From assembly GCA_947470185.1 (NCBI GenBank), contig CANIRZ010000010.1:1-51680 (forward strand): a stretch of 51,680 nucleotides of DNA. Reading direction: 5' to 3'. Both the position numbers and the translations under genes were made by a program. Within the stretch, counting starts at the first letter, position 1. The number at the start of each line of letters is the position of its first letter. Below the pieces are notes generated by a model. The model was not told the DNA's origin. It saw nothing but the letters and a program-made list of their open reading frames with translations, and ran no database searches. Positions 1 to 51,680 of this stretch are shown piece after piece. Source of the DNA: Sphingomonadales bacterium (GTDB taxonomy: Bacteria; Pseudomonadota; Alphaproteobacteria; Sphingomonadales; Sphingomonadaceae).

Positions 1-867
1 ATATTTGATGGCATTTTCGACAAGGGGCTGCAGGATTAAGGCAGGCACATGCTGACCCATTAACGCATCGGGAATATCGATTTTGACGCGCAGCCGTTTG
101 GGATAACGCACGCTTTCGATTTCCAGATACAGCCTTTGAAGTTCAACCTCTTCGGCAAGTGTGACATCTTCAAGCGGATCAGATGACAAGCTCGTCCGGT
201 AGAAATTGGACAGATTCTGGATCATCGCCTCGGCCTCTTTGGGTTTTCCGGTTAGGACAAGGCTTGAAAGCGAATTCAGTGTGTTGAACAGAAAGTGGGG
301 ATTGACCTGATAACGCAGTGAACGCAGTTCGGCATCCTGCGCCGCTTGCGCAAATCGAGAGGTTTTGCGCTCGGCCTCCTGAACTTCGCGCGCATAGCCA
401 ATGGCGACGTACAGTGAGCTCCACGCGATCAGGAAGAAATAATGCGTGACCGAAATGTTGGCAATTTCTTGCCAGAAGGACAGGCCCAGCTGCACCTTCA
501 AATCCTCAACCGTCCGACCGAGGCTTGGGTCTTTGAAAAGGCTAATGGGGTCGTACAGATTGAAAATATAGAAATTGGCAGATGCCAAGACTATAGCGCA
601 CGGGATTGCACCGATAAATGCCACGCCCACGCGAGAACTAAGTGACCGGCGGTCCGCAACCCGCAGACCGAAATACAATATCCACGTCACGAGCACACCC
701 ACTAACCCCACCATCAAGCGACGTTCAAACAGAACGGCCTGGGCCGGAAAATCGAGCAGGGCCGCGCGCAGTGACAATATGAGCGCGTAAAACGCCCAGA
801 AGCCAATGATGGTCAGCAGGGCCATCTGATGGCCGATAAGTGCATTGCGGGGCGTGGATTTATCCAT
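1..867 (-). CDS. LytS/YehU-type membrane sensor histidine kinase (3' end cut by window)
   Basis: Reading back from an ATG at 867, 289 codons stay open to base 1, so the C-terminus lies outside the window. The first ~135 residues hold several hydrophobic segments (for example around MALLTIIGFWAFYALIL), consistent with a membrane sensor. A charged linker follows, then the His_kinase (PF06580) phosphoacceptor box with QVNPHFLFNTLNSL, whose His is the expected phosphorylation site. The sequence breaks off in LILQPLVENAIKY, the N-box of the HATPase domain. Such kinases normally pair with a LytTR response regulator, which would lie beyond the left edge. It is divergent from the next gene across a 162-bp gap. 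The signal sensed is unknown. Confidence 0.9.
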   Translation of the reverse strand, partial: MDKSTPRNALIGHQMALLTIIGFWAFYALILSLRAALLDFPAQAVLFERRLMVGLVGVLVTWILYFGLRVADRRSLSSRVGVAFIGAIPCAIVLASANFYIFNLYDPISLFKDPSLGRTVEDLKVQLGLSFWQEIANISVTHYFFLIAWSSLYVAIGYAREVQEAERKTSRFAQAAQDAELRSLRYQVNPHFLFNTLNSLSSLVLTGKPKEAEAMIQNLSNFYRTSLSSDPLEDVTLAEEVELQRLYLEIESVRYPKRLRVKIDIPDALMGQHVPALILQPLVENAIKY

Positions 868-1029
868 GTCTTGCTATAGCCGATTTTACGCCAGTTGCAC
901 CACGTGCTGCGTCTCTCGTCGAATGCCTCGTTAATTTGGTCGAATGTTTATCCACTGCATCGATTGTTAATCCTTCGCTAAACATGTTGGAGCGATTATG
1001 TTATTCTTGGGAATGAGAGGGATATCGGC

Positions 1030-1584
1030 ATGACGAAAGCAACGCATGAAGGTCCGGGTACCTTAACATTGGCCGAGATGAGAGAATTTGCTGGTTTTAG
1101 CGCCGCGACACAGCGGTATATCCGGCGGTCATTGGATGTTGCGTTTGATCGCAAGGATGCCATTGCCCTGTGGTCACGCGACGCGGTCGAGGTTACGTCG
1201 ATTGATGCCCAATATCTATTTTACGCACGTTTGCCGGATATCAAGGCGTTGGTTCCAGCTTCGGCTGTGCTGCAAGATGCCGAGCCCTTTCTGGCGCAAC
1301 TGATTACCGTGTCCGCATTTGATTTGGGGCAGGGACCGATTGCATGCTTTGCGGCATATCGGTTTTTGTACGAGCGGTTGCTTGGCGCCGATGCGCGGCC
1401 GTGGTTGCCCGCAGCATTCTGCGCGGCAGCATCAATGCCCCATGTGCCGCCGGGCAAGCGCAAGATCTTGCTGCAATCGATCAGTGAGGCCGCGGTGACC
1501 GCAACAGGTTGGTCAAGGCGCCCGCCAAGCTTTTATCCTGAATGGGTGGACAAGGTTGAGGCCGGCAGTAGCCGCGCTTTTTAA
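1030..1584 (+). CDS. Hypothetical protein, 184 aa
   Basis: The ORF starts at an ATG preceded by a good ribosome site (GAGAGGGA, about 9 nt upstream). I do not recognise the family. The protein is soluble-looking, with no signal peptide or transmembrane helix; the N-terminal half is mixed charged and the middle (about residues 70-130) is rich in Ala, Leu and Phe and probably helical. It ends 9 bp before the convergent trmB stop. Codon use resembles the neighbours, which supports a real gene. No function is assigned. Confidence 0.7.
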   Translation: MTKATHEGPGTLTLAEMREFAGFSAATQRYIRRSLDVAFDRKDAIALWSRDAVEVTSIDAQYLFYARLPDIKALVPASAVLQDAEPFLAQLITVSAFDLGQGPIACFAAYRFLYERLLGADARPWLPAAFCAAASMPHVPPGKRKILLQSISEAAVTATGWSRRPPSFYPEWVDKVEAGSSRAF

Positions 1585-1593
1585 GCAGTCGGT

Positions 1594-2298
1594 CTAATCT
1601 GGCTTTCGTTGATAGCGAAAATACCAGACCTCGTGCCCCTGACGGCGTGCCTTGGCCTCATAACGGGTTTCGGGCCAGCCGCCGGGACGGTTCTGAAAAT
1701 CCGGTGCGCTTTGGCATAGCCAGTCGAATTGCTTGCGATGCCGCTGCATGACCATCAACGCATGGCGGACATATACGGGGTGGTCCGTGCCGAACCGGAA
1801 TTCGCCACCAGGCTTTAATTTTGCCGCGATCAAATCCAATGGCCCGTCATTCATCATCCGGCGTTTCACATGCCGTGCCTTTGGCCAAGGGTCCGGATGC
1901 AACAGATAGACAAAAGATAATGACTTATCGGGAACGCGGCGCAGCATCTCCAAGGCATCGCCCATATGCAGACGCACATTGTGCAGTCCACCTTCGCGGA
2001 TATGGGATAAAGCTTGGGCAACGCCGTTGAGAAACGGCTCGCATCCGATAAAGCCATGATCGGGTAGCATGTCGGCGCGGTAGGCCATATGCTCCCCGCC
2101 ACCAAAGCCGATTTCAAAGTGCATGGCGCGGTCGTCGCCGAACAGATCCATGCTGCCAAGCGGGCCTTCGTCTGGAACCGCGATTTGCGGCAACAGATTC
2201 TCAACCAACTCATTGTGCTCGGATCGCAGCTTTTTGCCCTTTGAACGGCCATATAGGCGGTTCAGCGTCGTTGGGTCCCCGGTCTTGTTCGCAGTCAT
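1594..2298 (-). CDS. trmB: tRNA (guanine-N7-)-methyltransferase TrmB
   Basis: This is a SAM-dependent enzyme that makes m7G46 in the variable loop of tRNA. The SAM-binding motif FEIGFGGGEHMA is near residue 62, and the family signature LHPDPWPKARHVKRR is near residue 125, with Asp and Pro residues expected at the active site. The C-terminal TRYEAKARRQGHEVW segment also fits TrmB. The ATG at 2298 starts MTANKTGDPTTLNRLYGR, a normal TrmB N-terminus; an in-frame start at 2328 would add ten residues. It follows metK by about 40 bp on the same strand, so the producer and a consumer of SAM are probably cotranscribed. Confidence 0.95.
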   Translation of the reverse strand: MTANKTGDPTTLNRLYGRSKGKKLRSEHNELVENLLPQIAVPDEGPLGSMDLFGDDRAMHFEIGFGGGEHMAYRADMLPDHGFIGCEPFLNGVAQALSHIREGGLHNVRLHMGDALEMLRRVPDKSLSFVYLLHPDPWPKARHVKRRMMNDGPLDLIAAKLKPGGEFRFGTDHPVYVRHALMVMQRHRKQFDWLCQSAPDFQNRPGGWPETRYEAKARRQGHEVWYFRYQRKPD

Positions 2299-2341
2299 AG
2301 GCGTGGCGGCTAAACTTTCGGCCGCCACCCTGCAAGTTGAA

Positions 2342-3550
2342 TTACGCTAAAGCGGCCTTCAAATCTTCGACGAGATCGGTGCGCTCCCATGGGAAGAAAT
2401 CACCTTCCGGCTTACGACCGAAATGGCCATAAGCGGCCGTCCGGCGATAAATGGGCTTGTTGAGGCCAAGATGGGTGCGGATACCGCGGGGGGTAAGGCC
2501 ACCCAGTTTTTCGATGCCCATGATTGCCGTTTCAATTTGGTCATCGCCGACAACGCCGGTGCGGTGCGTGTCGACATAGAGCGACAATGGCTTGGACACG
2601 CCAATGGCATAAGCAAGCTGAATGGTGCAGCGCGTGGCGAGGCCCGCGGCGACGATATTCTTGGCAAGGTAGCGCGTGATATACGCGGCGGAGCGATCGA
2701 CCTTTGTCGGGTCCTTACCCGAAAACGCGCCGCCACCATGCGGAGCTGCGCCACCATAAGTATCAACGATGATCTTGCGTCCCGTCAGGCCAGCATCGCC
2801 ATCCGGTCCGCCAATTTCAAAGCTGCCGGTCGGGTTGATATGATACTCGGTTTCGGTCAGCAGGCTTGCTGGAAGCAAGTCGGCAATGACGCCCTTCACA
2901 TAATTGTGCAGCTGCGCTTCTTTTTCGCCGTGGTCATATCCCGGTGCATGCTGGGTGGAGACGACAATCGCAGTTGCAGCTTCAGGCTTGCCTTCGCTGT
3001 TATAACGCAAAGTGACCTGGCTTTTGGCGTCCGGCTCCAGAAACGGTGCTGCGCCCGAATGACGGTCAGCGGCCATGCGCTCGAGGATCTTGTGGCTGTA
3101 ATCCAGCGTTGCGGGCATCAGGTCAGGCGTCTCTGTCGATGCATAGCCAAACATGATGCCTTGATCGCCGGCGCCCTCATCCTTGTTGCCACTGGCGTCT
3201 ACGCCTTGGGCAATATGTGCCGACTGGCCGTGCAGATTATTTTCAAAACGCAAGGTTTCCCAATGGAAGCCCTTTTGCGCATAACCGATTTCCTTGACGG
3301 TGCGGCGGACAGTGGCTTCGATTTCTTCTTTGGCACCTTCGGCCCATGCGCCATTTTCATAGACGCCTTTGCAGCGAATCTCGCCAGCGAGGACAACCAG
3401 CTGCGTCGTAGTCAGTGTTTCGCACGCGATGCGCGCTTCGGGGTCTTTTGACAAAAACAGGTCGACGATAGCGTCGGAGATTTGGTCCGAAACCTTGTCG
3501 GGATGTCCTTCGGACACGGATTCGGAGGTGAAGAGGTAGTTTGAGCGCAT
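2342..3550 (-). CDS. metK: S-adenosylmethionine synthetase
   Basis: This cytosolic enzyme makes SAM from methionine and ATP. The 402-residue protein begins [19 protein letters not shown], where the His and following Lys/Asp belong to the ATP and metal site. [12 protein letters not shown] (near residue 126) and the P-loop-like [16 protein letters not shown] (near residue 270) are the two MetK signatures, so catalysis looks intact. The length is normal for the family, slightly longer than E. coli MetK. The 61-bp gap to lnt upstream holds an 18-bp perfect palindrome that may control this gene; trmB follows. Confidence 0.98.
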
Positions 3551-3580
3551 GGTTTTTCCAGTCTATTGGCTGTATCTGCG

Positions 3581-3598
3581 TATAAAGAATTCTTTATA
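3581..3598. promoter_or_regulatory. 18-bp perfect palindrome upstream of metK, candidate operator
   Basis: TATAAAGAATTCTTTATA is exactly self-complementary and starts 30 bp upstream of the metK ATG, in the only gap between lnt and metK. The position suits a repressor site over the metK promoter. ArsR-family SAH/SAM-responsive regulators (SahR type) control methionine-cycle genes in Proteobacteria; linking this site to such a regulator is inference. Confidence 0.55.
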
Positions 3599-3611
3599 TC
3601 GTTTTACGCCC

Positions 3612-5309
3612 TTAGCGAGAACCGCGACGGTGGGCAAGCGGTAACAATGCCAACAAGATAAGCAGCCCTGCAAAAACGAGCGGAATGATATTGCCAAATT
3701 GCGCGAACAATGTCGGCGCTTTCGTCCGTGGCAATCGTGCGTCGATGCGACCATCAATACCCAAAGGCAGGCTTTTCACGATTTGGCCATCTGCGTCGAT
3801 GATTGCACTGATCCCCGTTGGCGTGGCCCGCACGACGGGCAAGCCTTCCTCCATCGCGCGCAGCCGTGCTTGCGCCAAATGCTGCGGCGGACCGATATCT
3901 CCGAACCAAGCGTCATTGGATGGGTTGAAGATGAAGTCCGGCCGGTTCTTGCGATCTACGACTTCGCCGGAAAAGACCATCTCATAACAGATTTGCAGGC
4001 CAATTTTGACTGGCTTATTATTGACGGACACGGTCATCGTCTGTGGACCAGGGCCGGGCCAGAAATCCAGACTACCCGGCACCAGCCGCGCCAGACCAAG
4101 CCGTTGCAGCAACCATGGCAAAGGTAGATATTCGCCATAAGGGACAAGATGCGCTTTGTCATAATGGCCAAGCAACTGGCCATAAGCATCCATGGCCGAC
4201 GCACTATTGCGCGCGGCAACGAGCTGCCCCTTTTCAATCACAAGGCGGTTGGCGCCTGTTATCAGCACATCATTATCACCCATGAGCGTGGTCAGCCGCG
4301 CCCGGCTACCGGCCGCGCTGTCGCCAGGCTGACCTTGATAATAACGATAGGGATAGCCTTCCTCCAGATAGTCCGGAATGGCGGCCTCAGGCCACAGGAT
4401 CAGGCGCGGGCCTTGGTCGGGCAAGGGGCGGCTGTTCATCGCCAGCTTGGCAAAGTTGACTGCGTCATAGCCCAAAGCATATTTGTCAGATTGCGAGATA
4501 TTGGGCTGTACCACCGTCACCGTGACGGCTTGCGTATGTGCTGCCGGGCTGCCTTCGTCTTCGCCCCAAAGGGAAAAGCGCCCGATGACCGCGGTCGCGA
4601 CGAGTATACAGAGCAGCACGCCACCAACGGTATAGCTTGCCCACCGGCCTTTGGTGCGCTCTCCGGATACGGCTTGGGTCCGCAGCGCCGCAAATTGGTA
4701 GACACCACCTACAGTCAAAATGACGATAGCTGACAGGCCGTAAGTACCAATCACGCTGGCTGTCTGCGCCACATATGGCATCGAAACCATAATGACGCTG
4801 AGCGGGTTCCAGACATAGCCTGTGAAAACCCAACTGCGCAGCCATTCGGTGATAATCCACAATCCAGCAAAGGCGAATATGAGGGGGAGTGTATCCGCCG
4901 CGCCATTGATCTCGTCACTCCCGCCTTCACAGGAGTTACGGAAGTTGTTCGTTATGGTGCGACCTATCCAGTACGCCCCACACGTTGCCAAAGCCGGGTA
5001 GACCGCAAGATACAGCGCCAGCCCCAACACTGCGATATAGCCAAGCCAAATTGGCATTGCCGCCTGAAAGGTGAAGGCTACGGCAATCCATTGATTGCCA
5101 AAGGCGAAATGCCCAACGCCAAACAGCCAGCCAAGCATGAAGGCGCGCTTTGCATTTTGCGCTTTCGCAATCAGGTGGATGAGCGAGGCAAAACACACCA
5201 GCGTGAGCGGCCAAAGCCCCCATGGCGCAAAGCCATAAGCGGACAATGCGCCAGCGCCCAATGCGGCCCAGCGCGGGAATTTTTGAAGCAAGTCCGAGAT
5301 CTTCTGCAC
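3612..5309 (-). CDS. lnt: Apolipoprotein N-acyltransferase
   Basis: Lnt performs the last step of lipoprotein maturation in the inner membrane, N-acylating the lipidated cysteine. Hydrophobic helices fill about residues 10-220, followed by a periplasmic nitrilase-fold domain and a last C-terminal helix. The nitrilase triad is visible: Glu in LWPEAAIPDYL, Lys in YDKAHLVPYGEYLP and Cys in LQICYEMVF. The GTG at 5309 is preferred because AGGCGG lies just upstream and the product starts MQKISDLLQKFPRW; a TTG at 5330 would add seven residues. It is divergent from the small ORF at 5400. The partner enzyme gene lgt is also in this window, at 15.7 kb. Confidence 0.95.
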   Translation of the reverse strand: MQKISDLLQKFPRWAALGAGALSAYGFAPWGLWPLTLVCFASLIHLIAKAQNAKRAFMLGWLFGVGHFAFGNQWIAVAFTFQAAMPIWLGYIAVLGLALYLAVYPALATCGAYWIGRTITNNFRNSCEGGSDEINGAADTLPLIFAFAGLWIITEWLRSWVFTGYVWNPLSVIMVSMPYVAQTASVIGTYGLSAIVILTVGGVYQFAALRTQAVSGERTKGRWASYTVGGVLLCILVATAVIGRFSLWGEDEGSPAAHTQAVTVTVVQPNISQSDKYALGYDAVNFAKLAMNSRPLPDQGPRLILWPEAAIPDYLEEGYPYRYYQGQPGDSAAGSRARLTTLMGDNDVLITGANRLVIEKGQLVAARNSASAMDAYGQLLGHYDKAHLVPYGEYLPLPWLLQRLGLARLVPGSLDFWPGPGPQTMTVSVNNKPVKIGLQICYEMVFSGEVVDRKNRPDFIFNPSNDAWFGDIGPPQHLAQARLRAMEEGLPVVRATPTGISAIIDADGQIVKSLPLGIDGRIDARLPRTKAPTLFAQFGNIIPLVFAGLLILLALLPLAHRRGSR

Positions 5310-5399
5310 CGCCCGCCTTTGCCTGTGCAATGTGACAAATGCAATCAGTCACATAGTGTCGCTGCTTGCGGTTCAGCCACAGCCTGCTAATTTGGGAAA

Positions 5400-5774
5400 A
5401 TGATATTTCTTGCAATGGCGCTTGCCGTAACACCCCCTTCCGCGCTGACCGCGGCGCAACAAAGCGACCTTGCATGTGTTGCGGTGCTGGCCACCTTGGC
5501 GGAAAAACAACGGATTGGCTCTGCGCCATCCGATGCGCCGGATGTGCGCCAATCGGGTAAAATATGGGCTGGCATCGTCGGCAGTCGGATTACGGCGCAA
5601 AGCGGGCAACCGCGTGAGCTGGTCGCGGTGGCAATGGGCGAGGCGGCCGCAGCAGAATTCCAACGGCCAAGCGACTCCGCCCGGATCAATTTATGCGCCT
5701 TGCAAATGTCGGCAGAACTTGCTGCTACTGACACTATCGACAAACCCTTACCTAAGCCGGTGAAATCAAAATGA
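5400..5774 (+). CDS. Small exported hypothetical protein, 124 aa
   Basis: The ATG at 5400 follows GGGAAA. The first ~20 residues ([21 protein letters not shown]) look like a short signal peptide with cleavage near Ala-Ala-Gln. The remainder is Ala/Ser/Gln-rich, has two Cys (about residues 26 and 100) and ends in a Lys/Pro-rich tail. I know no named domain for it. Its TGA overlaps the ATG of the next gene (ATGA), implying translational coupling with the glyoxalase-fold protein. Upstream it diverges from lnt. Confidence 0.65.
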
Positions 5775-6190
5775 GCCTTCGTCCATTCCATCTGGCCTTT
5801 CCTGTCCATAATCTTTCCGAAGCCCGGCATTTTTATGGGGAGGTCATGGGCTGCGCCGAAGGGCGGTCATCCGACCAATGGATTGATTTCGACTTTTTTG
5901 GCCACCAGATTGTGGCGCATCTTGATGCTGGCGCGCGCAGCGTTGCCACGCACAATCCTGTCGATGGCCATGATGTACCCGTACCCCATTTCGGCGTCGT
6001 CCTGACGATGGCGCAATGGCAGGCCTTGGCAGAGCGCGTTCAGGCGGCGGGCATCCAATTCGGCATTGCACCGCATGTCCGGTTCAAAGGCCAAGTGGGT
6101 GAGCAAGCAACGATGTTCTTCTATGACCCAAGCGGCAATGCGTTGGAGTTTAAGGCCTTTGCCGACGACGCGCTTTTGTTCGCGCGCTAA
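5771..6190 (+). CDS. VOC (glyoxalase/dioxygenase-fold) family protein
   Basis: The 139-residue protein has the vicinal-oxygen-chelate pattern: [23 protein letters not shown] at the start, a second half opening with [21 protein letters not shown], and the terminal [15 protein letters not shown]. Candidate metal ligands are His8, the His in VPHFG and the Glu in ALEFK. The whole sequence resembles predicted lyase/dioxygenase-like proteins of the family, but the substrate cannot be read from it. It is coupled by an ATGA overlap to the exported protein upstream and converges with the YqaA gene, whose stop is 6 bp away. Confidence 0.85.
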
Positions 6191-6196
6191 CGCGGT

Positions 6197-6832
6197 CTAA
6201 CGTTGAATGCTGGAGGCCTGTGAACAGCCGTCACTTTTTTCAGCGCCGCCGCCTGCCAGCATCGTAAACGCGATAAATCCGCCGACCACAATGAGAAGAA
6301 ACGCAGCCGTCACCCATGCCAGATATTTGTCGATGAACGCTTTAATCGGCCGTCCGAATTTCCAGAACAGGAAACCAACCAGCATGAATTGAAACGCGCG
6401 GCTGAGGACGCTGGCCCAGATGAACGTAAACAGGTCCATCTTGATAAACCCGGCCGTCAGCGTGATGAGCTTGAACGGAATTGGGGTCGCGCCCTTTATC
6501 AGGATTATCTCGGCACCAAATTCCCGCAAGTAACAGGCGGCAGCCGGAAAGCTGTCCCACAGCCCAAGCGCCTTTAACAACCCAATGCCAATGGTCTCAT
6601 AGGCGAAATAGCCAATGGCATAGCCAAACAGGCCACCCATCACTGAGGCCAATGTGCACACCACCCCGAACCGCAACGCTTTGTCCGGACGCGCCAGGCA
6701 CATCAGGCCTAGCAGGGGATGCGGGGGAATGGGAAAGAAGGAACTTTCGACGAAAGAAAAAAGGAATAGCCAGCGCTCGGCATGGGCATGCCCTGCCTTT
6801 TCCATCATCCAATCATATAATTTCTTCAACAT
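6197..6832 (-). CDS. YqaA/DedA-like inner-membrane protein (VTT domain)
   Basis: This 211-residue membrane protein belongs to the YqaA branch of the DedA/SNARE-associated family. Visible signatures are FVESSFFPIPPHPLLG near residue 28, the Gly-rich GGLFGYAIGYFAYE segment near residue 67, and the re-entrant-loop motif LIKGATPIPFKLITLTAG near residue 115. The C-terminal helix is AFLLIVVGGFIAFTML. Family members influence membrane lipid distribution and proton-motive-force homeostasis; the substrate here is unknown. The 68-aa membrane protein lies 42 bp upstream on the same strand. Confidence 0.9.
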   Translation of the reverse strand: MLKKLYDWMMEKAGHAHAERWLFLFSFVESSFFPIPPHPLLGLMCLARPDKALRFGVVCTLASVMGGLFGYAIGYFAYETIGIGLLKALGLWDSFPAAACYLREFGAEIILIKGATPIPFKLITLTAGFIKMDLFTFIWASVLSRAFQFMLVGFLFWKFGRPIKAFIDKYLAWVTAAFLLIVVGGFIAFTMLAGGGAEKSDGCSQASSIQR

Positions 6833-6874
6833 CGCATCCGGCGATAAGACGCGCGGACCAGCTTGTCCAAGCTT

Positions 6875-7081
6875 TTAACCTGCGCGCGTATCTTGTTGAG
6901 ACAGGGCTTGCGGGCTTTGGGTTGAGTCATGGCCGGGGACGAACACAAAATACCCCAAAATGATCAGCGATAAAATGATCAGGATCTTCAACAGGTCGCG
7001 TAAATCCTGCGCACGCAGCCGTTTTTTGGAGTTATTGCGCGGATGCAGTGGTTTTCCAGCAATGTCGAGAATGATAGCCAT
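6875..7081 (-). CDS. Small single-pass membrane protein, 68 aa
   Basis: The ATG at 7081 starts MAIILDIAGKPL, followed by a basic stretch (NNSKKRLRAQDLRDLLK) and one clear helix ILIILSLIILGYFVFV at about residues 33-48. The tail is polar. Positive charges before the helix suggest the N-terminus stays in the cytoplasm. I do not recognise the family. It sits just upstream of the YqaA gene and may share its transcript. It is divergent from roxA, leaving 101 bp for both promoters. A longer in-frame ORF extends upstream but overlaps roxA and is unlikely to be used. Confidence 0.65.
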   Translation of the reverse strand: MAIILDIAGKPLHPRNNSKKRLRAQDLRDLLKILIILSLIILGYFVFVPGHDSTQSPQALSQQDTRAG

Positions 7082-7182
7082 CGGATACTCCTTGACCAGA
7101 AAAACCCAATGCCTCGGCTTATGTTCCGTGCGGGGCATCACCAAGGCTTGCATTTTGCCGCGCTTATGCACAGCGAGGGTCC

Positions 7183-8334
7183 ATGGACTTTCAAAATTTC
7201 GATATCGATCATTTCCTGCACACTTATTGGCAAAAAAAACCGCTGCTGATCCGCAACCCATGGTCCCATTGGCAAAACCCGCTTGAGCCTGACGAGCTGG
7301 CTGGATTGGCATGTGCGGAAGAGGTGGAATCGCGCCTGATTTGTCAGCCAGCGGGCGGATGGGAAATGGAGCAAGGGCCACAGGGCGAAGAGCGCTTGGC
7401 CGAACTTGGCGAAAGCCATTGGACTTTGCTGGTGCAAGCGGTTGACCAACATGTGCCCGCCGTCGCTGACCTCATCGCGCCGTTCCGTTTCATCCCCAAT
7501 TGGCGCATTGACGATGTGATGGTGAGCCTCGCCGCTGACCAAGGCGGGGTCGGGCCGCATTTCGACCAATATGATGTTTTCCTGATCCAAGGGCTTGGCC
7601 GCCGGCGCTGGCAAATAGGGCCTTTATGTGATTGCGATACGCCGTTGTTGCCGCATGAAGATTTGAAACTCCTGGCGGAATTTACGGCGACGGACGAATG
7701 GGTGCTGGAACCCGGTGATATCCTGTATGTCCCACCCGGATTTGCGCATAATGGCGTTGCCGTCGGTTCGGACTGCATGACTTACTCGGTCGGTTTCCGC
7801 GCGCCATCGCGCAGCGACCTATTGGGGCATTTTGTCGATGACATTCTCGACGGCATTCCGGACGATGAATTATACCGCGACCCCGATTTGGCACGCCAAC
7901 CCAACCCCGGTGAAATTTTACCCGACGCGCTTGGGCGGTTGCAGCAGATGATGCTCGAATCGCTTTCTGATCCCGCCAGCTTTGCCCGCTGGTTCGGAAC
8001 CTTCAACAGCACGCCCAAATATGCCGATATGGACTGGCAACCCGAAACGCCCGTTGAACCAGAAGATGTTCGCGCAAGCATAAACGACGCGGTACCCCTG
8101 TTGCGCAATCCGGCGAGCCGCATGGTCTTTATCGCCAATGGGGATGACGCGGTGATGCTGTTTGCCGATGGCATATGCTTCGACTGTGTGGGCGAGACGT
8201 CGGCTGTAGCAAAAATTCTCTGCGCGCAGGATAGCCTTGTCGTTGACGTTGACCTTGCGACCAACGCGGCCGTCGTCAATCTCCTGACGCAGCTGTGCAA
8301 CATGGGCTGCGTCGCGTTCGAAAGCGAGGAATGA
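7183..8334 (+). CDS. roxA: JmjC ribosomal oxygenase, 50S protein L16 arginine hydroxylase type (RoxA/YcfD)
   Basis: The 383-residue protein fits the bacterial 2-oxoglutarate/Fe(II) oxygenase RoxA, which hydroxylates an arginine of ribosomal protein L16. The start FDIDHFLHTYWQKKPLLIR is typical. The iron triad is visible as H126-x-D128 in VGPHFDQYDVF and H189 in VPPGFAHNG. The winged-helix-like C-terminal part follows. The start is the first ATG, with a GCGAGGGTCC ribosome site. It overlaps by ATGA an ATG that begins the next small ORF. Confidence in the family is high; the exact ribosomal target is from homology. Confidence 0.9.
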   Translation: MDFQNFDIDHFLHTYWQKKPLLIRNPWSHWQNPLEPDELAGLACAEEVESRLICQPAGGWEMEQGPQGEERLAELGESHWTLLVQAVDQHVPAVADLIAPFRFIPNWRIDDVMVSLAADQGGVGPHFDQYDVFLIQGLGRRRWQIGPLCDCDTPLLPHEDLKLLAEFTATDEWVLEPGDILYVPPGFAHNGVAVGSDCMTYSVGFRAPSRSDLLGHFVDDILDGIPDDELYRDPDLARQPNPGEILPDALGRLQQMMLESLSDPASFARWFGTFNSTPKYADMDWQPETPVEPEDVRASINDAVPLLRNPASRMVFIANGDDAVMLFADGICFDCVGETSAVAKILCAQDSLVVDVDLATNAAVVNLLTQLCNMGCVAFESEE

Positions 8335-8515
8335 TCTGCGCACGCGTTTAAGCATCTGCGCGAAGAAAGCGCGTTATGCGACGGAGGCGGAGGCATTGGC
8401 GGCGATTGCAACGGCGACCATCACGTTGCGCCATTATGCCTGCGACCGTTGCGGCCAGTTTCATTTGACGAGCCGGACCAAGGGCAAGCGCATCGCGCGC
8501 CCGGTGACTATTTAG
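8331..8515 (+). CDS. Small zinc-ribbon-like protein, start unclear or frameshifted
   Basis: One frame from the CTG at 8336 to the TAG at 8515 reads ...[15 protein letters not shown]..., then [14 protein letters not shown] and RTKGKR. This gives C-K-K-A-R-Y and Y-x-C-x2-C-x3-H motifs that look like a small metal-binding protein. No ATG, GTG or TTG lies in this frame after the preceding stop. A well-placed ATG (8331, ATGA overlap with the roxA stop) is in another frame and ends after six codons (MICARV). Either a one-base indel broke the gene, or a non-standard start is used. Its stop overlaps the convergent rluE stop by four bases. Confidence 0.5.
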
Positions 8516-9063
8516 CCTTCAACCTCACGCCACATACCCGGCGCAAGACCATCGAGCGTCCATTCCCCAATCGCGCGCCGCACCAACCGAAGCGTTGGAT
8601 GCCCGACCGCAGCGGTCATGCGGCGGACCTGGCGGTTGCGGCCTTCGCGGATGGTTAGCTCGATCCAGCTATCGGGGATGGATTGCCGCACACGGATCGG
8701 CGGGTCGCGCGGCCAGAGCATCGGGTCGGCAATCCGGTCGGCCTCGCAGGGCAGGGTCAAGCCGTCCTTCAACGAAACCCCGCGCCGCAACCGCACCAGC
8801 GCATCGTCGGCCACATCGCCCTCGACCTGAACCAGATAGCTTTTGGCCATTTTGTACTTCGGATCCGATATCCGTGCCTGCAACCGGCCATCGTCGGTCA
8901 GCAGCATCAGCCCCTCACTATCCATATCCAGCCGCCCAGCAGGGTAGACACCGGGGACGTCGACAAATTGCGACAGCGTCGGGCGCGGCGACCCTTCGGT
9001 CCCCTTATCGGTGAATTGCGGCAAGACGCCATAAGGTTTGTTGAACAGGATGATGCGGGACAT
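8512..9063 (-). CDS. rRNA pseudouridine synthase, RsuA/RluE family
   Basis: This 183-residue protein lacks the N-terminal S4 domain, as RluE does, and begins directly with [14 protein letters not shown]. The catalytic motif [19 protein letters not shown] at about residue 41 carries the essential Asp. [23 protein letters not shown] near residue 139 is the second family signature. RluE makes pseudouridine at position 2457 of E. coli 23S rRNA; the same target is likely but not proven here. It converges with the zinc-ribbon ORF. Confidence 0.92.
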
Positions 9064-9176
9064 GCTTGCGCCTTAGCCAAAGCGGACGCGCGGCGATATC
9101 ATCTTGTGCCAACTCATTTTGTCTGCGGGAACTTCGCGCATATGAAGACCGTTGATAGGGGGTAGGAGATTGCAAC

Positions 9177-9260
9177 ATGACTGACCTTAAAACCCTATCT
9201 GCCACAGCCGAGCATTGTGACCCGCTGGTTTTGCGTAGCCTGCAAAAGGCGGTCGGATAA
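9177..9260 (+). CDS. 27-residue small ORF coupled to the DksA-like gene
   Basis: The ATG at 9177 has a strong ribosome site (TAGGAGA, about 7 nt away). The product MTDLKTLSATAEHCDPLVLR...AVG ends at a TAA whose last A is the first base of the next ATG (TAATG). This layout suggests translational coupling, either as a leader peptide or as a true small protein. No domain is recognised. The strong ribosome site and exact overlap are the only support. Confidence 0.45.
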   Translation: MTDLKTLSATAEHCDPLVLRSLQKAVG

Positions 9261-9523
9261 TGGCCGGCGGCTGGACGCGTGACGGCGCGGTGCAGGACCA
9301 GATCGACGATAGCGTTAAGGACGCAGTGTCCGGCGCACGTGCGCGCCTGCCCGCTGGACCAAGCGCCGAATATTGCGACGACTGCGGTGAGCCTATTCCC
9401 GAACGTCGCCAAGCCGCCCTCCCCGGGGTACGCACCTGCATAGCATGCCAATCCGCGCGGGATGCGTCGGTGCAACATTCCACAATCAACCGGCGCGGCA
9501 GTAAGGACAGTCAGTTGCGGTAG
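9260..9523 (+). CDS. DksA/TraR-family C4 zinc-finger protein (YbiI-like)
   Basis: The 87-residue protein ends in a DksA/TraR-type zinc finger: C39-x2-C42-x17-C60-x2-C63 in CDDCGEPIPERR...GVRTCIACQ. It is far shorter than DksA and lacks the coiled-coil hairpin that enters the RNA polymerase secondary channel, so it is closer to YbiI/TraR-sized proteins. The function is unknown; RNA polymerase modulation is a family-level guess. The start ATG overlaps the stop of the 27-residue ORF, which carries the good ribosome site. A long AT-rich gap follows. Confidence 0.85.
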   Translation: MAGGWTRDGAVQDQIDDSVKDAVSGARARLPAGPSAEYCDDCGEPIPERRQAALPGVRTCIACQSARDASVQHSTINRRGSKDSQLR

Positions 9524-9532
9524 CACATTTAT

Positions 9533-9585
9533 TATAACCAAATAGGTAAAAACATATTGACATCGTAACTCTATTTGGTTATAGT
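9533..9585 (+). promoter_or_regulatory. Sigma70-like promoter overlapped by a 13-bp inverted repeat
   Basis: TATAACCAAATAG (9533-9545) and CTATTTGGTTATA (9571-9583) are exact inverted copies separated by 25 bp. Between and within them lie TTGACA (9557-9562) and, 17 bp later, TATAGT (9580-9585), a near-consensus promoter pointing to ompA. The right arm covers the -10 element, as an operator would. The promoter lies about 330 bp before the OmpA start codon. Confidence 0.6.
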
Positions 9586-9919
9586 TGGACATAGTCGAAA
9601 ATTGCGAGACGCACAGTGACCCGCGTTTAACATCACCCAATGGATCAGTGGACCCTCCATATCTTCGCCGGTCGGCGGCACCTGTATTGACGTTGAAGCG
9701 CGCGAAGCGCTTGCTTCAATTCTGCAATTTCTGCGGTCTATTGGTATGAGCGCAAGCTAAACTTGCAAGCTGGAGAAAGTGGATAAAAATATCAAATATC
9801 GACAATAATGGCGACATTTTAGCAACAGTATAAATGCATAGCGACTTGCATCGGTGGAACAGAAACGCTAGCGTATAGTTATTAAATTTACGTTCCTAAG
9901 ATAGAAAAGGGGAAAGTTA
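9586..9919 (+). other. Untranslated stretch before ompA, possible long leader or decayed ORF
   Basis: No convincing gene is present. One frame is open from a TGA near 9618 to a TAA near 9760 (ending SILQFLRSIGMSAS) but has no standard start codon, so it may be chance or a fossil. From about 9770 the sequence is AT-rich. If the promoter at 9557-9585 drives ompA, this is a leader of more than 300 nt; a separate small RNA is another possibility. AGGGGAAAG just before 9920 is the ompA ribosome site. Confidence 0.4.
9856..9880 (+). promoter_or_regulatory. Possible EcfG-type stress promoter before ompA
   Basis: GGAAC (9856-9860), a 16-bp spacer, then AGTT (9877-9880) differs by one base from the alphaproteobacterial general-stress consensus GGAAC-N16/17-CGTT. 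It lies 40 bp before the OmpA start. The match is short, so confidence is low. Confidence 0.25.
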
Positions 9920-11038
9920 ATGCGTAAGTTAGCCATAAGTTTGGCGCTCGCTTCTACTGCTCTGGCATCACCGGCTTTGGCCCGTGACGATCAGTGGTAT
10001 GTCGGAGTCGATGGCGGTGTCATGATTGTAGAAGATCCTAGCCTGAATATTGGCACGCTTCAGAACGCGGCGTCGATTGACACGAATAAGGGTTTTGATT
10101 TTGGTGGCGTTGTTGGATATGATTTCGGCGGCTTCCGACTGGAATCGGAAGTCTCCTACCGTCAAGCCGATGCAAAAGGCTTCAATAGCTCGACAGCACA
10201 GATCACAAGAGGCAGCAGCGCTACGCTTCAGCCCAGCGGTTCATACAGCGTTACTGGTAACGCAAGCGCATTGAGCTTCATGGTCAATGGAGTGTTGGAT
10301 TTCGGTGAGGATGACGGCATTCAGGGCTTTGTTGGCGGCGGCGCCGGTGTTGCACGCGTTGACATGCAAACTGTATTGGCAGCTCCAGCTTTCCTTGACG
10401 ATTCCGACACCGGTTTTGCATGGCAGGCACTTGCTGGCGTTCGCGCGCCATTGAGCAAAAGCTGGGATGTTGGCTTGAAGTATCGTTTCTTCAATGCGAG
10501 CAAGGTCAACTTGGTTGATCGTCTTGGTCGCGCAGTTGATACAAGCTTCCGTTCGCACAGCATCATGGGCAGCCTGGTTTATAACTTCGGTGGTGCACCT
10601 GCGCCAGTCGAAGTGGCTCCTCCACCGCCACCACCAGTGTATGTGGCGCCACCGCCGCCACCGCCACCGCCGCCGCCACCGCCGGTTTGCAACTCTGGCC
10701 CATATATCGTGTTTTTCGATTGGGATAAATCGAACTTGCGTCCAGATGCGGCTTCGGTTTTGGATAATGCTGTTGCGCAATATGCGAACTGCGGCATGGC
10801 AAAGGTTATGCTTGCTGGTCACGCCGATAAGTCGGGTACCGCAAAGTATAACGTTGGCCTATCACAGCGTCGTAACGATACCGTTCGTGGCTACCTTGCT
10901 TCGAAGGGCGTTACAGACGGCGCAATCAGCGCTGAAGCATTCGGCGAAACTGCACCTCTGGTACAGACCGCTGATGGTGAGCGTGAACCGCAAAACCGTC
11001 GCGTTGAAGTTACCTATGGTCCAGGTTCGGGAATGTAA
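9920..11038 (+). CDS. OmpA-family outer-membrane protein with polyproline linker
   Basis: A signal peptide (MRKLAISLALASTALASPALA) precedes an OmpA-like eight-stranded barrel domain over about residues 22-225. An almost pure Pro linker (about 230-255, with VAPPPPPP and VYVAPPPPP) leads to a C-terminal OmpA peptidoglycan-binding domain starting YIVFFDWDKSNL. The key GHADKSG, LSQRRNDTVRGYL and NRRVEV segments, including the Asp and Arg that bind diaminopimelate, are present. It anchors the outer membrane to the wall. The stem-loop at 11065 ends the transcript. Confidence 0.95.
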   Translation: MRKLAISLALASTALASPALARDDQWYVGVDGGVMIVEDPSLNIGTLQNAASIDTNKGFDFGGVVGYDFGGFRLESEVSYRQADAKGFNSSTAQITRGSSATLQPSGSYSVTGNASALSFMVNGVLDFGEDDGIQGFVGGGAGVARVDMQTVLAAPAFLDDSDTGFAWQALAGVRAPLSKSWDVGLKYRFFNASKVNLVDRLGRAVDTSFRSHSIMGSLVYNFGGAPAPVEVAPPPPPPVYVAPPPPPPPPPPPPVCNSGPYIVFFDWDKSNLRPDAASVLDNAVAQYANCGMAKVMLAGHADKSGTAKYNVGLSQRRNDTVRGYLASKGVTDGAISAEAFGETAPLVQTADGEREPQNRRVEVTYGPGSGM

Positions 11039-11064
11039 TTTCCAAACTGACGTAATGTTAGAAG

Positions 11065-11094
11065 AAAGGCCGGTCGAAAGACTGGCCTTTTTTT
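11065..11094. terminator. Rho-independent terminator shared by ompA and glnD
   Basis: An 11-bp stem (AAAGGCCGGTC / GACTGGCCTTT, one G-U pair) closes a GAAA loop and is followed on the plus strand by a run of seven Ts that begins within the stem. It lies 26 bp after the ompA stop. Read on the minus strand, the stem is followed by CTTTCTTCT, so it can also end glnD transcription. Confidence 0.9.
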
Positions 11095-11135
11095 GTGTCC
11101 GATGTAGACGTTACGCCAGATAAGCAGGCTGGTTT

Positions 11136-13895
11136 TTACGCTGCGGCCTTTGCTCTGGGTCGGGCGTTCACAGTCGCAGCTTCCAAAAGGCGCATTTCAA
11201 GAGCTTTTAGCTTATTCTTGTTTTCGATTTTTCCGCCAAACAAATCGGTGACATAAAATGTGTCGACCGCCCGTTCGCCATAGGTCGCAATATGCGCGCT
11301 GTGCAATGTGACCTTGGACTCAAAAAGCGCTAGCGCCAGATTATTCAACAATGCAGGGCGATCGAGTGCGTTTACTTCAATCACGGTAAACCGGTTTGAG
11401 GCCTGATTGTCGATCAACACCGATGGTGCGATTTTAAAGGCGTCCGCCCGGCGCAACGCCTTTGGCTTAGCGTCGAGCTGAATCATCAATTTGGCGCGAT
11501 TTGTTAGAGCTTCCTCAATGCTCCGCTTAAGTCGGTTTAGCTGCCCTTGCTCTTGAAAGGGACGCCCCAGCGGGTCTTGAATGAGGAAGTTGTCGACCGC
11601 CATCCCATCACTACTGGTATGAATACGGGCATCTATAATGTTGCCGCCAGCCAAATGTATGGCGCCGGCAATCCGATAGAAAAGACCCGGATGGTCTGCC
11701 GCAAAAACAGTGACAAGCGTTGCCCCACGGTCGGGGTAGAAACACGCGTCAATAGCAAGCTCTGTCCCGGCGTTCTTCAGAATATGCCCGGCGTTACGAG
11801 CGATAATGTCATCAGGCTCCGCTATCCAATAGGCGTCGGGCAGATTTTTCGCCAGCTCCGCAAATTTTTCTGAGGGTAATTTTAATGTAGATTCCAGCTG
11901 CGCCTTTTTCGATGCGATCCGCTCGCTACGGCCCCTTTGCTTGTGACCCAAACGCAGCACTTCTTCGGTGGCCTCATACAAGTCCGACAGCAATTGCCGT
12001 TTCCAACTGTTCCACACACCTGGCCCAACCGCGCGGATATCGACAACGGTGAGCACCAGCAGAAGTTTTAGGCGTTCTGGGGATTGAACCGCTTGGGCAA
12101 AGTCCAAAATTGTCTTAAAATCAGCCAAGTCACGTTTAAACGCGGTGGCAGACATCAATAGATGGAAACGCACCAGCCAGGCCACGGTTTCCGTCTCGGC
12201 TGGCGAAAGCCCCAGACGCGGGCATAAGGTGTCGGCCACTTCAGCCCCCAGCACGCTATGGTCGCCGCCGCGTCCCTTGGCGATGTCGTGCAGCAAAGTT
12301 GCGATAAACAATACCCGCTTACTAACGATTTGCTGAACGATGGCTGTTGATAATGGATGGTCCTGCTTCAACTTTCCGCGGTTGATATCGGCCAGCAAGC
12401 CAATGGCGCGGATGGAATGTTCGTCGACTGTATAATGGTGGTACATGTCAAACTGCATCTGCGCGACTACCCTGCGAAATTCGGGGATAAATCTTCCGAA
12501 GATAGTGGATTCATTCATCCAACGCAGAACTGTTTCCGGGTCGCGCGGCGATGTTAGGACATCCAAGAACAGGGCGTTGGCTCTGGGATCACGGCGAACC
12601 ACCTTGTCTACCAGCCGAGCATCCCTTTGTGCCGCACGCATCGCTAAGGGGTGAATTTCCAATTCATGCAAGTCGGCCAAATGGAAAATTTCGAGTAAGC
12701 GCACCGGGTCGCGCGCGAAAAATCCGTCATCGGGCAAGGCGAGCCGGCCTCTGTCCAGTTGAAAGCCATTAAGCTTGCGTGGTTTGCGGACGAAATTTGG
12801 AATGAAACGGCGGCCTTTTTGCGCCATGGCCTCGTCCAAATGCGCAAGAAACAAGCCTGTGACGTCGCCGACTGTTTTTGCGTTCAGGAAATAATAATGC
12901 ATGAACCGTTCTACCGCTGAACGGCCGGGGCGATCGGCAAACTGCATTATTTCAGCCACATCGCGCTGCAAATCAAACGTCAGGCGTTCTTCTGCCCTAC
13001 CTGTTATATTGTGCATATGGCATCTTACTGACCACAGGAAATTTTCGGCTTTTCTAAAGCGGTTATATTCGTCGGCTGTCAGCAGACCGACGTGCACAAG
13101 TTCAGACGCAGCAGGCACTTTGTGGACGTATTTGCCGATCCAGTACAGCGTATGCAGATCGCGAAGCCCGCCTTTGCCATCTTTGATATTTGGTTCCACG
13201 ACATAACGGCTGTCGCCCATGCGCTTGTGCCGGTCATCGCGCTCTGCCATTTTCAACCGGACAAAATCGGGTGCCGTATTGCCCACCACTTCTTTCCAGA
13301 AGCGCAGCGATGCTTCTTCATACACCCCGCGGTCGCCCCACACGAACCTGCTTTCCAGCAAGGCTGTGCGAATGGTCAAATCCTCCTGCGCCATTTTCAC
13401 GGTTTCATCTAAGGATCTGCTCGACTGGCCAACTTTCAGGCCGAGATCCCACAACAAATAGAGGATCGCCTCCACTACTTGCTCTGTCCACGAGCTGCGC
13501 TTGTAGGGGGTGACAAAGGCGATATCGACGTCGCTGTGCGGCGCCATTTCGCCGCGACCGTACCCGCCCACCGCAAGTACCGCTATTCGTTCTGATGCAG
13601 TGCGGTTCGCGGCTGGATATGCGTGAACGGTCACATAATCATAAATCAGCCGGACAATCTGATCTATCAAGAATGCCTGTTCAGCCGAAGCGTGATAGCC
13701 CTGCGACGGATGTTCGCCCAAGCGTCGCTTAATTTCGGCGCGACCTTCGGCAAGCGCGGATTGCAGAATTTCGAGGACGTGCGGACGACGCGCTTGCGCG
13801 CCAGTTTCACGCACCACGCCCTCAATTTTTTCAGCAAGCGCGCTCCGGTCGATGATATCGCGCTGTTTGCTAATGCGTTCCGCTGTTGATGCCAT
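11136..13895 (-). CDS. glnD: Bifunctional PII uridylyltransferase/uridylyl-removing enzyme
   Basis: GlnD senses glutamine and modifies PII proteins to control nitrogen metabolism. The 919-residue protein has the nucleotidyltransferase motif GGYGRGEMAPHSDVDIAFV near residues 110-128, with the two catalytic Asps. The HD domain shows TLLHDIAKGRGGDHS near residue 530. Two C-terminal ACT domains begin VTVFAADHPGLFYRIAG and VIEVNALDRPALLNNLA. All parts look intact. It converges on ompA with the shared terminator between. Upstream, the acyl-CoA synthetase on the same strand ends 37 bp before the start. Confidence 0.97.
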   Translation of the reverse strand: MASTAERISKQRDIIDRSALAEKIEGVVRETGAQARRPHVLEILQSALAEGRAEIKRRLGEHPSQGYHASAEQAFLIDQIVRLIYDYVTVHAYPAANRTASERIAVLAVGGYGRGEMAPHSDVDIAFVTPYKRSSWTEQVVEAILYLLWDLGLKVGQSSRSLDETVKMAQEDLTIRTALLESRFVWGDRGVYEEASLRFWKEVVGNTAPDFVRLKMAERDDRHKRMGDSRYVVEPNIKDGKGGLRDLHTLYWIGKYVHKVPAASELVHVGLLTADEYNRFRKAENFLWSVRCHMHNITGRAEERLTFDLQRDVAEIMQFADRPGRSAVERFMHYYFLNAKTVGDVTGLFLAHLDEAMAQKGRRFIPNFVRKPRKLNGFQLDRGRLALPDDGFFARDPVRLLEIFHLADLHELEIHPLAMRAAQRDARLVDKVVRRDPRANALFLDVLTSPRDPETVLRWMNESTIFGRFIPEFRRVVAQMQFDMYHHYTVDEHSIRAIGLLADINRGKLKQDHPLSTAIVQQIVSKRVLFIATLLHDIAKGRGGDHSVLGAEVADTLCPRLGLSPAETETVAWLVRFHLLMSATAFKRDLADFKTILDFAQAVQSPERLKLLLVLTVVDIRAVGPGVWNSWKRQLLSDLYEATEEVLRLGHKQRGRSERIASKKAQLESTLKLPSEKFAELAKNLPDAYWIAEPDDIIARNAGHILKNAGTELAIDACFYPDRGATLVTVFAADHPGLFYRIAGAIHLAGGNIIDARIHTSSDGMAVDNFLIQDPLGRPFQEQGQLNRLKRSIEEALTNRAKLMIQLDAKPKALRRADAFKIAPSVLIDNQASNRFTVIEVNALDRPALLNNLALALFESKVTLHSAHIATYGERAVDTFYVTDLFGGKIENKNKLKALEMRLLEAATVNARPRAKAAA

Positions 13896-13932
13896 CAGGC
13901 GACCTTAGTCGCCAAGTGGCACCATGTCAGCA

Positions 13933-15630
13933 TCAAGCAGAGATCTTGGCATTATATTCCCGCCGCAGCGTTACCCGGTCAATCTTCTGCGTGCCCAATC
14001 GTGGCAATGGCTCATCTACTTGCCAGAAATGCGCAGGGATTTTGAACGGCGCAAGGCGCGGTGCTAAAAAGGCCTTCAGCTCTTCTTCCGTCAGCGTCAC
14101 ACCGTCCTTTGTCTGGTAGACAATGCCCGGAACCTCGCCATATTTGTCATCAGCGATGCCGAACACGGACAGCTCGACGATGGAATCATGCTCATAAGCC
14201 GCAGCTTCAACTTCGGGGCAGCTAATATTTTCGCCGCCACGGATGATGATGTCTTTCTTACGGTCCACGATGAACAGATAGCCGTCCTCGTCCAGATACC
14301 CAATGTCGCCCGTCCGGAAAAATCCATCGGCGGTAAAGGCATCGCGCGTTGCGCCTTCGTTGTTCCAATAGCCATTGAAGTTGGCGATCGTGCGAATAGC
14401 GACTTCACCGCGCTCACCCTGTGGCAAAATGTTACCATCATCATCAAGCATTTGGACTTCGACGATTGGTTTTGTCGCTGGACCGGTGCTGGTAGGCTTT
14501 TCAAGATAATTGTCCGTGAAGTTACCGCAGCCAACGCCATTGGTTTCGGTGAGGCCATAGCCCAATAACGGGTAGCCCCAGCTCATTTCCTTGCGAATTT
14601 TTTTGACATGCTCGACAGGGCGAGGTGCGCCGCCCGCTGCAAAGGCAGTGCAGCTTGTTAGGTCATATTTATGCCGTGCAGGATGCGTTGCAAGCTCAAT
14701 GCTCATCAACGGAACGCCAACGAAATAGCTGATCCGTTCCTTTTCAATGATGCGCATTGCCTCTTCGGCGTCCCATTTGGGCATCAACACAAGCTTGCGG
14801 CCAATGGCGAAGCTTTGCAGCACCAGAGGTATCGATGCGGTGACGTGGAACAAGGGCACGTTGACGAGAGCGGAAGGTTGCGCCGGCATTGCCTGCCCAG
14901 TCGAAGACAAAAGCTCGAAAAACACGAGCGTTTGCCCGACATAGCTCATTGCGCCTTGGACGACGGCCCGGTGGTCCGACACGGCTCCCTTGGACTGTCC
15001 TGTAGAACCGGACGTGTACAAAATTGTGGCATTATCCAGCGGGTCGATTGCGGGCAGTGGGGTATCCGCGCCACCGCCCTTTGCGGTCAAAACGGATAAG
15101 CCATCCAATGGAAGTGAATCATGGTTTATGATGAGCAATTCACATCCTCCAAGATCCTGTTCCGCCATCCGCGCAGCGCGCTGTGTGTCGGCAAGGACAA
15201 AGCGGCAACCGACCATGCGAATGCCTTCGGCAAGTTCGCCGCCTTGCCACCAGCCATTGAGCAAAGTGGCCACACCACCTGCCATGACAATAGCCATATA
15301 AGCGACAATCCAGTTGGCCGAATTGCGCGCAGCGATCCCAACGCGGTCCCCTTTTTGGAGCCCGTAACCATCGACCAATCCACCCGCCAATGCGCGTGCC
15401 GCGCTGTATGTGTCGGCAAAGCTTAAGCGAATATCGCCATCGACCAGAAATTCTTTGTCCGCATGGGTCGCACAGAAAAATGCCAGATAGTCCGACATAT
15501 TTCCGGGCGCTTTGGCAAAAACCGGCATTTGGACGCCATATTTCTCAGCGTATGTAAGCGATAATGGGCCATCATTATCCATCAGACGCGCGATTGTGGC
15601 GTCGATTGCAAGGTCCAATTGGGATGGCAT
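13933..15630 (-). CDS. Class I adenylate-forming acyl-CoA synthetase
   Basis: The 565-residue enzyme activates a carboxylic acid to an acyl-AMP and then a CoA thioester. Visible core motifs are ILYTSGSTGQSKGAV (phosphate loop), GYGLTETNG, YRTGD-like FFRTGDIGYLDEDGYLFIVDRKKD and the C-terminal GTQKIDR, which supplies the catalytic Lys. The start at 15630 follows AGGAGA by 6 nt and gives MPSQLDLAIDATI; an upstream in-frame ATG at 15798 would run into lgt and is rejected. The substrate is not readable; long-chain or aryl acids are both possible. It is divergent from lgt. Confidence 0.93.
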   Translation of the reverse strand: MPSQLDLAIDATIARLMDNDGPLSLTYAEKYGVQMPVFAKAPGNMSDYLAFFCATHADKEFLVDGDIRLSFADTYSAARALAGGLVDGYGLQKGDRVGIAARNSANWIVAYMAIVMAGGVATLLNGWWQGGELAEGIRMVGCRFVLADTQRAARMAEQDLGGCELLIINHDSLPLDGLSVLTAKGGGADTPLPAIDPLDNATILYTSGSTGQSKGAVSDHRAVVQGAMSYVGQTLVFFELLSSTGQAMPAQPSALVNVPLFHVTASIPLVLQSFAIGRKLVLMPKWDAEEAMRIIEKERISYFVGVPLMSIELATHPARHKYDLTSCTAFAAGGAPRPVEHVKKIRKEMSWGYPLLGYGLTETNGVGCGNFTDNYLEKPTSTGPATKPIVEVQMLDDDGNILPQGERGEVAIRTIANFNGYWNNEGATRDAFTADGFFRTGDIGYLDEDGYLFIVDRKKDIIIRGGENISCPEVEAAAYEHDSIVELSVFGIADDKYGEVPGIVYQTKDGVTLTEEELKAFLAPRLAPFKIPAHFWQVDEPLPRLGTQKIDRVTLRREYNAKISA

Positions 15631-15705
15631 GTGATTCTCTCCTAAACGCTTTGTGCACCTTCTATTTGGCTCTATAGGAATGTCAAAATATCCTGAGGAA
15701 ATATT

Positions 15706-16572
15706 GTGACATTCGAGATTATTGCGTCGGCCACTGGCTATATTCAGTTTACCGATCTGGGTGTGGGCCCCGTTGCCCTTGACCTCGGCTTCTTCCAAAT
15801 CCGTTGGTACTCGCTTGGGTATCTGGTTGGCATCCTGCTTGGTTATTGGATGTTACTGAAATTGCTCGCACGTCCCGGCGCGCCCATGTCACGTGAGCAA
15901 GCCGATGATATAATCCTGTACGCCACCTTGGGCATCATTTTGGGCGGTCGGATTGGCTATATTTTATTCTACCAACCGTCTATTTTGCAGAACCCTATGG
16001 ATGTCTTCAAATTGTGGGAAGGCGGGATGTCGTTTCATGGAGGTGCGATTGGGATCATATTTTCGATCTGGCTTTTGGCGCGCAAGCATAAGCTCTCTTT
16101 CTTGCGGGTCTGTGATTATGTCGCCTGCGTCGTACCCTTTGGGATATTCCTCGTGCGCCTTGCGAACTTTGTGAATGATGAGCTTTGGGGCCGCGTCACC
16201 GACGTACCATGGGCCGTCGTCTTTCCCAATGGCGGTGATTTGCCGCGCCACCCAAGCCAGCTTTATGAAGCTATGCTTGAAGGGCTTTTGATGGCGGCGA
16301 TATTGTGGCCATTATTTTGGAAAACCAAGGCGCGGTATAGGCCCGGGTTCCTGACGGGTATGGCCGCAATAATTTATGGCACAGCCCGGTTTTCCATCGA
16401 GTTTTTCAGGGAGCCCGACCAGCAGCTTCAGTGGCTGGTGGAAGCAAGCGGCCTGAGTATGGGACAGTGGTTGACCATTCCGATGATATTGGTGGGCCTG
16501 TTCCTGTTGCTCACAGCAGGTGCTGGAAAGCAGCGCGCCGAGGGCATGGCCGGCAGTAACAGTGGCGCCTGA
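15706..16572 (+). CDS. lgt: Prolipoprotein diacylglyceryl transferase
   Basis: Lgt attaches diacylglycerol to the lipobox cysteine of prelipoproteins in the inner membrane. The 288-residue protein has several membrane helices and family signatures: FHGGAIGIIFSIWL with the conserved His, RLANFVNDELWGRVTDVPWAVVFP and RHPSQLYEA. The GTG start at 15706 has TGAGGAA about 7 nt upstream and gives MTFEIIASATGYIQF. The next gene overlaps its 3' end, as lgt and a MidA-like gene do in many alphaproteobacteria. Confidence 0.97.
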   Translation: MTFEIIASATGYIQFTDLGVGPVALDLGFFQIRWYSLGYLVGILLGYWMLLKLLARPGAPMSREQADDIILYATLGIILGGRIGYILFYQPSILQNPMDVFKLWEGGMSFHGGAIGIIFSIWLLARKHKLSFLRVCDYVACVVPFGIFLVRLANFVNDELWGRVTDVPWAVVFPNGGDLPRHPSQLYEAMLEGLLMAAILWPLFWKTKARYRPGFLTGMAAIIYGTARFSIEFFREPDQQLQWLVEASGLSMGQWLTIPMILVGLFLLLTAGAGKQRAEGMAGSNSGA

Positions 16573-17623
16573 TACAGAGCAAGTTGCAGTCCGCCTTGCG
16601 CAGCAGATAGAGGCGTCCGGCCCAATCAGCATTGCCGAATATATGCGCGTAGCCAATACCGCTTATTATGGCGGCGCTGATCCGCTTGGCGCGGCTGGCG
16701 ATTTCATCACTGCCCCCGAAATTTCCCAGATGTTCGGCGAAATGGTAGGCATATGGCTGAGTGACATCTGGCTGCGCCACGGGAGCCCATCTGGCTGCTA
16801 TTATGTGGAGCTTGGTCCGGGTCGGGGGACGCTGGCGGCGGATGCGCTTCGGACTATGAAGCGTTTTGGATGGGAGCCTTCTGTCCACTTTGTGGAAAAC
16901 AGCTCGGCGTTGCGCGCCAAGCAATCCCAAGCCGTGCCGCATGCAACCTTCCATGACAATCTGGATAGTCTGCCGTCCGATGCACCTATGTTCGTTGTGG
17001 CAAACGAGTTTTTTGACGCACTGCCTGTTCGGCAGATGATATTATCGCATGCCGGTTGGCAGGAGCGCGTGGTCGTGCGTGATCGAGGATCGCGCTTTGC
17101 CGCAATGCCGGGCGCGCCTATTGCCGATACTGTAATTCCCGAGCCTTTTCGCGTTGCCGCCGTTGGCAGTATTTACGAAACCTGCCCTGACGCCGCTGCC
17201 ATCATGCACACGCTATCGCACCGGTTGGCGCAACGTGGTGGGACAATGTTGACGATTGATTATGGCTATACCCAGCCAGGCCTTGGCAGCACGTTACAGG
17301 CGGTGCGAAACCACCAATATGCCGACCCACTTGCCGATCCCGGCAATTGCGATCTGACGGCCCATGTTAACTTTCTTGATCTCGCACGACGTGCCGAAAA
17401 CAGTGGCTTGGCAGTGGCGGGACCAACGGGGCAAGGGGCCTGGCTTTCCGGTCTTGGTATTGACCAGCGCGCCCAGAGCTTAATGAGGGCGCACCCCGAC
17501 AGGGCCGCTGATATCAATGCTGCACGCAAACGGCTGGTGCGTCGGGAATCTATGGGCGCCTTGTTTAAGGTCATGGCAACATACGCAAAAGATTGGCCAA
17601 AACCTGAGGGCTTTGGTCCCTAA
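16562..17623 (+). CDS. MidA/NDUFAF7-type SAM-dependent methyltransferase
   Basis: The protein (about 353 residues) matches the DUF185 methyltransferase family. GPISIAEYMRVAN near residue 19, GDFITAPEISQMFGE near 45, the SAM loop VELGPGRGTLAADALR near 82 and ANEFFDALPVRQM near 142 are diagnostic. In mitochondria the homologue NDUFAF7 methylates an arginine of complex I; bacterial targets are less certain. GTG at 16562 (11-bp overlap with lgt) gives the normal N-terminal length; a GTG at 16520 would add 14 residues. It converges with the lipoprotein gene 4 bp later. Confidence 0.88.
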   Translation: MAPDTEQVAVRLAQQIEASGPISIAEYMRVANTAYYGGADPLGAAGDFITAPEISQMFGEMVGIWLSDIWLRHGSPSGCYYVELGPGRGTLAADALRTMKRFGWEPSVHFVENSSALRAKQSQAVPHATFHDNLDSLPSDAPMFVVANEFFDALPVRQMILSHAGWQERVVVRDRGSRFAAMPGAPIADTVIPEPFRVAAVGSIYETCPDAAAIMHTLSHRLAQRGGTMLTIDYGYTQPGLGSTLQAVRNHQYADPLADPGNCDLTAHVNFLDLARRAENSGLAVAGPTGQGAWLSGLGIDQRAQSLMRAHPDRAADINAARKRLVRRESMGALFKVMATYAKDWPKPEGFGP

Positions 17624-17627
17624 ACGT

Positions 17628-18224
17628 TTAGTTTACCCAATCGGCGATTTGGGCTGCAACATCGTTTGCGGCGGAATTTAGCGCAGCGCCAGCTGGCGCA
17701 GCTTCGATTGCGGCTATGCCTTTGCGGGCCTCAAATCTGCGCTTTTCTGTTGCGCTGCCACGCATGATTTTTACCGCATCATAAACCACAACCGCCTCGT
17801 TGGAAGAGGCGTCAATGCCAAACTCAATTAAACTACCCGACAAGGACCGCGGCGCTTTGCCGCCTGCATCGATCTCATTGAGCACGAGGTTGCCGCTCTT
17901 TGCAGACACGGTTTCTACCAACAGGAATTGCATCAATCGGGCTGGCTTATCCGCCCAAAATGCATCCTTTAGATAGGCGATGCTGCTGGCATTGATCTGG
18001 ACAGGTATCCGGTTGGTATCCAATTTGCGCGGTACATCTGGCGTCTGAATTACCAAGGCTTCTGCTGCCGAGGCTGTGCGTGCAACGCCTGCGGTTACAA
18101 CATTGTCAGCGGTCAGCACCAGCATGGACGCTGGCGCCTTGCCGCCGAAGCTTACGCACCCGCCAAGTGCAAGGATGAGGGGTAGCGCAACGATGCGTGG
18201 GCCGAATTTTATGCTGAACATCAT
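17628..18224 (-). CDS. PqiC-like ABC-transport auxiliary lipoprotein
   Basis: The N-terminus carries a signal sequence with a lipobox (LILALGGCVSF, Cys near residue 23), so the mature protein is a lipoprotein, probably on the outer membrane. The rest fits the PqiC/DUF330-type auxiliary component family in length and in elements such as ALVIQTPDVPRKLDTNRIPV. It is the last gene of the MCE transporter operon and overlaps the mlaD-like stop by ATGA. The likely role is docking the MCE protein to the outer membrane during phospholipid transport. Confidence 0.85.
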   Translation of the reverse strand: MMFSIKFGPRIVALPLILALGGCVSFGGKAPASMLVLTADNVVTAGVARTASAAEALVIQTPDVPRKLDTNRIPVQINASSIAYLKDAFWADKPARLMQFLLVETVSAKSGNLVLNEIDAGGKAPRSLSGSLIEFGIDASSNEAVVVYDAVKIMRGSATEKRRFEARKGIAAIEAAPAGAALNSAANDVAAQIADWVN

Positions 18225-19201
18225 TTCTGGTTCCTGCTGCCGGGTTTATAATCTGGTAAGGCGGGGCTGCCAACGACGCTGCCAAGACCGCCTTGATCCA
18301 CTTTCTCAGTTACGGACTTTAATGATCCAGATAGCTCTCTCAGATCACGTGCCAGTTTTGTGACTTCAGGCAAAGTCTGCGTGTTAAGTGTTTCGATGGC
18401 TGGATTGGCATTATTCAACGTTGTTTCCAATGCGGCCAAGCTGCCATTTGCGGACCGAAGCGTTTTGCGCAATTCGTCCAACATCGGGCGGCCATCGCTA
18501 TCGAGCAGCCTGTTTGTGGTACCCGCCATTTTGGTAATTTCGTCTGCCGCAAGACCCGCCTTTTGCAAGGCAATGCGAGATTCTTGAATTGCTGCGCGCA
18601 AGTCAGGGCCTTGTGTCGCCAATGTGCCCGACAGGCTTTCAACATTATCGAGAATTTGTTCGATGGACTGTTGGTTTTTATCGGACAGAATATTGGTCAG
18701 CCGTTCAGTGAGTGTCGAGAGCCGCTCCAAAAGCAACGGCGCATTGTTCAACAGTTCGCCCAACGCACCAGGCGTTGTGGGGATTACTGGAACGCCGGTG
18801 GGGCAGGCAGCCTTCGGATTGGCATCAGGGCAGATCAGGGCAGGCGCCCCCTTTACCGCACCATCAAGCTGTATTTCAGACACGCCAGTAAAGCCAACGC
18901 CGTTAATCGTCGCTGTTGTTCCCTGCAGCACAGGTACTGTTTGCTTGATGCTGATGCGCACACGCACAAAATTGGGATCCGGCTCCCATAACTCTATGCT
19001 TTCAATTTGGCCCACGGGGACGCCAGAGAATGAGACGCTAGAACCTTTGGCAAGGCCATTGACCGATTGCTGAAAGAATATGTCATACTCTTTCTTGTCG
19101 CCATCGCCCAGGCGCGAAAGCCACACCGTGAATGCCGCAAGCAACACCAGAAGTAGAAGGGTGACAGCACCCACCATCACATAGTTGGATTTGGTTTCCA
19201 T
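18221..19201 (-). CDS. MCE-domain (MlaD-like) lipid-transport protein
   Basis: An N-terminal membrane anchor (YVMVGAVTLLLLVLLAAFTVWLS) leads into one MCE domain, with FFQQSVNGLAKGSSVSFSGV near residue 42 and INGVGFTGVSEIQLDG near 98. A long helical region of about 200 residues follows (repeated Leu/Asn/Thr-rich segments such as LSTLTERLTNILSDKN). This tail is much longer than in E. coli MlaD and resembles alphaproteobacterial and plastid-type MCE proteins that may form a hydrophobic tube. It lies between the ATPase gene (9-bp gap) and the lipoprotein gene. Confidence 0.92.
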   Translation of the reverse strand: METKSNYVMVGAVTLLLLVLLAAFTVWLSRLGDGDKKEYDIFFQQSVNGLAKGSSVSFSGVPVGQIESIELWEPDPNFVRVRISIKQTVPVLQGTTATINGVGFTGVSEIQLDGAVKGAPALICPDANPKAACPTGVPVIPTTPGALGELLNNAPLLLERLSTLTERLTNILSDKNQQSIEQILDNVESLSGTLATQGPDLRAAIQESRIALQKAGLAADEITKMAGTTNRLLDSDGRPMLDELRKTLRSANGSLAALETTLNNANPAIETLNTQTLPEVTKLARDLRELSGSLKSVTEKVDQGGLGSVVGSPALPDYKPGSRNQK

Positions 19202-19210
19202 CGTCCTGCC

Positions 19211-20032
19211 TTATGACCTTCCTCGTTGCTGCATTTCCGAACGTACTTTGTCATTTTGGTCGCTATGGCCGCGGCGTGCCGCGCGTCCGCGTGGGCCGCT
19301 GAAATATGCGTTGATCCAAGGATGATCGATAGCCAGCAATTCTTCAATGGCGCCAATGGCAATAACTTTTTGGTCTGCCAAAACGGCCACACGGTCACAT
19401 ATCGCATATAGCGTATCAAGATCATGCGTTATCAGAAAAACTGTGAGGCCCAATGTTTCCTTTAAATCGCGCGTTAAATTATCGAAATTGGCAGCGCCAA
19501 TGGGATCAAGGCCAGAAGTTGGTTCATCCAGAAACAACAATTCAGGATCCATTGCCAAGGCACGCGCCAGACTGGCACGCTTGCGCATACCACCGGATAG
19601 TTCTGACGGATATTTATGCGCTGCTTCTGGAGGAAGACCGCTCAAAAAGATTTTGTACCGCGCGATCTCGTCGAGCAGGTCTTTGCTGAACTCTGGATAG
19701 AATTCGCGCAACGGTACCTGAATGTTTTCCGCGACGGTTAAAGTCGAAAACAATGCGCCGCCTTGAAACAATACGCCCCAGCGCCGCCTGACGTCGGTTG
19801 CTTCATCTTCCTCTTTGCCGACCATGCCCTGATCAAAGACACGGATTTGTCCGGCGACAGGTTCTTGCAGGCCGATTATCGATCGCATGAGCACAGACTT
19901 GCCTGTGCCTGACCCGCCAACCACGCCCAGTATCTCGCCGCGGCGGACTTCGATGTTGAGGTCCTGGTGAATGACTTGATCGCCAAAGCTGTTGCATAGG
20001 CCAGTCACAGAAATAATGTTGGGTTGGTCCAT
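19211..20032 (-). CDS. MCE transporter ATP-binding protein (MlaF-like)
   Basis: The 273-residue ABC ATPase has Walker A GGSGTGKSVLMRS near residue 38, the signature ELSGGMRKRASLARALA, Walker B LLFLDEPTSGLDP and the switch His in FLITHDLDTL. The Gly-Gly-Met-Arg-Lys-Arg signature is typical of MlaF-type subunits. A basic C-terminal extension (RAARRGHSDQNDK) is present. The start follows the permease stop by 3 bp. It should energise phospholipid movement between the inner and outer membranes. Confidence 0.95.
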   Translation of the reverse strand: MDQPNIISVTGLCNSFGDQVIHQDLNIEVRRGEILGVVGGSGTGKSVLMRSIIGLQEPVAGQIRVFDQGMVGKEEDEATDVRRRWGVLFQGGALFSTLTVAENIQVPLREFYPEFSKDLLDEIARYKIFLSGLPPEAAHKYPSELSGGMRKRASLARALAMDPELLFLDEPTSGLDPIGAANFDNLTRDLKETLGLTVFLITHDLDTLYAICDRVAVLADQKVIAIGAIEELLAIDHPWINAYFSGPRGRAARRGHSDQNDKVRSEMQQRGRS

Positions 20033-20035
20033 GGC

Positions 20036-21154
20036 CTAACCCCAGCCAATTTCGCTGAAAAATACGGCGAAAAATGCGTCGAGTACGATCACAAGGAAAA
20101 TAGCTTGGACGACCGCTGCAGTAGTTTTTAGCCCGACTTGCTCGGCGTTGCCTGTGACCTGCATGCCTTGGAAACAACCGGCCATTGCGATGATCGCGCC
20201 AAATATGGGCGCCTTGATCATTCCAACCCAGAAGTCTGTTAGGGGCGTCACTTCGCGCAACCGCTGAACAAAAGTGGCGGGCGGTATATCCAAGACTATC
20301 CAGCACAATATGCCGCCGCCAATAATCGACATCAAGGATGCGTAAATGCCCAGCAAGGGCATCATAATCACGGCGGCTATCACGCGGGGCACAACAAGTG
20401 CCTCGGCCGGAACAACGCCAATTGTCCGCATGGCGTCGATTTCTTCGGTAATTTTCATCGTACCAATCTGGGCGGCAAAGGCAGAACCCGAGCGCCCAGC
20501 GACCATGATTGCTGTCATCAGAATGCCCAATTCTCGCAGCGTCAGTCGGCCGATGAGGTTGATGGTAAATATCTCGGCACCAAATTGCCGCAGTTGGACT
20601 GCGCCCTGCTGTGCGATAACGATTCCGATAAGGAAACTCATCAGGCCAACAATGCCAAGCGCTCGCACGCCCACCATGTCGAAATGCTGCACGACGGCAT
20701 GCCAGCGAAAGCGGCCTGGATTCATCATCAAGATGAAGAATGCCTTCACCACTTGTCCGACAAAGCCAAGGAATTGCAAAAGCGTGGTAATACCGACCAC
20801 CACGCCGCCGCCAACTTCAGCCAAAAAGCGATTGAGTGATGACACATGTGGTCTTGGAACTGCCTCCGCCGCATCAACGCCGCTCACGGCGTCAATTAAG
20901 CGACCTGCATCTTTGGCGCATCCGGTAATGTCAGCGGCATAAAATTTGGCCGTCCGATGTACAAGCCATGCACCCACGGTATCCATCTGGTCGACGGCTG
21001 AAAGGTCGATTTGAGACACTGGGCCCGTTACATCGCGCAATTGGCCATCTACGTCACTGATTGAAGCGATGACAAAACTACCCGACAAGCGGACAATGCG
21101 TCCGGCTCCGGGGCTGTCTTCTACAACAAAATTTGCAGGGTTAGCCATGACCAT
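20036..21154 (-). CDS. STAS-MlaE fusion permease of MCE transporter
   Basis: Residues about 10-100 form a STAS-like domain (IVRLSGSFVIASI...IDLSAVDQMDTVGAWLV), fused to an MlaE permease over about 115-372. MlaE signatures include RFRWHAVVQHFDMVGVRALGIV, ELGILMTAIMVAGRSGSAFAAQIGTMK and EEIDAMRTIGVVPAEALVVPR. In E. coli the STAS protein MlaB is separate and binds MlaF; here it is fused to the permease, which occurs in alphaproteobacteria. It heads the minus-strand operon, divergent from the HAD gene. An ATG six bases downstream is an alternative start. Confidence 0.93.
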   Translation of the reverse strand: MVMANPANFVVEDSPGAGRIVRLSGSFVIASISDVDGQLRDVTGPVSQIDLSAVDQMDTVGAWLVHRTAKFYAADITGCAKDAGRLIDAVSGVDAAEAVPRPHVSSLNRFLAEVGGGVVVGITTLLQFLGFVGQVVKAFFILMMNPGRFRWHAVVQHFDMVGVRALGIVGLMSFLIGIVIAQQGAVQLRQFGAEIFTINLIGRLTLRELGILMTAIMVAGRSGSAFAAQIGTMKITEEIDAMRTIGVVPAEALVVPRVIAAVIMMPLLGIYASLMSIIGGGILCWIVLDIPPATFVQRLREVTPLTDFWVGMIKAPIFGAIIAMAGCFQGMQVTGNAEQVGLKTTAAVVQAIFLVIVLDAFFAVFFSEIGWG

Positions 21155-21223
21155 ATAACTGGCGTATAATAAGAAATATCACAAGCCTGTAGACGTTTTG
21201 CTTAAGAAAATGCCTGTAACTAT

Positions 21224-21925
21224 ATGATGACTGAATCCAAAGTAACCCTGCTCGCCATATATGATATGGACAAAACCGTCACGCGGCGCGCGACCTATAA
21301 TGGGTTCCTTTTGCATATGGCGTTTAACAAGTCACCGTGGAGATTGTTCCTCTCACCGCTCTTGCCGCTTGGCTTGGCGTTGTATGCGTTGAGGGTCTGG
21401 GACCGCGCGCGGCTTAAACAATTTGCGCAAATACTGTTGATTGGTCGGCGCGTGCCCAAGGCCCGATTTACCAAATATCTTGAAAGCCATGCTGATCTGG
21501 TGGTTGGCAAAAACGTGTACCCGCAGCTTTTGGCGCGCGTGGCCGAGGAAAAGGCAGCTGGCTATCGTCATGTGATGGCGACAGCCTCTTATCGATTATA
21601 TGTCGAGGCTATTGCCAAGCGGCTTGGCTTTGACGATGTGATCGCAACCGACCTGTCAACCGACAGCAGCGGGCATGTTCTGGCGCGCATCGATGGGCAT
21701 AACTGCTATGATGCGGCAAAACTTGCGCGCGTCAAAGACTGGATGGAGAGCCACGGTCTCGACCGTGCAACGTGCCATATTCGTGCCTATTCAGACCATG
21801 TTTCCGACGCGCCTCTGCTCAGTTTTGCCGATGAACCCTTTGCCACCAACCCCCATGGTCCGCTGGCGCGGCTGGCGGAAACCCGGGGCTGGCCAATCCT
21901 CGATTGGCGCGTCGCTAAAAGCTGA
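21224..21925 (+). CDS. HAD-IB family phosphatase
   Basis: The 233-residue protein begins LLAIYDMDKTVTRRATYNGF, the DxDxT motif with the nucleophile Asp. An all-alpha cap region follows (about 30-90), then ATASYRLYVEAIAKRLGFDDVIATDL (motif II region) and AYSDHVSDAPLLSFAD (motif III/IV Asps). This is the HAD subclass IB pattern shared with phosphoserine phosphatase and with phosphatases of phospholipid and capsule pathways. The substrate is unknown. It is divergent from the lipid transporter operon, so a lipid-related substrate is conceivable. Confidence 0.88.
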   Translation: MMTESKVTLLAIYDMDKTVTRRATYNGFLLHMAFNKSPWRLFLSPLLPLGLALYALRVWDRARLKQFAQILLIGRRVPKARFTKYLESHADLVVGKNVYPQLLARVAEEKAAGYRHVMATASYRLYVEAIAKRLGFDDVIATDLSTDSSGHVLARIDGHNCYDAAKLARVKDWMESHGLDRATCHIRAYSDHVSDAPLLSFADEPFATNPHGPLARLAETRGWPILDWRVAKS

Positions 21926-21978
21926 ACCAGCGCGTCCTTAATTGCTGAGGTACTTACAAATGCGTTCCGGCCGCATGT

Positions 21979-23265
21979 TTAGTCTTCTTCGATCAAGCTC
22001 GTCTCGCGTGTTTCGGGCAACATCAGATATGCGATTACCGTCGCACCAACACACACAGCTACATACCAGAAAAAGCCTGTCTCATTGCCCGAACTTTTGA
22101 ACCACAAAGCGACATATTCAAGTGTTCCGGCAAATATCGTATTCCCGACAGCATAGGGAAAGGCTACGCCCAAGGCCCGAATATGCGCGGGAAATAGCTC
22201 TGCCTTCACCATTGCATTGTTGGCGGTATACCCGCCGTGAAGGGTGATCGGGATCAGGATCAACGCTAACGCCACGGCAGGTGATGTTGTCTGTCCGACT
22301 AGCATATACACCGGCACCGCAGCCAACGCTACGCCAGCGCCTGCAATGAATAGCAACGGCTTGCGTCCAAAACGGTCCGCCAACAGACCGGCAAGCGGCT
22401 GCAAACAGAAGGACCAGATTAACACGCCAGCAATAATCAGCGTAGCAGTCTGCTTGTCAAAACCCGCCGTATTGATGAGATATTTTAACATGTATGTGGT
22501 GAAAGCATAAGAGGCCAAGCCGCCTCCGCCAGACATGACCGCTACAAGAATGCAAGATCGTTTGTGGTTACGCCAAAGTAACTTGAGGGAAGAATGTTCG
22601 TGCTTTTGGTCAATATTGCTGAAGGACTTTGTTTCAGTCATCGTCCTGCGCAATAGATACACGCACAACGCCAGAAACGCGCCAATGACAAAAGGAATGC
22701 GCCAGCCCCAATCGCCCAACTGGGTTTCACTTAAAACGGCTTGCAAGAGTAACGCGACCAGAATGGCAAGCAATTGCCCTCCGCTTAAGGTGGCATATTG
22801 AAAACTGGACCAAAAGCCGCGGCGTTCGGCTGGTGCCATTTCAGACAAATAGGTAGCGCTGGAGCCATATTCGCCGCCGACTGACAGACCCTGAACCATG
22901 CGGGCAATCACCAGAATAGCTGGCGCGACGACACCAGCCTGCGCATAAGTGGGTGCGCAAGCGATGGCGAGTGATCCACCCGCCATCAATAAAACGGATA
23001 ATGTGAGCCCAGCTTTCCGTCCATGCTTGTCACCATAAATCCCCATAACCCATGCCCCAATTGGGCGCATCAGAAAGCCAGCTGCAAAGATTGCCGCGGT
23101 ATTAAGTAACTGCGCTGTCAAATCGCCTTCAGGAAAGAACAAGGGCGCAAAGTAGATGCTGAATGTGGCGTAAGCGAACCAGTCATACCATTCGACGAGA
23201 TTGCCGGCCGAGCCGCCGATAATCGACTTCAGCCGTTGCCTTGTCATACCAACCCCAACGCCCAT
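21979..23265 (-). CDS. MFS transporter of the metabolite:H+ symporter (MHS) type
   Basis: About 428 residues and twelve predicted helices. The N-terminal GGSAGNLVEWYDWFAYATFS and FLMRPIGAWVMGIYGDKHGRKAGL are characteristic of the MHS group (alpha-ketoglutarate, proline/betaine, citrate permeases). GLSVGGEYGSSATYLSEMAP in helix 4 also matches. The ATG at 23265 shares a base with the pgeF TGA (TGATG), supporting coupled translation; an ATG at 23247 is a plausible alternative. The substrate cannot be named, though an organic acid or betaine-type compound fits the group. Confidence 0.9.
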   Translation of the reverse strand: MGVGVGMTRQRLKSIIGGSAGNLVEWYDWFAYATFSIYFAPLFFPEGDLTAQLLNTAAIFAAGFLMRPIGAWVMGIYGDKHGRKAGLTLSVLLMAGGSLAIACAPTYAQAGVVAPAILVIARMVQGLSVGGEYGSSATYLSEMAPAERRGFWSSFQYATLSGGQLLAILVALLLQAVLSETQLGDWGWRIPFVIGAFLALCVYLLRRTMTETKSFSNIDQKHEHSSLKLLWRNHKRSCILVAVMSGGGGLASYAFTTYMLKYLINTAGFDKQTATLIIAGVLIWSFCLQPLAGLLADRFGRKPLLFIAGAGVALAAVPVYMLVGQTTSPAVALALILIPITLHGGYTANNAMVKAELFPAHIRALGVAFPYAVGNTIFAGTLEYVALWFKSSGNETGFFWYVAVCVGATVIAYLMLPETRETSLIEED

Positions 23266-24032
23266 CAAGTATTTCCGATCCCGATAAGTGACATTTGCCC
23301 TCCATATCCCGGTTCGTTCAGGTGGCAACTGCGCCGGTAACTGAAAAACCGTTCGGGTTGGCTATAGGTGTCCTGCCCCAAACATTCGATATTTTTGACG
23401 CCGGCTGCGGCAAGCCGCGCGGCAACATAACCTTCGATATCAAACTGATAATGCCCTGCTTTTCCATCCCGGAAAAAGCGGGTATTTTCCGGATTAGCAT
23501 CAGCGAAGCGTTCAAAGAAACCCGCATCCACTTCATAGCTTTTTTGCGCGATGCAAGGACCGATGGCACACACTATTTGGTCGCGCGTTGCTCCTAATTT
23601 CTCCATGGCGGCTATGGTGCTTTCATTAACGCCCGTAAACGCGCCTTTCCATCCGGAATGCGCTGCGCCGACAACACCGGCGCGGGTGTCTGCAAACAAT
23701 ACAGGTACGCAATCCGCTGTTTGGATGGCCAACAAGATGTTTGGACGATCTGTAACTAGCGCATCCGCCTTGGGCGGGTTGTCTTGGTCAATTGCGTCAG
23801 TGACAGTAAAGACATCAGGTGAATGTATTTGATATACGCGTGCAAGGCCAGCACCGGGCATGATTGCCGCGACCGCGCGCCGACGGTTTTCAATGACGTT
23901 ATCTCGGACATCATCGGAACCAAGGCTGCAGTTCAAGCCTGCATAAATGCCGGTAGAAACACCGCCAATACGGCCAAGGAAACCGTGCGCGACATCACTC
24001 AACGCCTTTGACTTAACAACTTCCACAGTCAC
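23265..24032 (-). CDS. pgeF: Peptidoglycan editing factor / polyphenol-oxidase-fold protein PgeF (YfiH)
   Basis: The 255-residue protein belongs to the DUF152/YfiH family. Metal-site signatures are HGFLGRIGGVSTGIYAGLN, QTADCVPVLFAD (Cys), VGAAHSGWKGAF (His) and IGPCIAQKSYEVD. YfiH removes wrongly incorporated residues from peptidoglycan precursors; related proteins have purine nucleoside phosphorylase or laccase activity. GTG at 24032 with AGGAACC upstream is the start. The gene often follows lgt and midA in alphaproteobacteria but is about 6 kb away here, on the other strand. Confidence 0.92.
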   Translation of the reverse strand: MTVEVVKSKALSDVAHGFLGRIGGVSTGIYAGLNCSLGSDDVRDNVIENRRRAVAAIMPGAGLARVYQIHSPDVFTVTDAIDQDNPPKADALVTDRPNILLAIQTADCVPVLFADTRAGVVGAAHSGWKGAFTGVNESTIAAMEKLGATRDQIVCAIGPCIAQKSYEVDAGFFERFADANPENTRFFRDGKAGHYQFDIEGYVAARLAAAGVKNIECLGQDTYSQPERFFSYRRSCHLNEPGYGGQMSLIGIGNT

Positions 24033-24110
24033 GTCGCTCGGTTCCTCCTGGTGCGCTTAATTGCAACTGCCGCGCTTGACGGCAAGCCATTAGATTGCGA
24101 ACCGGTGTTC

Positions 24111-24971
24111 ATGCAGCGACATATACTAATATTTGGAATGGGCTACACTGCCACCCGCCTTGCCGATTGGTTGCGGGCCGACGGCTGGCTTGTGACAGGC
24201 ACAAGGCGGATGAGCGGCGGCGATGCCGTTGCCTTTGATGATGAAGCGGCGGTCCTGACCGCGCTCGAAAACGCAACGCATATACTATCGAGCGTGCCGC
24301 CGATGGGGGAGGGCGGTGATCCTGTACTGCAAAAATATGGCGCGGCTATTGCTGCCAGCGCCGTTTCATGGACCGGCTATTTGTCGTCAACGGGGGTTTA
24401 TGGTGACACCGGCGGCGCATGGGTCGATGAAAGCGCACCCGTGGGCGAAGGGCGCCGCACCGCACGCGCGCAAGCTGATCTTGCGTGGCAGGCATTGCGC
24501 AATGATGTCCGTGTTTTTCGCTTACCCGGCATATACGGCCCCGGCCGTTCTGCGCTGGAGCGGGTCACAGACGGCAAGGCGCATCGTATCGATATGCCGG
24601 GACAGATTTTTAGTCGCGTGCATGTTGACGACATTGTCGACGCCGTCCGCGCCAGCTTAGATGGTCCTGCTGGCGTCTACAATATAGCTGACGATGCACC
24701 TGCCTCGCAAAATGCCGTTATCGAATATGCGTGCGACTTGCTGCAGCTAGAATGGCCGCCTTTGTTGTCGATCGAGGCGGCAGGCCTGTCGCCGATGGCC
24801 CGCGGATTTTACGCCGAGAACCGCCGTGTCGCGAATGGTAAAGCGAAAAGGCTGCTCAATTGGCAGCCGCGATATGCCCATTACCGGTTGGGTTTAGGCG
24901 CTTGCATCGCGACGACTAAACCAAGCATCGCCAACGCGCTGCCCACCAGCGCCAGCGTCGACCAGGCATAG
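24111..24971 (+). CDS. NAD(P)-dependent epimerase/reductase-like protein (YeeZ-type)
   Basis: The 286-residue extended-SDR-like protein begins MQRHILIFGMGYTATRLADWL, a dinucleotide-binding GxGxxA/G loop. YLSSTGVYGDTGGAWVDE carries the SSTGVYG motif seen in YeeZ-like proteins, and IFSRVHVDDIVDAV and RLPGIYGPGRSALERV complete the fold. The typical C-terminus would be near LLNWQPRYAHY; the reading frame runs a further ~27 residues antisense to the DMT gene. ATG at 24111 is preferred; a GTG at 24051 would add 20 non-conserved residues. The substrate is unknown. Confidence 0.85.
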   Translation: MQRHILIFGMGYTATRLADWLRADGWLVTGTRRMSGGDAVAFDDEAAVLTALENATHILSSVPPMGEGGDPVLQKYGAAIAASAVSWTGYLSSTGVYGDTGGAWVDESAPVGEGRRTARAQADLAWQALRNDVRVFRLPGIYGPGRSALERVTDGKAHRIDMPGQIFSRVHVDDIVDAVRASLDGPAGVYNIADDAPASQNAVIEYACDLLQLEWPPLLSIEAAGLSPMARGFYAENRRVANGKAKRLLNWQPRYAHYRLGLGACIATTKPSIANALPTSASVDQA

Positions 24972-25813
24972 CCCTCGAATATCGTCGAAAGCAGCATCGC
25001 GACCACGGGAATGACCACTCCCGTATAGGCCGCCTTGCCAGGACCGATGTCGCGGATCAGGCGGAAATAGAGCGGGAAGGTTACGACCGTGCCAATGATA
25101 CTCAGATACAGGACGCCGCCAAGATAGGTAGGACGCATATCGACAATCGGCGGACCAGCCGTGACGAAGGCAAATATGCTATTGCCAATGCTACCCCACA
25201 ACATCGACCATGCCAAAATCGTGATCGTTGGAAAACGCGCAATTCTTGGTGTGACCTGAAGCACGTTGGACACGGACGCCGTCGCCACAGCACATAATAC
25301 CAAAGATAGCCCAAGCAGCACGTCGGCCCCGCCCACAGGCGCGGCGCGGTACTCCTGTAACATTAATAGCCCGACCCCAAGGCTGGCAATCAAGGAACCC
25401 AATTTAAATGCCCCGCTTATGGGTCGCCCAAGCCAATATTTGGCGAGCAACGCATTGGGCACAATCAACAAGGCGAACACGACCGCGACAAGGCCTGATG
25501 TCACATAATGCTCGGCCGTATAAACAAAGTTAAAGTTTATCCCGAATTGCAACAGGCCGAGCAACATCGTCCAACCGACCATCGGCCTGTCAATTTTCAG
25601 CGGCTGACGCAGCACAAGCGCCAGGATGAACATGCCGATCGCGGCCACGATGAACCGATAGGTCACCGACCATGTCGTGGGCACCGTGCCCAATTGGTCG
25701 CGGATGACGAGCCAGGTTGATCCCCAGATCAGCGACGTCACCATAAAGGGTATCCACACCCGTGGTGTTAGAAATCCTGGCTCTTCGCCCGTCTTTGCGT
25801 CAATCATGCTCAT
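24881..25813 (-). CDS. DMT-superfamily (EamA) transporter
   Basis: The 310-residue protein has ten predicted helices and two EamA repeats. The first repeat begins FMVTSLIWGSTWLVIRDQLG; the second ends near VIPVVAMLLSTIFEGYAWSTLALVGSALAMLGLVVAM. Family members usually export amino acids or other small metabolites; the substrate is unknown. It is translationally coupled by an ATGA overlap to the threonine aldolase upstream, hinting at amino-acid export or use. Its 3' end overlaps the convergent epimerase ORF by 91 bp. Confidence 0.9.
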   Translation of the reverse strand: MSMIDAKTGEEPGFLTPRVWIPFMVTSLIWGSTWLVIRDQLGTVPTTWSVTYRFIVAAIGMFILALVLRQPLKIDRPMVGWTMLLGLLQFGINFNFVYTAEHYVTSGLVAVVFALLIVPNALLAKYWLGRPISGAFKLGSLIASLGVGLLMLQEYRAAPVGGADVLLGLSLVLCAVATASVSNVLQVTPRIARFPTITILAWSMLWGSIGNSIFAFVTAGPPIVDMRPTYLGGVLYLSIIGTVVTFPLYFRLIRDIGPGKAAYTGVVIPVVAMLLSTIFEGYAWSTLALVGSALAMLGLVVAMQAPKPNR

Positions 25814-26838
25814 AGCGCAGCAATAGCGCGCGCCAACGGGGCCACGTCAGTTTCGGTGTGCTGCCAACTGGTTACCAGTCGCGCCGCGCCGTAATTTTCG
25901 TCAACTGCGCCCCAATCGTAAAAATCAAAACCCTGCGCACGCAATGCGGCAGCTTCGGCTGGTGTCAGTCGCAGGAAAAGCTCATTGGCTTGCACAGGGT
26001 ATAGCAAGCGTTCGCCCGCGGCCTGCGCAATGATCTGCGCCGCGGCATTGGCGGAACGCGCATTGTGCAGCCACAAGTCACCTTCAAGCATCGCCAGCAA
26101 TTGTGCCGCAAGAAACCGTCCCTTGGATTGCAAATGCCCAGCGCGCTTGCGGCGAAAGCGCGCGGCATCCGCCAGCGCAGCGTCAAAATACACCAAGGCC
26201 TCAGCGCCCATGCCGCCATTTTTGACAAAGCCGAAGCTTAAGATATCAACCCCGGCGTTTACGGTCACGTCGGCGGGCGTGCAGCCCAAATACGCAACTG
26301 CATTGGCAAAACGCGCGCCGTCCATGTGCAATCCAAGCTTGCGTTCCCGGCATAATGCACCAAGTGCCGCGACCTCTGCAGGCGCGTAGACCATGCCATA
26401 TTCGGTGGCGTTGGTAATCGATAGGGCAGCGGCCTGTACCTGATGCACATCGTTGCGAATGGCGTCGAGGGTGGCAGTGACGGTCGTGGGAGACACTTTG
26501 GCGCCATCTCCCTCAATCAACATTAATTTCGCGCCAGCGGTGTAGAAACCCGGCGCGCCGCATTCATCGACCTCAATATGCGCCTCACGGTGGCAAATGA
26601 CGCCCTGATGCGGCTGCACGAGTGAGGCAAGCGCCAGGCAATTGGCGCTGGTGCCGGTCGCCACCCACAACACGGCAACATCGCGGCCAAACAGTTCCGA
26701 GAACGCTCCATCCAATCGCGCGCTATATTGATCGCCGTCATAGGCGGTGTCGATCTGGTTGGCATCGGCCATGGCTTGCATGACAGCAGGGTGCACCGGG
26801 GCGGCATTGTCAGAGAAGAAACGCATGGACAATCGCAT
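25810..26838 (-). CDS. Low-specificity threonine aldolase / beta-eliminating lyase
   Basis: The 342-residue fold-type I PLP enzyme starts RFFSDNAAPVHPAVMQAM, has the aldolase-like HMDGARFANA near residue 177, and carries the Schiff-base Lys in SFGFVKNGGMGAEALVYF near residue 212. Threonine aldolases split beta-hydroxy amino acids to glycine and an aldehyde. Glycine is also the end product of the sarcosine-oxidase island downstream, but no direct link is shown. ATG 26826 (MRFFSDN) is an alternative start. It heads an operon with the EamA transporter. Confidence 0.9.
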   Translation of the reverse strand: MRLSMRFFSDNAAPVHPAVMQAMADANQIDTAYDGDQYSARLDGAFSELFGRDVAVLWVATGTSANCLALASLVQPHQGVICHREAHIEVDECGAPGFYTAGAKLMLIEGDGAKVSPTTVTATLDAIRNDVHQVQAAALSITNATEYGMVYAPAEVAALGALCRERKLGLHMDGARFANAVAYLGCTPADVTVNAGVDILSFGFVKNGGMGAEALVYFDAALADAARFRRKRAGHLQSKGRFLAAQLLAMLEGDLWLHNARSANAAAQIIAQAAGERLLYPVQANELFLRLTPAEAAALRAQGFDFYDWGAVDENYGAARLVTSWQHTETDVAPLARAIAAL

Positions 26839-26938
26839 GGCGGGAAACCCTGGGCGGCGTCAAGCGGTAAGGGGGATTTGCAATCGCTAGATCATTGATT
26901 GGCAGCGGTAGAAGAAAATAGCACAGCAGGCTTTATTT

Positions 26939-27592
26939 TTAAGTTTCCGGTGATGACAACGCGCTACTGCGCAAAAACTCAATTGCTTCGCCTTCCGAGA
27001 CGACCTCCGCATATTTGGACTGAAGATCGAATAAATTTGCGTCATGCGGCGCCGAATGGCGGTCGCCACAGGCATCACGAACAACAAAGGGTGCAAAGCC
27101 CGACTGGAGCGCATCCAGTGCGGTTGCGCGCACACATCCCGACGTCGACAGGCCAGTGATAAGCAACGTATCGATGGCCGCGGTCGTGAGGATGTCCGTA
27201 AGCGCAGTTCCAAAAAAGGCCGAGGCAAATTGCTTCGAGATGATGCGTTCGCCATCCAAGGGTTGAAGCGACGGCGGAAATGCGCCGTAGGGCGAACCTT
27301 TCACAAAAACACGGAGCGACGGAATTTTCTTGTAGAATAAACCGCCATCTGCGCCGTCCTTTTCATAGACGACATTTGTGAAAATCACCGGAATGCCGGC
27401 TGCCCGAGCCGCAGCCAAGAGGCGTATGTTGCTCTCCAAAGCATCCTCAACATGGGCGTAAAGAGGCGACGATTTGTCCAAATACGCCATAACAAAATCG
27501 ACGATCAGCAGTGCAGGGCGCTTGCCAAAAGACAAGCGACCATCAAACGCACCAACATAGTTTGCCGCCAGATCGTCGTCCTCTTGTGGCAT
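26939..27592 (-). CDS. Isochorismatase-family cysteine hydrolase, N-carbamoylsarcosine-amidase-like
   Basis: The 217-residue protein has the family triad: D32 (LLIVDFVMAYLD), K120 (RIISKQFASAFFGT) and C153 (GLSTSGCVRATALD). The Lys-to-Cys spacing of 33 residues equals that of Arthrobacter N-carbamoylsarcosine amidohydrolase, and TSGCVRATALDA is the motif of that subgroup. The predicted reaction is N-carbamoylsarcosine to sarcosine, CO2 and ammonia; other ureido or amide substrates are possible. Its start shares a base with the CoA-transferase stop (TGATG). It is the last gene of the hyu operon. Confidence 0.82.
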   Translation of the reverse strand: MPQEDDDLAANYVGAFDGRLSFGKRPALLIVDFVMAYLDKSSPLYAHVEDALESNIRLLAAARAAGIPVIFTNVVYEKDGADGGLFYKKIPSLRVFVKGSPYGAFPPSLQPLDGERIISKQFASAFFGTALTDILTTAAIDTLLITGLSTSGCVRATALDALQSGFAPFVVRDACGDRHSAPHDANLFDLQSKYAEVVSEGEAIEFLRSSALSSPET

Positions 27593-28773
27593 CAGATTGC
27601 GCCTGCCGCCTTCAACCGATCGAGTTCCTGTGCTTCCATACCGAGCAGTTCGACGTAAATCTCGGCATTGTGCTGCCCGACTATAGAGGGTGCAGGCGAC
27701 CGCACGCCGCTTGGCGTCGCGGACATTTTTGGAAAGGCGCCTTGCATTTTCAACTTGCCATAACGCTCGGTCTCGACCTCGATAATGGCATCGCGCGCCT
27801 GAAAATGAGGGTCGGCCAACATCTCGGGTGCGCGGTAAACGCGGCCTGCTGGGATGGAATATTTGATCATCAGTGCGTCCACTTCGTCAACGGTCAACGT
27901 CGCGGTCCATGCATTAATGCGTTCGTCCAGTTCCAACTGATTATGGCCACGCGCCAAATGGGTTGCATAACGTGCGTCGGTGCCAAGTTCAGGCATACCC
28001 ATAGCTTCTGCCAAACGTTGCCACAGCGAGTCTTTGTTCGCGCCAATCATATACTCGCCGTCTTTGCAGATATACACATTGGAAGGCGCAATGCCCTTAA
28101 GGATGGAGCCCGATCGTTCGCGAATGAACCCGCTATGGTCATATTCAGGAACCAGTCCCTCCATGACTTGCAACACGCTTTCATACAAAGCGGCGTCAAT
28201 AACCTGACCCTGACCTGTGACGCTGCGATGGTGCAATGCCGCCAGCACGCCCATGCAACCATAAGTCGCGGTCAGCGTGTCACCAATGGAAACCCCCATG
28301 CGGCTTGGAGGGCGGTCGGGTTCGCCAACGATATAGCGCCAGCCGCCCATGGCCTCGCCAATACCGCCAAACCCTGCTCGGTCCGAATAGGGTCCTGTTT
28401 GGCCATAGCCGGACATGCGTGCAATGATGAGGCTAGGGTTTTCCGCCAAGAGGGTGTCTGGCGCAAAACCCCATTTTTCCATTGTGCCGGGTTTGAAATT
28501 CTCGACCAGAATGTCTGCTTTGCCGATCAACTTGCGGACAAGCGCCTGTCCTTCGGGGACACGCAAATTGGCCGAAACAGATTTTTTGTTGCGCGCTATG
28601 ACTTCCCACTGCACCTTTTCTGCGCCTTGGCCCCAGACACGCATGGGATCACCGGCACCCGGTGGTTCCACCTTGATGACCTCAGCGCCCATATCGCCAA
28701 GCAACTGTCCGCAAAACGGACCAGCAAGCAGCTGGCCGAGTTCAACAACGCGCAACCCCTTTAGTGCGCTCAC
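27592..28773 (-). CDS. CaiB/BaiF class III CoA-transferase
   Basis: The 393-residue enzyme starts at a GTG that overlaps the hyuB stop (GTGA), giving MSALKGLRVVELGQLLAGPFCGQLLGDMGAEVIKVE. The catalytic Asp lies in GVSIGDTLTATYGCMG, and FKPGTMEKWGF and GVLAALHHRSVTGQGQ complete the pattern. Class III enzymes move CoA between carboxylic acids by ping-pong-independent chemistry; donors such as succinyl-CoA are common. With the HMG-CoA-lyase-like gene in the same operon, it could make the CoA ester that the lyase cleaves. The substrate is unknown. Confidence 0.92.
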   Translation of the reverse strand: MSALKGLRVVELGQLLAGPFCGQLLGDMGAEVIKVEPPGAGDPMRVWGQGAEKVQWEVIARNKKSVSANLRVPEGQALVRKLIGKADILVENFKPGTMEKWGFAPDTLLAENPSLIIARMSGYGQTGPYSDRAGFGGIGEAMGGWRYIVGEPDRPPSRMGVSIGDTLTATYGCMGVLAALHHRSVTGQGQVIDAALYESVLQVMEGLVPEYDHSGFIRERSGSILKGIAPSNVYICKDGEYMIGANKDSLWQRLAEAMGMPELGTDARYATHLARGHNQLELDERINAWTATLTVDEVDALMIKYSIPAGRVYRAPEMLADPHFQARDAIIEVETERYGKLKMQGAFPKMSATPSGVRSPAPSIVGQHNAEIYVELLGMEAQELDRLKAAGAI

Positions 28774-30644
28774 TCCGCGGCTTCCAAAGTTGTCCAAACC
28801 GGCTGAACAGGCGCGCTAAGGCCTGTCTCAACTTCGCAATTGGCACGCAATTGTTCAATACTGGGTCCATAATTGAACAGGGAAAGCGCTGCGCGTTCTT
28901 GCCTTAACTTGGCACGCAGCGCGTCGGTGGCGCCAACGTCTACTTCGCCATGCGCATTTGCGATTACGCCATAGGCTTTTGCGCCGGCGACAGTGACAAG
29001 CCCTTGCACGATCTCTTTGCCAACAAGGGCAGGGTCACGATCAAGGGCATCGCCCCAGCCACCGCCGCCCCATGTGATGAAGTGCAACTGATCGCCCTCT
29101 TCTACATGAACGTCTTCAACCTTATTGCCGATAATCTGCGAGCTGCCGTCGGCCTTTTCGAGAATTTTCCGCGCACGTTTACCGGGTTCACCGCCATTGA
29201 CGCCCCATGGAGGCACGAACCAACGATCGTCATGGATCGAAATTGTTCCGCTGGCGAGGAAACGATAGGTCATGTGAATGCCGTTTCCGCCGCGATGCAA
29301 ACCTGCGCCGCCACTGTCAGGTTCTGTTTCATATCGTTCGATCAGCAGCGGGAAGTATCGCTCCAGAAACTCGTTAGGCACATTCGTAAAGCCCGGCCAC
29401 AGCGAGTGACCATCGGGCCCATCGCCCATGGGACGACCTGGAATACCGCCAAAGCCGATTTGGAAGAGTTGGAACCAATCGCCCTTCTTGTCATTGCCCG
29501 AGTAGAACATGTGTGGGCTTGAAGAGAATCCGGCCGCATTTAAGAATTCCGGTGTTTTTTGGCCCAAGAGACCACCCAAAATATCGAAAATGCGACCCAG
29601 CGCGTGGGTGCGACCCGAGAGCGCTGCTGGAAATTTCGGCTTGAGAAGCGACCCGTCCGGAATGCGGACATCGATTAGATCATAAAAGCCATCGTTGAAC
29701 AGAATCTGCGGATCGAAAACCATGATCATGTAAATGCCGAAGAACATCTTGAACATATTCTCGTTCAAGAAGAAGTTGATCGACGCTTGGCTTTGCGGGT
29801 CAGTGCCAGCAAAATCGAGTACAACCTTTTCGCCTTCGCGCCACATGGTGCACTTAATTTTATACGGGCCAGCGCCCATGCCATCGTCACAGATATAATC
29901 TTCGAAACTGACAGGTTCTTCGCCAATTGCCATAGCGATGAGCGATTTCATCGCACGGTGATTGCGCGCGAGCAGTTCTTGCGTGGCAGAGATGTAGACA
30001 TCGTCACCAAAGCGCCCGGCCATTTCGATGACTCGGCGCGCCGCAACCCGGCACGAGGCAATGAGCGCATTGAGATCCGCCTGACACCAATCCGGTTTGC
30101 GGGTCTGATGCATGACCAGCTTCATAAGGTCGTCGTTATACTCGCCCTTTTTCCAAATTTTGACTGGCGGGATACGGACGCCCTCTTCAAAAATCGAACG
30201 GGCATTGATCGGCATTGACCCCACAACCTTACCGCCAATATCGGATTGGTGACCGAACATGGATGTGTAGGCAATCAATCGGCCGTCTTTGAACACGGGT
30301 AAAAGGACGAGCCAGTCGTTTGAGTGGCTGACCGCACCGTCGCAGGAATAAGGATCAGACAGCAGAATCATGTCGCCGTCTTCCAGCGAACCATCCCAGT
30401 TATCCAGAAAGCCGCCAATGAAGCTGCCGAATTGGCCAACAATCATTTTGCCGGTGTGGTCCGCGATTAACGGAAACGCATCGCCCTGCTCCCGAATACC
30501 GGGGGACATTGCTGTGCGCACCAGCGTTGCGTCCATTTCGATGCGGGCATTACGCAGCGCATTTTCAATGATGTCGAGCGTGACGGGATCGATAGCGATC
30601 TTGTTAAAGGGCGTATTGTTTGTTTCAATGATTTGGGCGGGCAT
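28770..30644 (-). CDS. hyuB: Hydantoinase B / oxoprolinase family subunit
   Basis: The 624-residue protein begins IDPVTLDIIENALRNARIEMDATLVRTAMSP and continues with RDQGDAF-like REQGDAFPLIADHTG, the classical HyuB opening. GMGAGPYKIKCTMWREGEKVVLDFAGTDPQS and the C-terminal LHFITWGGGGWGDALDRDP are also diagnostic. It forms an ATP-dependent amidohydrolase or carboxylase with HyuA. Possible substrates are N-methylhydantoin, other hydantoins, 5-oxoproline or a ketone. It lies 13 bp after hyuA and overlaps the CoA-transferase start. Confidence 0.93.
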   Translation of the reverse strand: MPAQIIETNNTPFNKIAIDPVTLDIIENALRNARIEMDATLVRTAMSPGIREQGDAFPLIADHTGKMIVGQFGSFIGGFLDNWDGSLEDGDMILLSDPYSCDGAVSHSNDWLVLLPVFKDGRLIAYTSMFGHQSDIGGKVVGSMPINARSIFEEGVRIPPVKIWKKGEYNDDLMKLVMHQTRKPDWCQADLNALIASCRVAARRVIEMAGRFGDDVYISATQELLARNHRAMKSLIAMAIGEEPVSFEDYICDDGMGAGPYKIKCTMWREGEKVVLDFAGTDPQSQASINFFLNENMFKMFFGIYMIMVFDPQILFNDGFYDLIDVRIPDGSLLKPKFPAALSGRTHALGRIFDILGGLLGQKTPEFLNAAGFSSSPHMFYSGNDKKGDWFQLFQIGFGGIPGRPMGDGPDGHSLWPGFTNVPNEFLERYFPLLIERYETEPDSGGAGLHRGGNGIHMTYRFLASGTISIHDDRWFVPPWGVNGGEPGKRARKILEKADGSSQIIGNKVEDVHVEEGDQLHFITWGGGGWGDALDRDPALVGKEIVQGLVTVAGAKAYGVIANAHGEVDVGATDALRAKLRQERAALSLFNYGPSIEQLRANCEVETGLSAPVQPVWTTLEAAE

Positions 30645-30657
30645 GTCGTTAGCCTCC

Positions 30658-32706
30658 TCAAGCCAGATTGATCAGGATGTTGCCGACCTTGTCGACGATC
30701 GCGACGCAGCCAGTTTCAATGAGTGTGGTCGAATCCATTTCGACGACGATAGCTGGCCCGGGAATGATATCCCCCTGACGCAACTTGGATCGATCATAAA
30801 TGACCGCAGCCTGTTCCTTGCCATCCATCCACAAAACATGGTCGCGCATTTTTGCAGCAGCCGGATTTCCATCGCCCTTAGGCAATTCTGCAGCAGGCAA
30901 GTCCAAAGCTTGCCCCAATGCGACCGCGCGCAAGTTCACGATTTCGTGCGGGGTATCCATGTTGAACGTGAACAACCGAAGGTGCTCTTCGTCGAACCGC
31001 TTCAATATGCCCGCGACGCCGTCACGTTCCAAAACGTCAGGCGTGATCGTCAAGGGCACTTCAAACGCCTGACCGGCATACCGCACGTCGATTTCAAATT
31101 CGCTGCTGATATCGGCGTCATTGATGCCGTCGGACTGCAATTGTGCGCGGGTCTGCTCTGCCATTTCCTTCAGAATGGCAACAAGTTCGGCCGCATCAGT
31201 GGTTGTGGCCAAACGCGAAAAGCTGCGCGCAGTCTCCGTCCGCATGCGCGTTGTGGCATCGCCCAACGCACATAACACGCCCGGTGACACGGGCGATATG
31301 GCGGGCCAGCTACCCATCAGCCTTGCCACGGCATTGACGTGAAGTGGTCCGGCACCGCCGAAGCCCATCAGCGCAAAATGCCGCGGGTCATAGCCTTGCT
31401 GAACCGAGATCATGCGCAACGCGCCGAACATGTTTTCGTTGACGATATCAATGATGCCGCGCGCCGCGGCCATCAAGTCGATGCCAAGCGCATCGGCGAT
31501 GGTCTGCACCGCCTTTTTTGCACCTTCACGGTCAAGTTGAAAGGTTCCGCCCAATAGATTTTCGGGCAGATAGCCAAGCACGACATTTGCGTCCGTGACC
31601 GTAGGTGCTTCGCCGCCCTTGCCATAGGCCACAGGACCTGGAACCGCGCCTGCAGACTGCGGACCAACTCGCAGGGCCTTGGTCAGTTCTGGCACATAGG
31701 CGATTGACCCGCCGCCTGCGCCGACGGTCTTCACATCCAATGAAGATGCGCGCACCGCCAAATGGCCGACTTCGGTCGTCCGCACGCGGCGTGGTTCAAG
31801 ATTTTCGATCAGCGCAACATCGGTTGATGTTCCCCCCACATCAAGGGTGAGGATATTTTTAATACCTGCATTTTTACCAACCCAAAGCGCACCGGTGACG
31901 CCGCCAGCAGGCCCTGACATCAATATGTCGACGGGATGCTCCTGCGCCTTTTGCGCCGACATCAGTCCGCCATCGGACCGCAATAGCGACAATTTGCCGC
32001 TAAAACCGGCGTCGGCAAGCTTCCTGCGCAGGTTGGAGATATATTTGCCGACGACCGGGCGCACTGCGGCGTTTGCAACGGTTGTCAACGTCCGTTCATA
32101 TTCCTGCATTTCAGGCAGCACTTCATGGCTGAGCGACACAGGGATATTTGGCAGCAGTTCTCGGGCCAATTCGCCCACGCGGGCCTCATGTGCGCCGTTT
32201 GTATATGCGTTCATGAAGCTGACCGTGATTGCCTCGACGCCTTGCGCCTTCAGATAGGCCAAAGCGGTCCTGGCGGAAGCTTCATCCAAGGGGCGCACTT
32301 CGCCGCCTTGCGCATTCATCCGTCCGCCAACGGTTACGGTATCTTCCAAAGCGGCCAAGGGCGTTGGCTTTGGCCAGATAATCCATGCGGCAAGCCCACC
32401 TGGGACATAAGAGCGCGCTATCTGCATGATGTCGCGATATCCCTCGGTCACGATAAGGCCAACGCGTGCGCCCTTGCCCTCAAGCACCGCGTTGGTTGCG
32501 ACGGTTGTGCCGTGGAGGAAATATTCTATCCCGGTTGCATCGACGCCTGCGGTGGCACAGATGGCGTTCACGCCGGTCAGGATACCTTCGCTGCTATCAT
32601 GCGGCGTAGACGGCGTCTTGTGCCGCCAGAACGCGCCAGTGTCCGCGTTGAATAACAATAGGTCAGTGAATGTTCCACCGACGTCAACGCCCAAACGATA
32701 CCCCAT
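30658..32706 (-). CDS. hyuA: Hydantoinase A / oxoprolinase family ATP-dependent subunit
   Basis: The 682-residue protein starts MGYRLGVDVGGTFTDLLLFN (ATG at 32706, GAGGGAGA 5 nt upstream; a longer frame to 32793 is rejected because it overlaps the lyase gene). The Hydant_A_N phosphate motif is followed by LTLDVGGTSTDVALI, the second ATP-binding motif, near residue 280. VTEGYRDIMQIARSY is a further family segment. Together with HyuB it should couple ATP hydrolysis to ring opening or carboxylation. In creatinine catabolism such a pair opens N-methylhydantoin to N-carbamoylsarcosine. Confidence 0.93.
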   Translation of the reverse strand: MGYRLGVDVGGTFTDLLLFNADTGAFWRHKTPSTPHDSSEGILTGVNAICATAGVDATGIEYFLHGTTVATNAVLEGKGARVGLIVTEGYRDIMQIARSYVPGGLAAWIIWPKPTPLAALEDTVTVGGRMNAQGGEVRPLDEASARTALAYLKAQGVEAITVSFMNAYTNGAHEARVGELARELLPNIPVSLSHEVLPEMQEYERTLTTVANAAVRPVVGKYISNLRRKLADAGFSGKLSLLRSDGGLMSAQKAQEHPVDILMSGPAGGVTGALWVGKNAGIKNILTLDVGGTSTDVALIENLEPRRVRTTEVGHLAVRASSLDVKTVGAGGGSIAYVPELTKALRVGPQSAGAVPGPVAYGKGGEAPTVTDANVVLGYLPENLLGGTFQLDREGAKKAVQTIADALGIDLMAAARGIIDIVNENMFGALRMISVQQGYDPRHFALMGFGGAGPLHVNAVARLMGSWPAISPVSPGVLCALGDATTRMRTETARSFSRLATTTDAAELVAILKEMAEQTRAQLQSDGINDADISSEFEIDVRYAGQAFEVPLTITPDVLERDGVAGILKRFDEEHLRLFTFNMDTPHEIVNLRAVALGQALDLPAAELPKGDGNPAAAKMRDHVLWMDGKEQAAVIYDRSKLRQGDIIPGPAIVVEMDSTTLIETGCVAIVDKVGNILINLA

Positions 32707-32717
32707 TAATATCTCCC

Positions 32718-33647
32718 TCAACCTATTTTCGGAAATGCTGGCGCCTGCGCCACCATGCCGGGTAGTTTTCTGCCCATAATGTCCGATAGCCATTGGCTCG
32801 CCTCAATAAGGCTATCCAAATTCATTCCCGTGGACACGCCTGCACGTTCGAGCATGTAGACAACGTCCTCGCTTGGCACATTGCCCGCTGCACCCGGTGC
32901 AAACGGACATCCACCTAGCCCGCCTAGCGACGCATCGATAACGCTCGCGCCCGCACCTACAGCGGCCCAAACATTGGCCAAGCCGGTGTTGCGGGTGTTG
33001 TGGAAATGCACCCGAACGGGCAGCGGATTTACTGCTTTCTGTATCTGCTCGACCAGCCGCGCCACTTGAGCGGGGTTTCCAACGCCAATGGTATCAGCAA
33101 GCGCAATTTCAACTGGGCCAGCTTCGGCAATGGCCACGGCCATATCAATGATGCGCTGGTCAGACACTTCGCCTTCAAAAGGACAACCAAAAGATGCAGC
33201 TATGGTGCATTGCGCGGTGCGCCCTTCGGCTTTGGCGAGCGCAATAATGGCCTTCGCTGCCTCGACAGATTCGTTGCTACTTTGCCCTTGATTGGCCATT
33301 GCGAATGTATCGGTTGCGACCGCGACGGCACCAAGCTGATCTATTTTCTCGGTCGCGATGGCCCGCTCTGCGCCGCGCAGGTTCATGACTAGGCCAATAA
33401 ATGTTACATCGCCGCGGTCCGGCAGGCCTGCGCAAACATCCTCTGCGTCCGCCATTTGCGGGACGCGTTTGGGGTTCACAAAGCTGGTAGCCTCAATTCG
33501 GCGCGCCCCAGCCGCAATCGCGCGATTGATTAAAGCGAGTTTATCGTCAGTCGATACCAGAACAGCCTCGTTTTGAAGGCCGTCGCGTGGTCCAACTTCG
33601 ACAAATTCAATATGCTTGGGAATAATCATCGCCGATGTTGATGCCAT
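32718..33647 (-). CDS. HMG-CoA-lyase-like acyl-CoA lyase
   Basis: This DRE-TIM-type lyase (309 residues from ATG 33647) has VEVGPRDGLQNE with the catalytic Arg-Asp, LADTIGVGNP, the metal-binding HFHNTRNTGLAN and the Cys loop LGGCPFAPGAAGNV. The HMGL family also includes lyases for other hydroxyacyl-CoAs, such as citramalyl-CoA-like substrates. Its partner in the operon is a CoA-transferase rather than leucine-degradation genes, so a role outside leucine catabolism is likely. ATG 33629 (MIIPKHIEFV) also fits the family N-terminus. The GntR-type palindrome lies only 2 bp upstream of 33647. Confidence 0.88.
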   Translation of the reverse strand: MASTSAMIIPKHIEFVEVGPRDGLQNEAVLVSTDDKLALINRAIAAGARRIEATSFVNPKRVPQMADAEDVCAGLPDRGDVTFIGLVMNLRGAERAIATEKIDQLGAVAVATDTFAMANQGQSSNESVEAAKAIIALAKAEGRTAQCTIAASFGCPFEGEVSDQRIIDMAVAIAEAGPVEIALADTIGVGNPAQVARLVEQIQKAVNPLPVRVHFHNTRNTGLANVWAAVGAGASVIDASLGGLGGCPFAPGAAGNVPSEDVVYMLERAGVSTGMNLDSLIEASQWLSDIMGRKLPGMVAQAPAFPKIG

Positions 33648-33648
33648 A

Positions 33649-33660
33649 ATTGTATACAAA
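33649..33660. promoter_or_regulatory. Candidate GntR operator, copy 1
   Basis: ATTGTATACAAA contains the perfect 10-bp palindrome TTGTATACAA (33650-33659). It lies between the gntR stop and the lyase gene, directly upstream of the ATG. The same 12 bp recur in inverted orientation at 34376-34387. Short AT-rich palindromes centred on GTATAC are usual for FCD-type GntR regulators. Confidence 0.7.
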
Positions 33661-33671
33661 ATCAAACAGGA

Positions 33672-34346
33672 TTATGCGGCCAAATTGGCTTTCCGGATTT
33701 CAGTGTCGGTAGAGTGCGCTTCGGCATAAGCATGGAACGCGCGCCGAATATGTGCTGTCATTACCGCAGCGGCCCAATCACCGTCGCGATTATCAAAAGC
33801 GATCAGCAATTCATCATGTTCATGGTGCGAGCGGCGCAGGTTTTCGAGGTCATATTGTCGCGCTGTGCGCAGTATAACCGGTTGTTCTGTTACCTGCATA
33901 AGCATGTTCGCCAATCGCTCTGACGCGGCCGCTTCAAGGATTGTTGCGTGAAACAACCGGTTACTGTCGATGAAGCGTGGTACATCGGGACGACTGGCAT
34001 CAATTGCCTGCTTCAGCTTGCCGTTATGATCTCGCATGCGCGCCAGTTGGTCTCGCGTAATGCGCAAAGCTGCCCGCTTTGCAGCGTGCGCTTCCAGCAT
34101 CGCGCGCAACTCGAACGCATCTTTTAGATCGTCCAGTGACCAATTTGTCACAAAGCTGCGTTGCGATTCGTTGCGCCGAACGAACATTTCCGTCTCAAGC
34201 CGCCGAAGCGAATCTCGCACCGGAGTGCGCGATACACCGCACAATTCTGCCAAAGCCTCCTCGCGAATTTGCGATCCAGGTTGCAACTCACCAGACAAGA
34301 TCATGCTGCGAATGTGATTATATGCACGATCCGATGCCCGCGACAT
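33672..34346 (-). CDS. GntR-family transcriptional regulator, FCD (FadR) subgroup
   Basis: The 224-residue protein has a winged helix in residues 1-70 (YNHIRSMILSGELQPGSQIREEALAELCGVSRTPVRDSLRRLE) and an all-helical FCD ligand domain behind it. FCD metal-site candidates include the Asp/His residues in DSNRLFHATILEAA and HHEHDELLIAFDNRD, so the effector may be a carboxylate. The gene leads the minus-strand hyu operon and faces the TonB receptor. Palindromes sit in front of it and directly behind it, which suggests it represses itself, the lyase-hyu genes and the receptor. Confidence 0.93.
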   Translation of the reverse strand: MSRASDRAYNHIRSMILSGELQPGSQIREEALAELCGVSRTPVRDSLRRLETEMFVRRNESQRSFVTNWSLDDLKDAFELRAMLEAHAAKRAALRITRDQLARMRDHNGKLKQAIDASRPDVPRFIDSNRLFHATILEAAASERLANMLMQVTEQPVILRTARQYDLENLRRSHHEHDELLIAFDNRDGDWAAAVMTAHIRRAFHAYAEAHSTDTEIRKANLAA

Positions 34347-34375
34347 GGTTTAAACGCTCCTCTTGACGAATGGCG

Positions 34376-34387
34376 TTTGTATACAAT
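34376..34387. promoter_or_regulatory. Candidate GntR operator, copy 2
   Basis: TTTGTATACAAT is the exact reverse complement of copy 1 and holds the palindrome TTGTATACAA (34377-34386). It lies in the 86-bp gap between the divergent gntR and TonB-receptor genes, 12 bp after a TTGACG (34363-34368), where binding would block either promoter. Confidence 0.72.
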
Positions 34388-34432
34388 AAGCTGCCTGCAA
34401 AGCAACATTGGGTATAACAGGGGGTAAGTTAC

Positions 34433-36946
34433 ATGCGTATCGGGAAAAGTGCACTCCTCTCATCGATAGCAGTCAGCGTTTTGGTGCCTTCAACGGCATT
34501 TGCGCAGGCCGCCGAAGAGGGCGTAGAAGCGGAAGAAATCATTGTAACGGCGCGCCGCCAAAATGAACGGCTTGTTGATGTGCCTGCTTCGGTCACCGTT
34601 ATAGACGCCGCGGCACTTGCAAGAACCGGTGCAGATAATGCGCAGGGCTTTGCCCAATTGACGCCGGGTGTCACAATCGTGACGGGCACTGCCGAGGCTG
34701 GCGATACCCAAATCAACATTCGCGGCATCAACGGTGCGCGTGATGCGGAAAGTTCCGTTGCACTCGTGGTCGACGGTATTTTAAAAACCAACACCGCGCA
34801 GTTGAACCAGACCCAAGGCACGCTGCGTCAGATTGAAATTCTGAAAGGTCCGCAAGGCGCCATTTATGGCCGAAACGCGGCTGCAGGTGCGATTGTTGTT
34901 TCTACGGTCAAGCCAGGTGACACGCTCGAAGGCGCTGTCAAATTCAGCTACGCCAATGAACAGACGATAGAGGGTTCGGCTTATGTTTCATCGCCCTTGG
35001 GCGATAATGCCGGTTTCGTACTTTCGGGCAATTACCGGACAACAGACGGATTTTACCGCAACCTGTATCTTGGCCGCAAAGTCGTCGATGATCAGAAAGT
35101 ATTCTCGATTGACGGCCGTTTCATGGCGCAATTGGGTGATGCAACCGATCTCGATGTAAAGGCACGCTATTCAAAACTGTCCGGCGCGTCGATCAACTTC
35201 AACTCGGTGTTCCATATCCAAGCGTTTGGCGGCGCATTCTTTGAAGATGTTGATGCCCATGAACTTCGGTATTACAGCAATATCCGGCCAACTAACGACC
35301 AACGGACAATTGATTTTTCGGCGAAGATTGATCACGACTTCGGCGCGACACGGCTGACCGCATGGGCGCTGTATTCCGATGTGGACCAAAACCTCACTGC
35401 AGATGGCACTTCGGCCGATTTCGCTCGCTATATTTCACCAGCTTTGGGTGCGCCTTCCAACGCGACCAATCTGGCTGTTCAGAACAAATGCTTTGCTACA
35501 ACTGCGGCGTTGACCGGATTTCCGTTGAACGCACCGGGCTTCATCGGTCAGGTCCCGGTACCGTTCATTTTTGCACCGGCAACAGGCTCGACCTTTGGTG
35601 CCTACAGCCCCACAACCTGCGATGGCACGCAGCTTCAGATCCGGAATCAAAAAGACATCAGCGGAGAAATCCGATTGGCGTCGAATGACGGCGGGCCGTT
35701 GGATTGGCAATTGGGCGTCTACGGCCTTCATATCGACCGAACGGTTGGCGTGAGCCTTGGCGCTGATTTGGGTCAGGGTGTTAGCACGGCTTTGTATAAT
35801 GCACCGGGCAGCAGCAACCCAACATCGCAATTGTTCAACGATACTTTCAAAACTGACGTCTACGCTGCATTTGGATCAGTCGACTATAAAATGTCTGATA
35901 TGTTCAAAGCAGGCTTTGCATTGCGTTATGACGTCGAGGACCGGACAACGTCCAACCTCGTGCCCAATGTATCTGACCCAATAACGGGTGCTAAGATTAA
36001 CCCGGGCCTACCTGCAACAGGTGGAATTGCGGATAAATCGGCTAGCTTCAAACAGCTGGAGCCAAAGGTCACGTTAAGCTTCATGCCTAACAGCTCGACC
36101 AATATTTATGCTAACTGGGGTATTGGTTTCAAATCAGGTGGTTTCAACAACACAGGGTCGTCTGCCTTGGTGAATGCCAACTTTAATATTCCAGCAATCG
36201 GCGCCGGCGTTACAATTAATGACCAGTTCCGCAAGGAACGGTCGAGCTCGTTCGAAGCCGGTATCAAGGGTTCATTGTTTGATAACCGTGTGACATTTGA
36301 CCTTGCCGGTTATTATACCAAAATCTCGGACATGCAGTTCTTTGAATTCTTCGTCGGATCATTTGGCTTGCTTCGCGTTGTATCGAACATCGACAAGGTT
36401 GATGTGAAGGGCGTCGAATTGAACACCTCAGCGAAGATCATCGATGGCTGGAAGGTATTTGGCTCGGTCAACTTGACCGATAGCGAAATCAAGAAGAATA
36501 CCTCGCGGCCTTACACGGTAGGCAACAAATCGCCGTATACCGCGGATTATACGATTAACCTTGGAAGCCAGATTGACGCGCCTCTTAACGATAGCATCGA
36601 CGTGGTCCTCCGGGCCGATTATCGCATTACCGGCGCGACATGGTTCCACACCGTTCAGGATCAGACACGGTCAACGATCTTCAGTCAGTTGCTGCCGATC
36701 TCTGCGCTGAAACTGCCCGGTGCTGTTGGCAATGCCAATTACAGCGTTGCAAAGCGTGATCCATTCGGCGTTCTCAATCTGCGCGTCGGCCTTGAAGGTG
36801 ACAACTGGAACGTAACCGCGTTTGCCGACAACTTGCTTGACCGCAAATATATCAACGAAGCGATCCCTGCTATTGAGTTTGGCGGTTCCTTCATCTCACC
36901 GGGCGCGCGGCGCTTGATGGGTGTTGAGGTCGGCTATAAGTTTTAA
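34433..36946 (+). CDS. TonB-dependent outer-membrane receptor
   Basis: A signal peptide (MRIGKSALLSSIAVSVLVPSTAFA) precedes a TonB-box region (EEIIVTARRQNERLVDVPASV) and a plug domain over about residues 40-165 with VDGILKTNTAQ and LRQIEILKGPQGAIYGRNAAAG. The remaining ~670 residues form the beta-barrel, ending GARRLMGVEVGYKF with the expected terminal Phe. The length of 837 is usual. GGGGTAAG before the ATG is the ribosome site. The ligand is not predictable; position next to gntR and a shared operator suggest import of the substrate of the hyu arm. Confidence 0.95.
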   Translation: MRIGKSALLSSIAVSVLVPSTAFAQAAEEGVEAEEIIVTARRQNERLVDVPASVTVIDAAALARTGADNAQGFAQLTPGVTIVTGTAEAGDTQINIRGINGARDAESSVALVVDGILKTNTAQLNQTQGTLRQIEILKGPQGAIYGRNAAAGAIVVSTVKPGDTLEGAVKFSYANEQTIEGSAYVSSPLGDNAGFVLSGNYRTTDGFYRNLYLGRKVVDDQKVFSIDGRFMAQLGDATDLDVKARYSKLSGASINFNSVFHIQAFGGAFFEDVDAHELRYYSNIRPTNDQRTIDFSAKIDHDFGATRLTAWALYSDVDQNLTADGTSADFARYISPALGAPSNATNLAVQNKCFATTAALTGFPLNAPGFIGQVPVPFIFAPATGSTFGAYSPTTCDGTQLQIRNQKDISGEIRLASNDGGPLDWQLGVYGLHIDRTVGVSLGADLGQGVSTALYNAPGSSNPTSQLFNDTFKTDVYAAFGSVDYKMSDMFKAGFALRYDVEDRTTSNLVPNVSDPITGAKINPGLPATGGIADKSASFKQLEPKVTLSFMPNSSTNIYANWGIGFKSGGFNNTGSSALVNANFNIPAIGAGVTINDQFRKERSSSFEAGIKGSLFDNRVTFDLAGYYTKISDMQFFEFFVGSFGLLRVVSNIDKVDVKGVELNTSAKIIDGWKVFGSVNLTDSEIKKNTSRPYTVGNKSPYTADYTINLGSQIDAPLNDSIDVVLRADYRITGATWFHTVQDQTRSTIFSQLLPISALKLPGAVGNANYSVAKRDPFGVLNLRVGLEGDNWNVTAFADNLLDRKYINEAIPAIEFGGSFISPGARRLMGVEVGYKF

Positions 36947-36996
36947 TCAAAACACGATCAGATTTGCTGTAAAAGCAACCCATAGGCCTATGCTAA

Positions 36997-37027
36997 CCGG
37001 CATGAATCTTTAGGGGGTTCATGCCGG
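36997..37027. repeat. 10-bp perfect inverted repeat (hairpin) after TonB receptor
   Basis: CCGGCATGAA (36997-37006) and TTCATGCCGG (37018-37027) pair perfectly around an 11-nt loop. No T-run follows on either strand, so it is not a standard intrinsic terminator, though it may stabilise or attenuate the receptor transcript. The right arm covers the stop codon of the small minus-strand ORF. Confidence 0.6.
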
Positions 37028-37117
37028 GTAGAAGCCGGCAAAATTCTGCTTTTCTCCTGTGTGCCCGAAGGACTCGAAGACATGGCGCCAGGCGCCGGGG
37101 TGATCGACCTGCTCCAT
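37019..37117 (-). other. 32-residue ORF, possible gene remnant
   Basis: The frame reads MEQVDHPGAWRHVFESFGHT... and ends FYPA. Its composition is higher in GC than the flanks and looks protein-like (His, Trp, Phe-rich), but no ribosome site is obvious and the frame is closed by TAG about 24 bp upstream. It may be the tail of a lost gene or mobile element. I do not recognise a family. Confidence 0.25.
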
Positions 37118-37268
37118 CGAAACAAGCGATTCCCTCTGCTAATTCGATAGTAATTTAACTAATAGTTAGCATTAAAAAATAGCATAACTGTGATTTGCGG
37201 CTCAATATAATTGCCGCATTGCCACTTGTTCTGACATATCAGGGTCATCGTAAAATAGGATGGATTGC

Positions 37269-39776
37269 ATGAAGACGACGGCACGTGCGGTGGTTATTGG
37301 CGGCGGCGTAGTCGGCGTTAGCACCTTGTATCACCTCGCCAAAATGGGGTGGAGCGACGTTGTCTTGCTTGAACGCAAGGAACTGACCTCGGGTTCGACA
37401 TGGCATGCGGCGGGGTTACTGCCTCTCTTCAATCTCAGCTATTCCGTCGGTAAGCTGCATCAATATTCGGTGGCTTTGTACCCCAGCTTGGAAGCCGAAA
37501 CTGGGCTGCATGCGGGAATGTCGCAGGTCACTAACATCCGGTTGGCGACGACCAAGGACCGGATGGATGAGTATCATTATTATGCGGGTGTTGCGCGAAC
37601 AATCGGCGTTGATGTCAATTTCTTGACGCCGGACCAAGTCAAGGACATCTGGCCGCTGGCCAATATGGATGGCGTGATCGGGGCAATCCAGCATCCCGAT
37701 GACGGCTATATACAGCCGGCTGACCTTACCCAAGCACTGGCCAAAGGCGCGCGGCAGCGCGGAGCGACCATTTACCGCAACACCACGGTTACCGGCATCA
37801 CGCAGCAACCTAATGGCGAATGGCTGATCTCGACAGATCAGGGCGATATTACAGCCGAGCATGTAATATCCTGTTCAGGCAACTTCGCGCGACAAACAGG
37901 GGCGATGGTTGGATTGGACATTCCGGTCATACCCGTTGAGCACCAATATTTAGTTACCGAACAGCATCCCGAAATCATGGCGCGCAAAAAGGCTGGTCTG
38001 CCGGAAATGGGCGTGTTGCGCGAATCCGATGCCAGTTATTACATGCGGGAGGAAGCCGGCGGTCTGTTGCTTGGGCCGTATGAGGTTGGCGCGCCCGCTT
38101 GCTACGTTGACGGCCCTGCCGCGAACAGTGAATATGAATTATTCCCCGATGCGCTTGAGCGCCTTGAACCCTATATCGTGGCGGCCATGAACCGCGTGCC
38201 CGCCTTTGGCGAAGTGGGTATTAAGAAAGTCTATAACGGCGCCATTGCGTATACGCCCGACGGCTCGCCGATAATCGGACCGGCATGGGGGCTCAAAAAC
38301 TTCTGGTTGAACGAAGGCCATAGTTTTGGGATCACTGCCGCAGGCGGCGCGGGTTGGCAATTGGCGCATTGGATTGTCGATGGCGAGCCGACGATCGACA
38401 TGATGGGTGTCGATCCACGGCGCTTTGGCGATTATGCCGGCAGGGGCTTTCTGATTGAAAAGAATGAGGAGGCCTATGCCAAGGTCTTCACGGTGCATTA
38501 TCCTGATGAAGAGCGCGAAGCGGGGCGGGCATTGCGGCGCACGCCGTGTTATGACCGGATGAAAGCGCTTGGCGGGGTGTTTGGCAGCGTCTTTGGTTGG
38601 GAGCGCCCCAACTGGTTTGCGCCCGCTGGTTATGCGTTAACCGCTGCCGATCTCGACAAGCCCGATGTGTTGTTGAACGACAATCATCCCGTCGTGCCAG
38701 ACGAACCTGTTCGTGAAAAATGGTCGTTCCGCCGTTCCAACTATTTCGAACATGTAGGCAATGAATGCCTGAATGTGACCAAGCATGTCGGCATTCAGGA
38801 TATGAGCGCTTTTGCCAAATGCGAAATATCGGGGCCGGGGGCAGAAGGCTGGCTTGACCAATTGCTGACAAATGCGGTGCCCAAAAAGGTCGGACGCGTC
38901 ACTTTGTCCTATCTGCTCACGCAGAACGGCGGCGTGCGGAGCGAGTTCACGGTTTATAAGGCGGCGCCACAGCGTTATTATCTGGTGTCGGCAGGGGCGT
39001 ATGAGCGGCACGACCATGATTATCTGAAAAAGGCCATGCCAAGAGATGGTTCAGTCAATTTCGAACGACTGACAACGGCGATGGGCGTACTTGTGCTCGC
39101 TGGTCCACGGTCACGCGATGTGCTGGCGAAGCTTACCGATACGGATTTGTCAAACGAGGCTTTCCCATGGCTGACCGGCAAAAAAATGAGCATTGGTCTG
39201 GCACCTGTAGACGCGCTGCGGGTTAATTTCATTGGTGAGTTGGGTTGGGAAATCCACCATCCTATTGAAATGCAGAATTATATTTTCGACAGATTGATGG
39301 AGGCCGGCGCTGCGTTTGACATTAAGCCATTTGGCATCCGCGCGATGACTTCGATGGCGCTGGAAAAAAGCTATAAGCTTATCCCGCGCGAATTGTCGGT
39401 TGAATATTCCGCTTATGAAAGTGGCTTGGACCGGTTCATCAGCCTCAAAAAACCGTCATTTTTTGGACGGGAAGCCCTGCTTGCGTGGAAAGAACGCGGC
39501 AGCGTGAACCATTTGGTTACGATGGAGGTACATAACGTCACCGATGCGGACGCACGCGGGTCAGAACCGATTTATCAGGGAGATGATATTGTCGGTCGCG
39601 TGACATCGGGCGGCTATGGCTGGCGCGTCGGCAAGTCGCTTGCCCTTGCGATGGTCCGGCCAGATTTGGCGGTCCCTGGCACAGAGTTAGAAATCACAAT
39701 ATTAGGGGTTCGCCATAAAGCGACAATCATAACCGACTCTCCCTTCGACCCAGACAACAACGCACTGAGGAGCTAA
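37269..39776 (+). CDS. Dimethylglycine/sarcosine-dehydrogenase-like FAD-GcvT protein
   Basis: The 835-residue protein has an N-terminal FAD-binding domain (VVIGGGVVGVSTLYHLA, residues 8-24) with GSTWHAAGLL, whose His46 matches the covalent FAD-binding His of mammalian dimethylglycine dehydrogenase. The C-terminal half is an FAO_M plus GcvT-type folate-binding region (LAGPRSRDVLAKLTD, FIGELGWEIHHPIEMQ). Such enzymes oxidise N-methyl groups and pass formaldehyde to tetrahydrofolate. ATG 37269 is preferred over 37260 because AGGATGG lies just upstream. It heads an eight-gene operon; dimethylglycine is the best substrate guess. Confidence 0.88.
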   Translation: MKTTARAVVIGGGVVGVSTLYHLAKMGWSDVVLLERKELTSGSTWHAAGLLPLFNLSYSVGKLHQYSVALYPSLEAETGLHAGMSQVTNIRLATTKDRMDEYHYYAGVARTIGVDVNFLTPDQVKDIWPLANMDGVIGAIQHPDDGYIQPADLTQALAKGARQRGATIYRNTTVTGITQQPNGEWLISTDQGDITAEHVISCSGNFARQTGAMVGLDIPVIPVEHQYLVTEQHPEIMARKKAGLPEMGVLRESDASYYMREEAGGLLLGPYEVGAPACYVDGPAANSEYELFPDALERLEPYIVAAMNRVPAFGEVGIKKVYNGAIAYTPDGSPIIGPAWGLKNFWLNEGHSFGITAAGGAGWQLAHWIVDGEPTIDMMGVDPRRFGDYAGRGFLIEKNEEAYAKVFTVHYPDEEREAGRALRRTPCYDRMKALGGVFGSVFGWERPNWFAPAGYALTAADLDKPDVLLNDNHPVVPDEPVREKWSFRRSNYFEHVGNECLNVTKHVGIQDMSAFAKCEISGPGAEGWLDQLLTNAVPKKVGRVTLSYLLTQNGGVRSEFTVYKAAPQRYYLVSAGAYERHDHDYLKKAMPRDGSVNFERLTTAMGVLVLAGPRSRDVLAKLTDTDLSNEAFPWLTGKKMSIGLAPVDALRVNFIGELGWEIHHPIEMQNYIFDRLMEAGAAFDIKPFGIRAMTSMALEKSYKLIPRELSVEYSAYESGLDRFISLKKPSFFGREALLAWKERGSVNHLVTMEVHNVTDADARGSEPIYQGDDIVGRVTSGGYGWRVGKSLALAMVRPDLAVPGTELEITILGVRHKATIITDSPFDPDNNALRS

Positions 39777-39780
39777 GTCC

Positions 39781-40995
39781 GTGCTGCACCTCGCCCCGAT
39801 CGCCAACTGGCTTGCCAATGACCGAAAAGGCCATACGCTGCCGCGTGGATTGTATGTCAGCGACGAGGCGTTCGCATTCGACACGCAGGTCATGCTTAAA
39901 TCGGTCTGGTTATATGCCTGCACCGTCGCGCATGTGAAAAATGCGGGCGATTATTTCGTGTTTGAGCTGGCGGGTAACTCTATCATCATCGTGCGTGGAC
40001 GTGACAATGAAGTTCGCGCATTCTGGAACAGTTGCCGCCACCGCGGCGCGAAAATCTGTCTCGAACAGAACGGTCGTGCGCCGCGGTTGATGTGCCCTTA
40101 TCATCAATGGACTTATGGCCTCGACGGCAAGCTTCTGGCTGCGCGTAGCATGGCAGAGGATTTCGACAAGGCAGATCATGGCCTGAACCCGGTTGCGCTG
40201 GAAAATGTCGGTGGGCTGATTTTCATCTGCCTAAGCGATAATCCGCCGCCGATTGATCGTGTGAAAGCGGACATTGCGGATCAAATCGCAGTGTATGACC
40301 TCGAAAAGCTAAAGGTCGCGGTGCAGGATGATTATATCGAAGACGCCAATTGGAAACTGGTGATGGAGAATAATCGCGAATGCTATCATTGCGATGTTGG
40401 TCATCCCGAATTGATCAGCGTGCTCGGCACCACTGGCTTTGGCAAGGATGCGCCTGCCGATGATTATCTGGAAACAAAGCGTACGGAATGGCAGGCGTTG
40501 GGCATTGACCATGATGTAATCGAGTTTCCCGATGGCTGGTGGCATCGCGTCGCGCGTTTGGCATTGGCAAACGGCGCTGTGACTCAGTCGATAGATGGCA
40601 AGCTGGCCTGCCAGAAACTGATTGGGCCATTCAATGCGCCGGAAACATCGAGCCTCTCTGTCTGGACCCAGCCCAACAGTTGGCATCATTTTTGTTGCGA
40701 CCATGTGGTCACATTTTCGCTAACTCCGATTGGCCCTGACAAAACTCTTCTGCGGACGAGTTGGCTGGTGCATGAAGATGCTGTTGAAGGGATTGATTAT
40801 AATCCTGATCATCTCGCCGCGCTGTGGCGGGCAACAAACGTGCAAGACGGACATTTTTCTATGGTCAACCATCAAGGCATTGCGAATGACGGCTATGTAC
40901 AAGGGCCCTATGCAGTCGAGGAAAATCTGGTTGAGGATTTCAAAGATTTCTACGTCGACCGAGCCAAGGCGGCGTTGAAGGCGGAAACAATATGA
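39781..40995 (+). CDS. Rieske oxygenase, glycine-betaine monooxygenase (GbcA)-like
   Basis: The 404-residue protein has the [2Fe-2S] ligands C85-x-H87 (NSCRHRGAK) and C105-x2-H108 (CPYHQWTYG). The mononuclear iron site shows H203 and H208 in MENNRECYHCDVGHPEL. A Glu (E200) stands where most ring-hydroxylating oxygenases have a bridging Asp, as in demethylating oxygenases of quaternary amines. The late WLVHEDAVEGIDYNPDHLAALW segment resembles GbcA. Expected reaction: glycine betaine + O2 to dimethylglycine + formaldehyde. GTG start 5 bp after the preceding stop. No reductase partner gene is in the window. Confidence 0.87.
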   Translation: MLHLAPIANWLANDRKGHTLPRGLYVSDEAFAFDTQVMLKSVWLYACTVAHVKNAGDYFVFELAGNSIIIVRGRDNEVRAFWNSCRHRGAKICLEQNGRAPRLMCPYHQWTYGLDGKLLAARSMAEDFDKADHGLNPVALENVGGLIFICLSDNPPPIDRVKADIADQIAVYDLEKLKVAVQDDYIEDANWKLVMENNRECYHCDVGHPELISVLGTTGFGKDAPADDYLETKRTEWQALGIDHDVIEFPDGWWHRVARLALANGAVTQSIDGKLACQKLIGPFNAPETSSLSVWTQPNSWHHFCCDHVVTFSLTPIGPDKTLLRTSWLVHEDAVEGIDYNPDHLAALWRATNVQDGHFSMVNHQGIANDGYVQGPYAVEENLVEDFKDFYVDRAKAALKAETI

Positions 40996-41327
40996 CGACA
41001 CTTCCCATATCAGGCTCGATCAAGATGACGGGTGATAGCTGGAAGCCGGGCAAGCGGTCCGGTGAGACGAACCTTGCGCTTATCGATGACCCGCGCGGAT
41101 ACCGCACAATGGTAACGAAAATTGCCCCCGGCCCCTTGGGCGAGATGCACGCACATGACGAGATTGAGCAAATCTATGTCATTGAAGGTGATTTTTTTGA
41201 TGATGATGCCAGCTATGGCCCCGGCGATTTCGTGCTGCGTATGCCGGGTGCGATGCACCGCGCAGGCAGCAAAAACGGCTGTACGATGGTAATCGTTTAC
41301 GCTCCTTTGGTTGCGGGTGCCGCATGA
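40992..41327 (+). CDS. Single-domain cupin, 111 aa
   Basis: A complete metal cupin: motif 1 has H53-x-H55-x3-E59 and a Gly six residues on (EMHAHDEIEQIYVIEGDF), and motif 2 has PGAMH with H89. Its ATG overlaps the Rieske stop by four bases and its stop overlaps the soxB start by four, so it is locked into the operon. The role is unknown. Candidates are binding or detoxifying formaldehyde adducts, helping oxygenase assembly, or a step on a side substrate. No DNA-binding domain is present. Confidence 0.85.
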   Translation: MTTLPISGSIKMTGDSWKPGKRSGETNLALIDDPRGYRTMVTKIAPGPLGEMHAHDEIEQIYVIEGDFFDDDASYGPGDFVLRMPGAMHRAGSKNGCTMVIVYAPLVAGAA

Positions 41328-42577
41328 CCCGCTTCAGCGCATTCAGCCTCTTTGCCAAAGCGTTAAGCGGGCATCAGGATTGGCCCGAACAATGGCCCGA
41401 CGCGGCACCCAAGCCCGCTTATGATGCGATCATCGTCGGCGGAGGTGGGCATGGTCTTGGCGCGGCATATTATCTCGCAAAGAAATACGGGATTACCAAT
41501 GTTGCAGTGCTTGAAAAGGGCTGGATCGGTGGCGGCAATACCGGACGCAACACAACGATCATCCGTTCCAACTATCTCTATGATGAAAGCGCGCATCTTT
41601 ATGATCACGCGGTCAAGCTGTGGGATGGCCTCAGTCAGGAACTCAATTACAACATCATGTATTCCAAGCGTGGCGTCATGATGCTCGCGCACAATGTGCA
41701 TGATGTGCAAAGCCTTCAGCGCCATATCAACGCCAACCGGCTGAATGGCGTTGATAATGAATGGCTCACGCCCGAACAGGCCAAAGCTTATTGTCCGCCT
41801 TTGAATATCGCACCAGATGCGCGGCATCCGGTATTGGGTGCGGCGCTGCAACGGCGTGGCGGCACGGCGCGTCATGACTCGGTCGCTTGGGGCTATGCCC
41901 GTGCGGCAGCTGCTTTGGGTGTTGATATCATTCAGAATTGCGCTGTCACGGGTATCCGCCGCGGTGCCGATGGCGCGGTAGAGGGTGTGGAAACAACGCG
42001 CGGCTATATCGCCTCCAAGCGCGTGGGCGTTTCGGCGGCGGGCAACAGCTCGGTAGTTATGCAAATGGCTGGCCTCGATTTTCCTCTTGAAAGCTACCCG
42101 TTGCAGGCACTGGTTTCCGAGCCCATCAAGCCGACTTTCCCCTGCGTGGTGATGTCTAACACCGTCCACGCCTATATGAGCCAATCGGACAAAGGCGAGT
42201 TGGTGATCGGTGCTGGAACGGACCAATATGTGAGCTATTCGCAACGCGGCGCACTGCAGATTGTTGAACATACGCTGGCTGCAATTTGCGAGATTTTCCC
42301 GATTTATCGGCGGATGCGGATGCTGCGGACATGGGGTGGTATCGTCGATGTGACACCCGATCGCTCACCGATATTGGGCAAGACGCCGGTCAAGGGGCTC
42401 TACGTCAATTGTGGCTGGGGCACGGGTGGGTTTAAGGCCACGCCGGGCGCGGGAGATTTGCTGGCCTATACGATGGCCAAAGACGAACCGCACAAAATCA
42501 ACGCCCCGTTCAATCTTGACCGTTTTCGCAATGGTCGGTTGATCGACGAAGCGGCAGCAGCAGCAGTGGCGCACTAA
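41324..42577 (+). CDS. soxB: Sarcosine oxidase beta subunit
   Basis: The 417-residue flavoprotein carries the FAD motif IIVGGGGHGLGAAYYLAKKYG near residue 37, EKGWIGGGNTGRNTTIIRSNY, and GGTARHDSVAWGYARAA, whose His184 fits the covalent FMN site of SoxB. The C-terminal NCGWGTGGFKATPGAG is also characteristic. Beta binds sarcosine and oxidises it to glycine, giving hydrogen peroxide and, with folate, 5,10-methylene-tetrahydrofolate. Gene order B-D-A-G is canonical. It is coupled by ATGA to the cupin gene. Confidence 0.96.
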   Translation: MTRFSAFSLFAKALSGHQDWPEQWPDAAPKPAYDAIIVGGGGHGLGAAYYLAKKYGITNVAVLEKGWIGGGNTGRNTTIIRSNYLYDESAHLYDHAVKLWDGLSQELNYNIMYSKRGVMMLAHNVHDVQSLQRHINANRLNGVDNEWLTPEQAKAYCPPLNIAPDARHPVLGAALQRRGGTARHDSVAWGYARAAAALGVDIIQNCAVTGIRRGADGAVEGVETTRGYIASKRVGVSAAGNSSVVMQMAGLDFPLESYPLQALVSEPIKPTFPCVVMSNTVHAYMSQSDKGELVIGAGTDQYVSYSQRGALQIVEHTLAAICEIFPIYRRMRMLRTWGGIVDVTPDRSPILGKTPVKGLYVNCGWGTGGFKATPGAGDLLAYTMAKDEPHKINAPFNLDRFRNGRLIDEAAAAAVAH

Positions 42578-42578
42578 A

Positions 42579-42851
42579 ATGATACTGATCCATTGCCCTT
42601 ATTGTGACGAAAAGCGTCCCGAGATCGAATTCGTGAATGCAGGCCAAGCACATATATCGCGGCCACTCGACCCATCAAGTCAAACCGATGAGGAGTGGGA
42701 GGCCTATCTTTTTATCCGCGCTAACCCGCGTGGGCGGCACCATGAACGCTGGCGCCATACGTATGGTTGCGGGCGTTTCTTTAATGCGGTGCGCGACACG
42801 GTGAGCGATAAATTTGAAACAACATATAAAGCTGGGGAGCCACGCCGATGA
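42579..42851 (+). CDS. soxD: Sarcosine oxidase delta subunit
   Basis: The 90-residue subunit has the zinc site C6-x2-C9 (IHCPYCDEKRPEIEF) with H60 and C64 in RWRHTYGCGRFF, and the conserved NPRGRHHERW segment. SoxD is structural and zinc-binding within the heterotetramer. It starts 1 bp after soxB stops and overlaps soxA by ATGA. Confidence 0.95.
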   Translation: MILIHCPYCDEKRPEIEFVNAGQAHISRPLDPSSQTDEEWEAYLFIRANPRGRHHERWRHTYGCGRFFNAVRDTVSDKFETTYKAGEPRR

Positions 42852-45709
42852 GTGGCTTTCGTCTTGAAACTGGCGGCCGCGTCGACCGAGGTCAGACAGT
42901 CCAGTTCAGCTTTGACGGTAAGAGCTATCAAGGCCTGGCAGGAGACACTTTAGCGTCAGCCTTGTTGGCAAACGGCGTCATGCTGTTCGGCAGATCCTTT
43001 AAATATCACCGCCCGCGCGGCGTCATGGCAGCAGGCAGCGAGGAGCCAAATGCTCTTATTTCGGTGGATCGCGGGCCGGGCCGTTTCACGCCCAATTTGC
43101 GCGCCACAGGGGTTGAAATATATCCCGAGCTAAAGGCGGTTAGCCAAAATCGTTGGCCATCGCTGAAAGCGGATTTTGGTGCGATTAATGACCGGCTGGG
43201 GATGTTCTTTCCGGCAGGTTTTTATAACAAAACCTTTATGTGGCCACGTTCATTTTGGGATAAAGTCTACGAACCAGCCATTCGCAAAATGGCAGGACTT
43301 GGCGATGCACCGACCGCCGAAGATCCTGACCATTATGCAGCAACCTATGCCCATTGCGACCTGTTGATCGTCGGCGCAGGACCCGCCGGAATTGACGCCG
43401 CGCTTGGCTATATGGATACGAACAAGCGCATCATTTTGATCGATGAGCAGGATGAATTGGGCGGCGGCGCATTGGCCGACCCTGCGTTATGGCCATGGCT
43501 AGAGCGTAGCCATAAGGCGCTGATCGATGCGCCCAATGTGACAATACTGACCCGCACGACGGCCTTCGGCTATTATCACGACAATTTCATCGGCGCAGTG
43601 CAGCGGTTGACAGATCACCTCCCTGAATTGGGCGATGCGCCGCGGGAGAAATTGTGGCGTATTAGGGCAGGTGAAGTTGTCCTTGCGCAAGGTGCGATCG
43701 AACGACCGCTGGTTTTCGATGGCAATGATACGCCCGGCGTGATGCTGTCTTCTGCCGCCAGAAGTTTCGCCAATCGCTATGGCGTTGCGGTTGGCAAGGC
43801 TGTCGTGTTGATGGCTTCGCATGACAGCGGCTGGCATGATGTCTTTGCACTGGCCAAAGCCGGCGTTGGGATTGCGGCGATTATTGATGTGCGCGAAAGC
43901 GTAGATAGCGCGCTCATGCATGAGGCTGAGCGGCTGGGAATTGCTGTGCACCTAAACCACAGCGTTATGGGCGTAACCGGCAGGCACAGCGTCCGTGCGG
44001 TGCAGATATGCAACAATGGCGACTATCTGGGTCGCCGCATCGATTGTGATGCGGTGTTGATGGCGGGTGGCTGGACGCCAAGCGTGCATTTATGGTCGCA
44101 CAGCAAGGGCAGCCTGAAATGGCGCGATGACCTGGGCGCATATGTCCCCGATCTGCCAAATGAAAATGTCGTCTGTGTTGGCGGATGTTCGGGCGATTGG
44201 GATTTTGGCACGGGCGCGATTATCGATATGTTGCCGACGCCTAAGGACCAAAGCCGTATAAAGGCATTCGTCGATTTCCAGAATGATGTGACGGCAAAAG
44301 ACATCAAGCTTGCGGTGCGTGAGGGCTTTCGCTCCATTGAGCATATCAAGCGGTACACTACCAACGGCATGGCAACCGATCAGGGCAAAACATCGAACCT
44401 CAACGGTTTGCAAATCGCCTCGTCTGCGCTGAACAAGCCTGTCGCCGATATCGGGCTCACCAGCTTTCGTCCGCCCTACACGCCGCAAACATTTGGGGCA
44501 TTGGCCGGACATGCCAAAGGGGCGTTGTTCCAACCCACACGGACAACCAATATCGACAGCTGGGCGCAAGCGCACGGCGCAGTGTTTGAGCTCGTCGCGC
44601 AGTGGCGAAGGGCACGTTACTTCCCCAAACCGGGTGAGGATATGCATGCGGCCGTGAACCGCGAGTGCGTTGCCGTGCGTTCATCGGTTGGTATTTTTGA
44701 CGCCTCTACGCTGGGCAAAATTGAAGTTGTAGGTCCAGATGCGGCCGAATTCCTCAACCGGATGTATACCAATCCATGGAAGGCGCTGGAGCCGGGTCGC
44801 TGCCGTTATGGGCTACTTTTGAAGGAGGACGGCTTCATTACTGACGACGGCGTTTCGGCACGGCTGGCACCGGATCGTTTTCACCTGACCACGACAACTG
44901 GTGGCGCGGCGCGCGTGCTGAATATGATGGAGGATTATCTCCAGACCGAATGGCCAGATCTTGATGTCTGGTTGACCAGCACGACCGAGCAATATGCGGT
45001 CATCGCGCTGCAAGGCCCTAATGCGCGCAAATTGCTTGAGCCGCTTGTGGAAGGCATTGATCTATCTGAAGAGGCCTTTCCCCATATGGCAATCCGCGAG
45101 GGCATGATTTGCGGCATTCCAACGCGCCTGTTCCGGGTCAGCTTCACTGGCGAATTGGGCTTCGAGATTAATGTACCGACGGCTTATGGCCGTGCGCTAT
45201 GGGAACGGTTGATGGCGCAAGGCGCGCAATATGACGTCACGCCTTACGGCACTGAGGCGATGCACGTTTTGCGTGCCGAAAAAGGTTTCATCATTGTGGG
45301 GCAAGATACGGACGGCACGGTAACGCCCTTTGATGCCGGCCTCGATTGGGCAGTGGGTAAGAAAAAGCCTGATTTTGTGGGTAAGCGATCCATGGTGCGT
45401 CCTGACATCGTCGCGCCGGGGCGCAAACAGTTGGTCGGACTGCTAACCGATGATCCGAATGTGGTTTTGGAAGAAGGCGCGCAGATCGTAGCCGACCCCA
45501 AACAGGCGGTGCCGATGACGATGATTGGCCATGTGACGTCTTCGTATTGGAGCCAAACGCTTGGCCGATCTATTGCGTTGGCGCTTGTTGCTGGCGGACA
45601 TGAAATGACGGGCGCTACGCTCCATATTCCCATGCCAGGGAAGACGCATACTGCGAAAGTCAGCGGCCTTGTCTTTTACGACCCAGAAGGAGCACGGCTG
45701 CATGTCTGA
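42848..45709 (+). CDS. soxA: Sarcosine oxidase alpha subunit
   Basis: The 953-residue subunit begins with a 2Fe-2S-like-fold domain lacking the cluster (FKYHRPRGVMAAGSEEPNALI), followed by an NAD-binding pyridine nucleotide-disulfide fold (DLLIVGAGPAGIDAALGY near residue 170, LVFDGNDTPGVMLSSAA). A C-terminal GcvT-type folate domain starts near residue 590 (ECVAVRSSVGIFDASTLGKIEVVGPDA) and contains FTGELGFEINVPTAYG. The length is close to the usual 965-1000. It should channel the formaldehyde equivalent to tetrahydrofolate. Confidence 0.96.
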   Translation: MSGFRLETGGRVDRGQTVQFSFDGKSYQGLAGDTLASALLANGVMLFGRSFKYHRPRGVMAAGSEEPNALISVDRGPGRFTPNLRATGVEIYPELKAVSQNRWPSLKADFGAINDRLGMFFPAGFYNKTFMWPRSFWDKVYEPAIRKMAGLGDAPTAEDPDHYAATYAHCDLLIVGAGPAGIDAALGYMDTNKRIILIDEQDELGGGALADPALWPWLERSHKALIDAPNVTILTRTTAFGYYHDNFIGAVQRLTDHLPELGDAPREKLWRIRAGEVVLAQGAIERPLVFDGNDTPGVMLSSAARSFANRYGVAVGKAVVLMASHDSGWHDVFALAKAGVGIAAIIDVRESVDSALMHEAERLGIAVHLNHSVMGVTGRHSVRAVQICNNGDYLGRRIDCDAVLMAGGWTPSVHLWSHSKGSLKWRDDLGAYVPDLPNENVVCVGGCSGDWDFGTGAIIDMLPTPKDQSRIKAFVDFQNDVTAKDIKLAVREGFRSIEHIKRYTTNGMATDQGKTSNLNGLQIASSALNKPVADIGLTSFRPPYTPQTFGALAGHAKGALFQPTRTTNIDSWAQAHGAVFELVAQWRRARYFPKPGEDMHAAVNRECVAVRSSVGIFDASTLGKIEVVGPDAAEFLNRMYTNPWKALEPGRCRYGLLLKEDGFITDDGVSARLAPDRFHLTTTTGGAARVLNMMEDYLQTEWPDLDVWLTSTTEQYAVIALQGPNARKLLEPLVEGIDLSEEAFPHMAIREGMICGIPTRLFRVSFTGELGFEINVPTAYGRALWERLMAQGAQYDVTPYGTEAMHVLRAEKGFIIVGQDTDGTVTPFDAGLDWAVGKKKPDFVGKRSMVRPDIVAPGRKQLVGLLTDDPNVVLEEGAQIVADPKQAVPMTMIGHVTSSYWSQTLGRSIALALVAGGHEMTGATLHIPMPGKTHTAKVSGLVFYDPEGARLHV

Positions 45710-46208
45710 CGTCCTCATACGTAATGAACCCGTGGCCGAAACACCATATGTGGCGGCGGGTGTCACGATCAGCCTTGCTTTACCTATGCAACGGCTCGCG
45801 CTGCGCGCGCGGCGCGCAGAGGACCTGGAAACTGTGTTAAAGGTGACATTGCCTCGGAAAATCGGCGCGTCCGAAGGCGGCATTGCCTGTCTTGGCCCTG
45901 ATGAATGGTATCTGCGTGCCCAAGCTGGCGCTACGATCCCGACAGCTTCCGGGCTGCCAGTCGCTATTACGGACATTAGCGATCGATCGATATGCCTCGT
46001 TTTAGAAGGTCCGCGCGCAGCAGAAATTTTGATGTCGGGATGCCCTTTAGATCTGAATAAATTTGCGGTCGGTCAGGTTGCGCGCACGATATACGAAACA
46101 GTCGAAATCATTATCATTCGCGAGGCTGAAGATCGCTTCCATGTTGAGTTGTGGCGCAGTTTTGCAGCATGGTTTTGGATAGCGATGACAACCGCGGCAC
46201 GCCATTGA
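45702..46208 (+). CDS. soxG: Sarcosine oxidase gamma subunit
   Basis: From the ATG at 45702 (8-bp overlap with soxA) the product is 168 residues, MSDVLIRNEPVAETPY... . IACLGPDEWYLRAQ, ITDISDRSICLVLEGPRAAEILMSGCPLDL and the terminal HVELWRSFAAWFWIAM are typical SoxG elements. An in-frame start at 45669 lies deep inside soxA and is rejected. It is somewhat shorter than the usual ~200 residues. It completes the heterotetramer. Confidence 0.92.
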   Translation: MSDVLIRNEPVAETPYVAAGVTISLALPMQRLALRARRAEDLETVLKVTLPRKIGASEGGIACLGPDEWYLRAQAGATIPTASGLPVAITDISDRSICLVLEGPRAAEILMSGCPLDLNKFAVGQVARTIYETVEIIIIREAEDRFHVELWRSFAAWFWIAMTTAARH

Positions 46209-46240
46209 CCGATCAGTGAAGCACCTTGGAGGAGGGTTCA

Positions 46241-47824
46241 ATGGCATCTTGGGATAAGATGATAGATCTGGGCAATTACGGCCAGTCCAATCGCAACTGG
46301 GGCGGGATGCACATCAACCCTGCAGTCTTTTTCCCGACGGCATTCATTTCGTTTGCTGTGATAATGTTCAGCCTGATCGCCCCGAAAGCGTCAGCGGACC
46401 TGTTCGCGGCATTACGCGGTGGCGCGGTTCAGCATTTCGACTGGTTCTTCATGATGTCCGGCAACCTGCTGTTGCTGTTTTGTGTTGTTGTTGCGCTCTC
46501 GCCGCTTGGAAAAATTCGATTGGGCGGCAAAGGCGCAGTGCCCGACTATTCGCGGCTGTCATGGTTCGCGATGCTGTTCGGCGCGGGGATGGGCATCGGG
46601 CTAGTTTTCTATGGCGTGGGTGAACCAGTGACCCATTTCACATCTTCGTTGGCGGGTGGTCCGGCGGCGCCATTGGGTGGAGCAGTCGGCAACCCAGACG
46701 CCGCACGCAGCTTGGCGATGGCGGCGACGATCTTTGATTGGGCGCTGCACCCTTGGGCAATATTCGCCGTGACGGGTCTTGCACTGGCGGTCTTCAATTT
46801 CGATTTTAACATGCCGTTGTCGATGCGCTCGGCATTCTACCCTTTGTTCGGCAAGGCGGTTTGGGGGCGGACGGGTGATGCTATCGAAGTGCTTGCCGTG
46901 CTCGCCACTATATTTGGACTGGCCACATCGCTTGGGCTCGGCGCGCAGCAAGCCATGGCGGGGATTACCTATCTGTACGACGTCGCGAGTTCGCCGCTTA
47001 CAATCTTGGCGCTGATCCTTGTGATGGCAGCTGTCACCTTTCTGTCAATCCGGGGCGGCATTAACCGTGGCATCCGGATATTAAGTGAGGTGAACATGTG
47101 GGTCGCCTTCGCGCTGCTGGTATTTATATTGGCGACCGGATCAACATTTCAGTTGCTTGGCGACCTCGCGACGAACATTTACAACTATCTCGCATTGCTC
47201 CCGGCATTGTCCAACCCGGTTGGCCGCACTGACACGGGTTTTTATAACGACTGGTCTGTGTATTATTGGGCGTGGTGGATAAGCTGGGCTCCATTTGTTG
47301 GTATGTTCATGGCGCGTATTTCACTGGGACGGACGGTACGTGAATTTATTGCTGGCGCTGTGATTTTACCCAGCTTGCTTGGCATATTGTGGCTGACCAT
47401 TTTTGGCGATGCCAGTATCGCCCAAATTGTCGCAGGCAATGGCGCAGACCTGACCAAAGCGTCGCTTGATACGCAATTATTTGTGCTGCTCGGCGCGCTC
47501 CCTTGGGCGCAATTTACGTCTTTTGTCGCGATTGGCCTTATCCTGATCTTCTTCGTAACAGGCTGGGATTCCGGCACGCTGGTGATTGATACTATGACGG
47601 CGGGTGGACGCACAGATACGCTGCTTAGGCAAAAGACGATCTGGCTTGTGGCCGTTGGCGGTATTGGTATCGTCCTGTTGCTTAGTGGCGGCCTCACTTC
47701 GCTTCAAGCAGGTGCAATTGCCACTGGCCTGCCATTGGCTCTCATCTTGCTCGGTATGTGCATCGGCACGCTAAAGGGCTTACTGGTCCTGCACCGAAAT
47801 CCAGACAACCCCGAACAACTCTAA
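46241..47824 (+). CDS. BCCT-family betaine/choline/carnitine transporter
   Basis: The 527-residue protein has the BCCT pattern of twelve helices, with GMGIG (116-120) in helix 3, as in Na+-coupled betaine carriers such as BetP. The aromatic signature YYWAWWISWAPFVGMFMARIS is the substrate and ion region. GAGGAGGG precedes ATG 46241; an upstream TTG at 46226 is rejected. The C-terminus stops soon after the last helix (LHRNPDNPEQL), lacking the long charged osmosensing tail of BetP. Uptake for catabolism rather than osmoprotection is therefore inferred. Confidence 0.94.
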   Translation: MASWDKMIDLGNYGQSNRNWGGMHINPAVFFPTAFISFAVIMFSLIAPKASADLFAALRGGAVQHFDWFFMMSGNLLLLFCVVVALSPLGKIRLGGKGAVPDYSRLSWFAMLFGAGMGIGLVFYGVGEPVTHFTSSLAGGPAAPLGGAVGNPDAARSLAMAATIFDWALHPWAIFAVTGLALAVFNFDFNMPLSMRSAFYPLFGKAVWGRTGDAIEVLAVLATIFGLATSLGLGAQQAMAGITYLYDVASSPLTILALILVMAAVTFLSIRGGINRGIRILSEVNMWVAFALLVFILATGSTFQLLGDLATNIYNYLALLPALSNPVGRTDTGFYNDWSVYYWAWWISWAPFVGMFMARISLGRTVREFIAGAVILPSLLGILWLTIFGDASIAQIVAGNGADLTKASLDTQLFVLLGALPWAQFTSFVAIGLILIFFVTGWDSGTLVIDTMTAGGRTDTLLRQKTIWLVAVGGIGIVLLLSGGLTSLQAGAIATGLPLALILLGMCIGTLKGLLVLHRNPDNPEQL

Positions 47825-47940
47825 ATGCCAGCGCTGCATTTCTGTATGCGCACTGTTCAGAAAAGTGATGCAGGCGTGCAACGCCGGTAAGGCATAATCA
47901 GCCTATGTAGAAAATGCATGGCACTATTACGTGTAGTCCC

Positions 47941-47981
47941 GCATAGCCATTAGCGAAGGTAATATTAGCCATTGGCTATGC
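47941..47981. promoter_or_regulatory. 9-bp inverted repeat upstream of the LysR gene
   Basis: GCATAGCCA (47941-47949) and TGGCTATGC (47973-47981) are exact inverted copies 23 bp apart, ending 24 bp before the LysR start codon. Inside, TTAGC repeats. The position is right for LysR autoregulation or for control of the lysR-hydrolase pair. The rest of the 181-bp gap shows no clear terminator for the BCCT gene. Confidence 0.5.
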
Positions 47982-48005
47982 CTAAGCGCTTGGAGGGGTT
48001 GCTGA

Positions 48006-48995
48006 ATGAAACTGCCACAGGAATACGATCTGCACGCACTAGAAGTGTTCGTCATGACCGTTGAACTTGGCGGGATGTCCCAATGCGCAGCCCATCTGCA
48101 AGTGACGCAATCAGCCGTTTCGCAAACGGTCGCTAGGCTGGAGGCGGGCATAGGCGCGTCGCTGTTTGATCGCACGATGCGTCCGTTGGGTTTGACGGCA
48201 AGCGGAAAGTCCCTGTTTGCGCGCGGTCAGAAGCTGATCGCCCATGCAAGTTTGGTGTATGATGAGGTAAGACAAGGCGCGAGCCTGCCTATTTCGAGCA
48301 TTACGGTTGCGATGTCATTCAGCCTCGCTAACCAGCTTACGGCGCCAATTTTGCAAAATCTTGGGTCGCGCGCAGATAAATGGAATATCCGGTCAGGCAT
48401 TTCCATGGAGCATCAAGGCGAATTTCTCGCACGCGACATCGACATGATGGTGACCGGAAGTTTTAGCCTGGAGCATCGCGACACTGTCGAACTGCACCCG
48501 GTGTTCGAAGAAAGCTTCATTCTCGTATTTCCTAAAGATTTTCGAGAGCCGCTCGATCTCATCGGCATGCCATCGTCATTGCCGTTCATCCGTTTCTCCC
48601 GCCTCACCGGCACGGGCCAGCAAATTGAACGCCAGATTGTCAGAATGAAACTGAAGCTGCCACAGATGGTTGAGGTGGAATCTTCGCATCAACAATTGGC
48701 GTTGGTGGCTGCGGGTGTTGGCTGGACGATCACCACGCCGGTATGCTTGGCCGCTGTGCCGGAACTGCTGCCCGAATTGCGTGCCGAACCGATGACGCGT
48801 GGTCGCTTCTCGCGGGCTGTTCAGGTTGTTGCGCGGCTAGATGAACTGGGCGACATTCCCAAGTTGACCGCGGCTTTATGCCAACAGGTCCTGCAGGAAA
48901 AAACCTTTCCGCCGCTGATTGAAGAATATCCATGGATGGCCCAACAATTGGCTTGGCCATCGACGACTGTTGAAGGTGAGGAATTAATAGCATGA
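48006..48995 (+). CDS. LysR-family transcriptional regulator
   Basis: The 329-residue regulator has an N-terminal winged helix (LHALEVFVMTVELGGMSQCAAHLQVTQSAVSQTVARLEAGIGASLFDR), followed by a periplasmic-binding-like effector domain from about residue 90. TTGGAGGGG precedes the ATG. Its stop overlaps the hydrolase start by ATGA, an unusual same-strand arrangement for LysR. It may also regulate the betaine operon upstream. The effector is unknown. Confidence 0.94.
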   Translation: MKLPQEYDLHALEVFVMTVELGGMSQCAAHLQVTQSAVSQTVARLEAGIGASLFDRTMRPLGLTASGKSLFARGQKLIAHASLVYDEVRQGASLPISSITVAMSFSLANQLTAPILQNLGSRADKWNIRSGISMEHQGEFLARDIDMMVTGSFSLEHRDTVELHPVFEESFILVFPKDFREPLDLIGMPSSLPFIRFSRLTGTGQQIERQIVRMKLKLPQMVEVESSHQQLALVAAGVGWTITTPVCLAAVPELLPELRAEPMTRGRFSRAVQVVARLDELGDIPKLTAALCQQVLQEKTFPPLIEEYPWMAQQLAWPSTTVEGEELIA

Positions 48996-50311
48996 TAGGG
49001 CGCCTTGTTGTTCCATTTTTGATCCTGATGACCGCACCAGTCTACGCCAGCGGCCCCAAGACTGCGGACGTTCCCAGCATGCCCGAGGCTGATGCGCCCG
49101 AACTGGCCGCATTGGGCACATATGGCATTGGCTTTCGCTCTATTGTGTTGACGCATCAGGGCCAGCCTGATGTCGAAAATGGGGGTTCTGGCGGCATCGC
49201 AGTCCCCCTTGTTGACCGCAGTTTGCGGGTGGATATTTGGTACCCCGCAACGGTCAAAAAGGGCGCAAAGCCGGTTACCTACAGCGGAAGTCTGTGGGGC
49301 GAGCCACCGTTTCCACCGGTTAATTTTACGCAAAAGGGCATTGCGGTTGGCGGCGCGAAGGCGGCTGGAAGCAAGCATCCTTTGGTCATTATCAGCCATG
49401 GCTATAGCAACAATCCGGCGGTCATGACGTGGTTGACCGAAAATCTTGCTTCCAAAGGCTATGTAGTGGCGGCCATCCATCACCGCGACCCAAATCCTTA
49501 TGTCGTGTCGCCTAGCATCCGCGCGGCACCGAATTTCAACCGACCGCGCGACATCGTTTTTGTGGCCGGTCAGCTACCGGACAGCCTGGGGGAATTGATC
49601 GACCCGGAGAACGTCGCGCTTATCGGCTATTCGCAGGGTGGCTATGGCGTGCTGACCGCAGGCGGGGCAACGCTTGACCCGCAGGGGCCGAATATGGGGC
49701 TGGTCGCCGGTGGGGCGTTGAAGAAATCCGCGCGCGGCGGTGCAGACGCGGATGCGGCGAAATTGGCGGGCGTCAGGGCGATTGTGGCATTGGCACCTGC
49801 TGGTGGCGCCCCAAGCAGCGCATGGGGTGCAGATGGCCTTGCCGCACTCACCGCGCCTTTGCTTTTGATTCAGGGCGATAGCGACGCTACTGTCAACTAT
49901 ACAACGGGCGCGCTGGCGGTCTTTGGTGGCGCTGTAAACAGTGACCGCACACTGCTGACCTACAAGCAGGCTGGACATTCAATTGCGCTCAACCCAGCGC
50001 CGCGTGAAATGCGCGGAACGGTTTGGGACATGGACTGGTTTGAAGACCCGATCTGGCGGCAAGACCGGATCAACGCGATCAACCTGCATTTCATCACCGC
50101 ATTTTTGGCGGTGCATTTACAAAAAGACGCCAGCAAGGCTGCGTATCTGAATGCAGGGATAGAGAATTCGGACGATGGCGAATGGAATGCGCCGGCTGGG
50201 ACCCCATGGGGCGCATATAGTCCGGGTGGTGCAGGCGTTACCTTATGGAAGGGTTTCCAGCGGCGGCATGCAAAAGGGATGATGTTGCAGCATTTGGACG
50301 CAGCGAAGTAA
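48992..50311 (+). CDS. Secreted alpha/beta hydrolase (dienelactone/PAF-acetylhydrolase-like)
   Basis: A signal peptide (MIGRLVVPFLILMTAPVYASG) precedes a 418-residue hydrolase. The oxyanion region is VIISHGYSNNP, the nucleophile elbow is GYSQGGYG (Ser), the acid is probably Asp in IQGDSDATVN, and the base is His in KQAGHSIAL, so the triad is complete. A periplasmic or secreted location follows from the signal. The substrate is likely an ester or lactone. Coupling to a LysR gene next to a betaine operon hints at release of a quaternary-amine alcohol or acid, but this is speculation. Confidence 0.9.
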   Translation: MIGRLVVPFLILMTAPVYASGPKTADVPSMPEADAPELAALGTYGIGFRSIVLTHQGQPDVENGGSGGIAVPLVDRSLRVDIWYPATVKKGAKPVTYSGSLWGEPPFPPVNFTQKGIAVGGAKAAGSKHPLVIISHGYSNNPAVMTWLTENLASKGYVVAAIHHRDPNPYVVSPSIRAAPNFNRPRDIVFVAGQLPDSLGELIDPENVALIGYSQGGYGVLTAGGATLDPQGPNMGLVAGGALKKSARGGADADAAKLAGVRAIVALAPAGGAPSSAWGADGLAALTAPLLLIQGDSDATVNYTTGALAVFGGAVNSDRTLLTYKQAGHSIALNPAPREMRGTVWDMDWFEDPIWRQDRINAINLHFITAFLAVHLQKDASKAAYLNAGIENSDDGEWNAPAGTPWGAYSPGGAGVTLWKGFQRRHAKGMMLQHLDAAK

Positions 50312-50639
50312 CGAGCGTCGCTCCATCGGTCAGAGGACCAGACTTTTTTGCGAAGCGGCGGATGTGCGCAAAGCGCCTCCCGCCGTATAGGCAACCCCCC
50401 AAAAGCCTCAGAAATGCTTGCAAGTTCACACCAAAATCGCACCTGACCAGCTCGCGCAATATGTCGCGCGCGCAATAAAATTTCCTACAGGATTGCGGCG
50501 GTAGAGAAGCGTGTCTGAAAGGGAAATATTCTATGCCGCATTTGGCAGTCAAAGAACTCTGGAACATTATAGGAACATACCGAAATTGTCAAGTTTGGCG
50601 ATGACTGATCGGACGGCGACGCGACCCTGAGGCGGTACA
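50312..50639. other. Non-coding stretch between hydrolase and small-ORF chain
   Basis: Several minus-strand frames are open but none has a recognisable protein or ribosome site. Near 50561 a GGAACAT direct repeat occurs, and a nine-codon ORF (MTDRTATRP) ends at 50630. No terminator is clear. Composition shifts toward AT from here on. Confidence 0.4.
50561..50578 (+). repeat. GGAACAT direct repeat, 11-bp period
   Basis: GGAACAT occurs at 50561-50567 and 50572-50578, start to start 11 bp, about one helical turn. It lies 60 bp upstream of the first small ORF and could be a tandem binding site. The second copy, with AGTT 15 bp on, is also a weak GGAAC-type promoter match. Confidence 0.35.
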
Positions 50640-50795
50640 ATGGACGGGGCACGACACAGAGCAATCACCAAAAGCAGACGTTCCGGATACGACCCAATTG
50701 CAGCCATCAGTCCCAACGTTCCGACAACCGGCAGACTTGTTTTTAAATTAGTGTCTGTTTATGAACGCAAAACGGTAAACGAACCTTATCTATGA
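50640..50795 (+). CDS. 51-residue small ORF, first of a coupled chain
   Basis: ATG at 50640 has GAGG 7 nt upstream. The product (MDGARHRAITKSRRSGYDPIA... ending NEPYL) is basic at its start and soluble-looking. Its TGA overlaps the next ATG (ATGA). No family is recognised. Support comes from the ribosome site and the overlap chain only. Confidence 0.35.
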   Translation: MDGARHRAITKSRRSGYDPIAAISPNVPTTGRLVFKLVSVYERKTVNEPYL

Positions 50796-50890
50796 AACCT
50801 ATGCCTTCCAACATCTGCACCCAATGCGGCGTCGGTTACAAACTACGCGCAACTGTTGAATTTACGCTTGGAGCTAATGGTTCAAGATGA
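50792..50890 (+). CDS. 32-residue small ORF with CxxC, coupled to sensor kinase
   Basis: The product MKPMPSNICTQCGVGYKLR... has one C-x2-C pair (residues 9 and 12), a possible metal or redox site. It starts in an ATGA overlap with the ORF before it and ends in an ATGA overlap with the kinase gene. No strong ribosome site of its own is visible, so translation would depend on coupling. Confidence 0.35.
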   Translation: MKPMPSNICTQCGVGYKLRATVEFTLGANGSR

Positions 50891-51680
50891 CATCGGGCAC
50901 CGATACCATAACTATGGCGTTGATGTTTCAGTACCTCTTCATCGGGGAACTTGCGATTTTCTCAATTTGTCTCCTGATGATACAAGTAAGAACGCGGGCA
51001 GTTTATATTTGGTTATTGTCTAATGCTGTAGCGATTTTGGCTAGCCTGCACACATTGCAGTATATTAGCTCTGGTTTGAAAATTGACAACTCGGTAGCTG
51101 CGGCATTAATGATCCTATCTTCAACCCTCAAAGCATTGAGCTTTGCAGACCGAGGTTTCATTCGAAAATACAACCGAATTCCAAGCATTTTAATTATCAG
51201 TAGTTTTATTCTGGCGGTATCAATTTTTGTCTTGGGTGAAACAGTTCTTCGTCTATTTCTGCTTTCAACTGCCGGTATTATTATATCATTATCAGCAATA
51301 TTTTACTTGATACATAACAAACATTGGATTGGGCTGCCTTCCTTAAAATATTGTGGTGCAATATTGGGACTGTCTGCTCTTGCTTGTATTTTTATCTTGT
51401 TGAGGTCTTACCCAATCGGGAGCCAAACAAGATTTGTACCAAATGACAGCGGCATAACATATCAAGCCATCTTCCTGCCGGTACTTTTCTTTTTCTTTCA
51501 CATGGTTTTTATCGGGCTTCTCATCGGCAGACAGACACGCGAAAACAATTTCAAATTGCGCAAGTCCCTTCGCATTCAGCAGGCAAGCAACCAAGCTAAG
51601 ACCAACGAGAAAGCGAGCGCTGCGCTTGCAGAAGAGCGGTATCATCTGCTGAAAATGCTAACCCATGAGGTACGCCAGCC
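50887..51680 (+). CDS. Membrane sensor histidine kinase (3' end cut by window)
   Basis: 264 codons stay open to the right edge. The N-terminal ~200 residues hold about seven hydrophobic helices (for example YLFIGELAIFSICLLMI and IFLPVLFFFFHMVFIGLLIG), followed by a charged coiled-coil-like stretch (RENNFKLRKSLRIQQ...). The sequence ends in YHLLKMLTHEVRQP, a HisKA phosphoacceptor box with the His to be phosphorylated. The seven-helix sensor resembles 7TM-type kinases. DNA here is markedly more AT-rich than the rest, suggesting transfer. The ATP-binding domain lies outside. Confidence 0.85.
   Translation, partial: MTSGTDTITMALMFQYLFIGELAIFSICLLMIQVRTRAVYIWLLSNAVAILASLHTLQYISSGLKIDNSVAAALMILSSTLKALSFADRGFIRKYNRIPSILIISSFILAVSIFVLGETVLRLFLLSTAGIIISLSAIFYLIHNKHWIGLPSLKYCGAILGLSALACIFILLRSYPIGSQTRFVPNDSGITYQAIFLPVLFFFFHMVFIGLLIGRQTRENNFKLRKSLRIQQASNQAKTNEKASAALAEERYHLLKMLTHEVRQ

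Follow-up and report, generated by a model that had tools for sequence, protein, structure and literature searches.

A conserved HyuAB-containing gene unit, apparently from an undescribed pathway, lies beside a probable betaine-type cluster in a sphingomonad genome

Several described systems resemble the two gene clusters, or arms, analyzed here. Betaine is demethylated via GbcA, DMGDH and SoxBDAG, the maleamate amidohydrolase NicF belongs to a nicotinate pathway, and nicotinate fermentation ends with 2,3-dimethylmaleate hydratase and 2,3-dimethylmalate lyase. For the two-part HyuA/HyuB family, the available part of one report describes ATP motifs in CapA and the metal residues Asp41, His99, Asp102 and His124 in CapB (PMC8453981). 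The window, i.e., the whole 51,680-nt stretch of sphingomonad DNA that we analyzed, comes from an assembly that is 63% complete and carries both arms at positions 26939 to 47824 (Table 1). All genes named in a sequence-only reading of this region are present on the strands it gave. Every scanned protein had a Pfam match with an E-value of 1.9e-7 or lower, SoxG being the weakest, so that the gene content is far beyond chance.

Table 1. Features of the two arms and their surroundings (positions in the window)
Feature	Coordinates	Strand	Evidence
Arm 1 cysteine hydrolase/isochorismatase-superfamily amidase, proposed half-amidase	26939..27592	-	PF00857 132 bits; Asp32, Lys120, Cys153, Arg178
Arm 1 class III CoA-transferase	27592..28797	-	PF02515 409 bits
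Arm 1 HyuB, metal-site subunit of ATP-dependent lactam/imide/hydantoin hydrolase	28770..30644	-	PF02538 483 bits
Arm 1 HyuA, ATP-binding subunit	30658..32793	-	PF01968 292 bits, PF05378 166 bits
Arm 1 HMG-CoA-lyase-like (HMGL-like) acyl-CoA lyase	32718..33665	-	PF00682 150 bits; PRK05692 306 bits (cut-off 246)
Palindrome TTGTATACAA just upstream of lyase start, probable GntR operator	33650..33659	.	Exact copy
Arm 1 GntR/FCD regulator	33672..34346	-	PF00392 + PF07729
Palindrome TTGTATACAA between divergent regulator and receptor genes	34377..34386	.	Exact copy
TonB-dependent receptor, arm-1 unit	34433..36946	+	PF00593, PF07715; remains with arm 1 in relatives
Arm 2 DMGDH-like (dimethylglycine-dehydrogenase-like) flavoprotein, folate-binding domains	37260..39776	+	DAO + FAO_M + GCV_T + GCV_T_C
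Arm 2 GbcA/Stc2-like Rieske oxygenase	39781..40995	+	NF058607 411 bits (cut-off 670); 3vca 331 bits
Arm 2 SoxB, sarcosine oxidase beta subunit	41324..42577	+	TIGR01373 710 bits (cut-off 529)
Arm 2 probable SoxD, 90 aa	42579..42851	+	Position, size, CPYC motif only
Arm 2 SoxA, sarcosine oxidase alpha subunit	42848..45709	+	TIGR01372 1403 bits (cut-off 1164)
Arm 2 SoxG-like gamma subunit	45669..46208	+	TIGR01375 92 bits (cut-off 144); PF04268 32 bits (cut-off 21)
Arm 2 BCCT betaine-type transporter	46226..47824	+	PF02028 506 bits; NF047988 451 bits (cut-off 650); TIGR00842 408.7 (cut-off 407.55)
LysR-type regulator travelling with arm 2	48006..48995	+	Adjoins arm 2 in congeners

Like CapAB, N-methylhydantoinase and 5-oxoprolinase, arm 1 encodes a two-part HyuA/HyuB enzyme in which the ATP motifs and four metal ligands are kept. 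Specifically, HyuA carries DVGGTFTD at residue 37, DVGGT at 318 and GAVPGP at 382, which fit DxGGTFTD, D(V/M)GGT and GxxPGP, and HyuB Asp55, His107, Asp110 and His132 align with the four CapB residues given above. However, arm 1 differs from the CapAB type in three respects: HyuA reaches only 447 bits against a chain of 7hk5 labelled N-methylhydantoinase (a score that speaks for homology alone) and 414 bits against 6yra; NCBIfam equivalog scores fall far below cut-off (CapA, 538 against 1000); and the operon partners are different.

We found that the HMGL-like lyase, HyuA, HyuB, CoA-transferase and amidase, together with the GntR regulator and the TonB receptor, form one unit. Related units (hereafter, the module) occur in Proteobacteria, Actinomycetota, Bacillota, Chloroflexota, Acidobacteriota and haloarchaea, with taxa taken as given in the sequence records. 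Among 64 non-redundant loci flanked by 5 kb or more of sequence at both ends, partners within 8 kb included HyuB in 63, the CoA-transferase in 48, the amidase in 46 and the HMGL-like lyase in 40. The sequence-only reading had placed the regulator and receptor between two back-to-back arms; both genes are there, but both belong to arm 1, with which the receptor stays in relatives. Its suggestion that the CoA-transferase and lyase point to a substrate that bears a carboxylic side chain and has yet to be described gains support from their recurrence, and arm 1 is apparently part of a widely shared, as yet undescribed pathway.

The unit is also marked by the palindrome TTGTATACAA, of which the window holds two exact copies, both at arm-1 promoters, and none in arm 2. 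When one mismatch was allowed in the window alone, two palindromes were reached in 28 of 100 shuffles, which is not unusual. Across 85 non-redundant module loci, however, TTGTATACAA occurs 33 times versus 0.68 expected from base composition, while none of the other 159 palindromes of equal G+C exceeds 8 copies. It was found in the regulator-receptor intergenic region at 23 of the 26 loci where that region was examined and is tied to the FCD regulator (17/30 loci with it versus 4/55 without; p = 1e-6). Detection extended to Proteobacteria and one Chloroflexota locus. From this pattern, we infer that TTGTATACAA is a probable GntR operator.

The best solved relatives of the arm-1 amidase are 26st, 3ot4 (which we take to be NicF) and 1nba. 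Motifs were surveyed in the 67 of 99 matches scoring at least 240, all of which have the catalytic Asp, Lys and Cys, with Arg in 66. The Thr-Ser-Gly-Cys of NicF and 26st is present in all 67, and the His motif in 60. Both features match NicF but not 1nba, whose Ala-Ala-Gly-Cys, that of N-carbamoylsarcosine amidase, occurs in none of the 67. The arm-1 amidase itself shares the catalytic residues, Thr-Ser-Gly-Cys and His motifs with NicF. On the other hand, mean identity of NicF to the 67 module amidases is 39%, and no recurrent nicotinate genes were noticed beside the module, in an inspection without a targeted name search. The nearest solved chain for 47 of the 67 is 26st, which is labelled N-carbamoylsarcosine amidohydrolase and has both the Thr-Ser and His motifs, so that Thr-Ser-Gly-Cys alone does not exclude N-carbamoylsarcosine activity.

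The HMGL-like lyase probably starts at an internal ATG at about 33629; alignments begin at residues 13 to 22. We compared residues in lyases from 88 loci (score of at least 350), using HMG-CoA lyase numbering. The catalytic residues are retained, with Arg41, Asp42, Glu72, His233, His235 and Asn275 in 88/88 and Cys266 in 87/88. Positions near the active site that the human and Pseudomonas enzymes have in common (Cys174, Ser201 and Gly203) are altered: Gly203 is Ala in 87, Ser201 is kept in only 4, and position 174 is Ala in 68, although Cys174 is likewise missing from 1ydo and 6nds, two of the four reference structures.

Some loci carry other enzymes that recall the 2,3-dimethylmaleate/2,3-dimethylmalate route, namely a LeuCD-family hydratase or a PrpB/ICL-family lyase adjoining HyuAB. 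The module differs from that route in that its ring is opened by HyuAB and that more loci have the CoA-transferase and HMGL-like lyase instead. A LeuC-LeuD pair lies near 9 of 109 tabulated loci (a raw proximity count), hence not near most; the one pair tested exceeded ordinary leucine-biosynthesis cut-offs, so such pairs may be leucine genes nearby. A housekeeping LeuC was found in the window's genome. PrpB/ICL-type (methylisocitrate-lyase-type) lyases, which cleave 2-hydroxy acids, occur at 11 of the 109 loci, in 8 cases without a CoA-transferase and full HMGL match; their matches are prpB (below cut-off), petal death protein and 2,3-dimethylmalate lyase. Since loci L093 and L124 carry both lyase types, replacement is not strict.

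To our knowledge, no member of the module has a known enzyme activity. From the gene content, conservation, catalytic motifs and active-site differences observed, we infer a substrate class and an order of steps, to which we give about an even chance: arm 1 would be a conserved route, independent of arm 2, by which a small ring compound is degraded. The substrate would enter through the TonB receptor, and HyuAB would open a cyclic imide (or lactam) with ATP, the carbon frame being a substituted maleate or malate. The NicF-like amidase would hydrolyze the half-amide to ammonia and a dicarboxylate, which, if the ring is unsaturated, would be hydrated by a LeuCD-type enzyme, either encoded nearby, as in some loci, or of the housekeeping kind. 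After CoA transfer, the HMGL-like lyase would carry out a retro-Claisen cleavage, giving an alpha-keto acid, e.g., pyruvate, and an acyl-CoA. Counting against this explanation, plain imides can be hydrolyzed without ATP, the amidase was undetected at 18 of the 64 well-flanked loci, and neither lyase type lay within 8 kb at 21 of them. Alkylated maleimides (hematinic acid, methyl-ethyl-maleimide and methyl-vinyl-maleimide) are speculative candidate substrates that we consider improbable. These compounds are what stably remains when chlorophyll, heme and bilins decay. In this scenario, HyuAB would use ATP to open an imide that resists hydrolysis, and the NicF-like amidase would then trap the maleamate, which a LeuCD-type enzyme would hydrate. 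Pyruvate and glutaryl-, butyryl- or similar acyl groups would finally be released, either by the CoA-transferase and lyase or by a PrpB-like lyase.

Among the alternatives, the least improbable, still an unlikely one, is that a substituted hydantoin is opened, the amidase strips the carbamoyl group, and the resulting amino acid is deaminated by an unlinked enzyme before it enters the CoA steps. The hydantoinase and N-carbamoylsarcosine amidohydrolase labels of the nearest solved chains agree with it, as does an Asp/Glu/hydantoin-racemase-fold protein in some sphingomonad loci. However, the recurrent neighbors listed include no aminotransferase or ammonia-lyase families, NCBIfam gave no match for the two racemase-fold proteins tested, and eight aligned copies show no conserved cysteine column.

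We also think it improbable that a glutarimide-type ring, e.g., 3-methylglutaconimide, leads to HMG-CoA and that a true HMG-CoA lyase releases acetoacetate and acetyl-CoA. The lyase does exceed its PRK05692 cut-off, and solved relatives of the CoA-transferase include the succinate--hydroxymethylglutarate CoA-transferase 9br7 (206 bits), but the near-active-site residues are altered across module lyases and a PrpB/ICL-type lyase substitutes for the CoA-transferase and HMGL pair in several loci.

Very unlikely, in our judgment, is an aromatic lactam such as dioxindole-3-acetate from auxin oxidation, which HyuAB would convert to aminophenyl-malate for CoA transfer and cleavage to aminophenylglyoxylate and acetyl-CoA. 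IaaCE opens an indole-acetate-derived lactam. This chemistry would employ HyuAB, CoA-transferase and lyase, and the Aromatoleum hydantoinase-like IaaCE hydrolase is aligned with CapB in the available part of PMC8453981. Yet an aromatic amine product needs no amidase, and indole oxygenase families are absent from the recurrent neighbors listed. The aerobic iad auxin pathway, as far as described in the available part of PMC12633357, uses the Rieske enzyme IadCDE, an acyl-CoA synthase, a thiolase, an alcohol dehydrogenase and an amidase; arm 1 has none of these but an amidase, which is of another family.

Arm 2 is probably ordinary glycine-betaine-type catabolism, in which BCCT uptake and Rieske demethylation would lead on to glycine through a DMGDH-like enzyme and sarcosine oxidase. 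Its gene set and BCCT transporter resemble the GbcA, DMGDH and SoxBDAG route, and a heterotetrameric sarcosine oxidase set is present, with SoxB and SoxA over NCBIfam cut-offs, SoxD recognized by position and motif, and SoxG over the Pfam cut-off only. In comparison with the GbcA route, the oxygenase (also related to 3vca, presumably the stachydrine demethylase Stc2) and the transporter score under equivalog cut-offs, and no reductase partner was found among the 37 window ORFs scanned.

The two arms are independent catabolic units, juxtaposed by local rearrangement, and not one pathway. Of 45 genomes from the genus, 3 have the arms joined: G000, G006 and G017, the last across a contig end. Among the 124 other module loci, a single one has arm-2 homologs with at least 60% query coverage next to arm 1, and weaker relatives lie near two more (L086 and L150; 34% and 29%). 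Sarcosine-using enzymes are thus not part of the arm-1 unit across relatives, apart from that one locus and the split case of G017, and outside the genus, a close GbcA homolog is missing from all 22 genomes that encode a module-type HyuA. The expectation that the arms co-occur holds for gene sets within the genus (19 genomes with module and GbcA, 5 with module only, 7 with GbcA only and 14 with neither; Fisher p = 0.003, or 0.005 without G000, uncorrected for kinship), but physical linkage is rare. The least likely reading of all, a shared sarcosine node in which HyuAB and the amidase turn N-methylhydantoin into sarcosine for oxidation to glycine by arm 2, agrees with this co-occurrence, with the labels of the nearest solved HyuAB and amidase, and with a plasmid record annotating the N. 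capsulatum amidase ortholog as N-carbamoylsarcosine amidohydrolase, but the rare adjacency, the lack of a close GbcA in those 22 genomes outside the genus, the confinement of TTGTATACAA to arm 1 and the missing 1nba motif speak against it, and it leaves the recurrent CoA-transferase and lyase without a role.

Public annotation can label an arm-1-type amidase N-carbamoylsarcosine amidohydrolase. In the available parts of two sponge-symbiont papers, creatinine routes are derived from N-methylhydantoinase and N-carbamoylsarcosine labels, one using COG0145 and PF00857. Such labels could mislead wherever the labelled genes belong to the arm-1 module. Of the open-access papers searched, none mentions hydantoinase along with both isochorismatase and CoA transferase, whether or not hydroxymethylglutaryl-CoA lyase is added. 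With a defined enzyme set and a narrow candidate substrate range, the function of arm 1 is directly testable, and if alkylated maleimides were its substrates, the pathway would act as a sink for carbon and nitrogen in the decay of tetrapyrrole pigments.

All of the genes named in the sequence-only reading were found in the window by profile matches, with SoxD recognized by its open reading frame (ORF), position, and motif. The window, contig C10, comes from an assembly of 1.48 Mb with 63% completeness. Arm 1 lies on the minus strand, with the GntR regulator gene first and the amidase gene last, and the TonB receptor gene is divergent from the regulator gene, their starts lying 86 bases apart. 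Arm 2, on the plus strand, encodes a DMGDH-like flavoprotein, a Rieske oxygenase, SoxB, SoxD, SoxA, SoxG, and a BCCT transporter, followed by a LysR regulator and an alpha/beta hydrolase. A scan for promoters and terminators revealed no excess over shuffled sequences (8 versus 10.8 and 16 versus 18.5, respectively). The threonine-aldolase-like enzyme and EamA transporter pair adjoins the module in only one of the 124 other loci (L029 of genome G017).

Features of the window and sets of module loci
Feature	Location	Remark
Threonine-aldolase-like enzyme and EamA transporter	window 24881-26838	just past arm 1
TTGTATACAA, copy 1	window 33650	before lyase
TTGTATACAA, copy 2	window 34377	between regulator and receptor
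PETase-like alpha/beta hydrolase	window 48992-50311	next to LysR regulator; accompanies arm 2 in congeners
Loci with LeuC and LeuD homologues	L027, L028, L057, L062, L077, L081, L124, L132, L143	
PrpB/ICL loci without CoA-transferase and without full HMGL match	L068, L071, L079, L083, L094, L107, L109, L112	L109 with a weak 103-bit HMGL match

The two arms had been proposed to converge on sarcosine, one from N-methylhydantoin and the other from betaine. They proved to be distinct units: both in the genus and in the rest of the order, the arm-1 enzymes are usually found with the receptor and regulator, and arm 2 lies elsewhere. Specifically, among 45 genomes of the genus (including the window's own, G000), the module was present in 24, a close GbcA in 26, and both in 19, according to a table entered by hand in which the module means HyuA at ≥86% identity, fragments counted, and GbcA means ≥80%. 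The arms are joined in three of these 19 genomes (G000, G006 [locus L030], and G017, whose lyase [L152] and HyuA [L029] are split by a contig end), 12 have about 10 kb of unrelated DNA past the receptor, and contig ends or broken genes prevent a linkage call in the remaining four (G007, G025, G028, and G037). Outside the genus, 22 of 54 genomes carried a module-type HyuA (55–82% identical), none of these 22 had a GbcA at ≥80%, and G096 had a Rieske homologue at 41%.

Linkage was tested by a 60%-coverage search of the 124 other module loci, which placed homologues of DMGDH, GbcA, SoxA, SoxB, and SoxG with good coverage near only one of them (L030) and a BCCT homologue near two (L030 and L070). 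The coverage rule omits a distant Rieske relative near L086 (34% over 229 residues), the sole omission among those checked, and a distant SoxB-like flavoprotein (29%) lies near L150, a locus below the HyuA cut. A tabulation restricted to 8 kb around HyuA fails to include SoxB even for the window itself, and its SoxA and DMGDH rows are not tests, since no model was built. Within the genus, module and GbcA are associated (Fisher p = 0.003, without correction for relatedness), which argues against the arms being fully independent but may reflect shared lineage.

The likeliest role of arm 2, judged from its genes, is ordinary betaine-to-glycine catabolism. SoxB and SoxA score above the sarcosine-oxidase cut-offs, and the Rieske protein is a GbcA/Stc2-type oxygenase that falls below the GbcA cut-off, with 3vca as its best solved match. 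In the four other congeners examined (G020, G032, G035, and G041), arm 2 with the LysR gene and hydrolase faces all or part of a second Rieske/sarcosine-oxidase-like cluster, which in congeneric loci L153, L154, and L157 comprises a Rieske oxygenase 40–42% identical to GbcA and a second SoxB/SoxA pair. No such cluster is reached in the window, whose contig ends shortly past the hydrolase.

Arm 1 and the TonB receptor appear to be under shared control. Two exact copies of the palindrome TTGTATACAA lie in the 51,680-base window, neither of them in arm 2. For the window alone, with one mismatch allowed, the shuffle mean was 0.93 and 28 of 100 shuffles held at least two matches, so two are not unusual; the weight of the evidence comes from the other loci. 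Across 85 non-redundant loci there were 33 exact copies versus 0.68 expected by base composition; each of the 159 remaining palindromes of equal G+C had 8 copies at most, and their average was less than 1 (all 125 loci, redundant ones included: 84 versus 0.96). The site between regulator and receptor was present in 23 of 26 loci examined, and by our own count 31 of the 33 copies lie within 200 bases of the mechanically called 5′ end of a module gene; copies near module genes include those of a Roseiflexus locus (L075) and a proteobacterial MAG (L081). Its presence tracked the FCD regulator (17 of 30 loci with the regulator versus 4 of 55; p = 1e-6), and we infer that TTGTATACAA is the operator of the GntR/FCD regulator. 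Matches of the TonB receptor were weak, mainly in the plug region of pesticin, iron, and heme receptors, and uninformative on the substrate. In some relatives (L049, L059, L091, L104, L105, L135, and L139), the receptor–regulator gap holds a protein of the Asp/Glu-racemase fold, F63, along with SnoaL-like proteins. A maleate-isomerase role for F63 was rejected: the two proteins tested had no NCBIfam match and eight copies showed no conserved cysteine column, so it was not used as evidence.

Related units were found on plasmids of Novosphingobium, Acidiphilium, Geobacillus, Haladaptatus, Rubrobacter, and Natronomonas (genome scan and plasmid searches), the best plasmid-borne HyuA relatives being from Sphingomonadaceae, and in MAGs or genomes titled Terriglobia, Roseiflexus, Nocardioidaceae, Rhodococcus, Arthrobacter, SAR92, Luminiphilus, Alteromonas, and Halogranum. 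Eighty loci are a sample, the best 80 of at least 587 relatives. Four of the 129 loci read (L080, L148, L150, and L151) were dropped for HyuA matches below 850 bits; the remaining 125 contain close relatives and at least one duplicate (L147 = L034), so non-redundant figures are preferred. Among 64 non-redundant loci flanked on both sides by 5 kb or more, HyuB lay within 8 kb of HyuA in 63, the CoA-transferase in 48, the amidase in 46, the HMGL-like lyase in 40, the FCD regulator in 25, and the TonB receptor in 21; ORF picking was mechanical, so absent genes may be prediction losses. In some loci, such as that of Immundisolibacterales (L072), HyuAB are the sole core members.

HyuAB homologues in L025, L026, and L133 stand beside FAD oxidases, an enone reductase, and an aldehyde dehydrogenase, without lyase or CoA-transferase, and represent a different pathway variant in Sphingobium/Sphingomonas; two of the three have an MmgE/PrpD protein, and the HyuAB of L025 and L026, on plasmids, are 78–79% identical to the window's. 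A family with a SAM methyltransferase domain is a recurrent neighbour of the module (L073, L088, L089, L097, L126, L129, and L138), in most cases with a small protein nearby; the two such small proteins tested matched no Pfam family.

HyuA carries the three ATP motifs, and HyuB the four metal ligands, that PMC8453981 describes for CapA and CapB, respectively. The window amidase has Asp32, Lys120, Cys153, and Arg178. Among 67 module amidases (those with ≥240 bits of 99 matches; 50 non-redundant loci), the triad and T-S-G-C are present in all 67 and His at the NicF (3ot4) position in 60, whereas 1nba has A-A-G-C and Val, respectively. The nearest solved reference was 26st for 47, NicF for 20, and 1nba for none. 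Since 26st, labelled N-carbamoylsarcosine amidohydrolase, shares the T-S-G-C and His motifs, the module amidases may have that activity. Linkage, palindrome, and amidase motif nevertheless all speak against convergence on sarcosine, which we reject despite the within-genus co-occurrence and the 26st label.

By sequence comparison, the 88 module lyases (score ≥350, from 94 loci; 52 non-redundant) retain the HMG-CoA lyase catalytic set (Cys266 in 87). In human HMG-CoA lyase numbering, Gly203 is replaced by Ala in 87, Ser201 is kept in four, and position 174, Cys in the human and Pseudomonas enzymes, is Ala in 68; 1ydo and 6nds likewise lack Cys at 174, and 6nds also has the Gly203 change.

In the proposed pathway, HyuAB would open an imide to a half-amide, the NicF-like amidase would convert this to a dicarboxylate and ammonia, and the class III CoA-transferase and HMGL-like lyase would cleave a 2-hydroxy-2-alkylsuccinyl-CoA to an alpha-keto acid and an acyl-CoA. 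An alkylmaleate/malate frame is preferred over HMG or an amino acid mainly because other loci have a LeuCD-type hydratase, the enzyme expected for alkylmaleate to alkylmalate, and a PrpB-type lyase, that expected for direct, CoA-free cleavage. LeuC and LeuD homologues lay in the fetched stretch of nine of 109 tabulated loci; the one pair tested (L081) passes the ordinary LeuC and LeuD cut-offs, so these may be leucine genes near the module by chance. Where a local hydratase is absent, a housekeeping LeuC, present in the window's genome and above cut-off in 40 of 45 genus genomes, could act. A PrpB/ICL-type lyase occurred in 11 of the 109 loci, eight of them without CoA-transferase and full HMGL match; L080 has a CoA-transferase without HMGL, and L093 and L124 have all. 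In a stricter set, none of four PrpB/ICL loci had both CoA-transferase and HMGL (p = 0.02). A KKCGH motif is preserved in the L083 lyase, whose matches are methylisocitrate lyase, petal death protein, and 2,3-dimethylmalate lyase.

Dioxindole acetate, a lactam bearing a carboxylic side chain, led us to consider auxin degradation; the iad gene set in the accessible part of PMC12633357 does not match arm 1, and the portions of PMC9613470 and PMC11630574 (auxin) available contain no hydantoinase or CoA-transferase terms. Riboflavin catabolism was likewise rejected, a term search of the text of PMC12746152 finding no mention of hydantoin, isochorismatase, or CoA transferase. Literature matches for alkylmaleimides were largely unrelated chemistry or general biodegradation, and none of those listed concerned bacterial catabolism of hematinic acid or alkylmaleimides, a weak negative with subscription papers outside the search.

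From 305 neighbouring ORFs selected, 11 of ≥900 aa were left out and 129 of the 294 were scanned; the commonest families in these 129 (MFS, 4; DAO, Sugar_tr, and EamA, 3 each) give no pointer to the substrate, and with 25 of 142 families listed a rare partner may be missed. Each enzyme family of arm 1 is known; their combination was not found in the open-access papers searched. Arm 1 most likely represents an ATP-dependent ring-opening catabolic pathway, and its short enzyme list, with no other recurrent partners in the scanned part, suggests that its substrate is small and exogenous.
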